Origin: Nereocystis luetkeana
Taxonomy: Eukaryota; Sar; Phaeophyceae; Laminariales; Laminariaceae
Direction: 5' to 3'
Assembly (NCBI GenBank): GCA_031213475.1
Contig: JARUPZ010000008.1
Coordinates: 12,457,938 to 12,521,937 of the forward strand
Length of the DNA stretch: 64,000 nucleotides
Of this stretch, positions 1-64,000 are shown in pieces. Position 1 is the stretch's first letter. Every line of letters starts with the position of its first letter. The notes below the pieces were generated by a model. That model did no database searches, was not told where the DNA came from, and saw only the letters and a program-made list of their open reading frames with translations. A program made the position numbers and the translations under genes.

Positions 1-110
1 TACGACAGGCACGACATACACAATCTATGAAATAGTGAAACGAAAAGAAACAATCAAAGAGAAAGCAAAAACAAAGTAGACAAATAGACAAATCGAAAGA
101 GAAGAAGAAA
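1..110 (-). repeat. LINE 3'-end repeat (LR3), partial
   Basis: This is the reverse complement of the stretch around 8720-8830: a pyrimidine-rich tract followed by the GTCGTGCCTGTCGTA block. It is cut by the window edge. The same block occurs at 8795, 10710, 27985 and elsewhere and belongs to the 3' region of the LINE described at 4210. Confidence 0.7.
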
Positions 111-145
111 AAAAAATGTGATACCGGAATGCATGATATTGTCAC

Positions 146-178
146 ATGGGTTAGGGTTAGGTTGTAGGGTTAGGTTGT
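146..178 (+). repeat. short interstitial telomere-like repeat
   Basis: A few TTAGGG-type units with interruptions (GGGTTAGGGTTAGG, then GTAGGGTTAGG). It is too short to be a telomere. A shorter CCTAACCCTAACCC match lies at 13383-13400. Confidence 0.5.
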
Positions 179-290
179 ATCATATATCACATGACATGAC
201 ATAACATGAACACCAGGTATGATATTACAGCAGTAGGGGGAGAGGTCTCACCGCCGCTCTCTTTTTCTGTGAAATTTTCACTATTAATAC

Positions 291-400
291 TACTACGGGG
301 GACCGAACTAAATAGGACCTACGGTACACACAAAGACCTACATATTTACCTATTTTTACCAACAATATACGGTTCTATTTACTATGGTCCTCCGTAGTAG
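291..400. mobile_element. CGGGGG-end MITE copy 1
   Basis: A near-palindromic element of about 110 bp that begins TACTACGGGGGACC and ends GGTCCTCCGTAGTA. About eleven relatives in this window share the inner segment with the GGACC...GGTCC arms and an AATAT-rich centre. It has no coding capacity, so it is non-autonomous. The superfamily is not settled. Confidence 0.8.
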
Positions 401-600
401 TGGTTCGCGTTCGAAAAGCCAGAAATACCTTTCGTGAGAACATGGTAAGAGTGCCGGTACTGCCAGTATTTTACCTGGTATAGTTTTTGTCTGAGGCAAC
501 CGATTCGCTTCAGTTCCTGCTGTACAAAGTAATGTGTTACAGCAGTGTATGTGTGTGTGGTATGTTTCCGTTTTCTTTTTGCCCCTCCTCGGAGGCAACA

Positions 601-1716
601 TAGAACTACATACTTAGATCACAACCCCTGAGCGTGCTCGGTTGGTGCATCCCTGGCCTCTCAGAGCTCCCACTTCCAAACCGCCTCCTTTCATTACTTG
701 CCGGACCTTTCCAGCAGTTCTTTGTTTTCTCGGCCATTTCTTCCTTTTTTTTCTTTCGTTTCGTGTGCGTGCGTGTTCTCCGAGCACGGCATCACGGGAG
801 GACCCGGCACCGTCGCGGGTGTCAGCGGGTGCTAGCGGGTAGAGGGGGGGTTGCAAGGAGCGCGGTCGCCGCTTTCGTGCCTAGGCGTCGCGTGTGCCTC
901 GACACACAAGGGATGCATGAACGGGCTTTGTCTGGCTTCGATTTATGATTGTTGATAGAGTATGTACGAGTTTATAAAGGTCGTTCGGGAGGGCAAGATA
1001 CTATTCAAGCGGTGCTTATTTTTGCGGCCACGCTGAAGTTGAAAGAGGGAGGTGTGCAGTTTGAAAACCAACGTTATCGAGCTGGCGAACGACGGCCACG
1101 GTGAGCACCGGGCTTCACGCGGGGCGGGCGACGGGGCTGATTGTGGCAGAGGGTGATATAAGCTTTACCCGGACCGAATCGGTAGCGAGGTGGTCGCGAG
1201 AGGGGCGGGCCGCGTACGAGGCTGAGAGAGAATGCGTTTTTTTCTTTTCTTCTTTTCGACCGGGTGTAAGGTGTTCCAATCAGGCAGAAAAATATTACAC
1301 GAGAGGGGACGGGGATTTTTTTTCCTTTCCGAATTTTCGGTTTCATTTTCATTGTTTTTGCTGCTGTGCCGTGCTGTGCTTTCGCTTTCTTCGTACATAC
1401 AGTACAGACATAGAGCATATCGAGAGAAGAAAATAAGTACAGACAGTAGTACCCTACCTGGGGTGTATGTATGTACGTACGACATCCGCGACGCGAAGCC
1501 TATATGTGGCATCCAAGCTGATGTCGGAGCTGTTTTTTCCTGAAGCATGGCGGCGGGACTCTTGGCATTATCAAGTCGCCGGTTTGCAATTACGATCCTT
1601 GAAAACACTAAACTCAATCGTGGACCTCTGTTCGCTTCGCATAATTTCATGTACTTTTTTCCTTCCTGAGCGAGCGTAGCGGGCGGCGTAGGCCGCCCGC
1701 GGAGCGAAGCGCCTTG
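601..1716 (+). mobile_element. Helitron-like non-autonomous element, copy A (1.1 kb)
   Basis: Nearly collinear with 33268-34395. Both copies start TAGAACTACATACTTAG and end GCGAAGCGCCTTG. Sixteen bases before the 3' end lies a strong hairpin with a 9-bp GCGGGCGGC stem and a GTAG loop (1679-1700). There are no terminal inverted repeats, and each copy sits between an A and a T with no clear target duplication, as Helitrons do. The ends do not match the canonical TC...CTRR, so the class is tentative. ORFs inside it are not conserved between the copies in a gene-like way. Confidence 0.65.
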
Positions 1717-1737
1717 TAATATCATATTCCACCCCAA

Positions 1738-1925
1738 AGCTATTGGAGCCTACCAGGTATCTGCTGTCCTGTGACCACATGCTGCATTGTGGCGATGAGT
1801 TAACCCTTTTAGGACCGCAGTCCCGTTTTGGGGACATTCCAGTCAAATTTCAAGTAGTTTGTCCCCAAAACGGGACTGCAGTCCTGCTAGGGTTAATGTG
1901 AGAACACCAAGAACAACAACTGCCC
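1738..1925 (+). repeat. (AAC)-tailed repeat interrupted by a TTAA MITE
   Basis: The TATTGGAGCC...GTCCTG...ACCAC segment, the TGCATTGT...GAGTTAATGTGAGAAC segment and a short AAC tail match the copies at 2890 and 15640. Here the shared TTAA is split by a 97-bp MITE. The copy also carries TACCAGGTATCTGC between GGAGCC and TGTCCTG, which sister copies lack. Confidence 0.75.
1800..1896. mobile_element. TTAA MITE copy 1 (piggyBac-like)
   Basis: The element is flanked by TTAA on both sides (1800-1803 and 1893-1896), begins CCCTTTTAGGACCGCAGTCC and ends with the inverted version. The arms carry CCCGTTTTGGGGAC and its complement. TTAA duplication and CCC/GGG termini are hallmarks of piggyBac-type elements. 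It encodes nothing and would need a transposase in trans. Confidence 0.85.
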
Positions 1926-1933
1926 GGTACTTA

Positions 1934-2048
1934 CTATTACGGGGGACCATAGTAAATAGGACCAAACTTTGTTATTAATAGTAAAAATTACAAAATATAC
2001 AGGTTTTTGTGTGTACCGTAGGTCCTATTTAATATGGTCCCCCGTAAC
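1934..2048. mobile_element. CGGGGG-end MITE copy 2
   Basis: Begins TATTACGGGGGACCATAG and ends with the inverted GGTCCCCCGTAACAG; the inner segment contains AATAGGACC and its complement. It lies just after the (AAC)-tailed repeat. Confidence 0.85.
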
Positions 2049-2889
2049 AGTACAAAGCGGTACACAGGTGGGGCCCTGCCGCAACGACCCGAAAAGGTAA
2101 CACAACGATAGCACACCTAGATCAAAGTCATGAAATAAAGCAAACATTGAGAAGGTTTCCGTAGGTCTACTTTGTGGCAATCTGGTGGGCTACGTTGAAC
2201 ACTCGACTTATTTGCGGGGAGGGGTACAGCAATGGATACAGAGTACTTGGATACAAAAGATGGACCGTTCGGGACAATGGAGCGGTGTGCCAAGATTGAG
2301 TAAAGCCGACGGTGGACAGACGAACATATGTACGTTTTGGGCCTCCATACATCAACAAACAAAAGCCGTCTGGCACTCGGACGGTACCAAAACCGACCCT
2401 GAGGTAGTGCTAGATATCGTATCGAAGGTTTGGATATAAACACATCGAAATATCGGAGTTTCGGCATACAGCATTGAGCGTGTATTGCCCTCCATCCCCT
2501 GTCACCCCCGTGTATTTTCATGCAGATATTGAAGTAAACCATCAATGCATCAACCTATCGAATACCGAGATCATATCTAATACAGTAGTACCGGTAGTTG
2601 TTGTTTCGTTCGGTATCATACCGAGTTCGGTTTCGATATCGATATCCGATATTCCCGCCGTTGAGCGTACTTATCTTATCACACGACGTGGCATCTTGTG
2701 CCTTGAGAAGGAAAGTTACCAACCCTGAGCGATTTTGTAGCGTTCGTAGTGCCATTCCGTGCCTTGACGAGGATCTTGATCAACCCTGACTGTTCCCGAC
2801 GTCTAGCGCACGTTTTGGCATGGTGTTTCTAGAAGAGGACTTCAGAGAAAAAAATCGCGCGAAACAACCAAGGCTTCCAGCTGCATACC
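2049..2889. other. intergenic, no gene recognised
   Basis: Short overlapping ORFs on both strands have no recognisable domain and no codon bias. Around 2570-2660 there are several CGATATCGATATC-like short palindromes. I see no RNA gene here. Confidence 0.5.
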
Positions 2890-2961
2890 AACTCCAGAGT
2901 TATTGGTTATTGGAGCCTGTCCTGCGACCACGGACTGCATTGTATAGTGAGTTAATGTGAG

Positions 2962-3017
<56 letters not shown>
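2890..3017 (+). repeat. (AAC)-tailed repeat with long AAC tail
   Basis: A body of about 75 bp (TATTGGAGCCTGTCCTGCG through GTGAGTTAATGTGAGAAC) is followed by an almost perfect run of AAC triplets to 3017. The body recurs at 1738, 9385 (minus) and 15640, always joined to an AAC/GTT tail. It is therefore a short retroposon-like unit with a microsatellite tail rather than a random triplet run. Confidence 0.8.
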
Positions 3018-3855
3018 GTGTTACTACACGTACAAAAGAAGCATACAACGTAGCCACACCCGCCGTAAAGTCATGTCCGACTCAATTTTCCTTGATGTTT
3101 TATCGCTGGGGAAAAATTGAAGATTTTGAACTGGTACTTCACGAGTACCAAGTATAATATCACATATACCAGGTACTACATACAGCAGTAGACACCTGGT
3201 ACCTTTTTTTCGTTTTTCTCTTGTGTATTGTGTCTATGCCGGTTGGTGTATGGCCTGCTTTTCGTATCCCAGCACGACTGGCATTGCCTTTGCCAGTCCC
3301 GTCATTGGCTAAGTATTACCCCTGCCTCTCGTAGCATGTGAGTCGCGCTTTCGCTCATTGTGTAGAGAGAGGACCCAGCAGGGGCAATACATAGAGTGGT
3401 CGCCCGAATGTCTATTGTCTGTACCGCCTCACTTGTTGTTCCGTCTTCCAACCCCCGATGTTCATCATCTCCTCCACAGCCATACCTGCTATTAGTGTAA
3501 AGCTTTGCCCCGCTATTACTATTAGTGTAATGGCTTGCACCGGCGGGAGGGGAGGGGAGACACCTAAACACTTTTCACCATGGCTTGCTCAGGAGACCGC
3601 CGGGCGTGGCACTCCTTCTGCGAGTTGAGTTGGGGAGTCAAAGCGATTTAACACAACCGCAAAAAAAAATGGGATGGAGAAGAAAACAATACGTTACTGA
3701 AATGACTCCCCCCCCTTCCCCCTTCGGACGATGGACAAGGCTGACTTCCTCAACAACTGGGAGAGTGAAAACAAACGCCCACTTATATACATCCGTCTAC
3801 GGAAATACCTCAACCATGTCTTCCCCAAGCCGCCGTCTTCATTGCGTGCAACACC
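3018..3855. other. intergenic, no gene recognised
   Basis: No conserved coding frame is visible. TACCWGGTA-type motifs occur near 3169 and 3197. Confidence 0.45.
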
Positions 3856-3952
3856 TTAACCCCTTTAGAACCGCAGTCCCGTTTTGGGGACAAAGTACTT
3901 GGAATTTGACTGGTTTGTCCCCACAACGGGACTGCGGTTCTAAAAGGGTTAA
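3856..3952. mobile_element. TTAA MITE copy 2
   Basis: TTAA at 3856-3859 and 3949-3952 bracket a 97-bp unit whose arms carry CCGCAGTCCCGTTTTGGGGA and its complement. This is the same length and structure as copy 1. Confidence 0.85.
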
Positions 3953-4120
3953 ACCATGTTTTGGAGCAAGTTCGGCTCTGAAAATCATTCCAGGGTGCGT
4001 GTTATCTTATCGCTAGCGTTTTGTTCTACGGTAGCAGCAGTATCAGGTGTACATATATATATATATATAAAGTACTATACATGTGTACCGCATCATAATA
4101 TATTTATACGACAACTACAG

Positions 4121-4175
4121 TTCAACCCTTTTCGGACTGCACTTCCGTTGTGGGGACAAAACACTGGAACTTAGA
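4121..4175. mobile_element. TTAA MITE, half copy
   Basis: Only the left arm is present (CAACCCTTTTCGGACTGCAC, then TGTGGGGACAAA), with no matching right arm downstream. It lies shortly before the LINE. Confidence 0.6.
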
Positions 4176-4557
4176 GTCCACCTTAGGTTTCTGCACACTG
4201 CACGGACTGACGTGTTCAGAGAAACAACCAACGGTGCGTACCTATGCCTGCTTCGGCCTGCCCCGTCCTTGGGGTGGGCCGAGGAAGTCTGCCAGGACCT
4301 GCAGCGGTCTAGCGACAGTCACACGAACATCGAGCTTCGGACTACGTAGGTAGGGAACCTTGCGCGGTCCGGCTGGTGGCCTGCTCGCTTTAAGGACCGC
4401 GTGGGGTGGTGGTGATGTTTTTTCTTCTTAACCCCGACGCCGAGGAGTTCATCCCTCAGGCGGGACGGGTACATCACCACAGCAGAGAGCGCTACGTGGG
4501 CAGCCGGTGGAGTGGAGAGGCTGGCCACAGCGTGGGTATGCATGCACGACAGGAAGG

Positions 4558-7287
4558 ATGGGATTGTCGGCGTGGGTTGGGACGGCTGCACCCAGCCAAC
4601 GGAAACCAAGGCGCGTACCGGGCTACGAAACGGAGAGCCACTTTCGCCATAGAGAAAAAAAAAAGAAACAAAAAAAGAAAAAAAGAAGGCGGGGACGAGC
4701 CTCACGTCGGCTGGCAAAGAAAGCAGCACGCGAGGCTCGTAAGAGACAGAAGGAGGCACTTGTGACGGTAGCGACCTACAATGTGCGCACCCTGGCTGTA
4801 AAGGGGAAGAACGGGTACGGACATGACGAGCGGGTACTGGCGAAGGGACGGCAACTCGGCTGTGACTTCATTGGCCTGCAAGAAACTCGGAGGTCCGGCA
4901 GCACGACGTTCCGTGCGGCAGGGTATCGTGTTTTCTGTTCAGGACAGGAAACAACAGCCACCAGGCAAGGGCTGTACGGAGTAGGCCTAGCTGTCAAGGA
5001 ATCGTTGTGCAGTAAGTCTGTGTATACTCATCAGTTCGTTGACGAGCGGCTAATGTCTATGCGCTTTGAGCTGGCTGGCAAATGCGAGGCAGTCAATTTC
5101 GTCGTTGCGTATGCTCCAACTGATTGTACCAAGGACGCCGAACTGAAACGTATTTTCTGGCAGAAGCTGGAGTACTTGGTGGAAAAAATCCCGACGAAAG
5201 AGTGTCTGTTTGTACTGATGGATGCCAACGCGCGAACTGGACAGAGGAAGGAAGGGTGCGGTGATGATGAAAGCAGAGTGCTGGGAGCGTATGGACGTGA
5301 TGTTCGTAACGATAATGGCAGACGGCTCCTGTCGTTCGCCACCAATTGCAAGTTGGCTCTCACCAACACGTTTTTCAGCACGCGCAAGGGTGGGATATCG
5401 CATACTTACAACGGCACCGGCCCGAATGACCGTAAGCGGATTGACTACATCCTAATCCGTCAAGTCCATCGACCTAGAGTACAAGATGCGAAAGTCGTCC
5501 CACAGCCTCCTGCCCCAGCTAAGGCTGACTCAGACCACAACATCTTGTATATCAAAGTCCGACTCGGTGGTCATTTTGCGCCCAACAGACAAATACGTAG
5601 ACCGACGAATCGCCGAGAGTTCGACAGGCAGCTTTTTATGTCCGATGGAAATTATCGTGAACGAGTAGTCTCCAGGATCATCTCCACTCTCAACCAGCCT
5701 ATCCAGCCCCGTAATACGTCTGGTATGGTTGAGATTTTCACTACGGCTGTTATTGATGCGGTCGAAAAAGAGGTACCACCCCCTGCACGTCGCCACCGCA
5801 GACATGGATGGTGTGAGTCTGCCGAAACCTTGGCCGCATTCATGCCAGCATGGACAGCGAGGGAGGATGCACGACAATTCTTGCGTGCCCACCCCCGGGA
5901 CAGAACCGCGTGGAAGACCCTGAGATCTGCGTGTGCGAACCTGCAGAAGGTGATTGCCGCAGGACTGCATGCGTACTTCGAAGCGTACCTTGCCGAAACC
6001 GAACGACTCCTAGCGAACAACGACCAAAGAGGCTTTTACAAGCACCTTAAGAGTACGGTAGGATTGGAAGGGACTAAAGCGAGGAGCGAACAGTTCATTA
6101 GGGACGAGGATGGCACGATCCTACGGGATAAGGTGCGAATTCGTGAACGATGGGCGGGGTTTTACCACAAACTCTTGAACACGAAGTCGCTGAAACTCGA
6201 TCCCACGATCATCGACCTCTTGCCACCGCGACCGCCTAAACTGTCGCTTGAAGATGAACCATCCATAGACGAGATGACCGAAGCACTCAAGGGGATGTCG
6301 AATTGGAAAGCTGTCGGGCCAGATGGTCTCCCGGTCGAACTCCTAAAAATCGACCACCCGGCATTCGCCCAGCGCTTTCACAACATCCTTGTCAATGTTT
6401 GGTTAACAGGAGAAGTCCCTCAGCAATGGAAAGATGCGATCATCAATGTCCTTCATAAAAAGAAGGATCGAACTGACTGCAACAACTATAGAGGGATTTC
6501 GCTTGTTGCCCACGCAGGCAAAGTGTTGTTGAAAATCGTCGCGTCCCGCCTCAGCAACTACTGCGAGACCGAGGAACTACTCCCCGAGGAACAGTGCGGC
6601 TTCCGCCCCGCACGATCAACGATTGATATGTTGTTCGTCGTGCGCCGGCTGCAAGAGCTCGGACGACAGAGGAAAATCCCCTTATACGTGTGCTTCATCG
6701 ATCTGCAGAAAGCGTACGACTCTATCGACCGAGAGCTGTTATGGAAGGTACTCACACGCTTTGGCGTACCAACCAAGATGCTGAGAATTATCCGTAATTT
6801 CCACGATGGCATGCGGGCTCGCGTGCGTACTGATGACGGCGAGCTCTCGGAATGGTTTGATGTCACGCAGGGGCTGCGGCAAGGCTGTGTACTATCACCG
6901 TTACTGTTCAACGTGTTCTTCGCTGCTGCGTTACACGTCGTACTAGTACGCTTCAGCCAAGACGAAGCCATTGTAAGGGATTTGGTCCAACTCTGGGAAG
7001 CTGGAGTAGTTCGAACAGGGAAGGAGGAGCCATTGGCGTGCGTGCGAAGGTCTGTATGGGGCATGTTGTACGCCGACGATGCAGGAATTGTCTCGAAGTC
7101 GGCTGAAGGGCTCGCAAAAATGATGACAGTCATCGTGACTGTCTTCGAAGCAGCAGGCCTCACGGTGTCGGAAAAGAAGACTGAGACAATGGTCCTACAA
7201 ACACCAGACCGGACAACCCTCGCACCACCGCTCGTCATCGAAGCGGCAGGTCAGAGGTATAAGCAGACGACCAGTTCTTATACCTAG
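4558..7287 (+). CDS. LINE ORF2-type protein: AP endonuclease and reverse transcriptase
   Basis: The polyprotein nicks target DNA and copies the element RNA at the nick. The first in-frame ATG is at 4558; the frame is open upstream to a GTG at 4507. A lysine/arginine-rich stretch precedes an exonuclease-endonuclease-phosphatase domain from about residue 70: TYNVRTL, GLQETR (catalytic Glu), VAYAPTD, LMDANARTG and SDHN (catalytic Asp-His). The reverse transcriptase follows: NWKAVGPDGLP, NNYRGISLV, CGFRPARST, FIDLQKAYDS, QGLRQGCVLSPLLFN and the catalytic YADD at about residue 838. The frame stops at 7285-7287, right after the thumb region begins, because one base appears to be missing at about 7271. 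No ORF1 was recognised upstream. Confidence 0.9.
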   Translation: MGLSAWVGTAAPSQRKPRRVPGYETESHFRHREKKKKQKKKKRRRGRASRRLAKKAAREARKRQKEALVTVATYNVRTLAVKGKNGYGHDERVLAKGRQLGCDFIGLQETRRSGSTTFRAAGYRVFCSGQETTATRQGLYGVGLAVKESLCSKSVYTHQFVDERLMSMRFELAGKCEAVNFVVAYAPTDCTKDAELKRIFWQKLEYLVEKIPTKECLFVLMDANARTGQRKEGCGDDESRVLGAYGRDVRNDNGRRLLSFATNCKLALTNTFFSTRKGGISHTYNGTGPNDRKRIDYILIRQVHRPRVQDAKVVPQPPAPAKADSDHNILYIKVRLGGHFAPNRQIRRPTNRREFDRQLFMSDGNYRERVVSRIISTLNQPIQPRNTSGMVEIFTTAVIDAVEKEVPPPARRHRRHGWCESAETLAAFMPAWTAREDARQFLRAHPRDRTAWKTLRSACANLQKVIAAGLHAYFEAYLAETERLLANNDQRGFYKHLKSTVGLEGTKARSEQFIRDEDGTILRDKVRIRERWAGFYHKLLNTKSLKLDPTIIDLLPPRPPKLSLEDEPSIDEMTEALKGMSNWKAVGPDGLPVELLKIDHPAFAQRFHNILVNVWLTGEVPQQWKDAIINVLHKKKDRTDCNNYRGISLVAHAGKVLLKIVASRLSNYCETEELLPEEQCGFRPARSTIDMLFVVRRLQELGRQRKIPLYVCFIDLQKAYDSIDRELLWKVLTRFGVPTKMLRIIRNFHDGMRARVRTDDGELSEWFDVTQGLRQGCVLSPLLFNVFFAAALHVVLVRFSQDEAIVRDLVQLWEAGVVRTGKEEPLACVRRSVWGMLYADDAGIVSKSAEGLAKMMTVIVTVFEAAGLTVSEKKTETMVLQTPDRTTLAPPLVIEAAGQRYKQTTSSYT

Positions 7288-8144
7288 GCGGCGTTATCCA
7301 CGAAAACGCTGACCTCTCGCTCGAAATCGACCGACGGATCCGCCTCATGCGAGCATGCCTCAAACGGTTCGGCCCGGAGTTGTATGATAGGACGACCGCC
7401 CCCCTTAGCCTTAAAGTCCGAATGCTGAAGGCCGAGGTGATTGAGACCCTGCTGTACGGGTGTGTGACGTGGACCCTCAGAGCGGAACACTTTGCCAAGC
7501 TTCGAACGGCTCACCAAGTCCTGTTGCGAGTCATTGGCTTCCAGCGCCGACTTCATACTGACCATGCCACCCTCTCGTACGCGAAGCCCCTCAAGATGAC
7601 ACGTTGCGAGAGCATCGAAACGACCATTCGTAAACGGCGGCTCTTCTTTGCGGGGGGCGTGGCACGGCAAAGCAAGGAGCGATTACCCAATCGGGTAATG
7701 CTCGGGACGATAGCTGGTGGGGAGAACCCGAGACCAGGCGGACAGTGTAAGACTTGGCATAGATGCATAGTCGAAGACCTTAGGGAGTTCCGAGCCACCG
7801 AAGGGTCAACGGAAGTTGCCCCCTTGGTGTTTGGAGTTGAGACCGCGTTGTGGTCCACTGCAGCCAAAAAGGTGGGGAAGTGGTACCGGGGGATCCTTGA
7901 AGCAGCCGAACGGTTCATGGTGAGGTGGCACGAGGCTGAGGCTGAGATGAGTAGACAGCGCCGCGCATCCGCCGTGGATGGTGCCCAAAGGAACGGGGGG
8001 GGAGGGGGCAACAGGAGAAGTGGCATAAAGCCCGACCGAGGGAATGCGGAGAGGGGGGGGAACAGGAGGGGTAGAAGGGAAACGGCGGTAGACGAAAGTA
8101 GGAAGGAGATGGCAGACAGGGTAGCAAGGCACCAAGTCGACTAG
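7272..8144 (+). pseudogene. frameshifted C-terminal part of the LINE protein
   Basis: The continuation of the LINE polyprotein in another frame starts QFLYLGG, the segment that normally follows the reverse transcriptase thumb, and runs through EIDRRIRLMRACL to a stop at 8142-8144. It covers the conserved post-RT region (LYGCVTWTLR) and a glycine/arginine-rich tail. A single-base deletion near 7271 relative to an intact parent explains the break. A programmed frameshift is possible, but no obvious slippery heptamer or pseudoknot was seen. Confidence 0.8.
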
Positions 8145-8395
8145 GAAGTAGAATATGACCATACTACTAGTGCTACCAACTGGTGCAGCTGGCTCGAACG
8201 TGGTCTTCCCTTGTCTTCTCTTTCAGTTTTGTTTTTTTTGTCTTTCTTGCGCTGACTCTCCGTGATTTTCATTTCATTTTTTCTCTTCCTCTTCCTTTTC
8301 TGATTGACAAGCCGTACTCAAGGAGCCGTGTGGCGTGGTTGGAAGACGAACCTGCTCTGCTCGGCTCGTATTGTCTGACGCCAAGGGGCTGGGCA

Positions 8396-8515
8396 TAGTT
8401 GACGAACGCAGGGCGGAGACGGCAGTCTGGGTAGCAAGGTACCAGGCGGATTAGCAGGGAGAACCTGGCTATACTATTATACTCGTACCACAAGCTGCTG
8501 CCGCCACCTGGAAGG
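8396..8515 (+). repeat. second, diverged copy of the LINE ORF end
   Basis: A reading frame VDERRAETAVWVARYQAD followed by a stop parallels VDESRKEMADRVARHQVD and the stop at 8090-8144. The downstream bases also align (CTATACTA...CTCGTACCA versus CCATACTA...GTGCTACCA). This points to a 5'-truncated sister element inserted in, or duplicated behind, the first LINE end. Confidence 0.65.
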
Positions 8516-8699
8516 TGCTTTGGGCTTTGGTCTGCCTGTTATTTCCCCTGTGTTATTTTTCCTTGTTACTTTCTCCTTGGTTCTTTGTCTTACTCTGTTC
8601 ACAAGCAGTGGTGTTTTTTGTTATTTCTTCTTTTTTCCAGCTCGTTTTTTTTCAAGTGTTGGCCACCTCGCCTGCGGGGGGGGGGGGCACGACAGATTG

Positions 8700-9026
8700 C
8701 TTCTCTTAGATTTTGCTTTCATTTTTCTTCTTTTTCTTTTTCGATTTGTCTACCTTGTTTTTGTTTTCTCTTTGATTGTTTCTTTTCGTTTCACTATTTC
8801 ATAGATTGCGTATGTCGTGCCTGTCGTATCTAGTATGATGAAATGGCTTTGCATCGCCCACTGCAGTTCACACTGCACACGTGGCAACGTAGTATCTCTG
8901 TGGCGTAGCTTTGTGACCACAGAACTTGTATCTCTTCTAGGATTGAAGAATCGGCACGGACACTGGTTGTGCTGGATGTCGACGGGTAGAAAGAAGGGTT
9001 TAATGTGAAGAACACACACACACCTA
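8700..9026 (+). repeat. LINE 3'-end repeat (LR3), reference copy
   Basis: A pyrimidine-rich tract (8700-8790) is followed by a 220-bp core (GTCGTGCCTGTCGTATC ... GGATGTCGACGGGTAGAAAG) and an AC repeat. Because it directly follows LINE ORF remnants and its other copies are truncated at different 5' points, I interpret it as the LINE 3' untranslated region. Confidence 0.7.
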
Positions 9027-9359
9027 CATGGGCTCGTAACATCATGCCAGTTCGTATGATTCTACAACAGAAAAAGAGGAGTCACGTGTCACACATCCCA
9101 GACGAGACAAGCAGGCTACGTACTCCTCTGCGAAGTTGTTTTCATTTAACTCACCGCCACGTTAATCAATCCGTGGTCACAGCACTCTGGAGCGGAACCT
9201 CTACAGGAGTAAAAATAAAAAACGGAAAAAATAATCGAGATATACCACCCTGTCTCCAAATGCAAGGACCGTTTATATTTCACTATTGAATAAAAAATGT
9301 TCTCATGTTTCGGGACAGCGTGGTGCGCTGCTGTACGAAATTAGATAAAGGTAGACTGC
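9027..9359. other. intergenic with a degenerate (AAC)-repeat fragment
   Basis: Around 9160-9210 there is a degraded minus-strand piece of the (AAC)-tailed repeat (TTAATCAATCCGTGGTCACA, then CTCTGGAGCGG). Nothing else was recognised. Confidence 0.4.
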
Positions 9360-9450
9360 GCGTTGTTGTTGTTGTTGTTGTTCTCACATTAACTCACAAT
9401 TCAATGCAGTCCGTGGTCGCAGGACAGGCTCCAACAACTCTGGAGTGGAA
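9360..9450 (-). repeat. (AAC)-tailed repeat, minus strand
   Basis: A run of GTT triplets (9361-9381) is followed by the reverse complement of the conserved body (CTCACATTAACTCACAATTC ... AGGACAGGCTCCAA). Confidence 0.75.
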
Positions 9451-10226
9451 GAAATACCTCAAGTAAAAACAGAGGCAAAAACAAAAAACAAGCATACGCA
9501 CTCCACCACTGCGGACACCAGGGAAGCAAAAAAGAGACTTTTAATAGCAGACAAAAACCTAAAAAAGAAGATGAAGCTAAGCAAAAAAAACAAAACAAAA
9601 CAAAAACAGACGCAGATAGCAAAACGCAAAAAATACGTAGGGTTGGGCTTCGGGTCGGAAACGCGTCGGTGAATATTTTTCTTCTTTTTTGCGTGTCGGA
9701 CGTAGGTGTCGGAATGTCCTGTCGTGCATACCTCCTGCGTGCGTGGCTGCTACCTGGCTGGTGGTACCAGAATGGTTTGATAGTTTGATAGTAGATCTGG
9801 CACTACTGGGGAACCCTGCTTCGAATTTATGGAATTTATCAACACGTAAACATCAACAACGAGCAACGACAAGCAACATCAACTTCGCACGGTATGATAC
9901 GATATTACGTACTATAAATACGATACACACACTATAAATACGATATTATGTACTATAAATACAATATAAAAATAACATATACCCTGGTACCACGTACGTC
10001 TCCATGTCCGTCCGCCGTACCTACCAGGTGCGTCGTTTCATAAATACTACTCTGCGTTTCTTTCAACATTTCATAATTCTACGTTGCAAAGGAGCAGCGG
10101 CAATTAATTGTATTATTACAACGAAGGAAAAATAGTTTACCCACCAGATTCCGGTACAGGTGCAGCACTGCGTTTGGGACCCCTCCACAGTAGAAATGAG
10201 AATATCGCTGTAATAAACCTTTTGTA
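9451..10226. other. intergenic, A-rich then AT-rich
   Basis: 9460-9635 is strongly A-rich with many AAAAC runs and gives a lysine-rich ORF that I do not regard as a gene. 9890-9980 holds repeated ACTATAAATACGATA units. Confidence 0.45.
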
Positions 10227-10418
10227 TTCGATGCGAGTCGACGAGGGAAGAAAATGCTGAAATCTTCTCGCGATAAAAATGAAGGCACGTACCGTAGCGG
10301 GAAGGGGGGAGAAAAGCCTACTATGTGACCCCGGATCTGAGTTACGAGTTGGAAGGAGAGAGAGAAGAAGATGTGCGAAGATAATAAATGGGATAACAAA
10401 AAAAAAAAAAAAAAAAAA
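10227..10418 (+). mobile_element. SINE-A, 5'-truncated copy with poly(A) tail
   Basis: It has the SINE-A body (GATGCGAGTCGACGAGGG ... GAAGGCACGTACCGTAGCGG ... GACCCCGGATCTGAGTTACG ... GAGAGAGAAGAAGATG) ending in a run of about 20 A. The tRNA-like head is missing. Confidence 0.8.
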
Positions 10419-10430
10419 TGTAACACGTAC

Positions 10431-10605
10431 GAATCAGCCGGTCGCCCCGGTGGTTCAAGCGATAAAATGAAGGCACGTACCGTAGCGGGAAGGGGGTAGA
10501 AGAGCCTGCTATGTGACCCCGGATCTGAGTTACGAGTTGGAAGGAGAGAGAGAAGAAGATGTGCGAAGCTAATGAATGGGATGAGAAAAAATAAAATAAA
10601 ATTGA
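10431..10605 (+). mobile_element. SINE-A copy with internal deletion
   Basis: It starts with the tRNA-like head (GTCGCCCCGGTGGTTCAAG) but jumps directly to the body at GATAAAATGAAGGCACG, so the B-box half of the head and about 120 bp of body are missing. It lies just after the previous SINE-A tail. Confidence 0.75.
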
Positions 10606-10609
10606 AATC

Positions 10610-11015
10610 CCCCCGCCCCTTTTTCTCCTTCGCTTGTTTTTTTCGTTTTTCTGTTTTTTGTTCATTTGTTCTTAGTGTTTCCCCTCTTTCATACCTGGTA
10701 GATTTTATGCGTCGTGCCTGTCGTATCCAGCATGACGAAATAGCACCGCATTGCCTACTTTGAGTACTGCACACCAAGGCAGTAATATCTTTTTGATATG
10801 ATACGTAGTTTTGTGACCATATCATAGACTCTAATAACCCTTTAGAACCGCAGTCCCGTTTTCGGGACAAACTACTTGAAACTTGAGTGGTTTGTCCCCA
10901 AAACGGGACTGCGGTTCTGAAAGGGTTAATAGGATGGAAGAATCGGCACCGGCACTGGTTGTGCTGGATGCCGACGGGTATATCGAAAGAACGGTTTATT
11001 CAATGTCAGAAAAAA
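10610..11015 (+). repeat. LINE 3'-end repeat split by a TTAA MITE and carrying TACCTGGTA
   Basis: A pyrimidine tract, then TGCGTCGTGCCTGTCGTATC, then the core to GTGCTGGATGCCGACGGG. Two additions are visible against the 8700 copy: a MITE at 10834-10930, and TACCTGGTA at about 10697 where the sister has plain TA (TTTCATA-GATT). Confidence 0.8.
10834..10930. mobile_element. TTAA MITE copy 3
   Basis: Arms CCCTTTAGAACCGCAGTCCC and the inverse GGGACTGCGGTTCTGAAAGG flank a short spacer. The right flank is TTAA (10927-10930) and the left flank is degraded to ATAA. It is inserted in a LINE 3'-end repeat. Confidence 0.85.
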
Positions 11016-11706
11016 AACAGACAAACTAACAAACGTACGAGCACCCCCAATTCCAGCAGTACGAGGAAAATATGAAATATGTCAGGAGACAGCAGTACTT
11101 GCACCCCTTGACAGACAGCCACTTTGCCTTGACATGCCTTGACTGACACCAAACTACTAGCAGGTTCGTATAAGGTTTTAGTCTGGAACACTCCGCCGTA
11201 CATCACTTTTAGCGTCGTCGCTTGACATGTCTCCTGACATCTTTGGTACGGGGGGGAGGGGGGGCATGTTCAACGTGATGGAACATTTTCAATGTTGAAC
11301 ATGCTACGCCCGTGCGGAGCCGTACGACTCCATCCATTGTAACTCGAACATCAATCGGTATCATCCCTCGATCACCCGGTGGCCGTTACTCGTAATGGTA
11401 ATTATTTATGAAATAAAAAAAAACAACAGCTGAGAGATCGACGACGTTGTCGAAACTCATCTTTGCAAGCTGTGTGTACTATTCTTAAACATACTCGTAT
11501 CCTTCGATGACACGTTCTACGGGTTTTGTATGGCCTCATGCTGGAAGAAATGTCCGTACCTGAGGAAGACAAGCTCCTGAAGCTGCAGAATTCAAGGAGT
11601 GGGTGTGTCTCATGTTTGGGAATTAACTTGAAAGAAAATCAAGGTTGCACGTAGCTTGTCACGTTTCCTGAAAAACTTCCAATAGTCCCATTAGATACCC
11701 TTAATT
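11016..11706. other. intergenic, no gene recognised
   Basis: It contains a local inverted CTTGACATG-type repeat and a CAACGTGATGGAACATT / AATGTTGAACATG near-palindrome (11268-11305). No coding frame with domain features is present. Confidence 0.4.
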
Positions 11707-12639
11707 AGGGTGTTTGCGAAAGAACCGATTATGGTTGGGTCGCGAACCACAGGCTACTCACCAAACCAAAACATAATCGGGTTTGAAACTGCTTGCGAGA
11801 ACCCAAAACGATCATTTCGGTTTTGAACTGCATATAAAATTCTAGGAATTTAGAATACAGCAACAAATGACAAATAACGAAATAAAAGAACGAAAAAAGG
11901 AACACCAACGGCAATGCACGAGATGCTGCTCCCTGCTGCTGCTGCGTGGCTCGCTGCGTTTGTGTGTGTGTCTGCTCTGTGTGCTCTGTGGCAGTCATGC
12001 GAAGAGTGTCAATCGATGCGACCGGGGCCTGTTGTGCAGTGCGTGCGCAGGCGTGCTGTGGGTGTGCCTGTGGTGCGGTAACACGCCCCAGAGCCCAGAG
12101 TACCGCTACTTTGTTGCCGCAGCAACAACAAGCAGCACAGCAGAGCAACAACTTCAGCAGCAGCCCACAACGCACACGGCGCCGTCAACGATGTTGACGC
12201 TGCACCCTGCCAGCCCTCCTCCGCATATGGCCGTATGCCTTTGCCGGCCATAACGAGGGCTTCGCGTTGACACGGACTCGCCGAATGGGCCGTGCGCTTG
12301 TTTAGATAGCTTGGTGGTGAGAGGCAACCCATGTATCATGCGCCACTCCTTCTGGCTGCTGCTGTACGCTGTGCGATGAGAACCTGACGTCAACGATTAT
12401 GAGTTCTTGCCAAATACGATGTTTTCATTCGTCCGGGGCGATTCCGGGTTGTCCTGGCCAATAGGGTGAAGATCCTAATCGAGACCCAAGAAGGCAAACC
12501 CAACCCGAATTTTTTGTGAAGATATGGGCCATATGAGGCCATTTTGGGTCCTGATTTTGGGAAGTTGATTATTTTTTGGGATCGGGAGAATAGAAATAGG
12601 CCAAACCAAACCATAATCGGAACTTCGCAAACACAATAT
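11707..12639. mobile_element. TIR element, hAT-like ends (0.93 kb)
   Basis: The left end TAGGGTGTTTGCGAA, with CCGATTATGGTT shortly inside, is mirrored at the right end by AACCATAATCGG and TTCGCAAACAC (about 12608-12637). The same GTGTTTGCGA terminus bounds the element at 44887-45923. The terminal TAGGG/TAGAG pattern resembles hAT transposons, but no 8-bp target duplication is visible. The interior has triplet-rich sequence and no transposase, so it is non-autonomous. Confidence 0.65.
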
Positions 12640-13264
12640 TATGACGTAATACGTACTCGGCAACGTGCTGGTGTACCTCAGCAAGTTAACAGGTCCTACT
12701 ATTTAATATATGTATAATGGTCGTTTTAATCGGCAATTTTTACTTCTCAAGTCCATAGAGGGTTGAAAGCAAGGACGAAGGACATACTGAGGAGGCATGC
12801 TGCTGCTTTTACCATAGCTCATCATCATATCACCTCATCCCATCATATAATACGAACGCCGACTCCATGTTGCCTGAGCACCCAGAGTACTACTACCTGG
12901 TGCAGCAGTCGTAACTCTGCTGTATTTCATAACAGGTACCGGTATACGTAATACTTACCAGTTATATATACGCTGCGCAGGGATATTATATACCAGGTAT
13001 ATGTTATACAAAAGTAGAAACATAGACCTAAGACCGCCTCATGACGTCAAGGACGACGCAAAATGCATCTCCATAGACTACGGTACATATATACGATCAT
13101 ATCGTGTGTCTTGAGTTCTGAGTGTCTGGTTGTATCGGAAATACTCTAGAACCTAGAAGCACAACAGCAGTAGGAAGGAGCACGCGCTTGCAACTCAAGC
13201 ACCAACTGATAACATGTGACCAGACTGTCCACGATCATCGACACTGACTGATACGAGCACACCA
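12640..13264. other. intergenic, AT-rich, no gene recognised
   Basis: It contains several ATACC(A)GGTATA motifs near 12985. No RNA gene or conserved ORF was seen. Confidence 0.4.
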
Positions 13265-13600
13265 TGGACGATGTACTTTGTGGGCATCCGCTACGTGCAG
13301 GACTGGACGGCACAAAACTTTGTGCACGACGTGTGTCGTCAATTTCAACCGTGCACGTCGGCCAAGATCAACCCGACTCCAGGCCTAACCCTAACCCTGG
13401 CCCCCTATCCCCAGTCCTTTGCGGGGCGCGAGGTCGGCAGGGGCAGTCACGGAGCTCCGCCTCTTGTTTTGGCGGCGTTTTTCCATAAAAAACATCCGGG
13501 CGGCCGACAGGCCAGCCTTCACCAATAACGCCCGCATCTTGCACAAGGTTTTGTGCCGGCCCGTCCTGCATGCAGCGCGGGTCCACCATGTGCACTGCTC
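13265..13600. repeat. inverted repeat with coding-like arms
   Basis: The left arm (about 13295-13375, plus strand) and the right arm (about 13500-13590, read on the minus strand) are similar: each has TGCAGGAC, then CGGCACAAAAC, then TTGTGCA, and ends GTCGGCC. In translation the left arm gives VQDWTAQNFVHDV and the right arm, on the other strand, MQDGPAQNLVQDA. G/C is favoured at third positions in the left arm. It could be a head-to-head duplicated exon fragment or the ends of a foldback element. Confidence 0.5.
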
Positions 13601-13931
13601 GGCGGCGGCCTCGGAGGCCGTGTTCATACATATATCTGTACAGTCGACAGCAAAACCATCGCTCGCAAAGTACAGACGGGTATCATACCTACGGCTGCGA
13701 CCTACAATGCTCTGTGGTACGTACAGCCTACGCAGGTACCAGGTACAGCAGTAGTACGTACCAGGTAGACAGTGAAAATAAGACGCCAGTCAACTACTGG
13801 TAATTCTTTTTTATCCATCCGATTTATTATGTCAACCCTTCTTGTTGCGCGCCCTGATATTAATAGTCATATTAATAGTCAGTCAGCCGTAACTCAGATC
13901 CCGGGTCACATACGAGTATCTGTATAAGCCG
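13601..13931. other. intergenic, TACCWGGTA and ATTAATAGT motifs
   Basis: TACCAGGTA occurs at about 13737 and 13758, and two ATATTAATAGTCA units occur in tandem at 13857-13880. Nothing else was recognised. Confidence 0.4.
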
Positions 13932-14148
13932 GTCGCCCCGGTGGTTCAAGTGGTTAACCTCGAATTCTACTTGTTTGAGTCCTGGGTTCGAGCCCCAGGT
14001 GGGTCGGACTTTGAGGCACGTACCGTAGCGGGAAGGGGGGAGAAGAGCCTGCTATGTGACCCCGGATCTGAGTTACGAGTTGGAAGGAGAGAGAGAAGAA
14101 GATGTGCGAAGATAATGAATGGGATAAGAAAAAAAAAAAAAAAAAAAC
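13932..14148 (+). mobile_element. SINE-A with complete tRNA-like head and deleted middle
   Basis: The head has a tRNA-type A box (TGGTTCAAGTGGTTAACC) and B box (GGTTCGAGCCCC) followed by AGGTGGGTCGGAC. It then jumps to the GAGGCACGTACCGTAGCGGG part of the body and ends in a run of about 20 A. Head-derived promoter boxes identify it as a pol III-type retroposon. Confidence 0.85.
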
Positions 14149-14244
14149 GAGTATACATACCATAGATGCTCTTGTCTCCCGTCCCCGCTACGTACCATGA
14201 ATACGGACGGTACGTGCCTTGCATTTCTTCTTACGTTTTTTGTT

Positions 14245-14765
14245 TTTTGTTTTTTTGCTCATCCCATTTATTATCTTCGCACATCATCTTCTCGCTCTCC
14301 TTCCAACTCGTAACTCAGATCCGGGGTCACATAGCAGGCTCTTCTACCCCCTTCCCGCTACGGTACGTGACATGGCTTTGCATTGCCCACTGCAGTTCAC
14401 ACTGCACACGTGGCAACGTAGTATCTCTGTGGCGTAGCTTTGTGACCACAGAACTTGTATCTCTTCTAGGATGGAAGAATCGGCACGGACACTGGTTGTG
14501 CTGGATGTCGACGGGTAGAAAGAACGGTTTAATGTGAAGAACACACACACACACACGTGCCTTCATTGTTATCGTGAGAAGATTTCAGCCTTTTCTTCCC
14601 TCGTCGACTCGCATCGAATTGTGCCTACCCGCGCTGCAAGGCGCTCTCAAGAGTTGAATCCTTTTGATTTTGATTTTTGCAAATAAAGTCAGATGTCCGA
14701 CCCACCTGGGGCTCGAACCCAGGACTCAAACACAAGTAGAATTCTTGAACCACCGGGGCGACCGG
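14245..14765 (-). mobile_element. SINE-A (minus) split by a LINE 3' end
   Basis: Body and head in reverse order: 14245-14371 holds the tail-side body (GTAACTCAGATCC, CCCGCTACGGTACGTG), and 14557-14765 holds the rest (GCCTTCATTG ... GATTTCAGCC ... CTGGGGCTCGAACCC). The two halves are separated by a LINE 3'-end insert. Confidence 0.85.
14372..14556 (+). mobile_element. 5'-truncated LINE 3' end inserted in SINE-A, ACGTG duplication
   Basis: The insert starts mid-core (ACATGGCTTTGCATTGCCC) and ends GAAGAACACACACACACAC. The host SINE reads ...GGTACGTG before the insert and ACGTGCCTTCATT after it, so ACGTG is duplicated. 5' truncation plus a short target duplication plus a constant 3' end is the signature of target-primed reverse transcription. 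Confidence 0.85.
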
Positions 14766-15639
14766 TGGACTCGCGTCAAATTGCTCTGATCAGCTTATCA
14801 GGTACCAGGGTGTACGGTACGTATATACCTGGCACCTGGTACATGTTTACGGGCATACGCTGCTGCAGTACAAACAGCAAACAGCAAACAGAGTACCCAT
14901 CTTCGTTTTTCATCTGGTTATTATTCGGCGGCCATGTTGTATGTTTTGCTCGTGCAGCGTGAGGTAGTACCTGGTTCAGCAGCAGTTTACAACACTACCG
15001 GGTCGTATAGTTACGATGCACCTATTAATAGTATGCGTCTGCTGCAAGAAGATTATCAGGCAAACAGTACGAGCGGGAGTAGCACCAGCAGTATCAACAA
15101 AAGCTTCGCTGGTGTGAAACAAACGAAAGTGCAGCTGCTGTTGCTTTACATACCTGCCTGGTGTATTATACTTGTATTATGATACGTTTGCATGCAGTCA
15201 CTGGTGCTGACATCGATTGCATTGGGCGAGCAAGCAAGCCAGCAAAGATTCCGGCGGCCGAACTACCTAAACTCATATCCCATGACCCATGTGACCCTGA
15301 CCCAGGGCGGGTCCATTATCCTCAGGCTCGAGGAAAATCCTTACGTACAACTCCTCTCTCCCAAGCATAGAGAAATATGTTAATAAAAGACAGCAGTATT
15401 TGAAGCACCACCTATACCCTCGTACTGCTGTAACGAGGACCTTCTGTCACATATACCAGGTAGACAGTAGACAGACCCTGAGCCAACCACGCCGACAATC
15501 AACGACTCGCACCCATGCCCGAACGCGATCCCCATCCCTCCTGCACCCATACTTTCATACATGCCGAATTCTAGAATTCAACGCAGCTTGCAAAGTTGAG
15601 TACTTGGTAGCTGGTACTCGTACCGAGGTACTTCTTCCA
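14766..15639. other. intergenic, no gene recognised
   Basis: It holds several TACCWGGTA-type motifs (14803, 14833, 15457) and ATTAATAGTA (15023). ORFs are short and biased by the motifs. Confidence 0.4.
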
Positions 15640-15725
15640 CTCCAGAGTTATTGGAGCCTGTCCTGCGACCACGGACTGCATTGTATTGTGAGTTAATGTG
15701 AGGACAACAACAACAACAACAGCAA
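15640..15725 (+). repeat. (AAC)-tailed repeat
   Basis: Intact body (TATTGGAGCCTGTCCTGCG ... TTGTGAGTTAATGTGAGG) followed by AAC triplets. It serves as the empty-site reference for the MITE at 1800 and for the TACCAGGTATCTGC addition at 1748. Confidence 0.8.
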
Positions 15726-15741
15726 CCAGGTATCAACAATT

Positions 15742-15938
15742 AATTCGATGCGAGTCGACGAGGGAAGAAAAGGCTGAAATCTTCTCGCGACAACAATGAA
15801 GGCACGTACCGTAGCGGGAAGGGGGGAGAAGAGCCTGCTATGTGACCCCGGATCTGAGTTACGAGTTGGAAGGAGAGAGAGAAGAAGATGGGCGAAGATA
15901 ATAAATGGGATGAGCAAAACAAAAACAAAAAAAAAATC
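15742..15938 (+). mobile_element. SINE-A, 5'-truncated copy
   Basis: Body from ATTCGATGCGAGTCGACG to the A-rich tail (GATGAGCAAAACAAAAAC). Confidence 0.8.
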
Positions 15939-16028
15939 AACTATTAAATATAATCAGCCGAACTCACGACTGGCGTATGAATATTCATAATATATTTCAT
16001 AATTTGAAAACAAATCAACGCACCTCTC

Positions 16029-16290
16029 AGGAGCCACCAGAATCTCGTACGACCTGGGCGTCGCCCCTGGTTCATCCGTCAAGAGCATCGCGTTCACATC
16101 GCAGGGCCCGAACACAGGCGGTGCTAGCCAAACCTCATCCTGAGCGGGCGGCAGGGCATTCGGTTGGTGACCATGCTGCGCACCGGCTACTTCTACAGCA
16201 GCGAGGGGTTCGGGTACAGGGGCGGCTTCGGCCGGGGCCTCAGGCACAAGACCTGCGGCAAAGCTGGGCAACGAGAGAGGATCATGGGGG
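16029..16290 (+). pseudogene. coding-like fragment, product unknown
   Basis: After a good acceptor (CACCTCTCAG at 16021-16030) one frame reads RISYDLGVAPGSSVKSIAF and then a stop at 16141. From 16146 a different frame, with strong G/C at third positions, reads GIRLVTMLRTGYFYSSEGF to a stop near 16290. The two frames would join only with a frameshift or an unusually short intron of about 35 bases. I do not recognise the protein. It may be a decayed exon pair. The opposite strand is also open here, so direction is uncertain. Confidence 0.3.
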
Positions 16291-17007
16291 GGTGAGACGG
16301 GACGGCGTTGTGCGCGTTATAGCCGTGTCATCGTAGATGAGCCATAAGGAATATGAGATCCGATGGAGAGAGAGGGGGGCAACAAGAGAAAGAGGGAAGG
16401 AGGGAGCGAAAGAAAGAGAGAGGACGCACAGCGAGAGAGCGAGCCCTGAACCATGTGAACTGCTGATGATGACGCTGCTGTTCTCGTTCACAGAAAAAAA
16501 AGTTTGGCAGGGTATATACGATGTTTGATCGGGGAAGGAATAAAAAATCCAGGATGGCGAACCACAAGCAAAAATAAACTACGCAGCGGCGACGAGGAGA
16601 GCTCGGGAGAGACTTGGCGACTAGTCGAACACGCTCGTGCGGACTTACTTCATGAGCTGTGCGCCAGGAGCCAAGCGTGCGTAGCAGTGGGTCGGGGTTG
16701 TTGGAAGTGAGGCCAATCTCTGGAGACAACAATGCCCTGGTGACAAGCAAGTGATTCTAGGTTTTGCTATTGTTGTTCCTCAGTTTTCTTTATCAGGGAA
16801 CATGACCAAATATCCCCGCTCCAAAATAAATTTCGTTGCGTGTGTATCCTTTCCTGAAGAAAATCTCAATTTAATCGGGATCCTTTGGAGACTGGCAAAT
16901 CTTGTTCATCATGATTGGATCCAAACGGCAACCCGATAACCGATACCATGTCGTACGTAATTTTACGTACAGCAGCAGTACCAGAGGGACGCTGTTGGCG
17001 GCGATCA

Positions 17008-17043
<36 letters not shown>

Positions 17044-17096
17044 GCTGTCCTCGGGCTGGTTACATGTAACTTGGGACTATATATTGTTGTAGCACT
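16291..17096. other. intergenic with a (CTG)n tract
   Basis: 16360-16435 is purine-rich (GAGAGAGAGG units). 17009-17042 is a (CTG/TGC)n microsatellite of about eleven units. No gene was seen. Confidence 0.5.
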
Positions 17097-17446
17097 TTTC
17101 GCCCCGGTGGTTCAAGTGGTTAACCTCGAATTCTACTTGTTTGAGTCCTGGGTTCGAGCCCCAGGTGGGTCGGACTTTTGACTTTATTTGCAAAAATATA
17201 AAAGGATTCAATTGTTGAGAGTGCCTTGCAGCGTGGGTAGGCACAATTCGATGCGAGTCGACGAGGGAAGAAAAGGCTGAAATCTTCCCGCGATAAAAAT
17301 GAAGGCACGTACCGTTGCGGGAAGGGGGGAGAAGAGCCTGCTATGTGACCCCGGATCTGAGTTGCGAGTTAGTTGGAAGGAGAGAGAGAAGACGATGTTC
17401 GAAGATAATGAATGGGATGAGAAAAAAAAAAGAAGGAAAAAAAAAC
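17097..17446 (+). mobile_element. SINE-A, full-length copy
   Basis: It contains the tRNA-like head (17101-17176, A box GGTGGTTCAAGTGG, B box GGGTTCGAGCCCC), a unique body (GACTTTATTTGCAAAAATA ... GATGCGAGTCGACGAGGG ... GAAGGCACGTACCGTTGCGG ... GAGAAGACGATG) and an A-rich tail. With 53597-53937 it defines the family at about 340-350 bp. Confidence 0.9.
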
Positions 17447-17569
17447 TGTTGTAGCACTATACCAGGTATAATATACTGCTGTCGCTGCAATCCAGCTCGG
17501 CTGTTGTTGGTTGATGTGACTTTTTGTCGGACATGATTCGCGCGGCGCGAGCTTTGTGCTTGTTTGCAG

Positions 17570-17870
17570 TGGCGTCCCTGGTGGCTTACTAAGTAGGTGG
17601 TCCGCGTGCGTGCCAAGGTCAAGACTTTTTCTTGCTAAAAATTACTCGTAAAGGAAAGCGCGAGAGCGTGAGTTATAGCAACGTTCACGAAAATCGACGA
17701 GCGGTGAGTGGGAAGAATGTGGAACCCTACTGACTGGTATGCGCGACAAAAATGAAGGAACGTACCGGGGGGGAGAAGGGACGACACCTGTGACCACGGC
17801 TTGTTTGTCCTGAAGATCGACAAGGAAGGGTAAGACCTTTTCTGGAAAGTAAAAATGATGCCGAAAAAAA
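17570..17870 (+). mobile_element. SINE-C, plus copy
   Basis: A tRNA-like head (GTCCCTGGTGGCTTACTAAG, then GGTGGTCCGCGTGCG) is followed by a body shared with 22895-23215 and 35065-35375 (GCGAGAGCGTGAGTTA, GAACGTACCGGGGGGGAGAA, GTGACCACGGCTTGT, CTGGAAAGTAAAAATGATG) and an A-rich end at about 17858-17870. Confidence 0.75.
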
Positions 17871-17901
17871 AAAGGTGGGACCAGACTGGACCATATCACA
17901 C

Positions 17902-18045
17902 AATCAGTTACACCTACTATCCAATTATTATTCCTCTTGCCATCAGACAATGTGCAGCATGATCTTCAACATGGATCACTCATAACTTTCCCGAAAGGAG
18001 AAAACCTCGGAAACAAAAGGAAATCAGTTACACCTACTATCCAAT
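17902..18045 (+). mobile_element. 96-bp mini-retroposon with perfect 24-bp target duplication
   Basis: The 24 bases at 17902-17925 are repeated exactly at 18022-18045. Between them is a 96-bp insert (17926-18021) ending GAAACAAAAGGA. A diverged relative of the insert lies at 22250-22333 (GCCATC, CAATG, CACTCATAA, CCGAAAG, CGGAAACA in the same order). Such a long exact duplication marks reverse-transcription-type insertion of a very small RNA. Confidence 0.75.
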
Positions 18046-19315
18046 ACTACGCGTACGACGTATACCTGTACGTATCATAATGTTCTTCGTGCCTGTTTGT
18101 TGTACGCAATCACCTCGAACACGCCGAGACCTACCAGGGTACCAGGTATGGTACACATACCATATCATACCTGGTACAATACTGTAAACGGAATGCTGCT
18201 GTTGCAGTTGGTGTTGTTGACGCTGTCGTTTTGTTGACGCTGTCGTTTTGTTGGCAGTCTGTGTTGGTGTTTGCTTCCTACAGCAAGCAATAATAATAAT
18301 AATAGTAGTAGCAGTATACATGGCTTGGTGTTGTCTTTTCTTGCGGATGCACCGTCCTGGGATTCTTCGTTCCGTTTTCGCCGTGGGTCGGGGGGGGTAG
18401 AGGGGAACCACACACTACCAGGGTATACCCTGGTATGGACGACAAGCAGGAGCGGCGAATACCTATGCGAGGGGCTTTGTTTGTTGACCACCATCAATCA
18501 GTCGTCAGGGGAAAACGCGTGTGCTCATTTTTGTCAGAAGAACCAGCGCAATGATTATCGTCACCGCTACATGCAACATTCGAGTACACACACTTACATA
18601 CATCATGCCGACAGCAATAATACGAGTATACATACCACGGGTGGGTACAGTAGTCAGTGCAACACTTTGATTACTCTAACCATCTAAATTACTGTACCAC
18701 GGACCACGGATGACCCTGGTAGATATTTCTTGCTGTGTGTAGGTATAGGGTTATGCCAGCACCAGCCAAACCCGTTCACGCGGGTAATGGGACGCGTGAC
18801 CTGCCGACAGCCAATGTCAGGATTGAACAAAATGACCACCACGCACACATACGTATTGTACGTGAAATAGCCCTCAACTAATCCGCTTCGACAACGATCG
18901 ATCATCGTCCGTTGTAGAAGTCAGACGATCCATACCATATATTATTGTATCCTCACACTCGGCTCGTGCTATTTTTAGGCGAAAGCTACAGTAGTACCAG
19001 GTACCAGTATGCAATAATATGAGGGCACACGAACAAACGGTACCGGGTGGACAGACCTCCCCCTGTGGTCCATGCCGACAAATAGGCATAGTATTACATG
19101 ACCAGAGTGCATGCATACGCAGCAGAGATTCACAGGGCTCAGGGCGTGTTGTCACGCTGAAAACCATCACAACATGTGTCCTCGATGTGGTGCTACTGCT
19201 GCGGTAGTAATACTGTATACAAGTAAAGATTTGAGAACTTGGCAGAGAGCTGACGTTGGGATGGTTAATGCGGTGGATGGTGCTCCGCGTGGCAACGCGT
19301 CTTCAACACAAAAAC
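18046..19315. other. intergenic, no gene recognised
   Basis: GTTGACGCTGTCGTTTT is duplicated in tandem at about 18217-18252, and TACCWGGTA motifs lie at 18139, 18167 and 18984. No conserved ORF. Confidence 0.4.
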
Positions 19316-19433
19316 ACTATTCCGGGGGACCATAGTTGGTAGGACCTATGGTATACACAAAAACCTACCAGTATATATTTACCTATTTTTACTAGCAAAA
19401 TTTGGTCCTATTTACCATGGTCCCCCATATTAG
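19316..19433. mobile_element. CGGGGG-end MITE copy 3
   Basis: Ends TATTCCGGGGGACCATAG and CATGGTCCCCCATATTAG. The inner CCTA-CCAG-TATATATTT carries an extra CCAGTA compared with sister copies. Confidence 0.8.
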
Positions 19434-22227
19434 TAGGTGATGCCTGGTATTATAACCTATACCTGGCAGTTAATGGTTCTCGATGTTTGGTGGTCAGGAG
19501 GGTGTGGGGGGGTACCAGTGTGACGATTGTTTTTCTTTACGAAGCACCCAAGAACAAAGAGTGGTCTGGAGTTAGTTTATGTTGTTTCATCACGTTTTCT
19601 CACGCTATAAACTCGCACACATTGATTGTCAGATAGATGGCAAACTTAATAGTAACAATAAACGACGCCGAACCACCGAACCAACTACTCCCTCTACTGT
19701 ACTGCTGCATAAGTAGATTTTGAAACAAGCGAGTGCGAGCTTCTATTTCTGACGGCGTCAAAACAAAAGGGACGCCTTTCGAGTTGCCAGAAGCGTCCAT
19801 CCGTCCGTCCGCAGTATATACATACGCTGTCCACCAACGCACATATATAAGTTGAGGACAGCTACAAATGCCCTGCTGGGCGAGTTCCTAGCGATAGTTA
19901 AACTCTCTTCATGCCAGGTAAGTATCTGACCTTAAAAGGGGGGATTACTGTAGCCGGAAATGAGCAGTATAATAATAGGAGTACTCTCGTGCACGGAAAT
20001 ACTACGAGTAACCGCCTGGAAGTCGCACCCGTGCACCAATTCGACGGGTGGGATGCGAACGGATGCCAGAACACACAAGAAGGGTTTGGCAGGCAACACA
20101 CAGAGCACACCATTCCCTATCTGTAACGGTGTACGTAACAGACATATTATGAAGTATTGTTTTTAGGGTTGATGTTTTGCTGGTGCGTTCTCGCCATTAG
20201 TAGACGCCGTGATGCCAGCCAGACACAAACCCGGCACTGGTAGAGTTCTTAATTTCTTCACCGTGCAGTACTGCCCTATTGTCTCACAAGAAGAGTGGAC
20301 CAAGATGAGCCACAACATATTTTCCGACGACCCCGGGCCAATTCGTTGACTAGCACTTCTCCAACAACTGCTGTTGTACAACGATACCTGATACGTGAAC
20401 GACAACGAACCATCATTAATATACGCCATGGAATAAAAAGCACCAGGTACGAGCCCACACCGAGCACGGCCGCAGGAAAAAGTCCGTACTCGTACGCAGG
20501 CTCAGACTAAAGATATTTCGTGCCCGCAGTTTTCCTAGCGGTCATTTTATTAGTCTATCTACAGACTCACTCGTATTTACTACTTGCGTACGTGGAACAA
20601 GTCGACACATCAACACCATAGTAACGGCGCAGTTCACACAAATAGCACCAAACGCCAAGTCGTCTGTGGACAAACTCAAAACAAAGCACGCGGTGCACAA
20701 ACCATGCCCAACAAACTGAACGTGCACGTAGGGCGGGAGAGGCGGATAGACCTCCGACACACGGGACGGGTATAGCGGGTTTGCGCTGCCCCGTCCCCAG
20801 TTTGAAGCCTCCATCCACGTGTTTTTGAAAACCACCTGGTATGCTATTGAACGCCGACAATAATATTCCTGATAGCTTCAAAATTGGTAATCACCACACC
20901 AAGTCGTTTGTGAACACAACAGAAACGAACGCATGACACAAGAATGTCTCGGCTGCACTTACTTGATGTTTTTTCCTAGCCACTTTCCGGGAATTTGGGG
21001 GGTGGTTTCCTACTTGCAGACATTTTCCGAGTTTCCGGGTCGGGTTTTCTTTTCTGCTCGGTATGTTCCTGGTTTGTTTTTCTTGGGCTGGGTTGGGGAT
21101 GGTTTTCGCTTATTCTGCCCTGCTTTCACCCTCGCTTAGTAGTGTCGAGGCTGGTCTGGGTAGAAATCGGGTCACTCATTTGTGGCACAGGAAACGTTTC
21201 CGGAGTTGTGGGCTGGGTTTTAAGTGGCTCTTGGCGTATTCCGTGTTATTTTTCTCCTCGTCCAACCGCCCCCCCCCCCCCCGCTCGGGAGCTGGGGGTG
21301 ATCTGGATAACATTGACAATACCTACTGGGGCACAGGACCGTCTCGTTTTTGTAATAACATTTCACTTTTCCGTAGTCACTTTCTCGCCCTACCCACGTT
21401 GCCGGTGGTATGGCGATGGCTTTCGTTGCCGATTTATTCCTGCCCCAAATGGCTGGGCCTTCCCTTCTTTCTCTTTTTCGACTTACCTTGCCGGCTGCGC
21501 TACCTTGCCGTTCAGAGGTGCGGGAGTGGGTTTGGAGGAGCCGCATCTTCCACTCATGTTCTACTGTAGCTTGTGGAATGGGGATTTCCACGAATTCCCC
21601 AAAAATCTGGATATGCGGCTCATCCGAGTGGGCTAGTGTTATGGTACTGCTTTGAATGAAGCTGAAAACCCGGTAATTACCTGGGTTCAGGTATCGAGGC
21701 TGTATTTGTAGCACTTGGGAGGCGTATCTTAGATGAGAAACCCGGGGTTTTCCCAGCGAGGCACGAGCTTGGCTCTCAGTCTCCGCGTTCACGAAAGGGT
21801 TAGTGCTGCTCTTCTATCTCTAAGCAAGCGACATACGTGAGTACCAACGAGTATCGACTTAATAGGCAAATCTGTCCAGGGATACAAAGTGCCCCGACCT
21901 TGATCTCAACAAGAATACTCAACATGACTGCCGGCAAACGCGGTACGTACAGGAGGCATCAGATTATTGTATGATATGGTTACATAACACGTCTGCACGT
22001 CGCCCTACATACGAAGTACGTGCTGTGTGACATTCAATGCTTCATTTCGAAACCTGAAAAGATTGAACGAACATTAAATCACAAGACAGACACAAATCAC
22101 GCGGCTACTGTGATACTATTATAGCGTATCGCGTACCTTGGAAAACTGAAAACCTACGCTTCGAAACCTAAAACGTGCCTTTTTTCACTATGATGGTGGG
22201 CTACGGCAGTCTTAGCATATATATATA
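19434..22227. other. long stretch without a recognised gene
   Basis: Open frames exist on both strands at 20995-21790, but none shows a known motif or a steady codon bias. 20950-21300 is T/G-rich with a C homopolymer at 21271-21282. No repeats of the main families fall here, which is unusual for this window, so an unrecognised gene cannot be excluded. Confidence 0.35.
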
Positions 22228-22333
22228 TATATATTGAATTATATGATTCGTGCCATCCGGCAATGCGTAGCGTGAGCTTCGACGTTGTTCACTCATAAGC
22301 ACTCCGAAAGAATAAAACCACGGAAACACAAAG
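22228..22333 (+). repeat. diverged copy of the mini-retroposon
   Basis: It shares ordered blocks with 17926-18021 (GCCATC, CAATG, GTGAGCTTC, TCACTCATAA, CCGAAAG, CGGAAACA). No flanking duplication was recognised. Confidence 0.5.
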
Positions 22334-22469
22334 CGCCCTATGCACAAGCCCAACTCCCGTCTGTACCTACTTCCGGCTGGAGATCTACCTACTCCATTTG
22401 CTGCCCTTACTCCTTCCATCTCGTCACATTTACTGCCATACCCCATCGTAGGCTCCAACTGCCACCCCG

Positions 22470-25400
22470 CTACATTTCATCTTTCTCGATCGTGGTTTCG
22501 TCTCCAGCAGGCACGTCCTCCTTGCGTCCGGCCATTGCCTCGGCGTCGTAGTCGTACTCATCTACGTTGTACTTGGTGAAGAGGTTGGACGGGGTCGTCA
22601 TCGCCTTGAACTCCAGATTATTCCCGGAAGGATCCTTGAAGAACATCGTCCATTGCTCGCCGGGCTGACCCTACACACCCCGAAAAGCAACAGACAACAC
22701 GAAGCAGCAGCGAGCATCGTTTCGTGTCGGATATCGCTATCGGAATCGAGGTCGATACCATGTCGAGAAACACAAAAAAAAAAAAAATCGATACGAGTTC
22801 GATATTTAATACATAAAAGCACAGTCAGCACGGGGTGGCAGGGAATAGAGGGCAAAACGCGTTCGATATACGTATATATATACCTGGTATTTGTCATCAT
22901 TTTTACTTTCCAGTTTAAATCGTACGAGGCAGGACGTTTTTACCCTCGGCGATTTTCTGGACAAGCCGTGATCACAGGTGTCGTCCCTTCTCCGCCCCGG
23001 TACGTGCCTTCATTTCTTTTGCGCATTGATAGGGTTCAATATTCCCACTGCCCGTCAATTTTCATCGAATGTTGCTAACTCACGCTCTCGCGCTCTCCGC
23101 TGATCAATTTTTATGGAAGGAAAAGTTCATAGGAGTATGCCCTCGGTGAAACTCGAACCCACCAAATGGATATTCGTAGTAAGGCACGTGGACCACCTAC
23201 CAAGTCACCGGAGATGATGCCGATGCGATATATCGAAACTTTGACGTTTCGATGCGTCGAAACTTTCTATGCGATACACACCACTATTGGGCGTACACAC
23301 GAGGGGGGGGGGGAAAGGAGAAGAAGTGAACCTTGTCTGGAAATGTCAGTAGTACCGTAGTTACTGCGAGCACCAAATGTCTTTTCAGTGCACCAATTTT
23401 CCTCTCACGTCTTCCCTTCCCCCTCTCGTTTTCATTGTACTACTACCGTACCGGTACATGGTACTGGTAACAGAACATATTATATGCTAATGCTGACAGT
23501 ACAGTTGACACGAAATATTATACTCTGAGGATAGTCGCTCGTAAACCGTTCTAGGACCGCAGTCCCGTTTTGGAGTCAAGCTACTATTAAATGAGACGTT
23601 TACCCCCAAAACGGGACAGCAGTTATCAAAGTTGACTGGCACTTTTGCCGAGTCCTGTTCCTAACGCGTGGCACAATTAATAGAAAACAAAAACGACCCC
23701 CCGCTAGCCTACCTACCCGCACAATAACACACACGCGCGGCAGAGGTAGCATTGTTATAAGGATTACCTCGGGCTGGGTAATCGATCGGTCTTTTACCCC
23801 GATAGCTCAGTAGGTAACACCTTCACATTTGACGTCGTCCAGGTCACGGGTTCGAACCCCACATCGAACGTTTCTTCTACAGAAACGCTTGCGCGTGCAC
23901 ACCTAAAAAAACACATCTCCCTGGTTCCCCAGGTAATGAAACGAAGCGGGCAGGTCAGCGTACGGATGTATACGGTTCCGACGCCCCAAAGACCCCGCCG
24001 TTCAGAGGGGGGAAGAGTGTTATAAGGATTACCCTGAGCTGGGTAATCGATCGATCTTTTACCCCTATAGCTCAGTAAGTAACACCTTCACAGCAGCCTA
24101 TGATGTGAACAAGCATGCTATACGCGAGTGACGAGCGTGCATCCTCCACGTCACCAGGGTACTACGCTTACGTACTGGAACACAAAACAGTCCCCAAAGC
24201 AAAATATGTAGGAATATACCGAATTCTACGAACCAGCTGGATTCAATACAAATACATAAAAGGCTCCGATTTTTCGGGACAGAGCGGTACAGATTACTAT
24301 GATATACCAGTATACCACGCTCAAGAATGACATAACATTTCCCATTTCCTTGTGGCGTGCACATACGTGCTACTGCGGTGGAGTGACCCTTGATAGTAAG
24401 CCCTTTTGATACCGTTCCAATACCTGCCCCACACTGATGGCAAGTTACGTTTTGCGTGCGATGACTCGTGCTACAATCGAGGTCGCATTTTTTTGCTTCA
24501 TGAAGCAATATTGTCTTATTATGTGTGCTGCGATAGAGGTTAGCATGTTTTGCCTTATGAGGCAATATAGTCTGACTTACGGAGCTCCTCAGCTGAGGAA
24601 CTACAGGGCGCTCATTTGTGTTACAATGATGTCCGTTTCACCCCTGTGGTAGGCCGAGGAAATGTTCATCGGATTAATTAAGCCAACATTATTTTTCAAA
24701 GTCAGCTGTGGGCTGCTGCAGGTTTTGAGGTATGGAGTCCCACAAGTGAAGAGCCGCAGAAACTGCAGGTGCTACCTCTACTGCTATAGCACGCGTCCGT
24801 TTCTGAAGGAGTTCACGGCCCACAAGGTAACCAACTTTTGGGGGATCGAGCCTTGTGCCGGGTCGTCCTCCATAGGTAGCCAGCATGCCAAAACTGGCAC
24901 AAAAATCAAGGGGAGCGCGTGCCTCCCGTACCGAGAGAGGGGTTGGACTACCGGTATGCGACACAACAAGCACGCCTGCAGCAAGAGCAAGCGTGCTGCT
25001 GTATCAGGTAACGGTGTGTCTCACGCCCAACATGGCCGAGCCTTCCCCTTGAAGATTAGTCCAAACCCCCAACATGGAGACAGTACGGGCCAAAATGGGT
25101 AGAAACGCGGCTGCCCCGCTTTCGCGTTGAACGAGAAAATTCCAGCATATTCCGCGCTTCTGAACTGCGGGATCCGCGTCGCCGCAATAAAAAAAAAGGG
25201 CTTGGAATAGCAATCTGAACTCGTTGTAAGGACTACTGCCATGGCCGGCGGTGGTCAAATCATCGGATGCCACAATTCACCACAGCTGTCGAAGTTGCCT
25301 CCTCTCATGAGCACCATATATCTTATCAGGAATCCTTCTGTGCTACCCAACTGAGAAAAATAATTTGTCGAAATTAAAGTGTTCCTACATGGCCGCACAG

Positions 25401-26410
25401 ATATCTTCGCCCCCCTCGACCTCGACCTATCGATTTTTTTTATGGTTTCTTGTGCAACCGACCTGCTGCTACTGCTGCTGCGTGTGCGCCGTCATTTGAG
25501 CACAATTTGGACATGGGGGGGGGCATTGCTCGTCCCGCGCGCACGCGATGGCACGTCTTTGTCGCTACGTTGCGCAAAAACGGGAATCCTTAGACCTTAG
25601 ATCCGTCAAGTTTCGCCGACAAAGGGATACCGTTACACCCTGCTCGCGCCGGACCAGAAGCTTTATTTCCGGTCGGCAATACCTACAGGCAAGCCCCTAG
25701 CAGCCAAACTAACCAACAAACCAACCAGCGAACCCAACAAACAAAGCAAGCAGGCAAGAACCAACCAAAGCAAGCAAGCAAACAAACAAGCAACTACAAG
25801 CAGCCATAAGCAACCGAACCGACCAACCAACTAACCAACTAATCACACCGACCAACCAACCAACCAACCAGCACCACCCGAACAACCACGGCCAAATTAG
25901 CCAACCAAAAAAACAATCAACCAAACCGACCAACAAGCCAAGAACAACCAACGAATCTCAAACCAATCACACTAACCCATCTAGCCGCGAACAACCAACC
26001 GAACCAACACCAACGAACCAATCCCAACAACCAACCAAACAACCATAGCTAACGAAACCAACCAACGCACCACAATCAACCAATCACACCAGCCAACCAA
26101 ACCAGTCACAACCATACAACTGATACCAACCAACCAACCAACCAATCAACACCACCCAAACAACCGCAGACTAACAAAAATAACTATTAATAACCACATC
26201 AACCGATCGAACCAACCAACCGACAAACCAACCCCAACAGAACCAACCAGCCCGAACCAACCAATCAGAACGAACCACAACCAACCTTGAACCGCAGGTG
26301 GGGATCGACGATGAACTTTACGTCGTGCTTGCGGAGCCTTTCGGCGAAAAGATGAAACTGATCCACCGTCATCGCCAGGCCCGTGTGAGGTACAGGAACC
26401 CTGTCCCCGT
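22470..26410 (-). CDS. VOC/glyoxalase-fold protein, C-terminal two exons
   Basis: This is part of a vicinal-oxygen-chelate (glyoxalase/bleomycin-resistance/dioxygenase) protein; the substrate is unknown. Exon 26286-26410 gives [18 protein letters not shown] and [11 protein letters not shown]. Exon 22470-22670 continues [20 protein letters not shown], then FKAM, and ends TTIEKDEM before a TAG. The donor AAG/GTTGG and acceptor GTGTAG join in phase 0 exactly inside the conserved HLRFKG-PGE stretch, and the [12 protein letters not shown] block with its metal-binding Glu is intact. The upstream exon must supply the N-terminal VOC half and end with one base of a codon before acceptor CTGTACAG; I could not find it above 26410. 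The 3.6-kb intron carries SINE and MITE insertions. The C-terminal tail, rich in D/E/Y, is longer than in bacterial relatives. Confidence 0.85.
22895..23215 (-). mobile_element. SINE-C, minus copy, inside the VOC gene intron
   Basis: Read on the minus strand: a tRNA-like head (CCGGTGACTTGGTAGGTGG, then GTGGGTTCGAGTTTCACCGA), the body with CACGGCTTGTCC and the end near 22895. It lies in the same orientation as the host gene. Confidence 0.75.
23533..23630. mobile_element. TTAA MITE, degraded copy
   Basis: Arms GGACCGCAGTCCCGTTTTGG and CCCCCAAAACGGGACAGCAG are still recognisable, but the terminal CCC/GGG and TTAA are lost. Confidence 0.7.
23750..24095 (+). mobile_element. SINE-B, tandem head-body-head unit
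   Basis: GGATTACC...GGGTAATCGATCG precedes a tRNA-like segment (GATAGCTCAGTAGGTAAC as A box, GGGTTCGAACCCC as B box), a body of about 180 bp (ACGCTTGCGCGTGC, CCTGGTTCCCCAGGTA, GACCCCGCCGTTCAGAGGGG) and then a second GGATTACC...GCTCAGTAAGTAAC head that breaks off. The copy at 40040 has the same layout. The anticodon arm does not fold well, so this is not a working tRNA gene. Confidence 0.75.
24662..25102 (+). CDS. ORF of unknown function, 146 aa (possible exon or element gene)
   Basis: The frame shows a fairly steady preference for G/C at third positions from about 24760 on, and contains [19 protein letters not shown] and [20 protein letters not shown], with Cys and His residues scattered as in small zinc-binding proteins. 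I do not recognise the family. It lies inside the intron of the VOC gene on the opposite strand, so it could be a remnant of a mobile element. The minus strand is open in part of the same stretch, which lowers confidence. Confidence 0.3.
   Translation: MFIGLIKPTLFFKVSCGLLQVLRYGVPQVKSRRNCRCYLYCYSTRPFLKEFTAHKVTNFWGIEPCAGSSSIGSQHAKTGTKIKGSACLPYRERGWTTGMRHNKHACSKSKRAAVSGNGVSHAQHGRAFPLKISPNPQHGDSTGQNG
25687..26285 (-). repeat. 600-bp (CCAA)-rich simple sequence at the 5' end of a VOC gene intron
   Basis: The plus strand is almost free of T and consists of degenerate ACCAACCA units; the transcript of the VOC gene (minus strand) therefore reads GGTTGGTT for about 600 bases, starting directly after the donor of the 26286-26410 exon. 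Clustered GG pairs could form G-quadruplexes in the pre-mRNA. The open valine/tryptophan/glycine-rich frames in it are artefacts. Confidence 0.8.
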
Positions 26411-26552
26411 CTGTACAGAGGAAAATAACCGTTGCACCCAAGAGACAAAGCCGTTGGGCGAGAAGGGTATTACAAACACACAAGTGTCGAGCGCAAGCAA
26501 AAGCGTACACGAAATCAAGCAACACGGACACAACACAGTTGATGTCAGTATT

Positions 26553-26665
<113 letters not shown>

Positions 26666-26674
26666 CAGTAGTAG

Positions 26675-26791
26675 TATTACGGGGGACCATAGTTAACAGG
26701 ACCTATGGTACGCATAAAAACCTACCTGGTATATGTTTAACCATTTTTACTAATAATATTTGGTTCTGTTAACTATGGCCCCCCGTAATAG
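26675..26791. mobile_element. CGGGGG-end MITE copy 4, carries TACCTGGTA
   Basis: Ends TATTACGGGGGACCATAG and GGCCCCCCGTAATA. The inner part reads AAAACCTA-CCTGGTA-TATG where the copy at 48329 (reverse complement) reads AAAACCTA-TATG. Confidence 0.85.
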
Positions 26792-27114
26792 TAGCAGTAT
26801 GTTCGGCTGGGGTCAGGTTCGACAGCACGGGTGATTATGATAGCTCACACGACAGTACCTCCTCGTGACATCAACCATCTTCACTAAGGAAAAAATGCCC
26901 CCAGGCGGTGGAGGTATGCGGATACAACCGCGGGGATCGTGAAGGATTAAACGCGGATCCAAGCGATGCTTGCGCCGAGGTGATCTAGATGCAACTGCAA
27001 ATATATGATATGATATGACATGATACGACATACGGAGATGGTTGATGCTACATCCTGTTGTCGGGCGAGGGGGGGGCGAAGGGCGGGGGGGGGGGGTGCG
27101 GGAGCGGCGGACTC
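26792..27114. other. intergenic with G-rich tract
   Basis: ATATGATATGACATGATACG units at 27002-27025 are followed by a G-rich stretch (27066-27106). No gene was seen. Confidence 0.4.
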
Positions 27115-27211
27115 TAGTCCCTTTTTGAACCGCAGTCCCGTTTTGGGGACAAACTGCGTATAAATTGACCGGTTTGTCCCCAACACGGGACTGCAGTAAT
27201 AAAAGGGTTAA
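27115..27211. mobile_element. TTAA MITE copy 4
   Basis: Arms GAACCGCAGTCCCGTTTTGG and CCCCAACACGGGACTGCAG; right flank TTAA at 27208-27211, left flank degraded. Confidence 0.8.
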
Positions 27212-27879
27212 GATGAGCAGCGGAACATGCCGTCCATCGCCATCTATCAAGTAGCGGCGGCGGCATGGGTGTAGACCACGCGATGACGCCTAAGGGCCGA
27301 AGCCGTAACGGACCGTTTCAAGCTTCAAGCCCCCCTAACAGCACGGGAGCTGATAATACAACACAAGCCCCCGTCATGCGCACCACAGCACATATAAAAC
27401 GACGCGATGTTGACTTGAAAAAACACCACGATGTTCCATTTGGATGGGCAGGTAGGACGCAATCTTGAAAAAAAAAACGGGAAGGTTTCCATTTAGAGGG
27501 GCGTTTCTTTTTACCCGTCAAAATCGCAAGCGCGGTATACTGACACCCCTGAAAGGATAATTCCGTTACACCAGGGCGCCAAATCGTTCTGTGGGTGTTT
27601 TGAATGCGTGTTGGCTGGACGTCGAATCTTGGACACGCGTTCATCAATATCGTGCGAAAGGGATTTTCCGATTTGCATCGCACCAAAACAAAGGTACTAC
27701 TGTACCCTGTACTCCTTTCGAGCTGGCTGAAGGCGGGTTTCTACGACCGCTGACCGAGATTAATGTATATACGTATACGATCCTCCAAAAATCTCAAAAT
27801 CACACCATCGCACACTCTTGTTCGATTTTGTGCTGTCTGTCGCATCTCCTTCAGGGGAGCACGACACTTCCTCTTGATT
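27212..27879. other. intergenic, no gene recognised
   Basis: No conserved frame, repeat family or RNA gene was recognised. Confidence 0.35.
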
Positions 27880-28185
27880 TTGTGTTTTGCATTTGTTTTT
27901 TCGTTTTTTGTTCGTTTTGTTTCTCGTTTTTCTCACGTTTTTCTCTCTTTTCAACGTATCTGGATTGCTAGCACGTGTTATGTCGTGCCTGTCGTATCCA
28001 GTACGATGAGCAGGGCACTGCATTGTTTACACTGCTTACTGCACTACAATGTAGTCTCTACTGAGTCGTGGCTATGTGACCACAGAGCTTGCACGAGTAC
28101 TCGTATATCTCTAGGATGAAGAATCGGTAGGGACACTGGGCTTGCTGCATGTCGACGAGTAGAAAGAACGGTGTAACCCTCTTGG
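27880..28185 (+). repeat. LINE 3'-end repeat
   Basis: A pyrimidine-rich tract, then TGTCGTGCCTGTCGTATCC, the core to GCATGTCGACGAGTAGAAAG, ending ACGGTGTAACCC with no AC tail. Relative to other copies it has an extra CGAGTACTCG palindrome at about 28093 (CTTG-...-TATCTC). Confidence 0.75.
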
Positions 28186-28575
28186 GACTTGATGGGGGAA
28201 AAAAAACTGTAAAGCGTATCGATTACGGCACGGTCGCTGCGTGATTGGGGGATGATACAAACTGCCATAGTGCCCGAGATAAAATGTGACACCGCCGTTA
28301 CGAGACGTCCTGCACGGGCGCAACATGTTCCTCCTACCCGTCATGATAACGCCAAATTTATTTGTATCTTCATGTTGGTTGGTATCTCGGGGTTGTACCA
28401 AAGAGTTGGGTTAGAAGAACACCCACACACCAGTTTGTGATAAGGGACTGAAAAAAGGGACGCAGGACAACAAAATGTGTGACGGTTCACATTTTTTTAC
28501 GGGCGCCCTTGTGTATGCACAAAAATATTGCATGGGATCGGTATTAATACAAACAGCTGGTATTACTTGGAGCTA
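28186..28575. other. intergenic, no gene recognised
   Basis: Nothing with domain or repeat support was seen. Confidence 0.35.
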
Positions 28576-28691
28576 CTATTATGGGGGACCATATTAAATA
28601 CCTGGTAGGACCTACGGTACACACAAACACCTGTATATTTCGCTATTCTTACTAACAATATTTGGCCCTATTTACTATGGTCCCCCGTAAC
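28576..28691. mobile_element. CGGGGG-end MITE copy 5, carries TACCTGGTA
   Basis: Ends TATTATGGGGGACCATA and GGTCCCCCGTAACAG. It reads TTAAATA-CCTGGTA-GGACC where copies 1 and 2 read TAAATA-GGACC. Confidence 0.85.
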
Positions 28692-31419
28692 AGCGGTTGG
28701 ACAAACAGAAATTTGTTGTTGAGATCAGCTCCAGTAAACAAAATAAAAAAGGGGCAGCAGCAGCGAAATAGGAGTTGACGACAGTTGCACATAATCTGCT
28801 GCGGAGTTCCTAGCGACAGCTGTATAGAGTATACCACTCTGTCCGGAAATGCAACAACCGTTTTGGGTATTCATGTGAACACCCCTATTAATAGGTGTCC
28901 TAAAAAAAAATAGGTGTCCTCAATTTTTCGGCCAGAGAGGTGGTCTATTACCGGTGTCTTGGTATTCAAGCAAACGTACCGACTGGGTTGTAGTAGTCTT
29001 CGCAGCGATAGTCAGCGGACACCAAGTGGCAGACGATCTGGTGGCCATCTAAGGAGTAGTCTTGCCATTTTTTGGAAGACCGACCTTCCGAGAGACCGAG
29101 GACCTGAACGTGGATGAGCGTGGGTGTTCATGTATATGTAGCCGACGACAGACGGGGAGAAGCGAGGGAGGGTTAGGGGCAACAGTTACGATTGTGGGTG
29201 GAAGAAGTCGTGCTGAAACAGCTGCGTCGGGGAATTTAACGCGGCATATTCAAAAGAAAATCACAACATTTTGGCATACTAGGGTTTTCCTTGAGGCGGC
29301 ATACGCTTCAGGCTAACCGTTGCACGTAGCAAACCTGGTACCTGGTATGGCAAGATGCTGCTGTAGTATGAACAGTACCGTAGTACAAGTACTATGTACA
29401 GTATAAACAGTACTTCGAATTATGTAGTACCAGGTACACAGTTGTAGTGCAGCGGTAGTAGCAGTCTTACATCACTAGCAAAAACAGTATAATAGTAGTG
29501 GTAGTACAGCAGTACTATTAATAGTCGTAGTAGTAGTATTAGCACCACCACTACTTCTACAGTAAGCGTGGCAGTACAGCAGTAGAAATCGAAACACCCC
29601 ATCCTCGACTGCTGCGATAGCCTGGTTGGCAGCGCGTGCTTCCATTCCTAAACCAAACCGCTCCCGTTTCATCGCACTGCCGCGAAGAGAAGAACAGGGA
29701 TCCCCTTTGTTTTCTCCCAATAACTCAACAACGGCCCCTATACTATATACTTCGAGACTGGTTCTCTCACTCTGCCCTCTGTCCGGAAAAGCAAGCAAGC
29801 GTTTGGCTATCAATACTGAAAAAAAAGTGTTCCCACTTGTTGTTATTCCCACAACAACTTCCTTCGTGAAATATAAGCGCGGTGGCGCGCGAGCGACGGC
29901 ACGATCGACCGAGCGACCGAACGATCGCTCGAACACAGAAAAAAAAGAGAGAGAAATCCGCAGTCTAATCTACTACACCTGGAAGCGAGACCTCACTATA
30001 GATAGTCCAAGTAAATACGATATGCTGCGGCTTACGGCCTACATTAGGTTTCATTTATGCCCGCAAATGTAAGGATCGATTGTGTATAAATAGTAGAACC
30101 CACATCCTTACACTTCTGGGGTGGTATTATTAATAATAGGGTTCCTTCATAGGATTTTTGCCAAAATCAGATATAAATCAGATATACCTGGCCACCTTTC
30201 GGCCAAATACAGTTTCATGCTAAAAACAAGTACCAGTACAAAACACAACCCAGGAGCCCTGCTATTGGTCAGGCTGACATCGTAACTGATTTTGGCTCGA
30301 AAAGGCCAAGGTAGACCTGTTTTTTCTACTCTGTCTAGCTTTCAACTGATTTTGGCCAACTTTGAACCAATCAGAGAGCCCTACGTGCACTGTTTTTTCT
30401 CTCCGTATGCGTCTGCCCTCCCTCGGTTGAAATTCTTCTGTATCAACGTATAAACTCTGTACTCGTACGTCGTACGTAAAAGTACGTATTTATACATGCA
30501 TACAAGCGTACGCTGGTTTCACTTGGGGTGTGCGACGTGCTTCAGTATTTACGTACATAGTTGTTGTGATGTGCACTCTGTTGTGTTCTATGGTCACAGC
30601 AGTCTATACAGTATAATGGTCACACGGCAAATCGCCTGCACCACCCCACGCCGAGGTGGTCTCAGGTTTGGTTCGTACGTACTGCAAGATAATTTCGTGC
30701 CGAGCAGGCGGTTCCGCGAGGACGGTCTACTGCTGTATGTAGAAGATTTAAAGCTGTCAACGGGGGGGGGCGCCAGAGTAAATACTCTTGGCACCCCCGC
30801 CATGGCGAAACAAACGAGGCCTATTAATAGTAACTCTCTGCAGGTCCAAGTGGAGCCCGTGGTGTCTACGCCCTAAAGAAAACAAAAAAAAAACGGATTT
30901 TGGAGGCCATGTGGCACGCTTGATGCTTTAGGTGCATTCTTTTTTTACCGGACTTTCATGGACAGAACACCGCTCGTGGCGCGCGTTTTTTACTTGGTTT
31001 AGTACGTACCTGAATTTGGCTCACACGGATCAGGTATACCTGATTTTGGCATATGCCCTTAACAATAGTTTGTCCCAAAAATCTGGGCACAGCTGCAACG
31101 GAGTTGAAGACTATTAATACTACTGCTGTAAGCGAGCCAAACGGTATAATACCAGCAGCAGTAACACTTATTAATACTAATATTATGCTGTACTTCGTAA
31201 AGCATTGCAACCATTGTGTCTAGTACCAGGTGCAGCACGACACCGGTTACACTTATATGTAATACATGAGTAGTACAACATCCTTTAACAGGTCGACCAC
31301 CTAAACACATTTATTTCTGATGCACCCTAATCGTACCTCCCCATAGAAATGCTTCGCAAGAGGGAGGTCATGGACCGGGAAGGCATGATGGAAAGGTTGG
31401 AGGCTGTAGGAAAATGCGT
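28692..31419. other. long stretch without a recognised gene
   Basis: Several frames are open, including plus 30496-30876 with GLRFGSYVLQDNFVPSRRF and minus 29475-29936, but none has a known motif or both-sided splice support. TACCWGGTA (29337, 29430, 31219), ATTAATAG and TACAGCAGTA-type motifs are dense at 29340-29590 and 31100-31260. Confidence 0.35.
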
Positions 31420-31800
31420 GCAGCAGGACAGAGCAGGACAACGCAGGACAAATCAGGATGAATCAGGACAAATCAGAACAAAGCAGGATCAACCAAGACA
31501 AAGCTTGCAAGTCGGAGAGAAATTTGAACTTTACCCAATTATTGTACCGTCTATGATATCATCTTCGGTACGCACATCGAGGAGACGAAATACGATCTAG
31601 AAATTGTATTGTGCATAATTATTTATTTTCTGAAATCGGGGAGACGAAGTAGGACAAAGGACAAAAATGGCTACATCAGGACGAAGCGGGACAAATAATT
31701 TCAAAACGGTACAAAGCCCGAGAAACCAGAACACGGAGGAACACGGCTGAATAATTAATAAACAAAACGGGACAAAGCGGGACAAAGGAAAACAAGACTT
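31420..31800 (+). repeat. degenerate decamer array
   Basis: Loosely repeated AGGACAAAGC / AGGACAAATC units (31425-31505 and 31650-31795) are interrupted by about 140 bp of other sequence. Confidence 0.6.
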
Positions 31801-32179
31801 ATGAACACAGCGCCAGGCAGGGAGGGGGGGTCACGTGGCTCAGCGTTCGTCACGCACCTACACCTCGATGGTATTCACCGCTCCTTGATATCACTGTTGT
31901 ATAAATATTGCGAGCAGCATCCAGGGGAGTCACTGGCCTATATCCTTGACAAGGAAATACATACCTGGTACCTGGTACCTGGTATAGAATACGCGCGAAC
32001 GGCTTATCATAAAATTTGGAAATTCAGTAAAAATGGGATATAGACGAGACATATTACGCAGCTTGCAAAGTTGAGTATCAACCATGTAATCAGTCGAACT
32101 CACAGCTGACGTATTTCATAATTATAGTGCGAGTAGCGTTTCGCATGCGCCGTCCAACGATGGTCCAGTCGTCGGTCAC

Positions 32180-32830
32180 GAAAAGTTGTCCAAAGGAGTG
32201 CAAAACGAACAGACGTTGAATATCGGATATCGGATGTCGAACTATCGAATCGACTTCGACACACGAGAAACAAATGATCAAGCTGGGCGGAAATTCAAGG
32301 ATCGTGTATACATTGATAAGAATACCAACCGGTCCTTATATTTACGATCAGAGTTATTTGATACCTGGTACCACCGTGGGCGTAAATATAAGGATCATTA
32401 ATACATTAATATGAAGACCAACCGGCCCTCCTTTTTCCGACCAGAGTTATATGATACCAGTATCTGACACCACTCTGGCGGGAAATATAAGGTCCGGTTA
32501 GAAATTAATATGAAGACGACGCGGTCCTTATATTTTTGCCCAGATAGGTACTTGATACCTGGTACGGTTTCGATTATTGATATATGCATCGAAGCTCTCG
32601 TTCAATATCCGCACCGAAAAACACGTCGATATGCCAGGGAGTGGAGGGGCAAAACGCCTTCGATATAATACGATATGATCAAAAGCCCGATATTCCCAAT
32701 AGATCGACAGTTTCCATAGAATATCCAACACCGAAACAAAAACATATCGCCACGATATCCCTATATGTAAGGACCGTTCCCATACGAATACTAAATCAAA
32801 ACGGTCTCTATATTTAGGGACAGAGGGCTA
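32180..32830. repeat. AT-rich repeated block with (un)inverted units
   Basis: Units containing AAATATAAGGATC / GGTCCTTATATTT and TAATATGAAGAC recur at about 32290-32400, 32400-32470, 32480-32570 and 32755-32825 in both orientations. Two TACCTGGTA motifs sit in equivalent places (32363, 32562). Confidence 0.5.
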
Positions 32831-33063
32831 TTCGTACGGTATGATTGTAAGACGGTAGATCATATATCAAGGTACATGTAGAGCGCAGAACAAACTTGAG
32901 ACACGAGTTTCTCCAAAACTACCCGGGCGCACACAGCGAAAAGGGCGATGTTGGGAAAGGTTTCGTTAAAATCCTGTCGACAAGTTTCCGTAGCCACATC
33001 GCTCGGCGTTTTTAAACTCCCCATTGTCGAGAAAATTAGCTTGGGAATTCGTCCGAGATTATC

Positions 33064-33168
33064 TTGACCCTTTTCGTATACTACACTGCAGTCCTCCTTT
33101 CGGGACAAACCAGTCAAATTCTTACGTAAATTGTGCCCAAAACGGGACTGCAGGACTAAAAGGGTCAA
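33064..33168. mobile_element. TTAA MITE, diverged copy
   Basis: Bounded by TTGA and TCAA (mutated TTAA). The arms CCCTTTTCGTATACTACACTG and GGGACTGCAGGACTAAAAGG are recognisable. Confidence 0.7.
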
Positions 33169-33215
33169 ATGTCATTACACGGTAATAAATAGAATGCCGT
33201 CGTGCTCGTGCCTGG

Positions 33216-34449
33216 TATCACGGTGGACCATAGTTAATAGGACCTACGGTATAGACAAAAACCTATATAGAACTACATACTTAGATCACAACCCCTGAGC
33301 GTGCTCGGTTGGTGCGTCCCTGGCCTCTCAGAGCTCCCACTTCCAAACCGCCTCCTTTCATTACTTGCCGGACCTTTCCAGCAGTTCTTTGTTTTCTCGG
33401 TCCTCCTTTTTTCTTCTTTCGTTTCGTGTGCGTGCGTGTTCTCCGAGCACGGCATCGCGGGAGGACCCGGCACCGTCGCGGGTGTCAGCGGGTGCTGGCG
33501 GGTAGAGGGGGGGTTGCAAGGAGCGCGGTCGCCGCTTTCGTGCCTAGGCGTCGCGTGTGCCTCGAGACACGAGAGATGCATGAACGGGTTTTGTCTGGCT
33601 TCGATTTATGATTGTTGATAGAGTATGTACGAGTTATGAAGGTCGTGCAGGAGGGCAAGATAATATTCAAGCGGTGCTTATTTTTGCGACCACGCTGAAG
33701 TTGAAAGAGGGAGGTGTGCAGTTTGAACACCAACGTTATCGAGCTGGCGAACGACGGCCACGGTGAGCACCGGGCTTCACGCGAGGCGGGCGACGGGGCT
33801 GATTGTGGCAGAGAGTGATAAAAGCTTTACCTGGACCGAATCGGTAGCGAGGTGGTCGCGAGAGGGGCGGGCGGCGTAAGACGCTGAGAGAGAAGCTCTT
33901 CTGTGCGATTTTTTCTTTTCTTCTTTTCGACCGGGTTGCGGGTGTAAGGTGTTCCAATCAGGCAGAAAAATATTACACGAGAGGGGACGGGGATTTTTTT
34001 TCCTTTCCGAGTTTTCGGTTTCATTTTCATGGTTTTTGCTGCTGTAACGTGATATGCTTTCGCTTTCTTCGTACATACAGTACAGACATAGAGCATTTCG
34101 GAAGAAGAAAATAAGTACAGACAATAGTACCCTACCTGGGGGGTATGTACGTACGTACGACATCCGCGACGCGAAGCGTATATGTGGCATCCAAGCTGAC
34201 GTCGGAGCTGTTTTTTCCTGAAGCATGGCGGCGGGACTCTTGGCTCTATCAAGTCGCCGGTTTGCAATGACGATCCTTGAAAAAAACTAAACTCAATCGT
34301 GGACCTCTGTTCGCTTCGCATAGTTTGATGTACTTTTTTCCTTCCGGAGCGAGCGTAGCGGGCGGCGTAGGCCGCCCGCGGAGCGAAGCGCCTTGTATTT
34401 ACCTATTTTACTCACAATATTTGGTCCTATTTATTATGGTCCCCCGTAA
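33216..34449. mobile_element. CGGGGG-end MITE copy 6, split by a Helitron-like element
   Basis: The left part (33216-33267: TATCACGGTGGACC ... AAAACCTATA) and the right part (34396-34449: TATTTACCTATTT ... GGTCCCCCGTAA) rejoin to the uninterrupted sequence CCTATATATTTACC found at 34479. The split is exactly at the A/T between them. Confidence 0.85.
33268..34395 (+). mobile_element. Helitron-like non-autonomous element, copy B
   Basis: 1128 bp, collinear with 601-1716, from TAGAACTACATACTTAG to GCGAAGCGCCTTG, including the hairpin with stem GCGGGCGGC near 34358-34380. It is inserted in a MITE with either no target duplication (A/T site) or an ambiguous TA duplication. Confidence 0.7.
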
Positions 34450-34565
34450 AACATACAGTAAATATGATCAAATATCACCTATATATTTACCTATTTTTAC
34501 TCACAATATTTGGTCCTATTTATTATGGTCCCCCGTAAATATATAGTAAATATGATCAAATATCG
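34396..34565 (+). repeat. tandem duplication of a MITE right end
   Basis: A unit of about 90 bp (TATTTACCTATTT...ACTCACAATATTTGG ... GGTCCCCCGTAAA, then TAAATATGATCAAATATC) occurs twice in a row. Confidence 0.85.
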
Positions 34566-35064
34566 TACGTCCAACTGGCACATTTAAAGTCCTTTGGGCA
34601 CCATATCACAAGGCCGCCAAAGTAAAGGAGCTCCCCGTTGGCTGGGTGGACCCGGACGTCCAGTATTAACGTGACGGAGGAGATCCGCGCCGTCGGACCG
34701 AAAACCCCTGAAAAAAATATAGCTTCCGGAAAATAAAACGATTTTACTTTTTGCTGCTTTCCATCAGCGCACACAGCACACAGCAGCGTTGAGGGCTGTT
34801 ACAAAAAATCCACATATCGATGAGAATCTACCGTAGATCATCGTAAATCCTACCTGGTATATATATCTGCCGTTGTAAAATGCTGTGCGGGATATGTATC
34901 GTACAGATCCAACTCAGGGAATATGCGCTATTTTTAATAATAGATCAAGTACCAGGTATACTATACGGCAGAATATGCGGGTTCCACCCGGCAACATGAG
35001 CTAGATCATATAGATAATTCAGATCATACAAATAATGCAGATCAGGAATGTTTTTTTTTTGTTT
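34566..35064. other. intergenic, one short open segment
   Basis: On the plus strand 34570-34670 reads TFKVLWAPYHKAAKVKELPV to a stop at about 34668. I do not recognise it. TACCWGGTA occurs at 34852 and 34951. Confidence 0.3.
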
Positions 35065-35375
35065 TTTTTAGTCATCACTTTCACTTTCCAGCCTAACTCG
35101 CATATTGGAGGTTTTACCCTCAGCGATCTTCTGGACAAGCCGTGGTCACAGGTGCCGTCCCTTCTCCCCCCCGGTACGTGCCTTTATTTTTTTTTCGCGC
35201 ATAGGGTTCAGCATTCCCACTGCTCGAATTTCATCGAAATGTAGCTAACTCACGCTCTGGCGCTTTCCGCAATCATTTTTTTCTATGCAAGAAAAAGTCC
35301 ACTCGGTGAGACTTGAACCCACGAAATTGATCTTGATAGGCACGCGGACCACCCACCAAGCCACCGGGGACGCCA
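35065..35375 (-). mobile_element. SINE-C, minus copy
   Basis: On the minus strand: head with CCCCGGTGGCTTGGTGGGTG and GTGGGTTCAAGTCTCACCGA (A and B boxes), body (GGAAAGCGCCAGAGCGTG, CACGTACCGGGGGGGAGAAG, CCACGGCTTGTCCAGAAG), ending CACTTTCACTTT... as an A-rich 3' end at 35045-35080. Confidence 0.8.
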
Positions 35376-35623
35376 TCCATCTGCCCTGAAATATCTATTA
35401 ATAGATTATCACCAAGTGGAAATCAATGACCTGTCCGACGTGTGTGAAATTATTATATCTATCAGCGAGAGTTCCTATCAATGGCGATTGCTACCCTATC
35501 TTAGGGTACCAGGTGCCAACTATCGAATGTTTCCTGTGGCTTATCGGTTGACCCCTGCGGTAGGAGTGCTATCTGTGGTATGTTGCGCTCTTGCGTTTTG
35601 TACCGAACAGACAAATCTGAAAA

Positions 35624-35944
35624 ATGGGAACGAAGCCTAAAATGAGAACCAATCCGTATCTCCAGAACCATGTGGTGTATCAGATAACCCAAATGATCCT
35701 GCGAAACCCCTTGGCCAGCCCTGTGAGAGGAGCTCGTCAGAACGGTCATGCTCCATCTCGTGCCTTCGGGTGGGCGCAAAAAGCGATATACGCTGGCTCT
35801 ATTGTGATTTCTCTAGATGCTGGCTACCGCGGCGATGCCGAGGACTTCCAGCCTGAGCGACAGCTCATTCGAAGGCTGCTGTACAGCCCCACAGGACTGT
35901 CAACTTTTTTTCTTGGAGTTGTACACAATTGGTTTGCTTTCTAA
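35624..35944 (+). CDS. ORF of unknown function, 106 aa
   Basis: An ATG-started frame reads NPYLQNHVVYQITQMILRNP and GWAQKAIYAGSIVISLDAGY to a stop at 35942. Third positions show only a weak G/C preference, there is no known motif and no splice support. It may be non-coding. Confidence 0.2.
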   Translation: MGTKPKMRTNPYLQNHVVYQITQMILRNPLASPVRGARQNGHAPSRAFGWAQKAIYAGSIVISLDAGYRGDAEDFQPERQLIRRLLYSPTGLSTFFLGVVHNWFAF

Positions 35945-36224
35945 AAAAAAACGTCCGTTCCCATTTTTTGTTTCGTTCCCATTTTTCCGTTTTGTCTACC
36001 GGGGAGTTATACATACAGTAGGTGCCCCGAGTTAGGAGCATCCCGTGATGATCTTAAGCCGAAACAAGCCAATGCTCTTACTTGGCGATGTATGCCAGGT
36101 ACCTGGTAGGTTTTAGCACAGGCGGGGCATGCCGATTTGACCGCTTTACGAGTCCCGGAATATCGTTACTTGATTGGGCGCTCTAAGCTCGGGGCACCCA
36201 CTGCTACTGCTGCTTTTTTTGTGA

Positions 36225-36455
36225 TTGGCATTGAACCGTTATTTTTACCCGTCGACATCCAGCATCCAGCACACCCAGTAGTGTCCGTGCTGAGTGTTCA
36301 TCCTATTACGGGGGGCCATAGTTAACAGGACCAAATATTGTTAGTAAAAATGGTTAAATATATAGGTTTTTATGTACACCATAGGTCCTGTTAACTAGGG
36401 TCCCCCGTAATAGAGACTACAGAGATACAAGCTCTGTAGTTCCAATCAGCATTTT
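36225..36455 (-). repeat. LINE 3'-end repeat (minus) split by a CGGGGG-end MITE
   Basis: ACCCGTCGACATCCAGCA and GTGTCCGTGC, then the MITE (36304-36413), then AGAGATACAAGCTCTGTAG, all in reverse order relative to 8880-9000. Confidence 0.75.
36304..36413. mobile_element. CGGGGG-end MITE copy 7
   Basis: Ends CTATTACGGGGGGCCATAG and GGTCCCCCGTAATAG; clean inner sequence (AAAACCTATATATTTAACC on the minus strand). Confidence 0.85.
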
Positions 36456-36744
36456 CCCTTCGGGTGGTGTGTTCGTTTTCAAGCACCTACTGAAAACGTA
36501 CCGGAGCCGTGCTTACGCCTCGGCCAAGTTTCGGCAAGATCGGTGAAATATGCTTCGCTCTAAAACTTCAATCCTGCAACCCTGACCACCTGGGAAAATC
36601 CCGGAATTAAGCTGTAACCACAGGGAAAAATCTCACTATCATACTGATTTTGTCGAAACTGGGCCAAGCTGGCCGTGGTCAGTACGATTGGCGCAGGCTA
36701 CCAGCCCCTATTACGAGTATGAACAATGAGTAGTAGGATATCGT

Positions 36745-36855
36745 ACGATACAAGCTACCAGGTACCTGGTACCTGGTATCATGGTACCAGGTACCTGGTA
36801 GGTAAAACACCATGGTAACAGGTACGCACCTGGTACCTGGTATGAGGTACCTGAG
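36745..36855. repeat. cluster of TACCWGGTA units
   Basis: At least seven TACCAGGTA/TACCTGGTA units occur within 110 bp, several sharing their flanking TA so that the period is 7 bp and W alternates between A and T. Confidence 0.9.
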
Positions 36856-37604
36856 GATGGACTTATAAGCGAATCAGCCCTATCAGGCGATCTCGCGGGC
36901 GGCTGGATTATATGTGATAGTGTTAGCCTTCAGCACTCGTGACCATGTCGGACGATACACTTGTCGGTATCTTGCGATTTCACAGTACAGCAGCAGCGAC
37001 TGGTACCCGAGTATCGTCGTACCAGCACCAGATACACCGCCGTGTGTTGACGTCACACACTGCTGTGATGAGCTATGTACCAGTCAGCATGTGACATCAT
37101 ATAGACACACTTACCGCGAGAGGGATCACCGCCGTAAAACACGCAGTTAATGAAACACACCGCCAGGAATGAATTTCCCGACACTAGTTTCTCCGTGATT
37201 AGGGGGGGGGGGGTACACAACACAAGGATGGCAATTTTTTTTGAGAATATTTATATACATACCGGTACCTGGTAGGTATGTACTGTACATCGCTCGGCGT
37301 TTGCTCCCTCCCCGTTGTGGAAAAAAACAATGTGAAAATTCGTCCGAAGTTGTGGTGTCTTGCGCGTTACCGTAAACAGACTGAACGGGGAGGGTTGAGT
37401 TCGCAAAGGCAGCAGGGGTGGGCGAGTGGGTTGTGCGATCGATTTTCAGCGCTCGATTTTTCCCCGCTAACTAACCGAGGGAAGGAAGGCTGCCACAATA
37501 AATGCCGAACCAGTTATTATCGGAAAATTAGAGCCTTCCGAAAATATTTTGTCAACTATGCAGGTCTGATTCATGTTAATAGCACGTTCCATGTTTAGAG
37601 AAGG
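36856..37604. other. intergenic with a degraded repeat related to 48025
   Basis: 37285-37570 contains scattered blocks (TTGTGGAAAAAAACAATGTG, GATCGATTTTCAGCGCTCGA, GCCTTCCGAAAATA) shared with 48025-48325 and 32940-33060. No gene was seen. Confidence 0.4.
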
Positions 37605-37920
37605 GCTTGTCATGGACCAATGGTCCGGGCTGGGCCAGGCCGGGCCAGGCCGATCTGAAATTTGTCACGGGCCTGGCCGAGATTTTTGAAAATGTGATAA
37701 GCGGGGTCGAGGATTTGGGAAATTGGATGTGGGCCGGGCCGGGCCGGACCGGGATTTTTCGAAAATGTTGGGCCGGGCCGGGCCGCGGCTGACAAAATAC
37801 AAATTTGATGGGCCGGGCCGGGCCGCGACTCATGAGATGTGGGCTCTACATGGGCCGGCCCACTCTGTCCATGAGGTGGCCCACGTGTTTTGACGGGCCG
37901 GCCCAAGTCGCAGCCCATAA
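37605..37920. repeat. GGGCC-rich array
   Basis: Repeated GGGCCGGGCC blocks separated by A/T-rich spacers (AAATTTGTC, GATTTTTGAAAATG, GATTTTTCGAAAATG, AAATTTGATGG), partly palindromic (GGGCCGGCCC). It gives long Gly-Pro-Ala ORFs on the minus strand that I reject as genes. Confidence 0.8.
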
Positions 37921-38154
37921 CTTGGGAAACAAAAAGTACTACCTGGTATATTCATAGCACTATACAACGCTCTTCGCGAAGCGGGCGATTCAAAACCAAC
38001 TCGGACGCCGCATGCATGTACGTACTGTAGTGCATAGTTCTTACGAAAGAGAAAGTAGCAAGGCAACCCGCGGAAAAAAAAAGCAAAGCTAAAATGAAAA
38101 CGGAAATTTGAATAACAAAAACAATTCCCGTTCCCTCTGAAGTAATTATTTCCC

Positions 38155-38375
38155 GCCTGAATGGAAAACCTTGCGCCGGTCAGAAACAAAAAAACGAACA
38201 GCAGAGCTCCTCTCTCAGCCTCGTACGCCACCCGCCCCTCTCGCAACCGCCTCGCCACCGATTCGGTCCGGGTAAAGCTTTCCTACCTCTCTGCCCCAGT
38301 GAGCCCCGTCGCGCGCCTCGCGTGAAGCCCGGTGCTCACCGTGGCACTCGTTCGCCAACTCGACAATGTGGGTGC
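38155..38375 (-). mobile_element. fragment of the Helitron-like element (minus)
   Basis: Reverse complement of the 1085-1290 part of copy A: CCTCGTACGCC...CGCCCCTCTCGC, CACCGATTCGGTCCGGGTAA and GAAGCCCGGTGCTCACCGTG. Confidence 0.7.
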
Positions 38376-38799
38376 TCAGACTGCGGGGCTCTCTCTGTGA
38401 AATTCAACTTGGTCGCAAAACTAAGCACTGCTTGAATGTTATTTTGCACACCGAAACGACCCTTATGGATTCGTGCCAGGTACAAATTTGAGAGTTTCGG
38501 AAATGAACAAAAAAAACTCAGAGACGCCGTTGCTCAGCGTCTGTCGGAGTCTCGCCGCATAAAAGCCGTTGACGGCTATTTTTTTTCCCTGAGCGGATGC
38601 TTTTTTCAGTTGGTCTCAGGGTTACGGGCTGCAAAGCAGAAGTTTACCCTGAGAAAATAAACTGCTCCGAGAAATGATCATGGCACAGAACACAGGTAGT
38701 ATAGGATGACCGTGCCGTCACACGAGCAGCCCGGGACTGACGCTGACTCGCCGCCATAGCTTAAGGCGACTCGTCGTTTGGTTCGTGATTATTTGGCGG

Positions 38800-38880
38800 C
38801 GAGGAAGTAGCTTCGGCAATCTCAGCAGGCAGGGAGGAGGAGGAGGAGAAGGAGGAGGAGAAGGAGGAGCAGGAGTAGGA
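38800..38880. repeat. (GGA)n-rich tract
   Basis: GGAGGAGGAGGAGAAGGAGG-type repeat at 38835-38880. Confidence 0.8.
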
Positions 38881-38928
38881 GGGAGGTAGAGCATGCATCT
38901 ATAGAAAAAATGAAGACCATCTAGCAAC

Positions 38929-39322
38929 CTCACGCCGCGTGACGGTGAGGAGGGCGGTGATCGCGTAGAAGGTGCGCGAGGCGGACGCCCACTCGCCAAA
39001 GCGTTTGGGCAACCAGGTGCACCATCTCCTACACCAGTAGGCGTTTGGTTGAGACGGGGTTACAAGTACTACTGTATAGCAGCTGTACAGCAGGCGATCG
39101 CAGCAGGCGAGGCGAAGTGAGCAGATTGATAGATAAAAGCACAACGCGCAGCACACGACAACGAAGACACGCAACCTCGAGCTGGGTGGCGGCTTGGAGG
39201 ACAGCGACGGTGGAGATCGTGTTGATGAAGGAGCGGGAGAGGGGCAGGTCGGGGCGAACGGTGGTGAAACACGCGGCGGTCAACTGCACGAAACTCGAAG
39301 CTTGCTGTGAAAAATCGGGAAG
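38929..39322 (-). CDS. two putative exons of an unidentified gene
   Basis: Exon 39176-39322 (acceptor GCGTGCAG, donor GAG/GTTGCG) reads LPDFSQQASSFVQLTAACF and SRSFINTISTVAVLQAATQL with strong G/C at third positions. A second segment ending with the same GAG/GTTGC donor at 38929 reads WASASRTFYAITALLTVTRR, also with G/C third positions; its acceptor (GGCGAG before 38991) is weak. The two peptides resemble each other (SR-S/T-F ... hydrophobic ... E), which may reflect a repeat-containing protein such as a helical repeat family. Product not recognised; neighbouring exons were not found. Confidence 0.4.
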
Positions 39323-39509
39323 CTGCACGCAGGTCCACGTCATGTTATTCCTCCTTCACCCGGAGCGTTTTCTTTTTTTGCAATTTTTCAAATCCTGGAA
39401 GCACCCACCACGAGCACCTACCCTGAGCACCCCCCCTGAGGAAAGTTTTTTTCTTTCCCGAAACGCTCTCTTGTACCCAACCCCACACCAGGAGGCCGGA
39501 CAAAGCCCA

Positions 39510-39790
39510 TTCATGCTTCCCTCGTGACTCGGTGTACACGCGACGCCTAGCCACGAAAACGGCGACCGCGCTCTTTCCAACCCCCTCTCTATCCGCCAGC
39601 GCCCGCTCACACCCGCGACGGCGCCGGGCTCGCCCGCGGTGCCGTGCTCTGGGTATACGCACGCAGACAACACAAAGAAAAAAAAGGAAAAAAAGCAGGC
39701 TCTCGCCGGCAAGTAATAGTGGAAGGCGGTGTCCAAGTGGGAGCTCTGAGATGCCAGGGATGTACCAACCGAGCACGCTCAAGAGGAATG
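39510..39790 (-). mobile_element. 5' fragment of the Helitron-like element (minus)
   Basis: Reverse complement of about 620-920 of copy A: CCAACCGAGCACGCTCA, GGAGCTCTGAG, GCACGGC/GCCGTGC and CGACGCCTAGCCACGAAA are shared with some divergence. Confidence 0.7.
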
Positions 39791-40039
39791 TATCTGTAGG
39801 CAAGTCTATATGAGTATCATATGATCGGAATAAGCGCTGCACATCGTCAGATGGCAAACGGAATAAGAATATACCTGGTAAATATTCGACTTTAGTTCGT
39901 AGCTGCTATATACCTGTCATAGTGTTGTCGAGAAAACGAGTGCTGAAAAACGGTCGCACCCCCCTATTGCCTGTACAACTAAACGCTCTATATTTAAGGT
40001 ATACAGCAGTACCTGGTACGGCACATACTGATGTTTGTT

Positions 40040-40365
40040 ATGAGGATTAAAGGATCGGTCTTTTACCCCTATAGCTCCGTACCAACTCCTTCACATTTGA
40101 CGTCGTCGAGGACACGGGTTCGAATCTCACTTCGAACCTTTCTTGTATCTAAACGCTTGCTCGCGCGTGCGTCCCTAAAAACATATCTCCCTGGTGCCCA
40201 GGTATTGAAACGAAGCGGGTAGGTCAGAGGACGGCCGCAAATGGTACCGGCGCCTCGAAAGACCCCGCCGTTCAGAGGGGGGGAGAGTGTTAAAAGGATT
40301 ACTCTGGGCTGGGTAATCGATCGGCCTTTTACCCCTATACGAGCTCAGCAGGTAACTCCTTCACA
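40040..40365 (+). mobile_element. SINE-B, second tandem head-body-head copy
   Basis: Same order as 23750-24095: a tRNA-like segment (CTATAGCTCCGTACCAAC, GGGTTCGAATCTC), body (AACGCTTGCTCGCGCGTGC, GACCCCGCCGTTCAGAGGGG), then GGATTAC...GGGTAATCGATCGG and a truncated second head. Confidence 0.75.
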
Positions 40366-40379
40366 TCTACCACACGGCA

Positions 40380-40640
40380 CTATCATCGTACCAGAGTGTC
40401 ATATGTCATTGCACCTGTATCATAGCATACCAGTACTTGCTGTACCCACGGCGATACTGCAGCCACGAGGACCTTTCCTTCTCTCTGGTCATGATTTACT
40501 ACTGTATCATACCACGCCAGTGCTTGCTGTACCCACGGCGATACTGCGATACTACCTGAACCATACTTCACAGATACCATCGCGGCAGCAGCTTTAAAGC
40601 CTCACGGCCACGAGCCACGAGTACCCTTCTGTCTGGTCAT
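40380..40640 (+). repeat. tandem repeat of about 85 bp
   Basis: CTTGCTGTACCCACGGCGAT occurs at 40437 and 40524, and CTGGTCATGATTTAC at 40486 and 40633, with TGTATCATA...CCAG between. Confidence 0.7.
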
Positions 40641-41225
40641 GATTTACGTACATAAGAATACTCGATGTGTTTCTAAAATATCGGATTTTATACATTCGCG
40701 TTGTGTCTCCAAACACGGAATTTCCAACGGTTTCTACAACTAACTGTAGTATTAATAGCGCCTACATCTCCGCCCCGAGTGTCCATGAGCATTGCTGCTG
40801 CTACAGCGCGCAGATCAGTATCCCCGCGAAACAAGGCTGCAGCAGCAAGCAGATGGCGACATGTTCTGACCGGTTTGAATGAAGGCCATGGGATTCAAAA
40901 TATTACTTGAAATTTGAACCAAGCTGAACAAGCAGCAAGGGGTAAGGGGTTGACAAAATAAGGCTTGAAGATCCAAAATCAGTTCAACCCAGAGGCACAC
41001 AGTAAAATCGATACCTGTCCGATCCCCGCGTCGCCAGAGGCCTGATCACAGCGAGTGCAAGCAGAGGCTTGACCAGCACCAGTGCCATAAAGCCAATAGG
41101 AATCTTCATGCTGAGCTGAGAGAAGCAAAATAGACTGCGTTGTGCTGCATTCGCCCTCAACAAACCCTGTCCGAGGCCCTTGCCCGTAACGCATAGTGTA
41201 ATTATGGAACTCCATTGAAAATTGA
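40641..41225. other. intergenic, no gene recognised
   Basis: No domain-bearing frame or repeat family was recognised upstream of the FNIP gene. Confidence 0.35.
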
Positions 41226-41276
41226 ACAAAAAGTCTGTGGTGCCTACAATACGTAGCGGTAGCGTTTAGGCCGGCC

Positions 41277-44200
41277 GTGCGCCGTCAAGCTTGCTCGCCA
41301 GCGTGCCCCAGACTGCGAGGCTCCACTTTGGGTGGTGGGGAACCCGTGTTCATCCCAATGATATCACGCGAGGTGACAGGCGACCGAGCTGTTGCCCTGA
41401 ATCCGCCACCGTCTCCACTCGCAGCACTCCGGGTTGTGGTAAGCTTGGGCTGGGTTTCTCGCGTGACCTCCCTCCAGCTTGCATCACTAGAGCTCCTCGT
41501 GGCTTGCCGGGAAGCGTCCAACTTCCGACTGAAGGTGGCACGCAAGACACCCCGTAGAGTATGGCAGGCCAAGTTCGGCGCACGCAGCAGCTCGGAGTGC
41601 AGCGGTGGAGCGCTACCGGAGGGTAGGTCTGAGCGTTTGATACTTCCACGAGTGACGAGGATGATCTACGACAGGCCAGGTTTCGACCTAGACCCCGGAT
41701 GGGCCCTACCGAACGAGCTCGTGCGGTTGATTTTGGGAACGCAGTTCGGCGGAGAGATGGAGGGGGTGGTATGGCCGTGTGCGCTGGAAAGCGTGGTATT
41801 CTGGCGAAGGTGGGTACGCAGTTGGTGCGTAGTTCAGCGAGAGACTCTGGGTTGGATTGTGTTCCATGTATAGGTTGTTTGCTACGTCAGCACATTTACG
41901 CCAGATGTCAGGTCCAGGACGGGCCATTTTATATGCATAGAAGTATCACAGATCAGCGTAGCAGCATAGCGTGCAGGGTGAAGAGCGGTTGCTCGGCACG
42001 CGGGTCTTAGTGAAACTTCTTCGAGCTACGAGTATAGGTTAAATTGGCACACGACACGGCGGTAACGTGATTTTTACCAATCCGCCGGAGGATTAAATAT
42101 ATATATACCAGGTATATATCGAGTATAGATGACCCACTCCGCTTCCTGTCGATCCCCGTCAATAAAAAATCCACGGAGTGAGGCCATCCTTCAATCGAAC
42201 ACGGGGTTTGTCGGCTAGGCACGGGCCGGGGCCGGGGCGGCGCCCCGACCCGCTCCCCGCCGGCCTGCCTGTGAAGTTTGGTGATAGGAATTTGTGTTCG
42301 TACGTAGTGTCTTCAATTGGCCACCAATCGCAAAACTCCACGTACTGCTGCTGTGTTTAGTGTGTGCAGCAGTAGTAGGGTCTATCCCTTCATCGTCCTG
42401 CAGTTTGTACTGAAGACTCGAAGAACAAGAACGTCAGTACGTACTATTAATATTAATAGTGTACTTCTCGTAACAGTGCTGGTGCTGCGGCGCGGTCGCC
42501 TCCGTGCGTGCGTTTTGTTTTCCGATCCTTGTCCAACCTAAAGCAAATATGTCAAGCGGCGTAACCTGTATCGTTTCGTCTTTGGCGTTACATTTCGGAT
42601 GTGCATCATGGATCATGGACTCATCACGACTCATGTCATGGGGCCATGGACCACGACGATTGATTGTGCTTCACATCAGACGGAATGACGAACGACCGGC
42701 TGAGCCACTCCACTTCCTGGCGATTCCTCTAAATCAATAGTCCACGGAGTCTGAGAGGCCCTACACGCACACGGGTTTGCCAGCTGGTCGGAGCATCCCC
42801 GACCCGCTCCCGGCCTCCTCGCCTGTGAAGTCCCAAGCGTGTGTTCGGCCTTCCCGAATTTATGATGGCAAGGTACACAGCAGCAGCGGCTACGAGCCCG
42901 GAGTGTGTGTTCGATCGTCGTAAACAGCTGGCAAGGAAGATAGCGGCAGAGCGAGGCTGGCGCACATGATTTGAAGATTTCGCGTATGTTGAGCTTTTTA
43001 TGTTTGCAAAGAAGAGACAGGGCTAACCCGAGCTCACTGTGTACCTTTCTGTTTCCAGTTATTCATGACGACCGAGCACACGCTTGGGCCTTGTAGCCAC
43101 CGCTGCTGCTGCTGTGTGCCTTGCCACTTGTTCCGGACTACCGAACACACGCTCATGCCTCGTAGCTTCAAGCTCGGGTCAGCTCTTTCCCTTTTTCTCT
43201 TCTACAATAGACTCTTAAAGAGAAGCGAAATCCTCATCCCGATCAAACCATGCGCTCGAGCCTCGCCCTGCTGCTGTCTGCCTTACAGCACGCTCGGGGC
43301 TCGTAGCCGCTGATTGCCTCTGTGTACCTTGCCACTTCTAATCGGGGCGACCGAACTCATGCTCGGGCCTCGTAGCTGCCGATGAGAAGGACTTGCAAAT
43401 GCCAAAAGCTTAGCGGTGCAGGAAAAACTATGCCGAGCCAGAGTGATGAAGTATATTCGTACCTGATGCTCAAAATTACGGTAGCTTGCACGAGTAGGGA
43501 ACGCCCCCCCACCCCCTCCTCTCATCCCCCCTCCCCCCTGCCTCCTGCCCCCCCTCCTATGCTGCCGCCGTGAACACCCACAACCCACACAACGCGCCAC
43601 AAGGTTCAACCGTGCGATCGACAGGGTGGAGTGGCCCCGCTCGCTTAAAACGCTCACGTTCGGCTGCAACTTCAACCAGCCCGTCCACGCGACGATGTGG
43701 CCTCCTCGCTTGGAAACCCTCACGTTCGGGAGCTGGTTCGACCAGCCCTTGGCTGGAGCCGAGCTTCCCCCCGAGCTAACACGCCTTACTCTAGGCCGGG
43801 ACTACAACCAACCGCTTGATGGGATCGTTTGGCCGAGGGGGCTCGTCCATTTATCTCTCGGTTTTTTCTTTAACCGATCACTCGAGGCCGCCGCGCAAAA
43901 CTGGCCGAAAACGCTAAGAACACTGTCCCTGGGCGACTGCTACAATCTTCCCATCCAGGGCGTGGCTTGGCCTGATGGTCTGGAGAGCATAGCCTTCGGC
44001 CGGGGGTTTAACCATAGCGTGGAAGGCGTCGCCTGGCCGGGCTCCCTCACGAGCGTGAGGTTCGGAGGGATGTTCAACAAGGACATCGCCGGGGCGGGGT
44101 TTCCCGAAGAGATGGAGACGCTGGAGCTCGGGTTTTCCTTCAATAAGCCGGTCGTTGGCGCCGCCCTGCCGGATGGCTTGAAGCGGCTAGTGTTTGGGGA

Positions 44201-44666
44201 GGAGTTCAACCAGAACGTGGAAGGCGTTGTTTGGCCCGCGGGGTTAGTGGAGATGGTTTTCGGCGTGCAGTTTGACAGGCCGGTGGCGGCGGCGACGTGG
44301 CCCCGCGGCCTACAAAGGTTGACGTTTGGCGAGAGTTTCAACCATCCTATCTCGGGCATGGTTCTTCCGGACGGACTGGAAGAGATCACCTTCGGGAAAG
44401 TGTTCGACCGCGAGATAGAGGGGGTGCTGTGGCCGCCCAGCGTGGAAATCATGGTGTTCGGCGAGTGCTTCAACCAGGCCGTGGCCTCGGTGGAATGGCC
44501 GGTGTCGCTCCGAAAGCTGCTGCTCGGCTGCGAGTTTGATCACAGCTTAGATGGTGTAGTGTTCCCGCCGGGTCTTGCTAGGGTGGAGTTTGTGGATAGC
44601 TATAGGCGGGTGCGGGAGGAGCGCCCTGGTAGTGTGGCCGCGGCGGTGCCGTCCAGGCAAGAGTAG
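41277..44666 (+). CDS. FNIP-repeat protein (22-residue repeats), two exons
   Basis: This is a solenoid-type repeat protein of unknown role. Exon 43604-44666 holds about fourteen 22-residue units of the pattern L..L.FG..FN.P(I/V).G..WP.G (for example LTFGCNFNQPV, LSLGDCYNLPIQGVAWP, VFGEEFNQNVEGVVWP), ending AAAVPSRQE and a TAG. The upstream frame 41226-41809 contains two more clear units (LVRLILGTQF...VVWPCA, LESVVFW). The donor CGAAG/GTGGGT at 41809/41810 and the acceptor CACAAG at 43603 join to give VVFWRRFNRAIDRVEWPRS, which restores both reading frame and 22-residue spacing. The true start lies in or before 41277; no ATG in context was found, and the repeats there decay, so the 5' end may be pseudogenised. 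No signal peptide was seen. FNIP repeats are known from slime moulds, giant viruses and brown algae. Confidence 0.8.
42128..42830 (+). repeat. paired repeat inside the FNIP gene intron
   Basis: 42128-42275 and 42699-42830 share ordered blocks: CCACTCC-CTTCCTG-CGATTCC, TCCACGGAGT, ACACGGG-TTTG, CCCCGACCCGCTCCC, GCCTGTGAAG. Confidence 0.7.
42840..43385 (+). repeat. array of diverged units of about 70-80 bp inside the FNIP gene intron
   Basis: GACCGAACACACGCTCGGGCC-TCGTAGC-type blocks recur at about 43070, 43138, 43283 and 43348, followed by TGTGTACCTTGCCACTT-like blocks. Confidence 0.6.
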
Positions 44667-44886
44667 GCGTTCTACTGTAAGTTTTGATGTCTCGAATTTA
44701 GTTTTATTTTCGTTGTTGTGAGAGCTATTTTATTTATTTTTATTAGTACCGGGTGCTGCAGTTGTGCTTCGTATCATACCAGGTATGTGCAAGTAAACAT
44801 TGTAGCTGTTGCCCGGTTTCTTGAAGAAAGTAGCCGGACTGATGCCGAGGTGCGTGGGGTTGTGTGGCGTGTCCGGATGGCGATAT

Positions 44887-45923
44887 TAGAGTGTTTGCGA
44901 GAAGAGGTAAGAAAAAAAAAAACTTTACTTGCGCTAAAAAAAGTGAATTTCCTTCCCTTCCTGATTTCGGTGTGTTTGCGAGTGAGGTAAATCAAATCCT
45001 GCAGGCGACGCCTCCGAAAATAAGAAGGGAAGGGGGGAGGTGAGGCAAACGCGCCGAAAAATAGAACATAAAACTAAAAAACAGCTTGGGAGTAGCAACG
45101 GCGGCCCAGCAACGTTTCGGCGGCAGAGTTGACAGCGGTGCCACCACTGCCAGCCCACGACTGCAAGCAGCAGCAGCGCAAGCGGCAGCTAGCAAGCGCT
45201 AGCCGCAGCTAGAGGCAGCTTGAGCAACAAAAATAAACAGCGTCAGCACCAGCACCAGCAAGCACCAGCACCAGCCAGCTTCCCTTTTTGGATTGCCTGC
45301 TGCTGCTGCTGCTGCGCTCAGCCTACGCACGCCACAGCGCCGGCGGGCTCCGCTCCGCCGCCACTGTCGCGGCCACTGCTGCCGCCGCCGCTGCTGCTGC
45401 TGGTGCTGCTGCTGCAGTGTGGTGGAATCGAAATGATACACGAGCTGTCGCGCTCTGTGCGAGCACGAGTACGAGTACGAGTGTGATGCGAGTCCTTTTT
45501 TGGAACGAATCATCCTCCACGTCGTCACCAAGTAGGCGAAAGCGTGTACCCTACGTAGCAGCGGCGGCGGCCCGCTGGCACAATCCAACGCCGCTCGTGC
45601 GCGCTATACTCAAGCTACACCTCTCGAGCCTCTGTGCTCCCAGCGGTTGTTGTGATGCGTACAGCAAGCAGCATGGTGGCATGGAAGATGCTCGGTGTTT
45701 TGATCCTCCGAGATTTGAGATGATGCGTTTTGCGTCGGGATAATGGTCGGTGCGTGTAGGCCAATGAGACAGAGAGCCAAAGTTACCGCAACTTTTGATG
45801 AAATCCTGACTTCGCTGAAGTACTTTTTCGCGTTTTTTTTCAGAAATTTACCTCAAAAAGTTACCTCGGGAGAATTTTTGGAGAAGTAAAAGTAAAAAAA
45901 AAAAAATCGCAAACACTCTACCA
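44887..45923. mobile_element. TIR element, hAT-like ends (1.04 kb)
   Basis: It starts TAGAGTGTTTGCGA and ends TCGCAAACACTCTA; a second inner GTGTTTGCGAG lies at 44971. It follows 220 bp after the FNIP stop codon. The terminal sequence links it with 11707-12639. The interior is rich in GCTGCT/GCAGCA and has no transposase; no clear 8-bp target duplication was found. Confidence 0.65.
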
Positions 45924-47076
45924 GGTATTGTTTGCTGAATATTTTCTAGGACATAAAACTGCACACAGATGGGCCCTTCGGCCGAATGGCAGAGCTCAAC
46001 ACGCCGCACCCCTCTAGGTGGTGGAATTTGGCGCAGGCGGACCACGTGTGTTCCGCCTGTCGGTACTCGTGGCCGTTCGGGGGTCAATCGTTCGGGATCG
46101 CTTGACGTATCAAAATTTGATAATTTGGGCGTTGTCATGCCTGGCACGGGTATAGGCAAAGAAAAGGGAAACCAGCGAGACAGACGATATGTAGGTTTCC
46201 GTCACAGGAACCGCAGATGTATCTGTGCTGTACAATTCACGCCCCGAAAAAAAAACAAAAACATGATGCCGAGTGTACAAAGACGAAAGTACCTGGTATG
46301 CTGGTAGATACTGCTGTTTACGACTGGTCGTCCGATTCCACCTCTTCTGCATGCACGTACGCAAATCACAACCCCACAATCACCGTAAGCTGGTAAGTAT
46401 CGACCGCGTTGATGAACATCCGCGGCCACGGAGAAGAAATGCCGAGCAAACCAAAACCAGGCATACATGTGCGTTCGTATACCGGGTAAAATGGAATATG
46501 CCAGTATACCTGGTACTGTCTACGGCTATTAATAACTGTCCCAATCGCCGAAAAAAAACGACCGACCCACCCACTGGGGAGTAGAAAGCGGATGCACTCC
46601 ATTGGCGTCCAATACCATAACAAGGACCAGCATACTGATACTGTCCATGGCATGTCTTCCCATTCCGCAAGAAGAAAAAACAGCGCACTGGGCACCAGCA
46701 CACGGATGCATTTTATTGGCGCGCGAAAATCAAACCAGTACACTGGTACACCATTCCAAGTTCTTCCAAGGCTTCCATGTGACTGCTTACGTGTACATCC
46801 TGAAGCTCTACACATGGGACACGCCTGATAGTCCAGATAGATCAGATAGATCCTATGCCCGTTCCATGATCTAGATATTTCCGGGAAGACATTTCCTTCA
46901 TTATTTGTATGATCTCGACGACCTAGTTCATGTTCCGGGTACATAAAATCCACATCCGACGTACTTTCGACAAAAACGCCTTGCTTGCACGGCGGAAAAA
47001 ACAAAGAGAAGCTCGACACGCCTCCATTTCTTGGCGCAAAGCGTACGTTTGTATAGCGTCAACTCCATTATGGTCG
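45924..47076. other. intergenic between two convergent genes
   Basis: No gene was recognised. 46540-46900 has paired short repeats, including AGATATTTCCGGGAAGACAT, which recurs at about 51940 and in part at 57370. Confidence 0.4.
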
Positions 47077-50000
47077 TCAGAGGGCCGTCCCCCTCTCCAG
47101 GTTTTGCCTGATTTCCACCGTGTACTTGTCGTACGCGCGCTTGATCTTCTTGTTGAAGTGCTTGTTTCTGTCGTTGATGTAGTCGATATCCGCCGCGCCG
47201 TGCTCCGAGCGCCGCCTGCTGAACGCCGCCTTACGTTTCTCCTGCACCCATCGCCATACCACGGACGGGGGAAGCAAAATCCACGAGGGAGGATAAAAAA
47301 AACACAAGGTTGCCAGGGGTATTCGAGAAAAACAAACAAACCACGAGGGAGGAAAAAAACACACACAGGGTTGCCAGGGGTAATCGAGAAAAACAAACAA
47401 ACACCACGCCACTTTTTTTTTACTCTTAAGACAGGTGGGTGGGGGGGGGGGTTACTCATGTGATGCATGGCTGTAGTCATATGACCATAGAGCTTAGCGT
47501 CCCTACAATGCCGGGACGGAAAACATCGGGTTTTCATCGACCAGGCAGATATTTTTTTGCACCAAGCGCGACGCGCCGTGAGGTGTCGGGTGAGCGGTAT
47601 GAAGGGTGAGCTGCATTCTACAAAGAACTGCTTGTGAGGCGGACTCTCTAAGGGGTATACATCCTCATTTTGACCTTGGGAAGGAGAGTAGCTCCTTTCA
47701 TCTTGTTTTCGTGTACCAGGTACTCTATTAGACTATAGTAGGGGTTACCACCCTCTTTTCCGACATATCGACCACCGTTAAATTACCCATACAAGTGCAT
47801 GAGCTTCGTCGGCAGGTTTCAGCACCATAACGACGCGGGTTGACATCAACAAGACCGTTTATGCAATCATACGATTTAGTCTCCTGAAAATGAACAAATT
47901 AATTAATCCATACTCAAATAAAAAAAATCACTAATAAATTGAATCCATGCTTTTACCCATAGGCGTTTTTTGGTCGATACTTATTCGGAAGTACTTACCT
48001 TGAGAACGTTGACTTCGCACAGGGGTGCGGCCTTTTTTCAGAACCCGAATTTTCCAGAGCGGGAAGGTTGCCAATAAATACCGAATAACTTGTATTCGGA
48101 AAGATCTGGTCCAGAGCCTTCCGAAAATAGAATGTTCAACTTTATTAGCACCCTTACTGTTGTCGAGAAAACGACCGCTGAAAAACGATCATACCTCTGC
48201 GCCCATACGGGTGCGATCGCTTTTCAGCGCTAAATTTTTCCAGAACGGGAAGGTTGCCAATACGGAATAACAGCATATTCGGAACTTCACTGGTCCAGGG
48301 CCTTCCGAAAACAGAATGTTCGACTTTACTACTACGGGGGATGATAGTTATTGGGACCCAATATCGTTAGTAAAAATGGTTAAACATATAGGTTTTTATG
48401 TATACCATAGGTTCCATTAACTACGGTCCCCCCGTAATAGCAGCCTTACCGTTGTCGAGAAAACGAATGCTGAAAACGATCATACCAGGTACCTCTGTGC
48501 GAAGTCAAGGCTCTTTACGGTAATAGCGGTATATAGGGGATGCGGGGGGGGGGGGGGGGGTGCATACATTTCATGCATGACCGTACTGGTGTGACCATAG
48601 ACCCCCGCATGACGAAGGAGGGGGGGGGGGGGGGGGTACTCATTACATCATTATCATGCATAGCCGCAGTCGTACAGCGAAGTATGACCATATATACCCT
48701 CGCATCCCTACAATGCCGGGACGGAGCACGTCGAGTTATCACACGACCAGGCAGACATTGCGTGCACCAATCGCGAAGCGCCGTGTGGTGTAGGGCGAGT
48801 CGCACGAAGGGTGAGCTGCATCCTACTAAGAACCGCTTGTGAGGAGGACTTGTATATGGATGACAGCTTCAATGAGTTACTCTCATTTCCGGTGTGGACA
48901 CTACCAGAAACAGCAATGGGGGGTACTATGTAACTGCCTCTTGGGTGCCTTACGAAAAACACTACCTGGTACGTGATACGATCAATTCCCTTGTGCAGAG
49001 TAGAGGTTCTCCACCCCGCACGAATTATCTAACTCGACCACCAGCTGTGACCGGCTGCCTAAACAAACAAACAAAAACGGTGCCCTGGTAGTCTAGCTCA
49101 AGTAGCGATCGGCATGTTTTACAGTGTCGTTGCCAACCAACACCAACCCAACCATTTTATAAGGCATAATAAAATATATAGGGGGAAGGGGTATACCCAG
49201 GGTATGGACAGGAATAACCCGAGCATTTTCAGGTAAGAGTTTACCAGGTAGTCTACATACCCCGTCAAAAGGAGTGTAAATGGTAGGCTCAAGTACAGTA
49301 CCGTAACAGAGACATGGTGATACATACAGTATTAAGTTAGGCTCTAGTACTGCAAGAAAATAGCCTGCTTCACAGCAGCAGCAATTGGTTTGACTGTTGA
49401 AACATGACACTATGCTGTGGTACCTTACGCACTAACTGTAACAACAAATCATTAATATACACAGCAGCGGCGGCAGCAGCAGCAGCAGCAGCAGCAGCTG
49501 GTTTGACTACTGAAGTAGGACACGATGCTGCCGTACCTTATCCATGAGCTCGTCCACAACTCGCTGCATCCCCTTCGCGTCCGCGTCGTCCTTGGCACCG
49601 TACTCTGCCGTGTCCTCCTGCACGCCACACATCAAAGACAACCATCAAAGACAACACCGTCAGCTCAAGGGGAGTGTGTGGGGGATATCCTGCCACGCGT
49701 CAAGGTCGCACGTCTCATCAGCAGCACATGGGGGAGGAGGGGGGGGGGGGGGGGGGGGGGCATCATGTCACGCACCACAGGTGGCAGGAGATAACACAAC
49801 ACCGTTGCGTTGGAGAGGGGGAAGGAGGGGGGGCCGAGGGCAGCACCAACTTTGCAAACACAGATACCAATAAAACCACTAGCCCCAGCACCAAAAAGCA
49901 CGAACAATAACACACGAGCACCAGCACCACCACGACCAACACGTCAAAATCACCAGCACCATCACCACCGCAACTACACCAGCCAACCTCACCACGAAAA

Positions 50001-53000
50001 CACCACCAGCGGCACCGACGCCAACACCGCCAATACTACAGCAATACGAACATTTACCCCTAACCCATAACATCGACGCTAACACCACTACCGGCACAAG
50101 CACCATCACCAGCACCATCACCAGCAAGACTGCACGGTACACGCACCATCTTTGCGCCCTCCGAGCCAGCCTTGGCCTTGGGCAGCTTCTCCAGGCGCTT
50201 CTTATACCCCTTGAAGAGAGCGTCCTGGTTAAACACGTTCCACCCTGTTCAAGCGGCAACGAAACGCGGCAGCAAGAGGGTATACCACTTGGCTTGGAGC
50301 CACCTCCAACAAAAAAATGATACTCGTAACTCCACACTAATCATGCGGGAACAGACCCGGCAAAAGGCAGGGTCGAACGGCTAGTGCTGCACGACTTAGC
50401 CAATACTCGACAAAAATCGTTCATGGACCACACTTCAGTAATTCCGCGTAGCATCCGTATTCCGATAAATCTCCGAGAGAGGTCGCGGCAACAGAGATAC
50501 GGTAAAGGTTCGGGGTGATCCAAGTTATACTCTCCATCATTCGAGCACTTCTACGGTAAGGATTATACTTGGTTCCAGCATAGCCCAAACAGTACCCACT
50601 GAACTGGAGGGGGGGGGGGTCCTCAACCATTGCAACTCTCAATCTCTACCCAACAATTGTACATCCGAATCCGATGTGTATCGTGTATTGCATATTATTA
50701 TTTGCAAGCCCACTTGATCGTGTATCGGGCTTGGTACAATATTACACCAGTAAAGTAGTTCTCAAAGTCGGTTGTTGGGTGACTTGCAAATTACTGCCAT
50801 TCCGGTGGACCATAGTGATCAGGACCCATCATGTACACAAAAACCTATACTGTATATTCCAGTAACTCTACTAAGAGAACTTTGGTCCTGATTACAACTG
50901 CATGTTCCTCCGTAATATTACTAGTAGGTGCTACCCCTGCCCTAACACGCCTCTTCCACACAATTAGAACTCCCTGTGACATCTTCATTCGGAGACCCTC
51001 CCAAGGCGGTCGGGTTCAGCGTTAAGGCTGTGGTTGGAACTCAAGGTAAATTCAACCATTCACACTTTGTACGACTTCTCGAGAAATCTTCATTCCAAGT
51101 ATTTTCCAGGAAATTTCCAAGGCGGTTGTGTGTGTGTTCTTCACACTAAACCGTTCTTTCTACCCGTCGACTGGGGTTGTTGTAAATATCGTCAATTTAT
51201 AGGGTTACAATGAAGTCAAATATATTTCAACCATCTTGTCGAAGCGTGGCCAAGGCCTGCACAGTCTGCGGAAAGGATGGTATCAGAAGCAACAACAGCA
51301 CGAAAAACGACAGAAAAAAAACCATACGAATTGCACCCGCCGGGGTTTGTACTACACTACGAGAGTAGACAGTACAGCTGCCGCTAGGAACTCGCGCGGC
51401 AGGATGGTTGGAGCTATCATCAACTTATGTGCGTTGGTTGAGAATACCGAAAGGCTACCGAACGTTGCTTACCGCTTCTCCTATATACCTGGCCCATGTT
51501 CACCAGATTCGGTTGCAACCTCAATGTCAAAACCATACCGAACGCGGCCTTAAAAAGCAATCCGATACTCGGGAGTGTAAGTTTTCTGAGCTCGTACCGA
51601 ATGCGGCCTTGTGCTTCTCCTTCTTGTTCTTGTGCTCGGACACGATCTCCGCCGCCGCCGCCGTCTCCACCATAAACGCCTCATCTTTCGACAAACCCCG
51701 CTCCTTCATCTCATTGTCCCACCGCTTCTTCGACTGCTCGCCGCATCGGACAGGAGAAGCACGGAGCGCAGAAAAGAGAGGACGATTTTTAGCGAGGAGC
51801 ACGAACAAATACATAGAAATAGCAGAGCGGGGTGTAGAGCGTTAAAAGAATGCCCAGAGAGGGGTGAAATAGTCTTGTGTGATGTCACAGCAGTGCACAA
51901 CTCCGACAGAGCGTCTACAGATCCTCCCCACTTCATGATCTAGATATTTCAAGGAAGACAGACAGATAGATCCCTATTCTACAGTAGTGCAATGCTCGCT
52001 TTGGTAACTATTAGGCACGTTGTGGCATGCTTCGAAACAAAATCGAACAAAAAAAAAAACCTGTTCGCGTGTTTGCGACGACCAGAAATCCACACCTTCC
52101 CACCGATCAGCTCCGCAACATTCAGTCCTCAATCAGCTTTCCGACCAGCGCATCGGCAGACGCTTTGCGGCAGGCACGTCTAAATAGCCCACGTGGTGTC
52201 TTGATAATCCACAGTAAGGTCTATAGTATGGAGAAGCCCGGTCATTTGATCGGAAAACCGTATGACGGGCTCTACCTATACCCTGTTCCCAACAGCGAGA
52301 CGCTGTTATCCGGGATCGACACCATCGCAAAATTTGTGGAAATCGACAAGCAGTATCGTATTGCGACGGCCGGACTTTAGACCGGAAAATCATGATGGTC
52401 TCTGCCTAGATCCTGTTCCCAGCAGCGAGACGCCTTTGACCGGGATCGAAACCCTCAAAAGACGAAGTAGTCCCCGAGGCCCTAGGGTCAGGATGCTCCG
52501 ATATATATATTCATGAATGTCAACACAATCCTCGTGTGATAGCCGATGCTGCACCCACCCCCCCTCCCCCCCATAAACTACGGCAGTAGATTATAATGAG
52601 TACACCCCCCCCCTCGACGATCCAAAAGTCCTAAAAAAATATAATATATTGAATACCCACACCTCTTCTCTGTCCTTCGAGCGCATCTTCGCCGCGTAGC
52701 CTGGGTCGCTGAGGCGGTTGTACTCCTCTTTCACGGCTTTCTTATTTGCCCGCCTCCCCTGAAAAAAACAAACCACACATCGAACAGACCGGATCAGATC
52801 AGATCAGATAAAATCCCCGGATGACGGTCTAGATACTTCAGGGCATCCTATATACCTGGTACCTGGTATCATTTTATATGACCTGCAAGATGTCGATTTA
52901 TTTTCTGCCGGGCTGGGATCGGCATTGCACGCTTCTTACGCACATGCTTCGAGGGTGGGGTCTGCACGATCTTGTTGGATACTGGAATACCAGCCATAGC

Positions 53001-53455
53001 GGCAGACGTACGCGGTCTCGCACGTGTTTCCTGCCTTGTTGAATAGGGTATTAGACGTACTACACAGATCTCACGCAACCCTTCAGAACGGCATACAAGG
53101 TACATATGATTATAGGTAGATGATCTGTGTCGTGATTTGTCCGATGTCTGCACAATACATGTCTACACACCTTGTTCATCTTGAGGCGGACCTTGAACAG
53201 TCGCTTCTCCAGGGCGCTCATCCTCCCCAAAGCTTCCTCGTCCGGCTCTTCCAGCTCCTCCTCCTCCTCCTGCTGCTCCTCCTCCTCCTGCTCCTGCTTT
53301 CCTTTATCCCCCCCTCCTCCGCGCTTCTTGTCGAGAGCCGCCCCCCCCTTACTAGCTCCCGCCTTCGTCGCTCCGTCCCCAGTTGTTCCCGGCGACGATG
53401 CGCTCTGACCGATGCCACCGCCTTCCTGGTTTTCATCGTCAACCATTTCTCCGAC
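47077..53455 (-). CDS. SYF2: exons 6-11: SYF2 part of the fusion protein
   Basis: The exons read an acidic linker, then [18 protein letters not shown] / [19 protein letters not shown] / [20 protein letters not shown] ... KAAF / [20 protein letters not shown] / [20 protein letters not shown] / [11 protein letters not shown] ... NLERGTAL. The FGWNVFNQ-L-YKKR block (rebuilt across a phase-1 intron), the MQRVVDEL helix and the DIDYIN-RN--FNKK ... YT-EI--NLERGTA end match plant-type SYF2 throughout. It should act in spliceosome activation with the NineTeen complex. Most of the sequence is predicted coiled coil and highly charged. The internal Met of VGEMVDD (53446) could start a separate SYF2 protein if the fusion transcript is not made. 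Confidence 0.93.
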
Positions 53456-56400
53456 CTTAGGCACACGCACGTGCACGAGAGGGAGTTGGTTGGGATGAGC
53501 GAGTCGGAATACAGTCGTTTTTTCTGTTCCTGTCTCATATTTCTATTTGCGACCTACACGTCCTGGTTTGCTGCTGGTGGCTTGTGCATGCCGGTATGTT
53601 TTTTTTTTTTGCCCATCCCATTTATTATCTTCGCACATCTTCTTCTCTCTCTCCTTCCAACTCGTAACTCAGATCCGGGGTCACATAGCAGGCTCTTCTA
53701 CCCCCTTCCCGCTACGGTACGTGCCTTCATTTTTATCGCGAGAAGATTTCAGCCTTTTCTTCCCTCGTCGACTCGCATCGAATTGTGCCTACCCACGCTG
53801 CAAGGCGCTCTCAACAATTGAATCCTTTTTATATATTTTTTTGCAAATAAGGTCAATTGTCCGACCCACCTGGGGCTCGAACCCAGGACTCAATACAAGC
53901 AGAATTCGAGGTTAACCACTTGAACCACCGGGGCGACATGTACATAGTGGCAATCTGTTTTTCGTACTTAGTACGAAGGCGTTACGTTGCCTAATCTCGC
54001 CGCTGTATTCGTGATGTGTCTGTCAACTCTGTCTCCTATGGCATGTGACCAAACAGCTTGTGTCTCTCTAGAATGGAGACTCAGCACGGACACTTACTGG
54101 ATGTGCTGCATGTCACCTGGTAGAAATAATTTTTCAATGTGACGAACACACACACCAATGTGACTCCTCAGCAATCACTAGCACCGTTAGCGCACCCCCT
54201 TTTTTATCACCCCCTCTAGCTGCGGGGCTCTCGTGCATGATGCCTATCACCGGGGATACGTCGGATAGCACACACCTCCATAACAGCACACCCGGTGATA
54301 ATATTGTCAAAGGTCAAAAATTAACGATCGGGGTGTGCTATGATGCGTGATACCGTAATAGCTAATGACCACTTTGGAGCTTCAACGGCTCAAAGCATCG
54401 AGAATAAAAGACTCGGTTCTACTCGTAGTACAGCATCGGCCATACGCAGCACGCAGCGCACGACACGTTCATAGCATGTATAGCCTGTTGCCGGCAGTAC
54501 AAGAGGCTGCGCCCCACGCGCGCAGCACGGTGATACGTGTACTGGTGCACGCTCTTTATACTAATAATGGCTTGGAAACATCACGCTCGTCGTTTGGGTA
54601 TACATCGGTTCGACTAATACCTGCCTGGTACACAAACAGACGTAAGGTATGGTATGGTATGGTATGACATGATATGTTGTATGGTATGGTATGGTGTTGT
54701 ATGGTAAGGCATTGTATGGTATGGTATGGTATAGTGTGATATATGGTATGGTACGTTAACGTATGGCATAATATGACTCTCGTTGCGCCGACCCACCTGT
54801 CCACAGTCGTCGATGGTCACTGGTAAGCGCGGGCGGTCGTTACCCGCAGTCGACACCTTCTCCATGATGTCGAGAACCTGGGGGCATATTTACAACGGGG
54901 GAGAGAGGGGGGGCACTCATGCCATGCGGGGGGGGGGGGGTGTACTCATGACATGCATTGCCGTAGTCGTGTGACCATAGACCCTCGCATCCCTACAATG
55001 CCGGGAAGGAGCACGTCGGGTTTTCACCGACCAGGCAAGACATCGCTTGCACCAAGCCCGACACGCCGTGGGGAGTTCGGCGAGTCGAGGAGGGTTATCA
55101 CTGCTTTCCCTTTCCAGGTCAACTCGCAGGGGCTTATGACACTCAACAATGCTTTGGATAAGCAGTGGTCACACGTGCCGACCTCTCTTCCCCCCGGTAC
55201 AATCCGTGCAACATTTAAAAATGATGGCCTCCATGCAGATCCCCCCCGCCAAACAGGATCTACAGTAGATCGTACACATGACGCGTGCTTGCCTTGTAGG
55301 GGCTGCACCTAATTTCTCTGAGGCTCCTCTGACTTGATAATAGTATAGGATCTCTACACCTCACCCTACAAACTGATTACGAGAAAAGCAACCCGATGAA
55401 CAATCCCAAAGCCTGCTAATAGTAGGTGTACCACGAACTAAAGTGTAAAACACTATCAGCAACAACGGTATTCAGCAATATTGGGCTACTATAATAACCG
55501 GGGGGCATACTACAGTACCTAGAATTTGAGTGGTGTGTCCCCAAAACGGGACTGCAGTATGTAATAAATGGGGTAAGGAGCTCAGTCAGTCAGAAATGTG
55601 TTGGCCAAAAATTTCTACCCTTTTCCAAACACGCGTTAAATCGCGAAAATAGAGGATCTATCAGATTCTGCATCTATAAACCAACGATCAATCAGACCTA
55701 TGTCAATGGGAAAGCTACGTATCAACGAAAAGTTTGAAGTTCAAAGATACCCGCCAAAAAAAAAATAGACCATGCTTCCTTTTTCTCAGGTTTGGGGGGA
55801 TACCGTCGGACGCCGCCGGCAAGCTCTCGCCCCCTAGACCTCGGATCCACCTGATATCTTCGAGGCCGTCATCTATATTCGTTGGTCTTGCCGGACACCG
55901 AGCGGGTTGGCCGTGGGCTGAGTCTATGATGAGATCGAGCGTCGATCGTCGCACAAGCTGATTTCTATCAGCGTGTTGACAATTTGCAAGCAGAAACCAA
56001 CTAACTGCGCCGCCTGCAGCCGTTGGGGAAAAAAAAAAAATCAAACATTTTTTTTCTCTTTTTTCCCACAGTGGCGGTGCGAGGAAATTTCCGACTGTCG
56101 TTTGGAAACATTGTTTTGAAACAAAACTTTTGGACTTCGCGTTTCCATTGGCAAAGGTCTTAGATCATACAAATCGGGGATCTCTCCGGGATCCATCTCC
56201 CCCAAAAAATCTACATGATGAAAAGGGGAACATGCTAATATGTCCGACGCGTGACTGTTTTTCATCTCCTCGCTCACATCCATGCCCTCCACAAGCTTTC
56301 CGAAGACGGTATGTCGACCGTCCAGGTGGGGTGCCGTCGCGAACGTGATGAAGAACTGGCTGCCGTTGGTGTCTGGTCCAGCATTCGCCATCGACAGAAG

Positions 56401-59400
56401 CCCTCGTCCCTCGTGAGGACTGATGAGACGCACCGGCAGCGGGCGACAGCGGTGGTATACGAGGCAGAGGTGGGGCGCGCGGGTGCGTTGAAAAAAGGGG
56501 CCGACAGAGACAACAGGGCAAAGCCCTCGTTGGGGCGATCGGATCGTCCCCGGCCGCTACACACCACCAACGAGATCACCACCACCATCACCAACAGTAT
56601 CACCAGTCCCACCACCAACCCCACCAACAAAAATACCACCACCATCACCGACACCGAAGATCACACCAACACCGACATCAACAACCATCAACACAATCAC
56701 AACCACATACAATAACCGCAACACCAAAACCGCCATCCACCCATCAACACAGCCAACACCGCTGTCACTGCCCCCAGCGCCGCCACCACCACTCCACCAC
56801 AACACCAACACCCAAGCAACGGAAAACACGGCGGAAATCGCGAGCAACACAACGGCAACAGGAGGTGAAAAAAAGGACCCCCTGACCAAAGACGCACGGC
56901 ACCACCACAGGCGGGCCGCACACCCATAACAACCGAAATCCCCCGAACAGACCCTCTCCCCGAAAAAATAAAAACAATAAGACCCTAGCCACAACCAGTC
57001 ACGTCCGCGTCAACTCCTGGAGCGCGCACCTTGCGCGTCAACTACTGGAGCGCGCACCTTGTGCTTGAAGCCATCATCTCGACCGGAGCCGCAAGGGCTG
57101 CATAGACCTTGGCCCAGCCTCGGCAACATGGTTGATACCTACTTGACTGAAAGCTCTAACTCTAATTCCTAACTCCGACCGTCCTGAAATTTTCCAGGAA
57201 TCGTCTTGGAAATTTCTCGGAATCGATACGTTTAGAATATATGTTGTGGCCTATCAACCATCTTGTCGAGGCCGGATCAAGCGGTAAATACTGCTGGGCT
57301 CTGTAGAAAACACGCCGCTTGCGTCCAAACGTTGCACACAACGGAGATATCAGATCTCCATTTCATTACCTAGATCTTCAAGGAGAAATATTATAGGGTC
57401 CTGATCTATTAGACCTGTATATTCCAGATCACGTTGCCAGGTGGGAGCCGTGTCATCTGCATGATCTAGCACATGCCCCCCGCGTTGGATCTGTACCATA
57501 CAGATCCTGCACAGATCTCAAAACGGAACGTGTAGGATCTAGATGATCTACAGTAGATCATGATCTGTCCTATGTGTCAACAAAAACTAATGCCCGTCCA
57601 AGATATCACGCTCACCATACGAAGTTCTCGTCCGCGAACTTGTCTCCGTAGATGGACTCTCCCCCGGTGCCATCCCCCCTTGTGAAATCGCCCCCTTGCG
57701 CCATGAAGCCCGGGATCACGCGGTGGAAAACGGAGTCCTGGTGATGTGAGAGAGGGGGCGCGGGGGGGGGGGGGGGGGGCGGCGATATGGAATTCGAATT
57801 GCCAATGGCGACGAGATGTGATGGTGTGGCGTGTGGTGCGGTGTTCTTATTGTTGCTACTATAGTCGTGGTCGTTGTTGATATCTTGGCGGTTGTGCTTG
57901 TTCTTGTCGTTGTTGCTGTTCTCACAACATATAATCACCATCTTGAGCCCCCCTTTTGCGAAAAACAATAATTACAATCCGTCCCTAGCGTAAACCCAAC
58001 CGAACAAACCTTATGCCAGGTACATACGTAAAACAGCGATTCCAGTCCCTGGTCACAAGACAGGCTCCAATGATGCTGGACGTGGGGAGGACAAACTGAA
58101 ATCAGGCAAAACCAAGACAGAAAAATCAAAGAAACAATAACTGCTGCGGCCGTGTGGAGTGTATGTAGGCTTGCGCATGAAGTGATTGCGATGAAGTGAG
58201 TGGGAACATCACTCCATTTTTCCTTCCTTCCTTCCTTCGTTCTCTCCGCCCTTCCTTGCCTGCTTGCCTGGGTTAGGAAACCACCCAACCCCTGGGCTTT
58301 TGGGTACTTCGCTGGAGGCGTTGGCGGAAACATCAGGGATACTACTGACAGTAGACTGTAGGGCATGTACCTTTTGGTAGAAGACACGAAGCGTCTCGAT
58401 GGAGCAAGACGACAAATAGTCGTCCATCTTCCAACGTTATCGCGCTGGTGACAAAGCTGCATTTCTATATCACATAACATGCAACCGTAGTGTCACGCAT
58501 CACTATTAACACTCTGTACTGGCATGTACCAGGTGAAGTATCATGGCATTAACTCGCTCGATCGTACGTACAGGTTCTAAATGTTGGAACTCCGAAGTCC
58601 TCACCCCACCAACCTCGTCAAAACCAAAGGTCCTCGTACTGCCTGATACAAGTACTGTAAATCCAACCCCGAAGTCCTCTTTCATGATATGATAGACAAA
58701 CCTTGAAGTGAAGGCGCACGTTGGTCTTCTTGCTCAACCCGCGCTCTCCCGTGCACAGCGCGCGGAAATTCTCTGCCGTTCTGGGAGCCACAGTCGCGAA
58801 CAGCTCGAAAACCATTCGGCCCACTGCATTTATTTACCCATATGAATCGATCGCATGGTTCAGGTGCGAATGGCAGCGGAAGCGCGCAAGAGGTCAGAGC
58901 AGCAACAACAGCGGTACGAGTAACAGCACGAGAAGTGGCAGACGGCTTGAACGCCGAACTTTACAGAATTACTATTAATATATAGTGGAAAAGTGAAGAA
59001 ACAACCACTCTGTCCGGAAATGTATGTTCGAACAATACCGTCCTTATATTTCCGTCCAGCGTGGTCAGAAGGACGAAGGAACGCGGGCTGATGAATGTAC
59101 CTTTTTCTTGCGTCCCAACTGCAGAATGCAAGGGAGTTGTAGGCACGACTACAGATTGGTTGATGACCAGACTAGTCGGTTTTGGGCAAGGGTGAAGTCC
59201 GCACGATGATGCCCGTACATACGTCGTATCGTATCATATCACGAGAACACACTCCATGTGCTCGCAGCACGAAACTCCGAAGCACTGCTGCAGCGAACTG
59301 ATCGTGCCGGGATACCGCGACCGACAACGAACTCAAGCTGAAAAAGCTACCGCGACTATTGTGTGAAAAATATAACCTTCGGCGCAAGCCCCCGCAATCT

Positions 59401-59681
59401 AATAGTCAAGCCAGCTAGGGACCGCCTTCACGCAATCAGCGTCGGCCTGGGGAAGGACAGCCGCAGCTCAGGGCCCCGATGACGGTGGCAGTCAATCGAA
59501 AAGCCGGTTGCATGGAGGGGCAGATGACGGTACGGCGCAGGGGGCACAATTACGTACTCGGCGGATTTTGGGAGCAATAACCAGCTGTATTTTCAACCAC
59601 CTCACCCTGTCGATCGCCGATCCTAATGTCCATGAAAATCTGGGGTCCATCCTCCCCTTGCGTGGAGGAAGGAGGAGCCAT
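47077..59681 (-). CDS. SYF2: cyclophilin-SYF2 fusion: peptidyl-prolyl isomerase joined to pre-mRNA splicing factor SYF2
   Basis: Predicted 467-residue nuclear protein: an N-terminal cyclophilin (proline isomerase) fused to SYF2, a component of the NTC-associated spliceosome core. Exons on the minus strand: 59606-59681, 58702-58823, 57616-57737, 56278-56419, 54797-54877, 53171-53455, 52663-52758, 51598-51733, 50147-50244, 49537-49617, 47077-47241. They total 1404 nt (468 codons with stop). Every intron is GT-AG and every phase fits. The ATG is at 59681 ([20 protein letters not shown]). Residues 13-181 are cyclophilin; an acidic Gln/Glu stretch (about 233-260) precedes the SYF2 part, which ends [17 protein letters not shown] and LERGTAL before TGA. 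The cyclophilin ends DCGQ with no stop codon and splices in phase 0 into [10 protein letters not shown]. Intron insertions include SINE, MITE, LINE and TIR elements. The alternative is two adjacent genes, SYF2 starting at its internal Met. Confidence 0.92.
47438..47660 (+). repeat. G-tract repeat (GTR) copy 1
   Basis: A G run (47442-47451) is followed by TTACTCATGTGATGCATGGC, CCCTACAATGCCGGGACGGA and TTGTGAGGCGGACT. The body is shared with 48541, 54915 and 61366. It lies in intron 10 of the fusion gene. Confidence 0.8.
48025..48325 (+). repeat. tandem repeat (about 150 bp) related to 37285 and 32940
   Basis: Two units contain CCAGA(G/A)CGGGAAGGTTGCCAATA, CCTTCCGAAAA-AGAATGTT and TTGTCGAGAAAACGA-CGCTG. 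A third partial unit begins at 48451 and contains TACCAGGTA where 48191 has plain TA. Confidence 0.7.
48329..48440. mobile_element. CGGGGG-end MITE copy 8
   Basis: Ends CTACTACGGGGGATGATAG and GGTCCCCCCGTAATAG. Inner sequence without the CCTGGTA addition; it serves as the reference for copy 4. Confidence 0.85.
48541..48870 (+). repeat. G-tract repeat copies 2a and 2b
   Basis: Two G runs (48543-48560 and 48619-48637), each followed by a CAT-ACATT/CATTATCATGCAT head; the second continues with the full body (CCCTACAATGCCGGGACGGA, ATCCTACTAAGAACCGCTTG) to about 48870. Confidence 0.8.
49463..49499. repeat. (CAG)n microsatellite
   Basis: GCAGCAGCGGCGGCAGCAGC... about twelve triplets, located 38 bp inside intron 10, near the exon 10 donor of the fusion gene. 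Confidence 0.9.
49737..50130. repeat. G run and CAC/CCA-rich simple sequence in intron 9
   Basis: A G homopolymer at 49737-49760 is followed by ACCAGCACCACC-type sequence at 49905-50130, adjacent to exon 9. Confidence 0.8.
50799..50915. mobile_element. CGGGGG-end MITE, diverged copy 9
   Basis: Ends CATTCCGGTGGACCATAG and GTTCCTCCGTAATA with the usual inner blocks. It lies in intron 8 of the fusion gene. Confidence 0.7.
51130..51175 (-). repeat. LINE 3'-end repeat, very short minus copy
   Basis: GTGTGTGTTCTTCACACTAAACCG and TTCTACCCGTCGAC are the reverse complement of the last 45 bp of the LINE, an extreme 5' truncation. Confidence 0.7.
53597..53937 (-). mobile_element. SINE-A, full-length minus copy in intron 5 of the fusion gene
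   Basis: On the minus strand it runs from the tRNA-like head (GTCGCCCCGGTGGTTCAAGT, GGGTTCGAGCCCC) through the body to an A-rich tail at 53597-53610. It is as complete as 17097-17446 and in the same orientation as the host gene. Confidence 0.9.
54020..54155 (+). repeat. LINE 3'-end repeat, diverged copy
   Basis: CATGTGACCAAACAGCTTGT, GCACGGACAC...GGATGTGCTGCATGTC and CAATGTGACGAACACACACA keep the order of the 8870-9020 core. Confidence 0.7.
54640..54775 (+). repeat. (TATGG)n pentamer repeat
   Basis: Degenerate TATGGTATGG units lie 20-155 bp inside intron 5, just downstream of the exon 5 donor of the fusion gene. Confidence 0.85.
54797..59681 (-). CDS. exons 1-5: cyclophilin domain of the fusion protein
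   Basis: The five exons read [14 protein letters not shown] / [20 protein letters not shown] ... LHFK / [18 protein letters not shown] ... FADENFV / [20 protein letters not shown] ... FGKLVEGMD / [16 protein letters not shown] ... DCGQ. Catalytic residues known from human cyclophilin A are kept: Arg72 (FHRV), Phe77, Gln80 (MAQGGD), Ala118-Asn119, Phe130 and His143. The tryptophan that contacts cyclosporin (W121 in cyclophilin A) is replaced by His138 (APHLDGRH), as in Cyp40-type proteins, so isomerase activity is expected but cyclosporin binding may be weak. The domain has the usual length of about 165 residues. The first intron is phase 1 and rebuilds the Val of QVGRMV. Confidence 0.95.
54915..55110 (+). 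repeat. G-tract repeat copy 3
   Basis: A G run (54929-54940), then TGTACTCATGACATGCATTG, CCCTACAATGCCGGGAAGGA, GACCAGGCAAGACATCGC and GCCGTGGGGAGTTCGGCGAG. It lies in intron 4. Confidence 0.8.
55095..55210 (-). mobile_element. SINE-C fragment
   Basis: Blocks CTTTCC-GGTCAACTCGCA, GGATAAGCAGTGGTCACA-GTGCCG and CTTCCCCCCGGTAC match the 35085-35175 part of SINE-C. Confidence 0.6.
55500..55575. mobile_element. TTAA MITE, right half
   Basis: GAGTGGTGTGTCCCCAAAACGGGACTGCAGTA is the right arm; the left arm is degraded. Confidence 0.6.
55694..56160. mobile_element. TIR element (short form, 0.47 kb), in intron 4 of the fusion gene
   Basis: It starts AGACCTATGTCAATGG and ends with the inverse (CCATTGGCAAAGGTCT). 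The interior 55745-56058 is the reverse complement of 61925-62215. A TTA-type 3-bp flank is possible but not certain, which would suit PIF/Harbinger. No transposase. Confidence 0.7.
56560..56830. repeat. CCA/CAC-rich simple sequence in intron 3
   Basis: Degenerate ACCACCATCACC units directly follow (in plus orientation) exon 4 of the fusion gene; the transcript strand is GGT/GTGG-rich. Confidence 0.75.
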
Positions 59682-61365
59682 GTTGTCGGCGATAGTAGGT
59701 GATAGGCCCGGCTGCTGGCCCAGCGCTGCCTGTGGGCGTACATCGTACGACGTAAATAGCCCGTTTTCAAACGCCTGACAAATACTGTGAAAACCCCCTA
59801 TTTTCGGTAATTCCGTAATTCCCACCGCATCTCAGTGGCAGCAGCCTGGTGGCACGTAGTTGTGGTCGGCGACGCCATTCTGTCCCGACCACGCGTGATG
59901 GAGGTCTTCCGCCGTTTACTGCTGCCGACATTTTTGGTGCAGGTTGTGACTAGAAAAATCACGATTTCAGCGGAGGCATCTGTCGAACATGGTGCATCTC
60001 GTGCCCAGCAAGGGCAGGGTCTTGCTCAAGCACTTGAGGGCCGGGGAAGCCATGGTATCCGGGAGCACGACGACGCACGAGGGATGGGGGCTGGACCAGG
60101 ACGGGGTGAGAATGCTGATGTTGTGGTTCTGGTGGGTGGGTACCGTGCTCTGTAGAGGGGGGCGTGTAATCTGCGAAGGTGGAGATGATGTCTTGATTGC
60201 TGCGTTGGAGTTATCGAACTGCAACACTGATTCAAGCAAATGTGGAGGTGATTGTTGTGGAAGCGGGGAGGTGGTTTGTTTTGTACCAAGTACCTGGTAC
60301 CAGGTATCAGCTACCCTCCTGGTATTAAGATACCTGGTACTTCGTGCTCGCAGCTCGCACACAATACAAGACGATCGGGATCTAGAAGAGCCTGTCATCT
60401 CACGTGGTGCAGCAGATATTTTTTAATGACGTCGTACTCATTCTGTTTTGGTGCTGCTGCAGTGGTTCTGGTGTGATGCTGTGATGTCCGTGGTGTGTCG
60501 TGCTGGCGTAACGTCAGATGTGCGGCTCGTGCTCGTGTCTAGGCGGCCTGGTGCGCAGAGCAATGTTCCGAGGTACCAGGTACCTCGTATAATACAGGTA
60601 CCACTACCGTACCACAGACCACAGCACGTGACGGACCAGCAACTATTAATAGCAACGCTAAAACACGGCAGCACGACTAGAGATACCCGTACACTGCTGC
60701 TGTTGTGTAAGGCATGTGGCATGCTTTTAGGGCATACCAGATGATGCGGATGGCAGCTGGCTGTCGTGCCTACGCTACCTGTCGGCATTACAGCAGCTGG
60801 TGCGCTTTCCAATGCTGCTTGGCTGGAGTGCGCCTTTTCGATGTACGAGTAGTGTTGGATATCATGTCGAAAGTTGAATTTTGTAGCATTGAGGTTCGAT
60901 ACATCGATGCCACGCATGCACAGACTTACAACATCTGTCTACACAGCAGTTGTGTCATGTTGAAGTACCGGTATCGTCTTGTGCCCCCCAACACCAGTCT
61001 TTAGGCTCACGCACCATGAACCATTGCCTGTCGACTTGAGCATAATAAATGTTCACGGTGTTCTGTACGTAATCTCGTAGTCACCCCTCCCTCTCCCCGC
61101 AGCGTTGGATGTGTCTCTGTCAGGAGTAGTAACGGTGCTTCGTGTCGAAAGGGATGTTGTAGTCAATGGAAAAATGATAAGGCGGGCAACAAATGAGTAA
61201 CCCCTCTCAAATAACAAAGCCAAGCAAAACATGTGCACACACACCCCACCCCCCCAATTCGCATCACGTAGACTTTATGATGAGGCACCCGCGAGGCAGT
61301 CAGATAGTTCCCCCGTTGCAGTCTCTGGAAGTGGCCAGACCGGAAAATATATCAACTCATTGAAA
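59682..61365. other. region 5' of the fusion gene, no further gene recognised
   Basis: The promoter of the fusion gene must lie in its first part, but no TATA box or initiator could be identified with confidence. TACCWGGTA clusters occur at 60283-60340 and 60573-60600. Confidence 0.4.
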
Positions 61366-61592
61366 CTGTCATCCATGTACAAGTCTGCCTGACAAGCGGT
61401 TCTTGGTAGGATGCAGCTCACCGCCCATGCGACTCGTCGAACACCTCACGGCGCTTCGCGCTAGGTGCACGCAATGTATGCTCGGTCGGTGAAAACCCGA
61501 CGTGCTTCGTCCCGGCATTGTAGGGATGCGAGGGTCTATGGTCATACGACCACGTCCATGCATGATATGGAGTGCCCCCCCCCCCCCCCCCC
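61366..61592 (-). repeat. G-tract repeat copy 4 (minus)
   Basis: The reverse complement of the family: TGACAAGCGGTTCTTGGTAG, TCCCGGCATTGTAGGGATGC, then a run of about 17 C at 61577-61593. The homopolymer again marks the same end of the unit. Confidence 0.8.
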
Positions 61593-61824
61593 CGTTCCCG
61601 CCTCCTGTCTAAACGACTGCAGGTAGAAGATGGCCGCTGCAAACCGGAGGGAGGGCTAGTGGCCACAAGTTGCACAGCAGTGGCGTCGGAGGAGACGGCC
61701 ATGCGGGGGGGGAAGGGGGCGCGAGGCAGCGGCACTCCGGCGGCAGGTACGCTCGGCTTAGTTACCACTGTGGTACTGGTACGTAGACTACAGCAGTATC
61801 CCTTTTTTTACTCTTCTACTGCTT

Positions 61825-62654
61825 AGACCTATGCCAATGGAAACGCGAAGTTGAAAAGTTTTTTTTCAAATAAATGGCTTTAAAAAAACAGCCGAAAAAA
61901 TTCTCGTACCGCCTGTGTTAGGAAAAAAGAGAAAAATGTTTGAGTTTTCTTTTTTTTTCCCCCAACGGCTGCAGGCGACGCCATTTGTGTTTTTCTGGTC
62001 GCAAATTGTCAACACGGTGATCGAAACCAGCTCGTGCGACGATCGACACTCGATCTCGACATAGACTCAGCCCACGGCCAACCCACTCGGTATCTGGTAA
62101 GCCCAACGAGTATAGATGACGGCCTCGAAGATATCAGGCGGATCCATGGTCTAGGGAGCGAGAGCTTGCCGGCGGCGTCCTACGGTATCCTCCCAAACCT
62201 GAAAAAAAGTCTATTTTTTGCCATTCGAGACGGATGGAGAAGTTTTGTCTTCTGTTTTGTGCAAACCAGCGGCCAAATGTTTTTTTATCACACGCCTGGT
62301 CAGCTCCCGCCACATGACACCGGCCATGGTGTGAAGACGGTGACCCTAGGGTGGGTCGGAGCCCCTAACGAGCGCACTCCGTTTAGAATTCGTGACGCAA
62401 TCGTTGGTTTTGTTGATCGATGTCTGTCGAGGACTCGGAATCTCGCCGCTTCGAACCAAAGATCGGCCTGAGTTTTTCTCAAGCCGATGTTGGCCCAACA
62501 TCGGCCCCAGATTTGCTTTTTTCTGGCTTTTCCAAAAGTTAGGAACTTTTTTTTTTTAGGTGGCCCATAGGAAGCGTGTTCTGATTTTTTTTGGCGGGTA
62601 TCTTTGAAATTCAAACTTTTTATTGCAACTTCGCTGTACCATTGGCATAGGTCT
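61825..62654. mobile_element. TIR element (long form, 0.83 kb)
   Basis: It starts AGACCTATGCCAATGGAAAC and ends with TACCATTGGCATAGGTCT. Flanks read CTTA/ and /TTAT if the element is taken from GACC to GGTC, consistent with a TTA duplication. About 300 bp of the interior (62220-62530) is absent from the short form at 55694. Confidence 0.75.
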
Positions 62655-62766
62655 TATGCACACATATTTTATGCACCTACGTATTGACCATTTTCGGACC
62701 CAGAAAAAGAGCGACCAATACAGGGTAACTTGTACGTTTGGTGTCGCCAACTGTCTACGAATGCGA

Positions 62767-62952
62767 CTATTACAGGGGACCATAGTTAATAGGAGCAAAT
62801 ATTGGTAGTAAAAATGGTTAAATACATACCGGTGGGTTTTATGTATACCATAGGTCCTAGGACCTTATATTGTTAGTAAAAACAGCGAAATATATAGGCT
62901 TTTGTGTGCACCGTAGCTCCTACTCAGTATTTAATATGGCCCCCCCTTATAC
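62767..62952. mobile_element. CGGGGG-end MITE, rearranged copy 10
   Basis: The left end TATTACAGGGGACCATAG is followed by two partial inner segments in a row (TTGGTAGTAAAAATGG and TTGTTAGTAAAAACAG) and a right end GGCCCCCCCTTATA, so it is either an internal duplication or two overlapping insertions. Confidence 0.7.
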
Positions 62953-64000
62953 TGTACTAATACTGAAAGGGAACACAAGCAGTAGTCAGAGCTAAATATG
63001 GTGTGTGGACATGGGGGGGGGGTACATGATTGTTGGGCCCATCGTGAGTTCTTAATACTGTGTATTTTTATGCCGCCGCCCGTATTGTAGTACATATGGG
63101 ATTATGCTGCGCCCGTATCGTGCGATTTCTCGCTCTGTGGTTTGGATAGCAAGTTCACCTAACCACTAATCTTAGCAGGGGCCGGTCCCGTAAGATACTG
63201 TATTTTTTGTCGTCAGTTCTGCCCCCTGTGGTCTCAAAATACTGTGAACAGTAGTATGATTTTTTCACCACAACATTAGTCCTAGCCTCTAGACCTGTCA
63301 ACAGTAACACCCGCGTAGGCAGTATCTTGCGGTCCGCTCGTGTGCCTCTGGTACCATACACGGGGGAAATGTGCACGGGAAGCTAATGACGAAACGAGTA
63401 AACACCTCTGGGTTGTTCCTGATGTTGCTATTCTCCAGACGCCAGCCCTTCCGTTGGTAATCGGTAATGTCGTCTGTAGACGTACACGAGCAATTCCGTC
63501 GGTCACAATGAAACAGCAACGATCGTATGCTGCGCACTGACTACCTCACTCTCTTGCTGTCGTCAGTTTCCCCCCCCCAGTAGTCTCTAAAGGGCTAATA
63601 ATACATGTGATGACTTTCCGGTTTTCGAAGAGAATAGCTATGGAGGTGTGGCTTCGAGGCTCTCCTCTCAACGTGTCAACCATCGTAGAAGCGATTCGAT
63701 GTGTGATTATGTTAACTTCGTATTGTATGGTATCATCGACACCCGAGGTTGAATATTGAAGGTCATGAAAGGTATGTTGGCAGTTTTGGCGCTCAGATAC
63801 TGCGACCAAAAATGTTTAGTGAGGGCGCGCCGCAGTACGAACCTACAGGCAGAAGTATCATGCGCGTGTGGGGGTCGGACTTTTCTAGGGCTCTTCACGG
63901 GTCGGATCAACACTCGCCGGTCGGGCCGGATCGGGACAACTACCCTGACCCGACCCGACCCGACCCGTAAGTTTTTGAAGACCTCTTGAGCCGACGCGCG
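62953..64000. other. intergenic to window end, (GACCC)n at 63940-63968
   Basis: No gene was recognised. The last 110 bases are rich in GGGTCGG / CCCGACC units, similar in style to the GGGCC array at 37605. Confidence 0.4.

Follow-up and report, generated by a model that had tools for sequence, protein, structure and literature searches.

About 180,000 copies of a small change, in which TA has become TA-CCWGG-TA, are carried by the genome of Nereocystis luetkeana (GCA_031213475.1) and are most likely the excision scars of a mobile element that targets TA. Across the 465-Mb genome there are 182,395 occurrences of TACCWGGTA, about one scar per 2.5 kb, while the reversed control has 1,744. The motif was originally predicted, from a 64,000-nt stretch of contig JARUPZ010000008.1 (12,457,938 to 12,521,937, forward strand; hereafter the window), as a micro-insertion recurring between positions 26700 and 48500. 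It is far more abundant than first noticed: the window contains 50 exact copies against 0.49 expected from base composition and 0.43 from dinucleotides, and the spread extends beyond those positions to the whole genome. With poly-C, poly-A and trinucleotide runs set aside, TACCWGGTA is the top 9-mer (126 copies) of a 264-kb sample from 16 contigs (related sample sets comprise 299 kb and 305 kb). It is found in 20 of the 21 stretches sampled, and in 2-kb bins the scars are clumped (mean 0.89, variance 1.93).

The scars and related features of the window are given below, many of them in MITE-A, a TA-flanked MITE. The first five lines are the sites from which the original prediction started; all are present, and the plain-TA sister copies claimed for them were found at every place cited (about 48189, the MITE-A copy 48332-48437, 289, 1932 and about 8800).

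26723..26731, forward strand: TACCTGGTA scar in a MITE-A copy (26672-26793), with plain-TA relatives in 11 alignments and in the genome-wide site test
28599..28607, forward strand: TACCTGGTA scar in a MITE-A copy (28576-28693), at a TA other than that of 26723, with plain-TA relatives in 15 alignments
10692..10700, forward strand: dispersed repeat close to a LINE, with a TACCTGGTA scar where the copy at about 8800 has plain TA
48483..48491, forward strand: local repeat with a TACCAGGTA scar where its sister at about 48189 has plain TA
19366..19373, forward strand: TACCAGTA, a four-base variant scar (predicted as a 6-base variant) at the same MITE-A TA as 26723, from motif search and alignments
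48963..48971, reverse strand: TACCTGGTA (TACCAGGTA on the minus strand) at the tested TA of repeat B, from self-alignments and the site test
31962..31984, forward strand: three scars in tandem (T,T,T), from motif search
36756..36800, forward strand: five scars in a compound array, their centres a mixture of A and T, from motif search
52853..52868, forward strand: scar pair in tandem, from motif search
60291..60306, forward strand: scar pair in tandem, centres T then A, from motif search
18416..18435, unstranded: TACCAGGGTATACCCTGGTA, a palindrome that consists of a pair of six-base variant scars (alternatively, a 16-bp end-to-end remnant), from the variant list and the sequence
1973..1980, unstranded: TATTAATA, a TA-TTAA-TA insertion in a MITE-A copy and the scar expected of MITE-A ends, from alignments
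48332..48437, unstranded: TA-flanked MITE-A copy of the TTACGGGGG..CCCCCGTAA type; a sister site without the element, at about 48147, has plain TA
36303..36413, unstranded: scar-free MITE-A copy (reference form), from repeat comparison

The difference between sister copies is a gain. Unbiased tabulation of self-alignment gaps gave 29 of seven bases; in 12 the gap is CCWGG at TA (certain rows being shifted duplicates of one event), and a good plain-TA relative is available for eight distinct scar loci. The site test consisted of a genome-wide pattern that tolerates an arbitrary insert of 0-8 bases at a single TA, applied to two unrelated dispersed repeats, with proportions taken from the first 100 places listed for each (for MITE-A all on contig C1, for repeat B on C1 and C2); the pattern GGTTAAAYATACCAGGV, which covers the second TA of the MITE-A site and has 11 matches, was left out. 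Plain TA is found in 92 of the 100 MITE-A copies listed and in 82 of the 100 repeat B copies. Among these copies, all eight inserts at the MITE-A site are of the CC..GG type, while 13 of 18 at repeat B are CCWGG and five are other than CCWGG. The 13 repeat B inserts that start with CC are all exact CCWGGTA, and their centres (7 T, 6 A) are without bias on one host strand. TACCWGGTA is thus a derived insertion, gained at TA with duplication of the TA as predicted; the converse order, in which TACCWGGTA would be ancestral and plain TA a deletion, is contradicted by the plain state of most copies listed. A single MITE TA carries four types of scar, namely CCTGG, CCAGG, CCAG and CCGG. A looser pattern at the MITE-A site matched 22 places in the sample, of which 13 are empty, two carry CCAGTA, one each carries CCTGGTA, CCAGGTA and CTCCGGAGTA, and four look like mis-set anchors.

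A parallel to these scars is provided by MITE-A itself. This element of about 106 bp has inverted repeats, ends in TTA..TAA, duplicates TA and targets plain TA, as seen at one empty site (about 48147). It has thousands of resident copies, with 5,552 matches of one internal pattern on both strands, scarred copies included. The sequence TATTAATA is present in 69 copies in 299 kb and in 63 in 264 kb, where about 1.2 would be expected, and the change from TA to TATTAATA is seen inside repeats. Since these TA-TTAA-TA scars match the ends of MITE-A, they support the reading of TACCWGGTA as an excision scar, and the logic of excision footprints holds for a sister element with known ends. MITE-A resembles the unseen CCAG element in its TA target and in a palindromic scar of terminal bases; it differs in having thousands of residents where none of the CCAG element was seen, and the target logos of the TTAA and CCWGG scar classes differ.

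The spectrum of variants suggests how the ends of the missing element read. The main class of scars is 5 bp long, with 4- and 6-bp variants present. Between TAs in 305 kb, CCAG (33 against 9.0 expected), CCAGGG (11 against 0.9) and CCGG (15 against 4.9) are enriched, whereas CCTG (9 against 12.8) and CCTGGG (0 against 0.9) are not. Counted by eye from match listings, 100 listed non-T continuations at the MITE-A site comprise CCAGGG 83, CCAGGC 8, CCAGGA 4, CCTGGG 4 and CCTGGC 1. This asymmetry indicates an end that reads CCAG and fits the trimming of a longer end. Of the predicted CCA...TGG ends, the CCA is retained, and the counts refine it to what is most likely CCAG(GG). Three-base words are also enriched between TAs in 305 kb (CAG 125 against 39.5, CCG 95 against 39.2, CCA 71 against 37.6); these fall outside what the excision-scar model explains and were counted against it.

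The target has a palindromic form, with TA at +/-7 and A avoided directly after the TA. In 61 of 236 scar flanks a TA is present at +6/+7, compared with a background of 7.6% (p 1e-17 if flanks are independent). Tandem scar pairs number 15,917 genome-wide, against 2 for the control. Among 59 plus-strand pairs listed, all on contig C1 and classed by eye, the centres are AA in 23, TT in 17, AT in 14 and TA in 5, with no significant difference between the AT and TA orders (p 0.06). Adjoining scars share the same W in 40 of the 59 (p 0.009); because this exceeds chance, part of the arrays probably grew by slippage. A simple microsatellite, built of head-to-tail units that differ by slippage only, does not describe the motif, as most scars are single (15,917 pairs against 182,395 scars) and centres are unequal in 19 of the 59 listed pairs.

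Taken together, TACCWGGTA is probably, and with good confidence, the excision scar of a Tc1/mariner-like cut-and-paste transposon with 5'-CCAG ends whose parent was not seen. Such an element would insert at TA and duplicate it, with ends that begin 5'-CCAG (probably CCAGG or CCAGGG). Upon excision, a few terminal bases would remain beside each TA, and end joining, either of CCAG overhangs paired via an A:A mismatch or with one end kept, could leave CCAGG or CCTGG between two TAs, for a net gain of 7 bp per cycle of insertion and excision. The element would favor a palindromic target in which the base behind the TA tends not to be A and another TA lies seven bases off on both sides. Since a scar sets two TAs seven bases apart, it may draw new insertions and so grow into a tandem array. 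With regard to the Tc1/mariner (IS630) superfamily, insertion at TA with TA duplication is observed as the CCWGGTA gain in two repeats. The main class of 5 bp exceeds the 2-4 bp footprints given for these elements (PMC7913693), which weighs against the assignment. A further point against it is that, although the 182,395 scars would require a great number of past insertions, no resident CCAG element was seen in the material scanned.

To locate the parent, 264-299 kb were scanned for terminal inverted repeats (TACC..GGTA, general TA-flanked ends, and TACCAG..CTGGTA); the scans returned MITE-A and other repeats, with no resident element ending in CCAG recognized. TACCAG..CTGGTA pairs number 11 in 299 kb, compared with 0-3 for each of four control words, themselves 2-3 times rarer; nearly all 11 begin at scars, and in no case does the match continue as a convincing repeat. 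Of 142 candidate non-canonical left junctions at the MITE site (115 + 10 + 17), 64 were read (20 CCAGGG, 17 other, 10 CCAGM, 17 CCAGGTB) and contain no resident CCAG element, nearly all being scars or decayed scars within MITE-A. The predicted TA-flanked element with CCAGG/CCTGG termini was therefore not found in these scans and junctions, nor were terminal repeats matching the scar. Two candidates (L043, L057) were rejected as MITE-site junctions for lying outside any MITE. At L074 the MITE does not resume in the letters read, at L082 another dispersed repeat adjoins the scar, and at L055 telomere-type repeats precede the resumption of the MITE. A 1.1-kb TA-bounded insert at window 33269-34396, from the large insertions among the listed matches of repeat pairs, was discarded as a parent because its ends are non-inverted.

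As for the predicted DDE transposase, the pogo-type DDE_1 profile (PF03184) has 28 matches in the genome. The DDE_3 profile (PF13358) has none, its positive control being detected, and Transposase_1 (PF01359) has none with its control silent too. CCAG-ended terminal repeats were not seen at ten pogo-type loci (L021-L030) searched with exact 10-base seeds only, nor at L031, a multi-copy DDE_1 remnant. Two of the ten, L029 and L030, have long inverted repeats of a different kind. The original reading of footprints from a TA-targeting transposon is hence borne out in part, by the gain, the TA duplication and the sister-element scar, while neither the element nor a matching transposase was found.

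One alternative, which the original prediction also raised in outline and which appears unlikely, dispenses with the parent: a tiny system would add a CCWGGTA unit at a cut TA, for instance through a transposase-like nuclease that joins end fragments only, or by templated or terminal-transferase addition at breaks. In its favor, scans of up to 299 kb and the 64 junctions read (of 142) revealed no recognizable parent, the unit is very uniform (13 of 13 CC-starting inserts listed at repeat B), and tandem heptamers exist (15,917 pairs). However, CCAG and CCAGGG variants are kept while CCTG and CCTGGG are not, which fits a longer end that has been trimmed; the TTAA scars, a parallel class, match an element that does reside in the genome; a preference for palindromic targets is what transposases typically show on integration; and the mixed A/T neighbors (19 of 59 listed) are a poor fit for simple templated addition. 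Somewhat less probable again is a variant of the transposon reading in which the parents persist in the germ line while excision, programmed or highly efficient, removes them from the tissue or life stage that was sequenced, leaving little but scars in the assembly. At one tested site the scars are indeed far more numerous than elements (8 per 100 listed copies, with no residents in the 64 junctions read of 142), and W is unbiased, as would be expected if settled event by event, but an extinct parent, or an active one in low copy number, accounts for the data equally, and such terminal-repeat elements were not recognized in the sample even as relics. It is quite improbable that the repeat scars descend from a few already-scarred master copies, with far fewer events: many MITE-A copies are indeed scarred at the same TA, but scars at a single TA take several forms and are found in two unrelated repeats, and the surroundings of the sampled scars otherwise differ. 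Least probable of all is a site under selection for protein binding or structure, of which HIP1 in cyanobacteria is an example, that spreads by substitution and drift. The motif does form a perfect odd palindrome and occurs in 20 of the 21 stretches sampled, but what separates sister copies is a clean gain of seven bases at TA rather than substitutions, and CCTGG, CCAGG, CCAG and CCGG all occur at one MITE TA.

Returning to the excised transposon, a bolder version can be put forward only tentatively. A fast insert-and-leave (or tissue-programmed) TA element may survive almost entirely as some 180,000 seven-base marks, with virtually no resident copy, and the marks, by rebuilding the preferred TA-N5-TA, could breed further scars and seed seven-base tandem repeats. 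Excision scars are normally counted singly, in assays. Here, the genome would serve as a fossil log of insertions and excisions, readable against dated repeats; the scars alone would yield transposon rates and target preferences and illustrate the founding of new tandem repeats by transposition. As a seven-base gain shifts the reading frame, the process would be a large, directional source of small mutations. It also raises the question of why so active a system has so few resident copies.

A literature search, with limited coverage of subscription journals, showed no report of such genome-wide scars among the matches listed, and literature containing the string TACCAGGTA is unrelated by title among the matches listed. 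In Ectocarpus, the Mariner-Tc1 copies are mostly non-autonomous miniature elements, and these families probably represent a lineage related to the unseen parent; such a scar is not described in the parts of that report examined, and the word 'footprint' is absent from its main text (PMC12477816). In Tc1/mariner elements, 3' overhangs are cut inside the element and footprints arise from them (PMC8151067); those of Sleeping Beauty (CAG) are similar in their TA target, its duplication and the few terminal bases left between two TAs. Unlike footprints of 2-4 bp (PMC7913693), the present ones have five bases, amount to about 180,000, show a target TA at +/-7 and would come from a parent that was not found. 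At their empty sites, Stowaway MITEs of the Triticeae likewise leave short pieces of terminal repeat between TAs, and one TA can be hit repeatedly, also beside an earlier footprint (PMC1925063); there, single genes were studied and the elements are still in some species, whereas here the scars are genome-wide and the element was not seen. Newly observed here are the palindromic target with TA at +/-7, a spacing that each scar recreates, and the 15,917 tandem pairs.

The word TACCWGGTA (W being A or T), in which a TA has become TA-CCWGG-TA through a gain of seven bases, is a recurrent insertion in the Nereocystis luetkeana genome, here called a scar. It occurs 50 times in the window against 0.49 expected, and 126 times against 2.6 expected under an order-2 Markov model in a 264-kb sample drawn from 16 contigs. 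Across the 465-Mb assembly of 1,987 contigs there are 182,395 copies, compared with 1,744 of the reversed word. With C or G at the centre instead of W, 8 copies are found in 305 kb against 2.9 expected. The scar is present in 20 of 21 sampled stretches and is clumped at the 2-kb scale (142 bins; mean 0.89, variance 1.93).

Self-alignment of the sample yielded 29 seven-base gaps, 12 rows of which are CCWGG at TA (shifted duplicates counted in), and good plain-TA relatives were found for eight scar loci. Two genome-wide site tests then each took one TA in a repeat and allowed either no insert there or one of up to 8 bases, the first 100 places being listed per test. One site lies in MITE-A, a resident TA-flanked MITE (5,552 matches on both strands; control 0), and the other in repeat B, an unrelated dispersed repeat (1,989 matches; control 0).

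Forms at the two tested sites among the 100 matches listed for each
MITE-A (contig C1): plain TA 92; CCAGG 4; CCTGG 1; CCTGG one TA further on 1; CCGGG 1; CCGG 1; no others
Repeat B (contigs C1 and C2): plain TA 82; CCTGG 7; CCAGG 6; TTAA 1; CTAGGG 1; GCG 1; short duplications 2

Among the matches listed, these counts make plain TA the majority form at both sites, with gains concentrated on one word whose central base, on a fixed strand, is A about as often as T. The reverse reading, in which TACCWGGTA is ancestral, is thus not borne out at either repeat, and the gain claimed in the original prediction stands at both.

MITE-A also serves as an internal control. It is about 106 bp long, reading TTACGGGGG..CCCCCGTAA between its TAs, and because its terminal bases are TTA and TAA, a TTAA scar is predicted. 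The most enriched 8-base palindrome of the sample is TATTAATA (63 against about 1.2 in 264 kb; 69 in 299 kb), over-represented sample-wide.

Window features of MITE-A, repeat B and the TTAA mark
48332-48437: MITE-A copy; empty sister site with a single TA at about 48147
48963..48971 (-): scar at the TA tested in repeat B; among the 100 matches listed genome-wide, one has TTAA as the gain at this TA
1973: gain from TA to TATTAATA inside a MITE-A copy
29516, 31112 and 60644: examples of TATTAATA

TATTAATA looks like the excision scar of resident MITE-A. Given these ends and gains, marks of the CCWGG kind are left in this genome by a TA-targeting element whose ends are known.

Variant scars bear on what the end of the CCWGG element looked like. 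Among TA-X-TA words in 305 kb, CCWGG occurs 134 times; TA-CCAG-TA or its complement (33 against 9.0 expected), TA-CCAGGG-TA or its complement (11 against 0.9) and TA-CCGG-TA (15 against 4.9) are enriched, while TA-CCTG-TA (9 against 12.8) and TA-CCTGGG-TA (0 against 0.9) are not. Non-T continuations at the MITE-A site are CCAGGG in 83 and CCTGGG in 4 of the 100 matches listed. An invariant CCAG with flexible additions would be expected if an element began with CCAG and its ends were trimmed or partly retained. CCWGG could then form by pairing of two CCAG overhangs (C:G, A:A, G:C) or by retention of one five-base end, routes that the data do not tell apart. Three-base words between TAs are also enriched (CAG 125 against 39.5, CCG 95 against 39.2, CCA 71 against 37.6) and may be shorter relatives or marks of other elements.

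The original prediction also called for a TA-flanked parent with CCA...TGG ends and a matching transposase, and neither was found. Terminal-repeat scans, the largest covering 299 kb or 0.06% of the genome, recognised no CCAG-ended element; TACCAG..CTGGTA candidate pairs number 11, against 0-3 for rarer control words, and nearly all begin at scars. No resident CCAG element was seen in the 64 junctions read from 142 non-canonical left junctions at the MITE-A site (115 + 10 + 17), the stretches being too short to tell at L074 and L082; L043 and L057 do not lie in MITEs. The genome search for DDE_3 transposases gave no match with a responding control, and that for Transposase_1 gave 0 matches, but its control was likewise silent. 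Pogo-type DDE_1 gave 28 matches, and no CCAG-ended repeats were seen at the ten loci examined. This absence is the main weakness of the excision-scar reading. It can mean that the parent is rare but active, is extinct, or was excised in the tissue sequenced, or that the insertion system at no time had a long parent.

Several other sequences were encountered in these junctions and MITE copies. A dispersed repeat found near window 13911 and at L082 carries a box resembling TTCGAGCCCCAGG and may be a tRNA-derived SINE; at L082 it adjoins a scar in a MITE copy. At L055 CCCTAA repeats of the telomere type form a run beside a scar within a MITE-A copy, and at window 33269-34396 a MITE-A copy holds a 1.1-kb TA-bounded insert whose ends are not inverted.

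In the flanks of single CCWGG scars, A is depleted directly after the TA (5% against 19%; 202 flanks). Another TA is present at +6/+7 in 26% of flanks (61 of 236), whereas TAs in general have one there in 7.6% of cases (p 1e-17, valid if flanks are independent). Since the intervening bases, judged by eye, are mostly unlike CCWGG, these TAs are not simply decayed scars. TTAA scars have a different preference, G at +1 and T at +2. By setting two TAs at the preferred spacing, a CCWGG scar should itself attract new insertions. Tandem scar pairs number 15,917 genome-wide (control 2). The centre is the same in 40 and different in 19 of the 59 pairs listed (p 0.009 against half), so the arrays probably grew both by repeated insertion and by some slippage.

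Further families may have left marks of their own. Insertions of TA-CTCCGGAG-TA and TA-CTTCGAAG-TA in MITE copies (L015:1710, L053, L045) are palindromic and suggest still other element families. The non-palindromic words TACAGCAGTA/TACTGCTGTA (37 against 0.6 in 264 kb) and TACGAGTA (60 against 8.8 in 264 kb), a group found at window 226, 3181, 13744, 29505 and other positions, are possibly marks of other TA elements. The window also holds a LINE-like open frame encoding endonuclease and reverse transcriptase domains (4432-7281) and an open frame with FNIP repeats (43485-44660). Elsewhere in the assembly, many contigs carry a red-type Rubisco large subunit gene (best solved relative 8bdb_A). 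About 100 small contigs, from C62 upward, have one rbcL gene each (131 matches); we infer that these are plastid contigs, and many unplaced contigs are therefore probably plastid DNA.

One-step neighbours of the scar word exceed expectation by 64 across eight positions, set beside 134 exact copies. The decay that this implies is very roughly 6% at each position, an estimate that ignores variant scars, so the scars are, very roughly, neither brand-new nor ancient. The CCWGG scar works in the manner of Tc1/mariner footprints (PMC8151067, PMC7913693, PMC1925063), but it exceeds the 2-4 bp given for them (PMC7913693). With this longer footprint, and with terminal repeats and a matching transposase not found, Tc1/mariner membership cannot be assigned. 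Compared with the accessible portions of the open-licence literature, three aspects of the scar appear to be new: its scale, its missing parent and a target spacing that renews itself.
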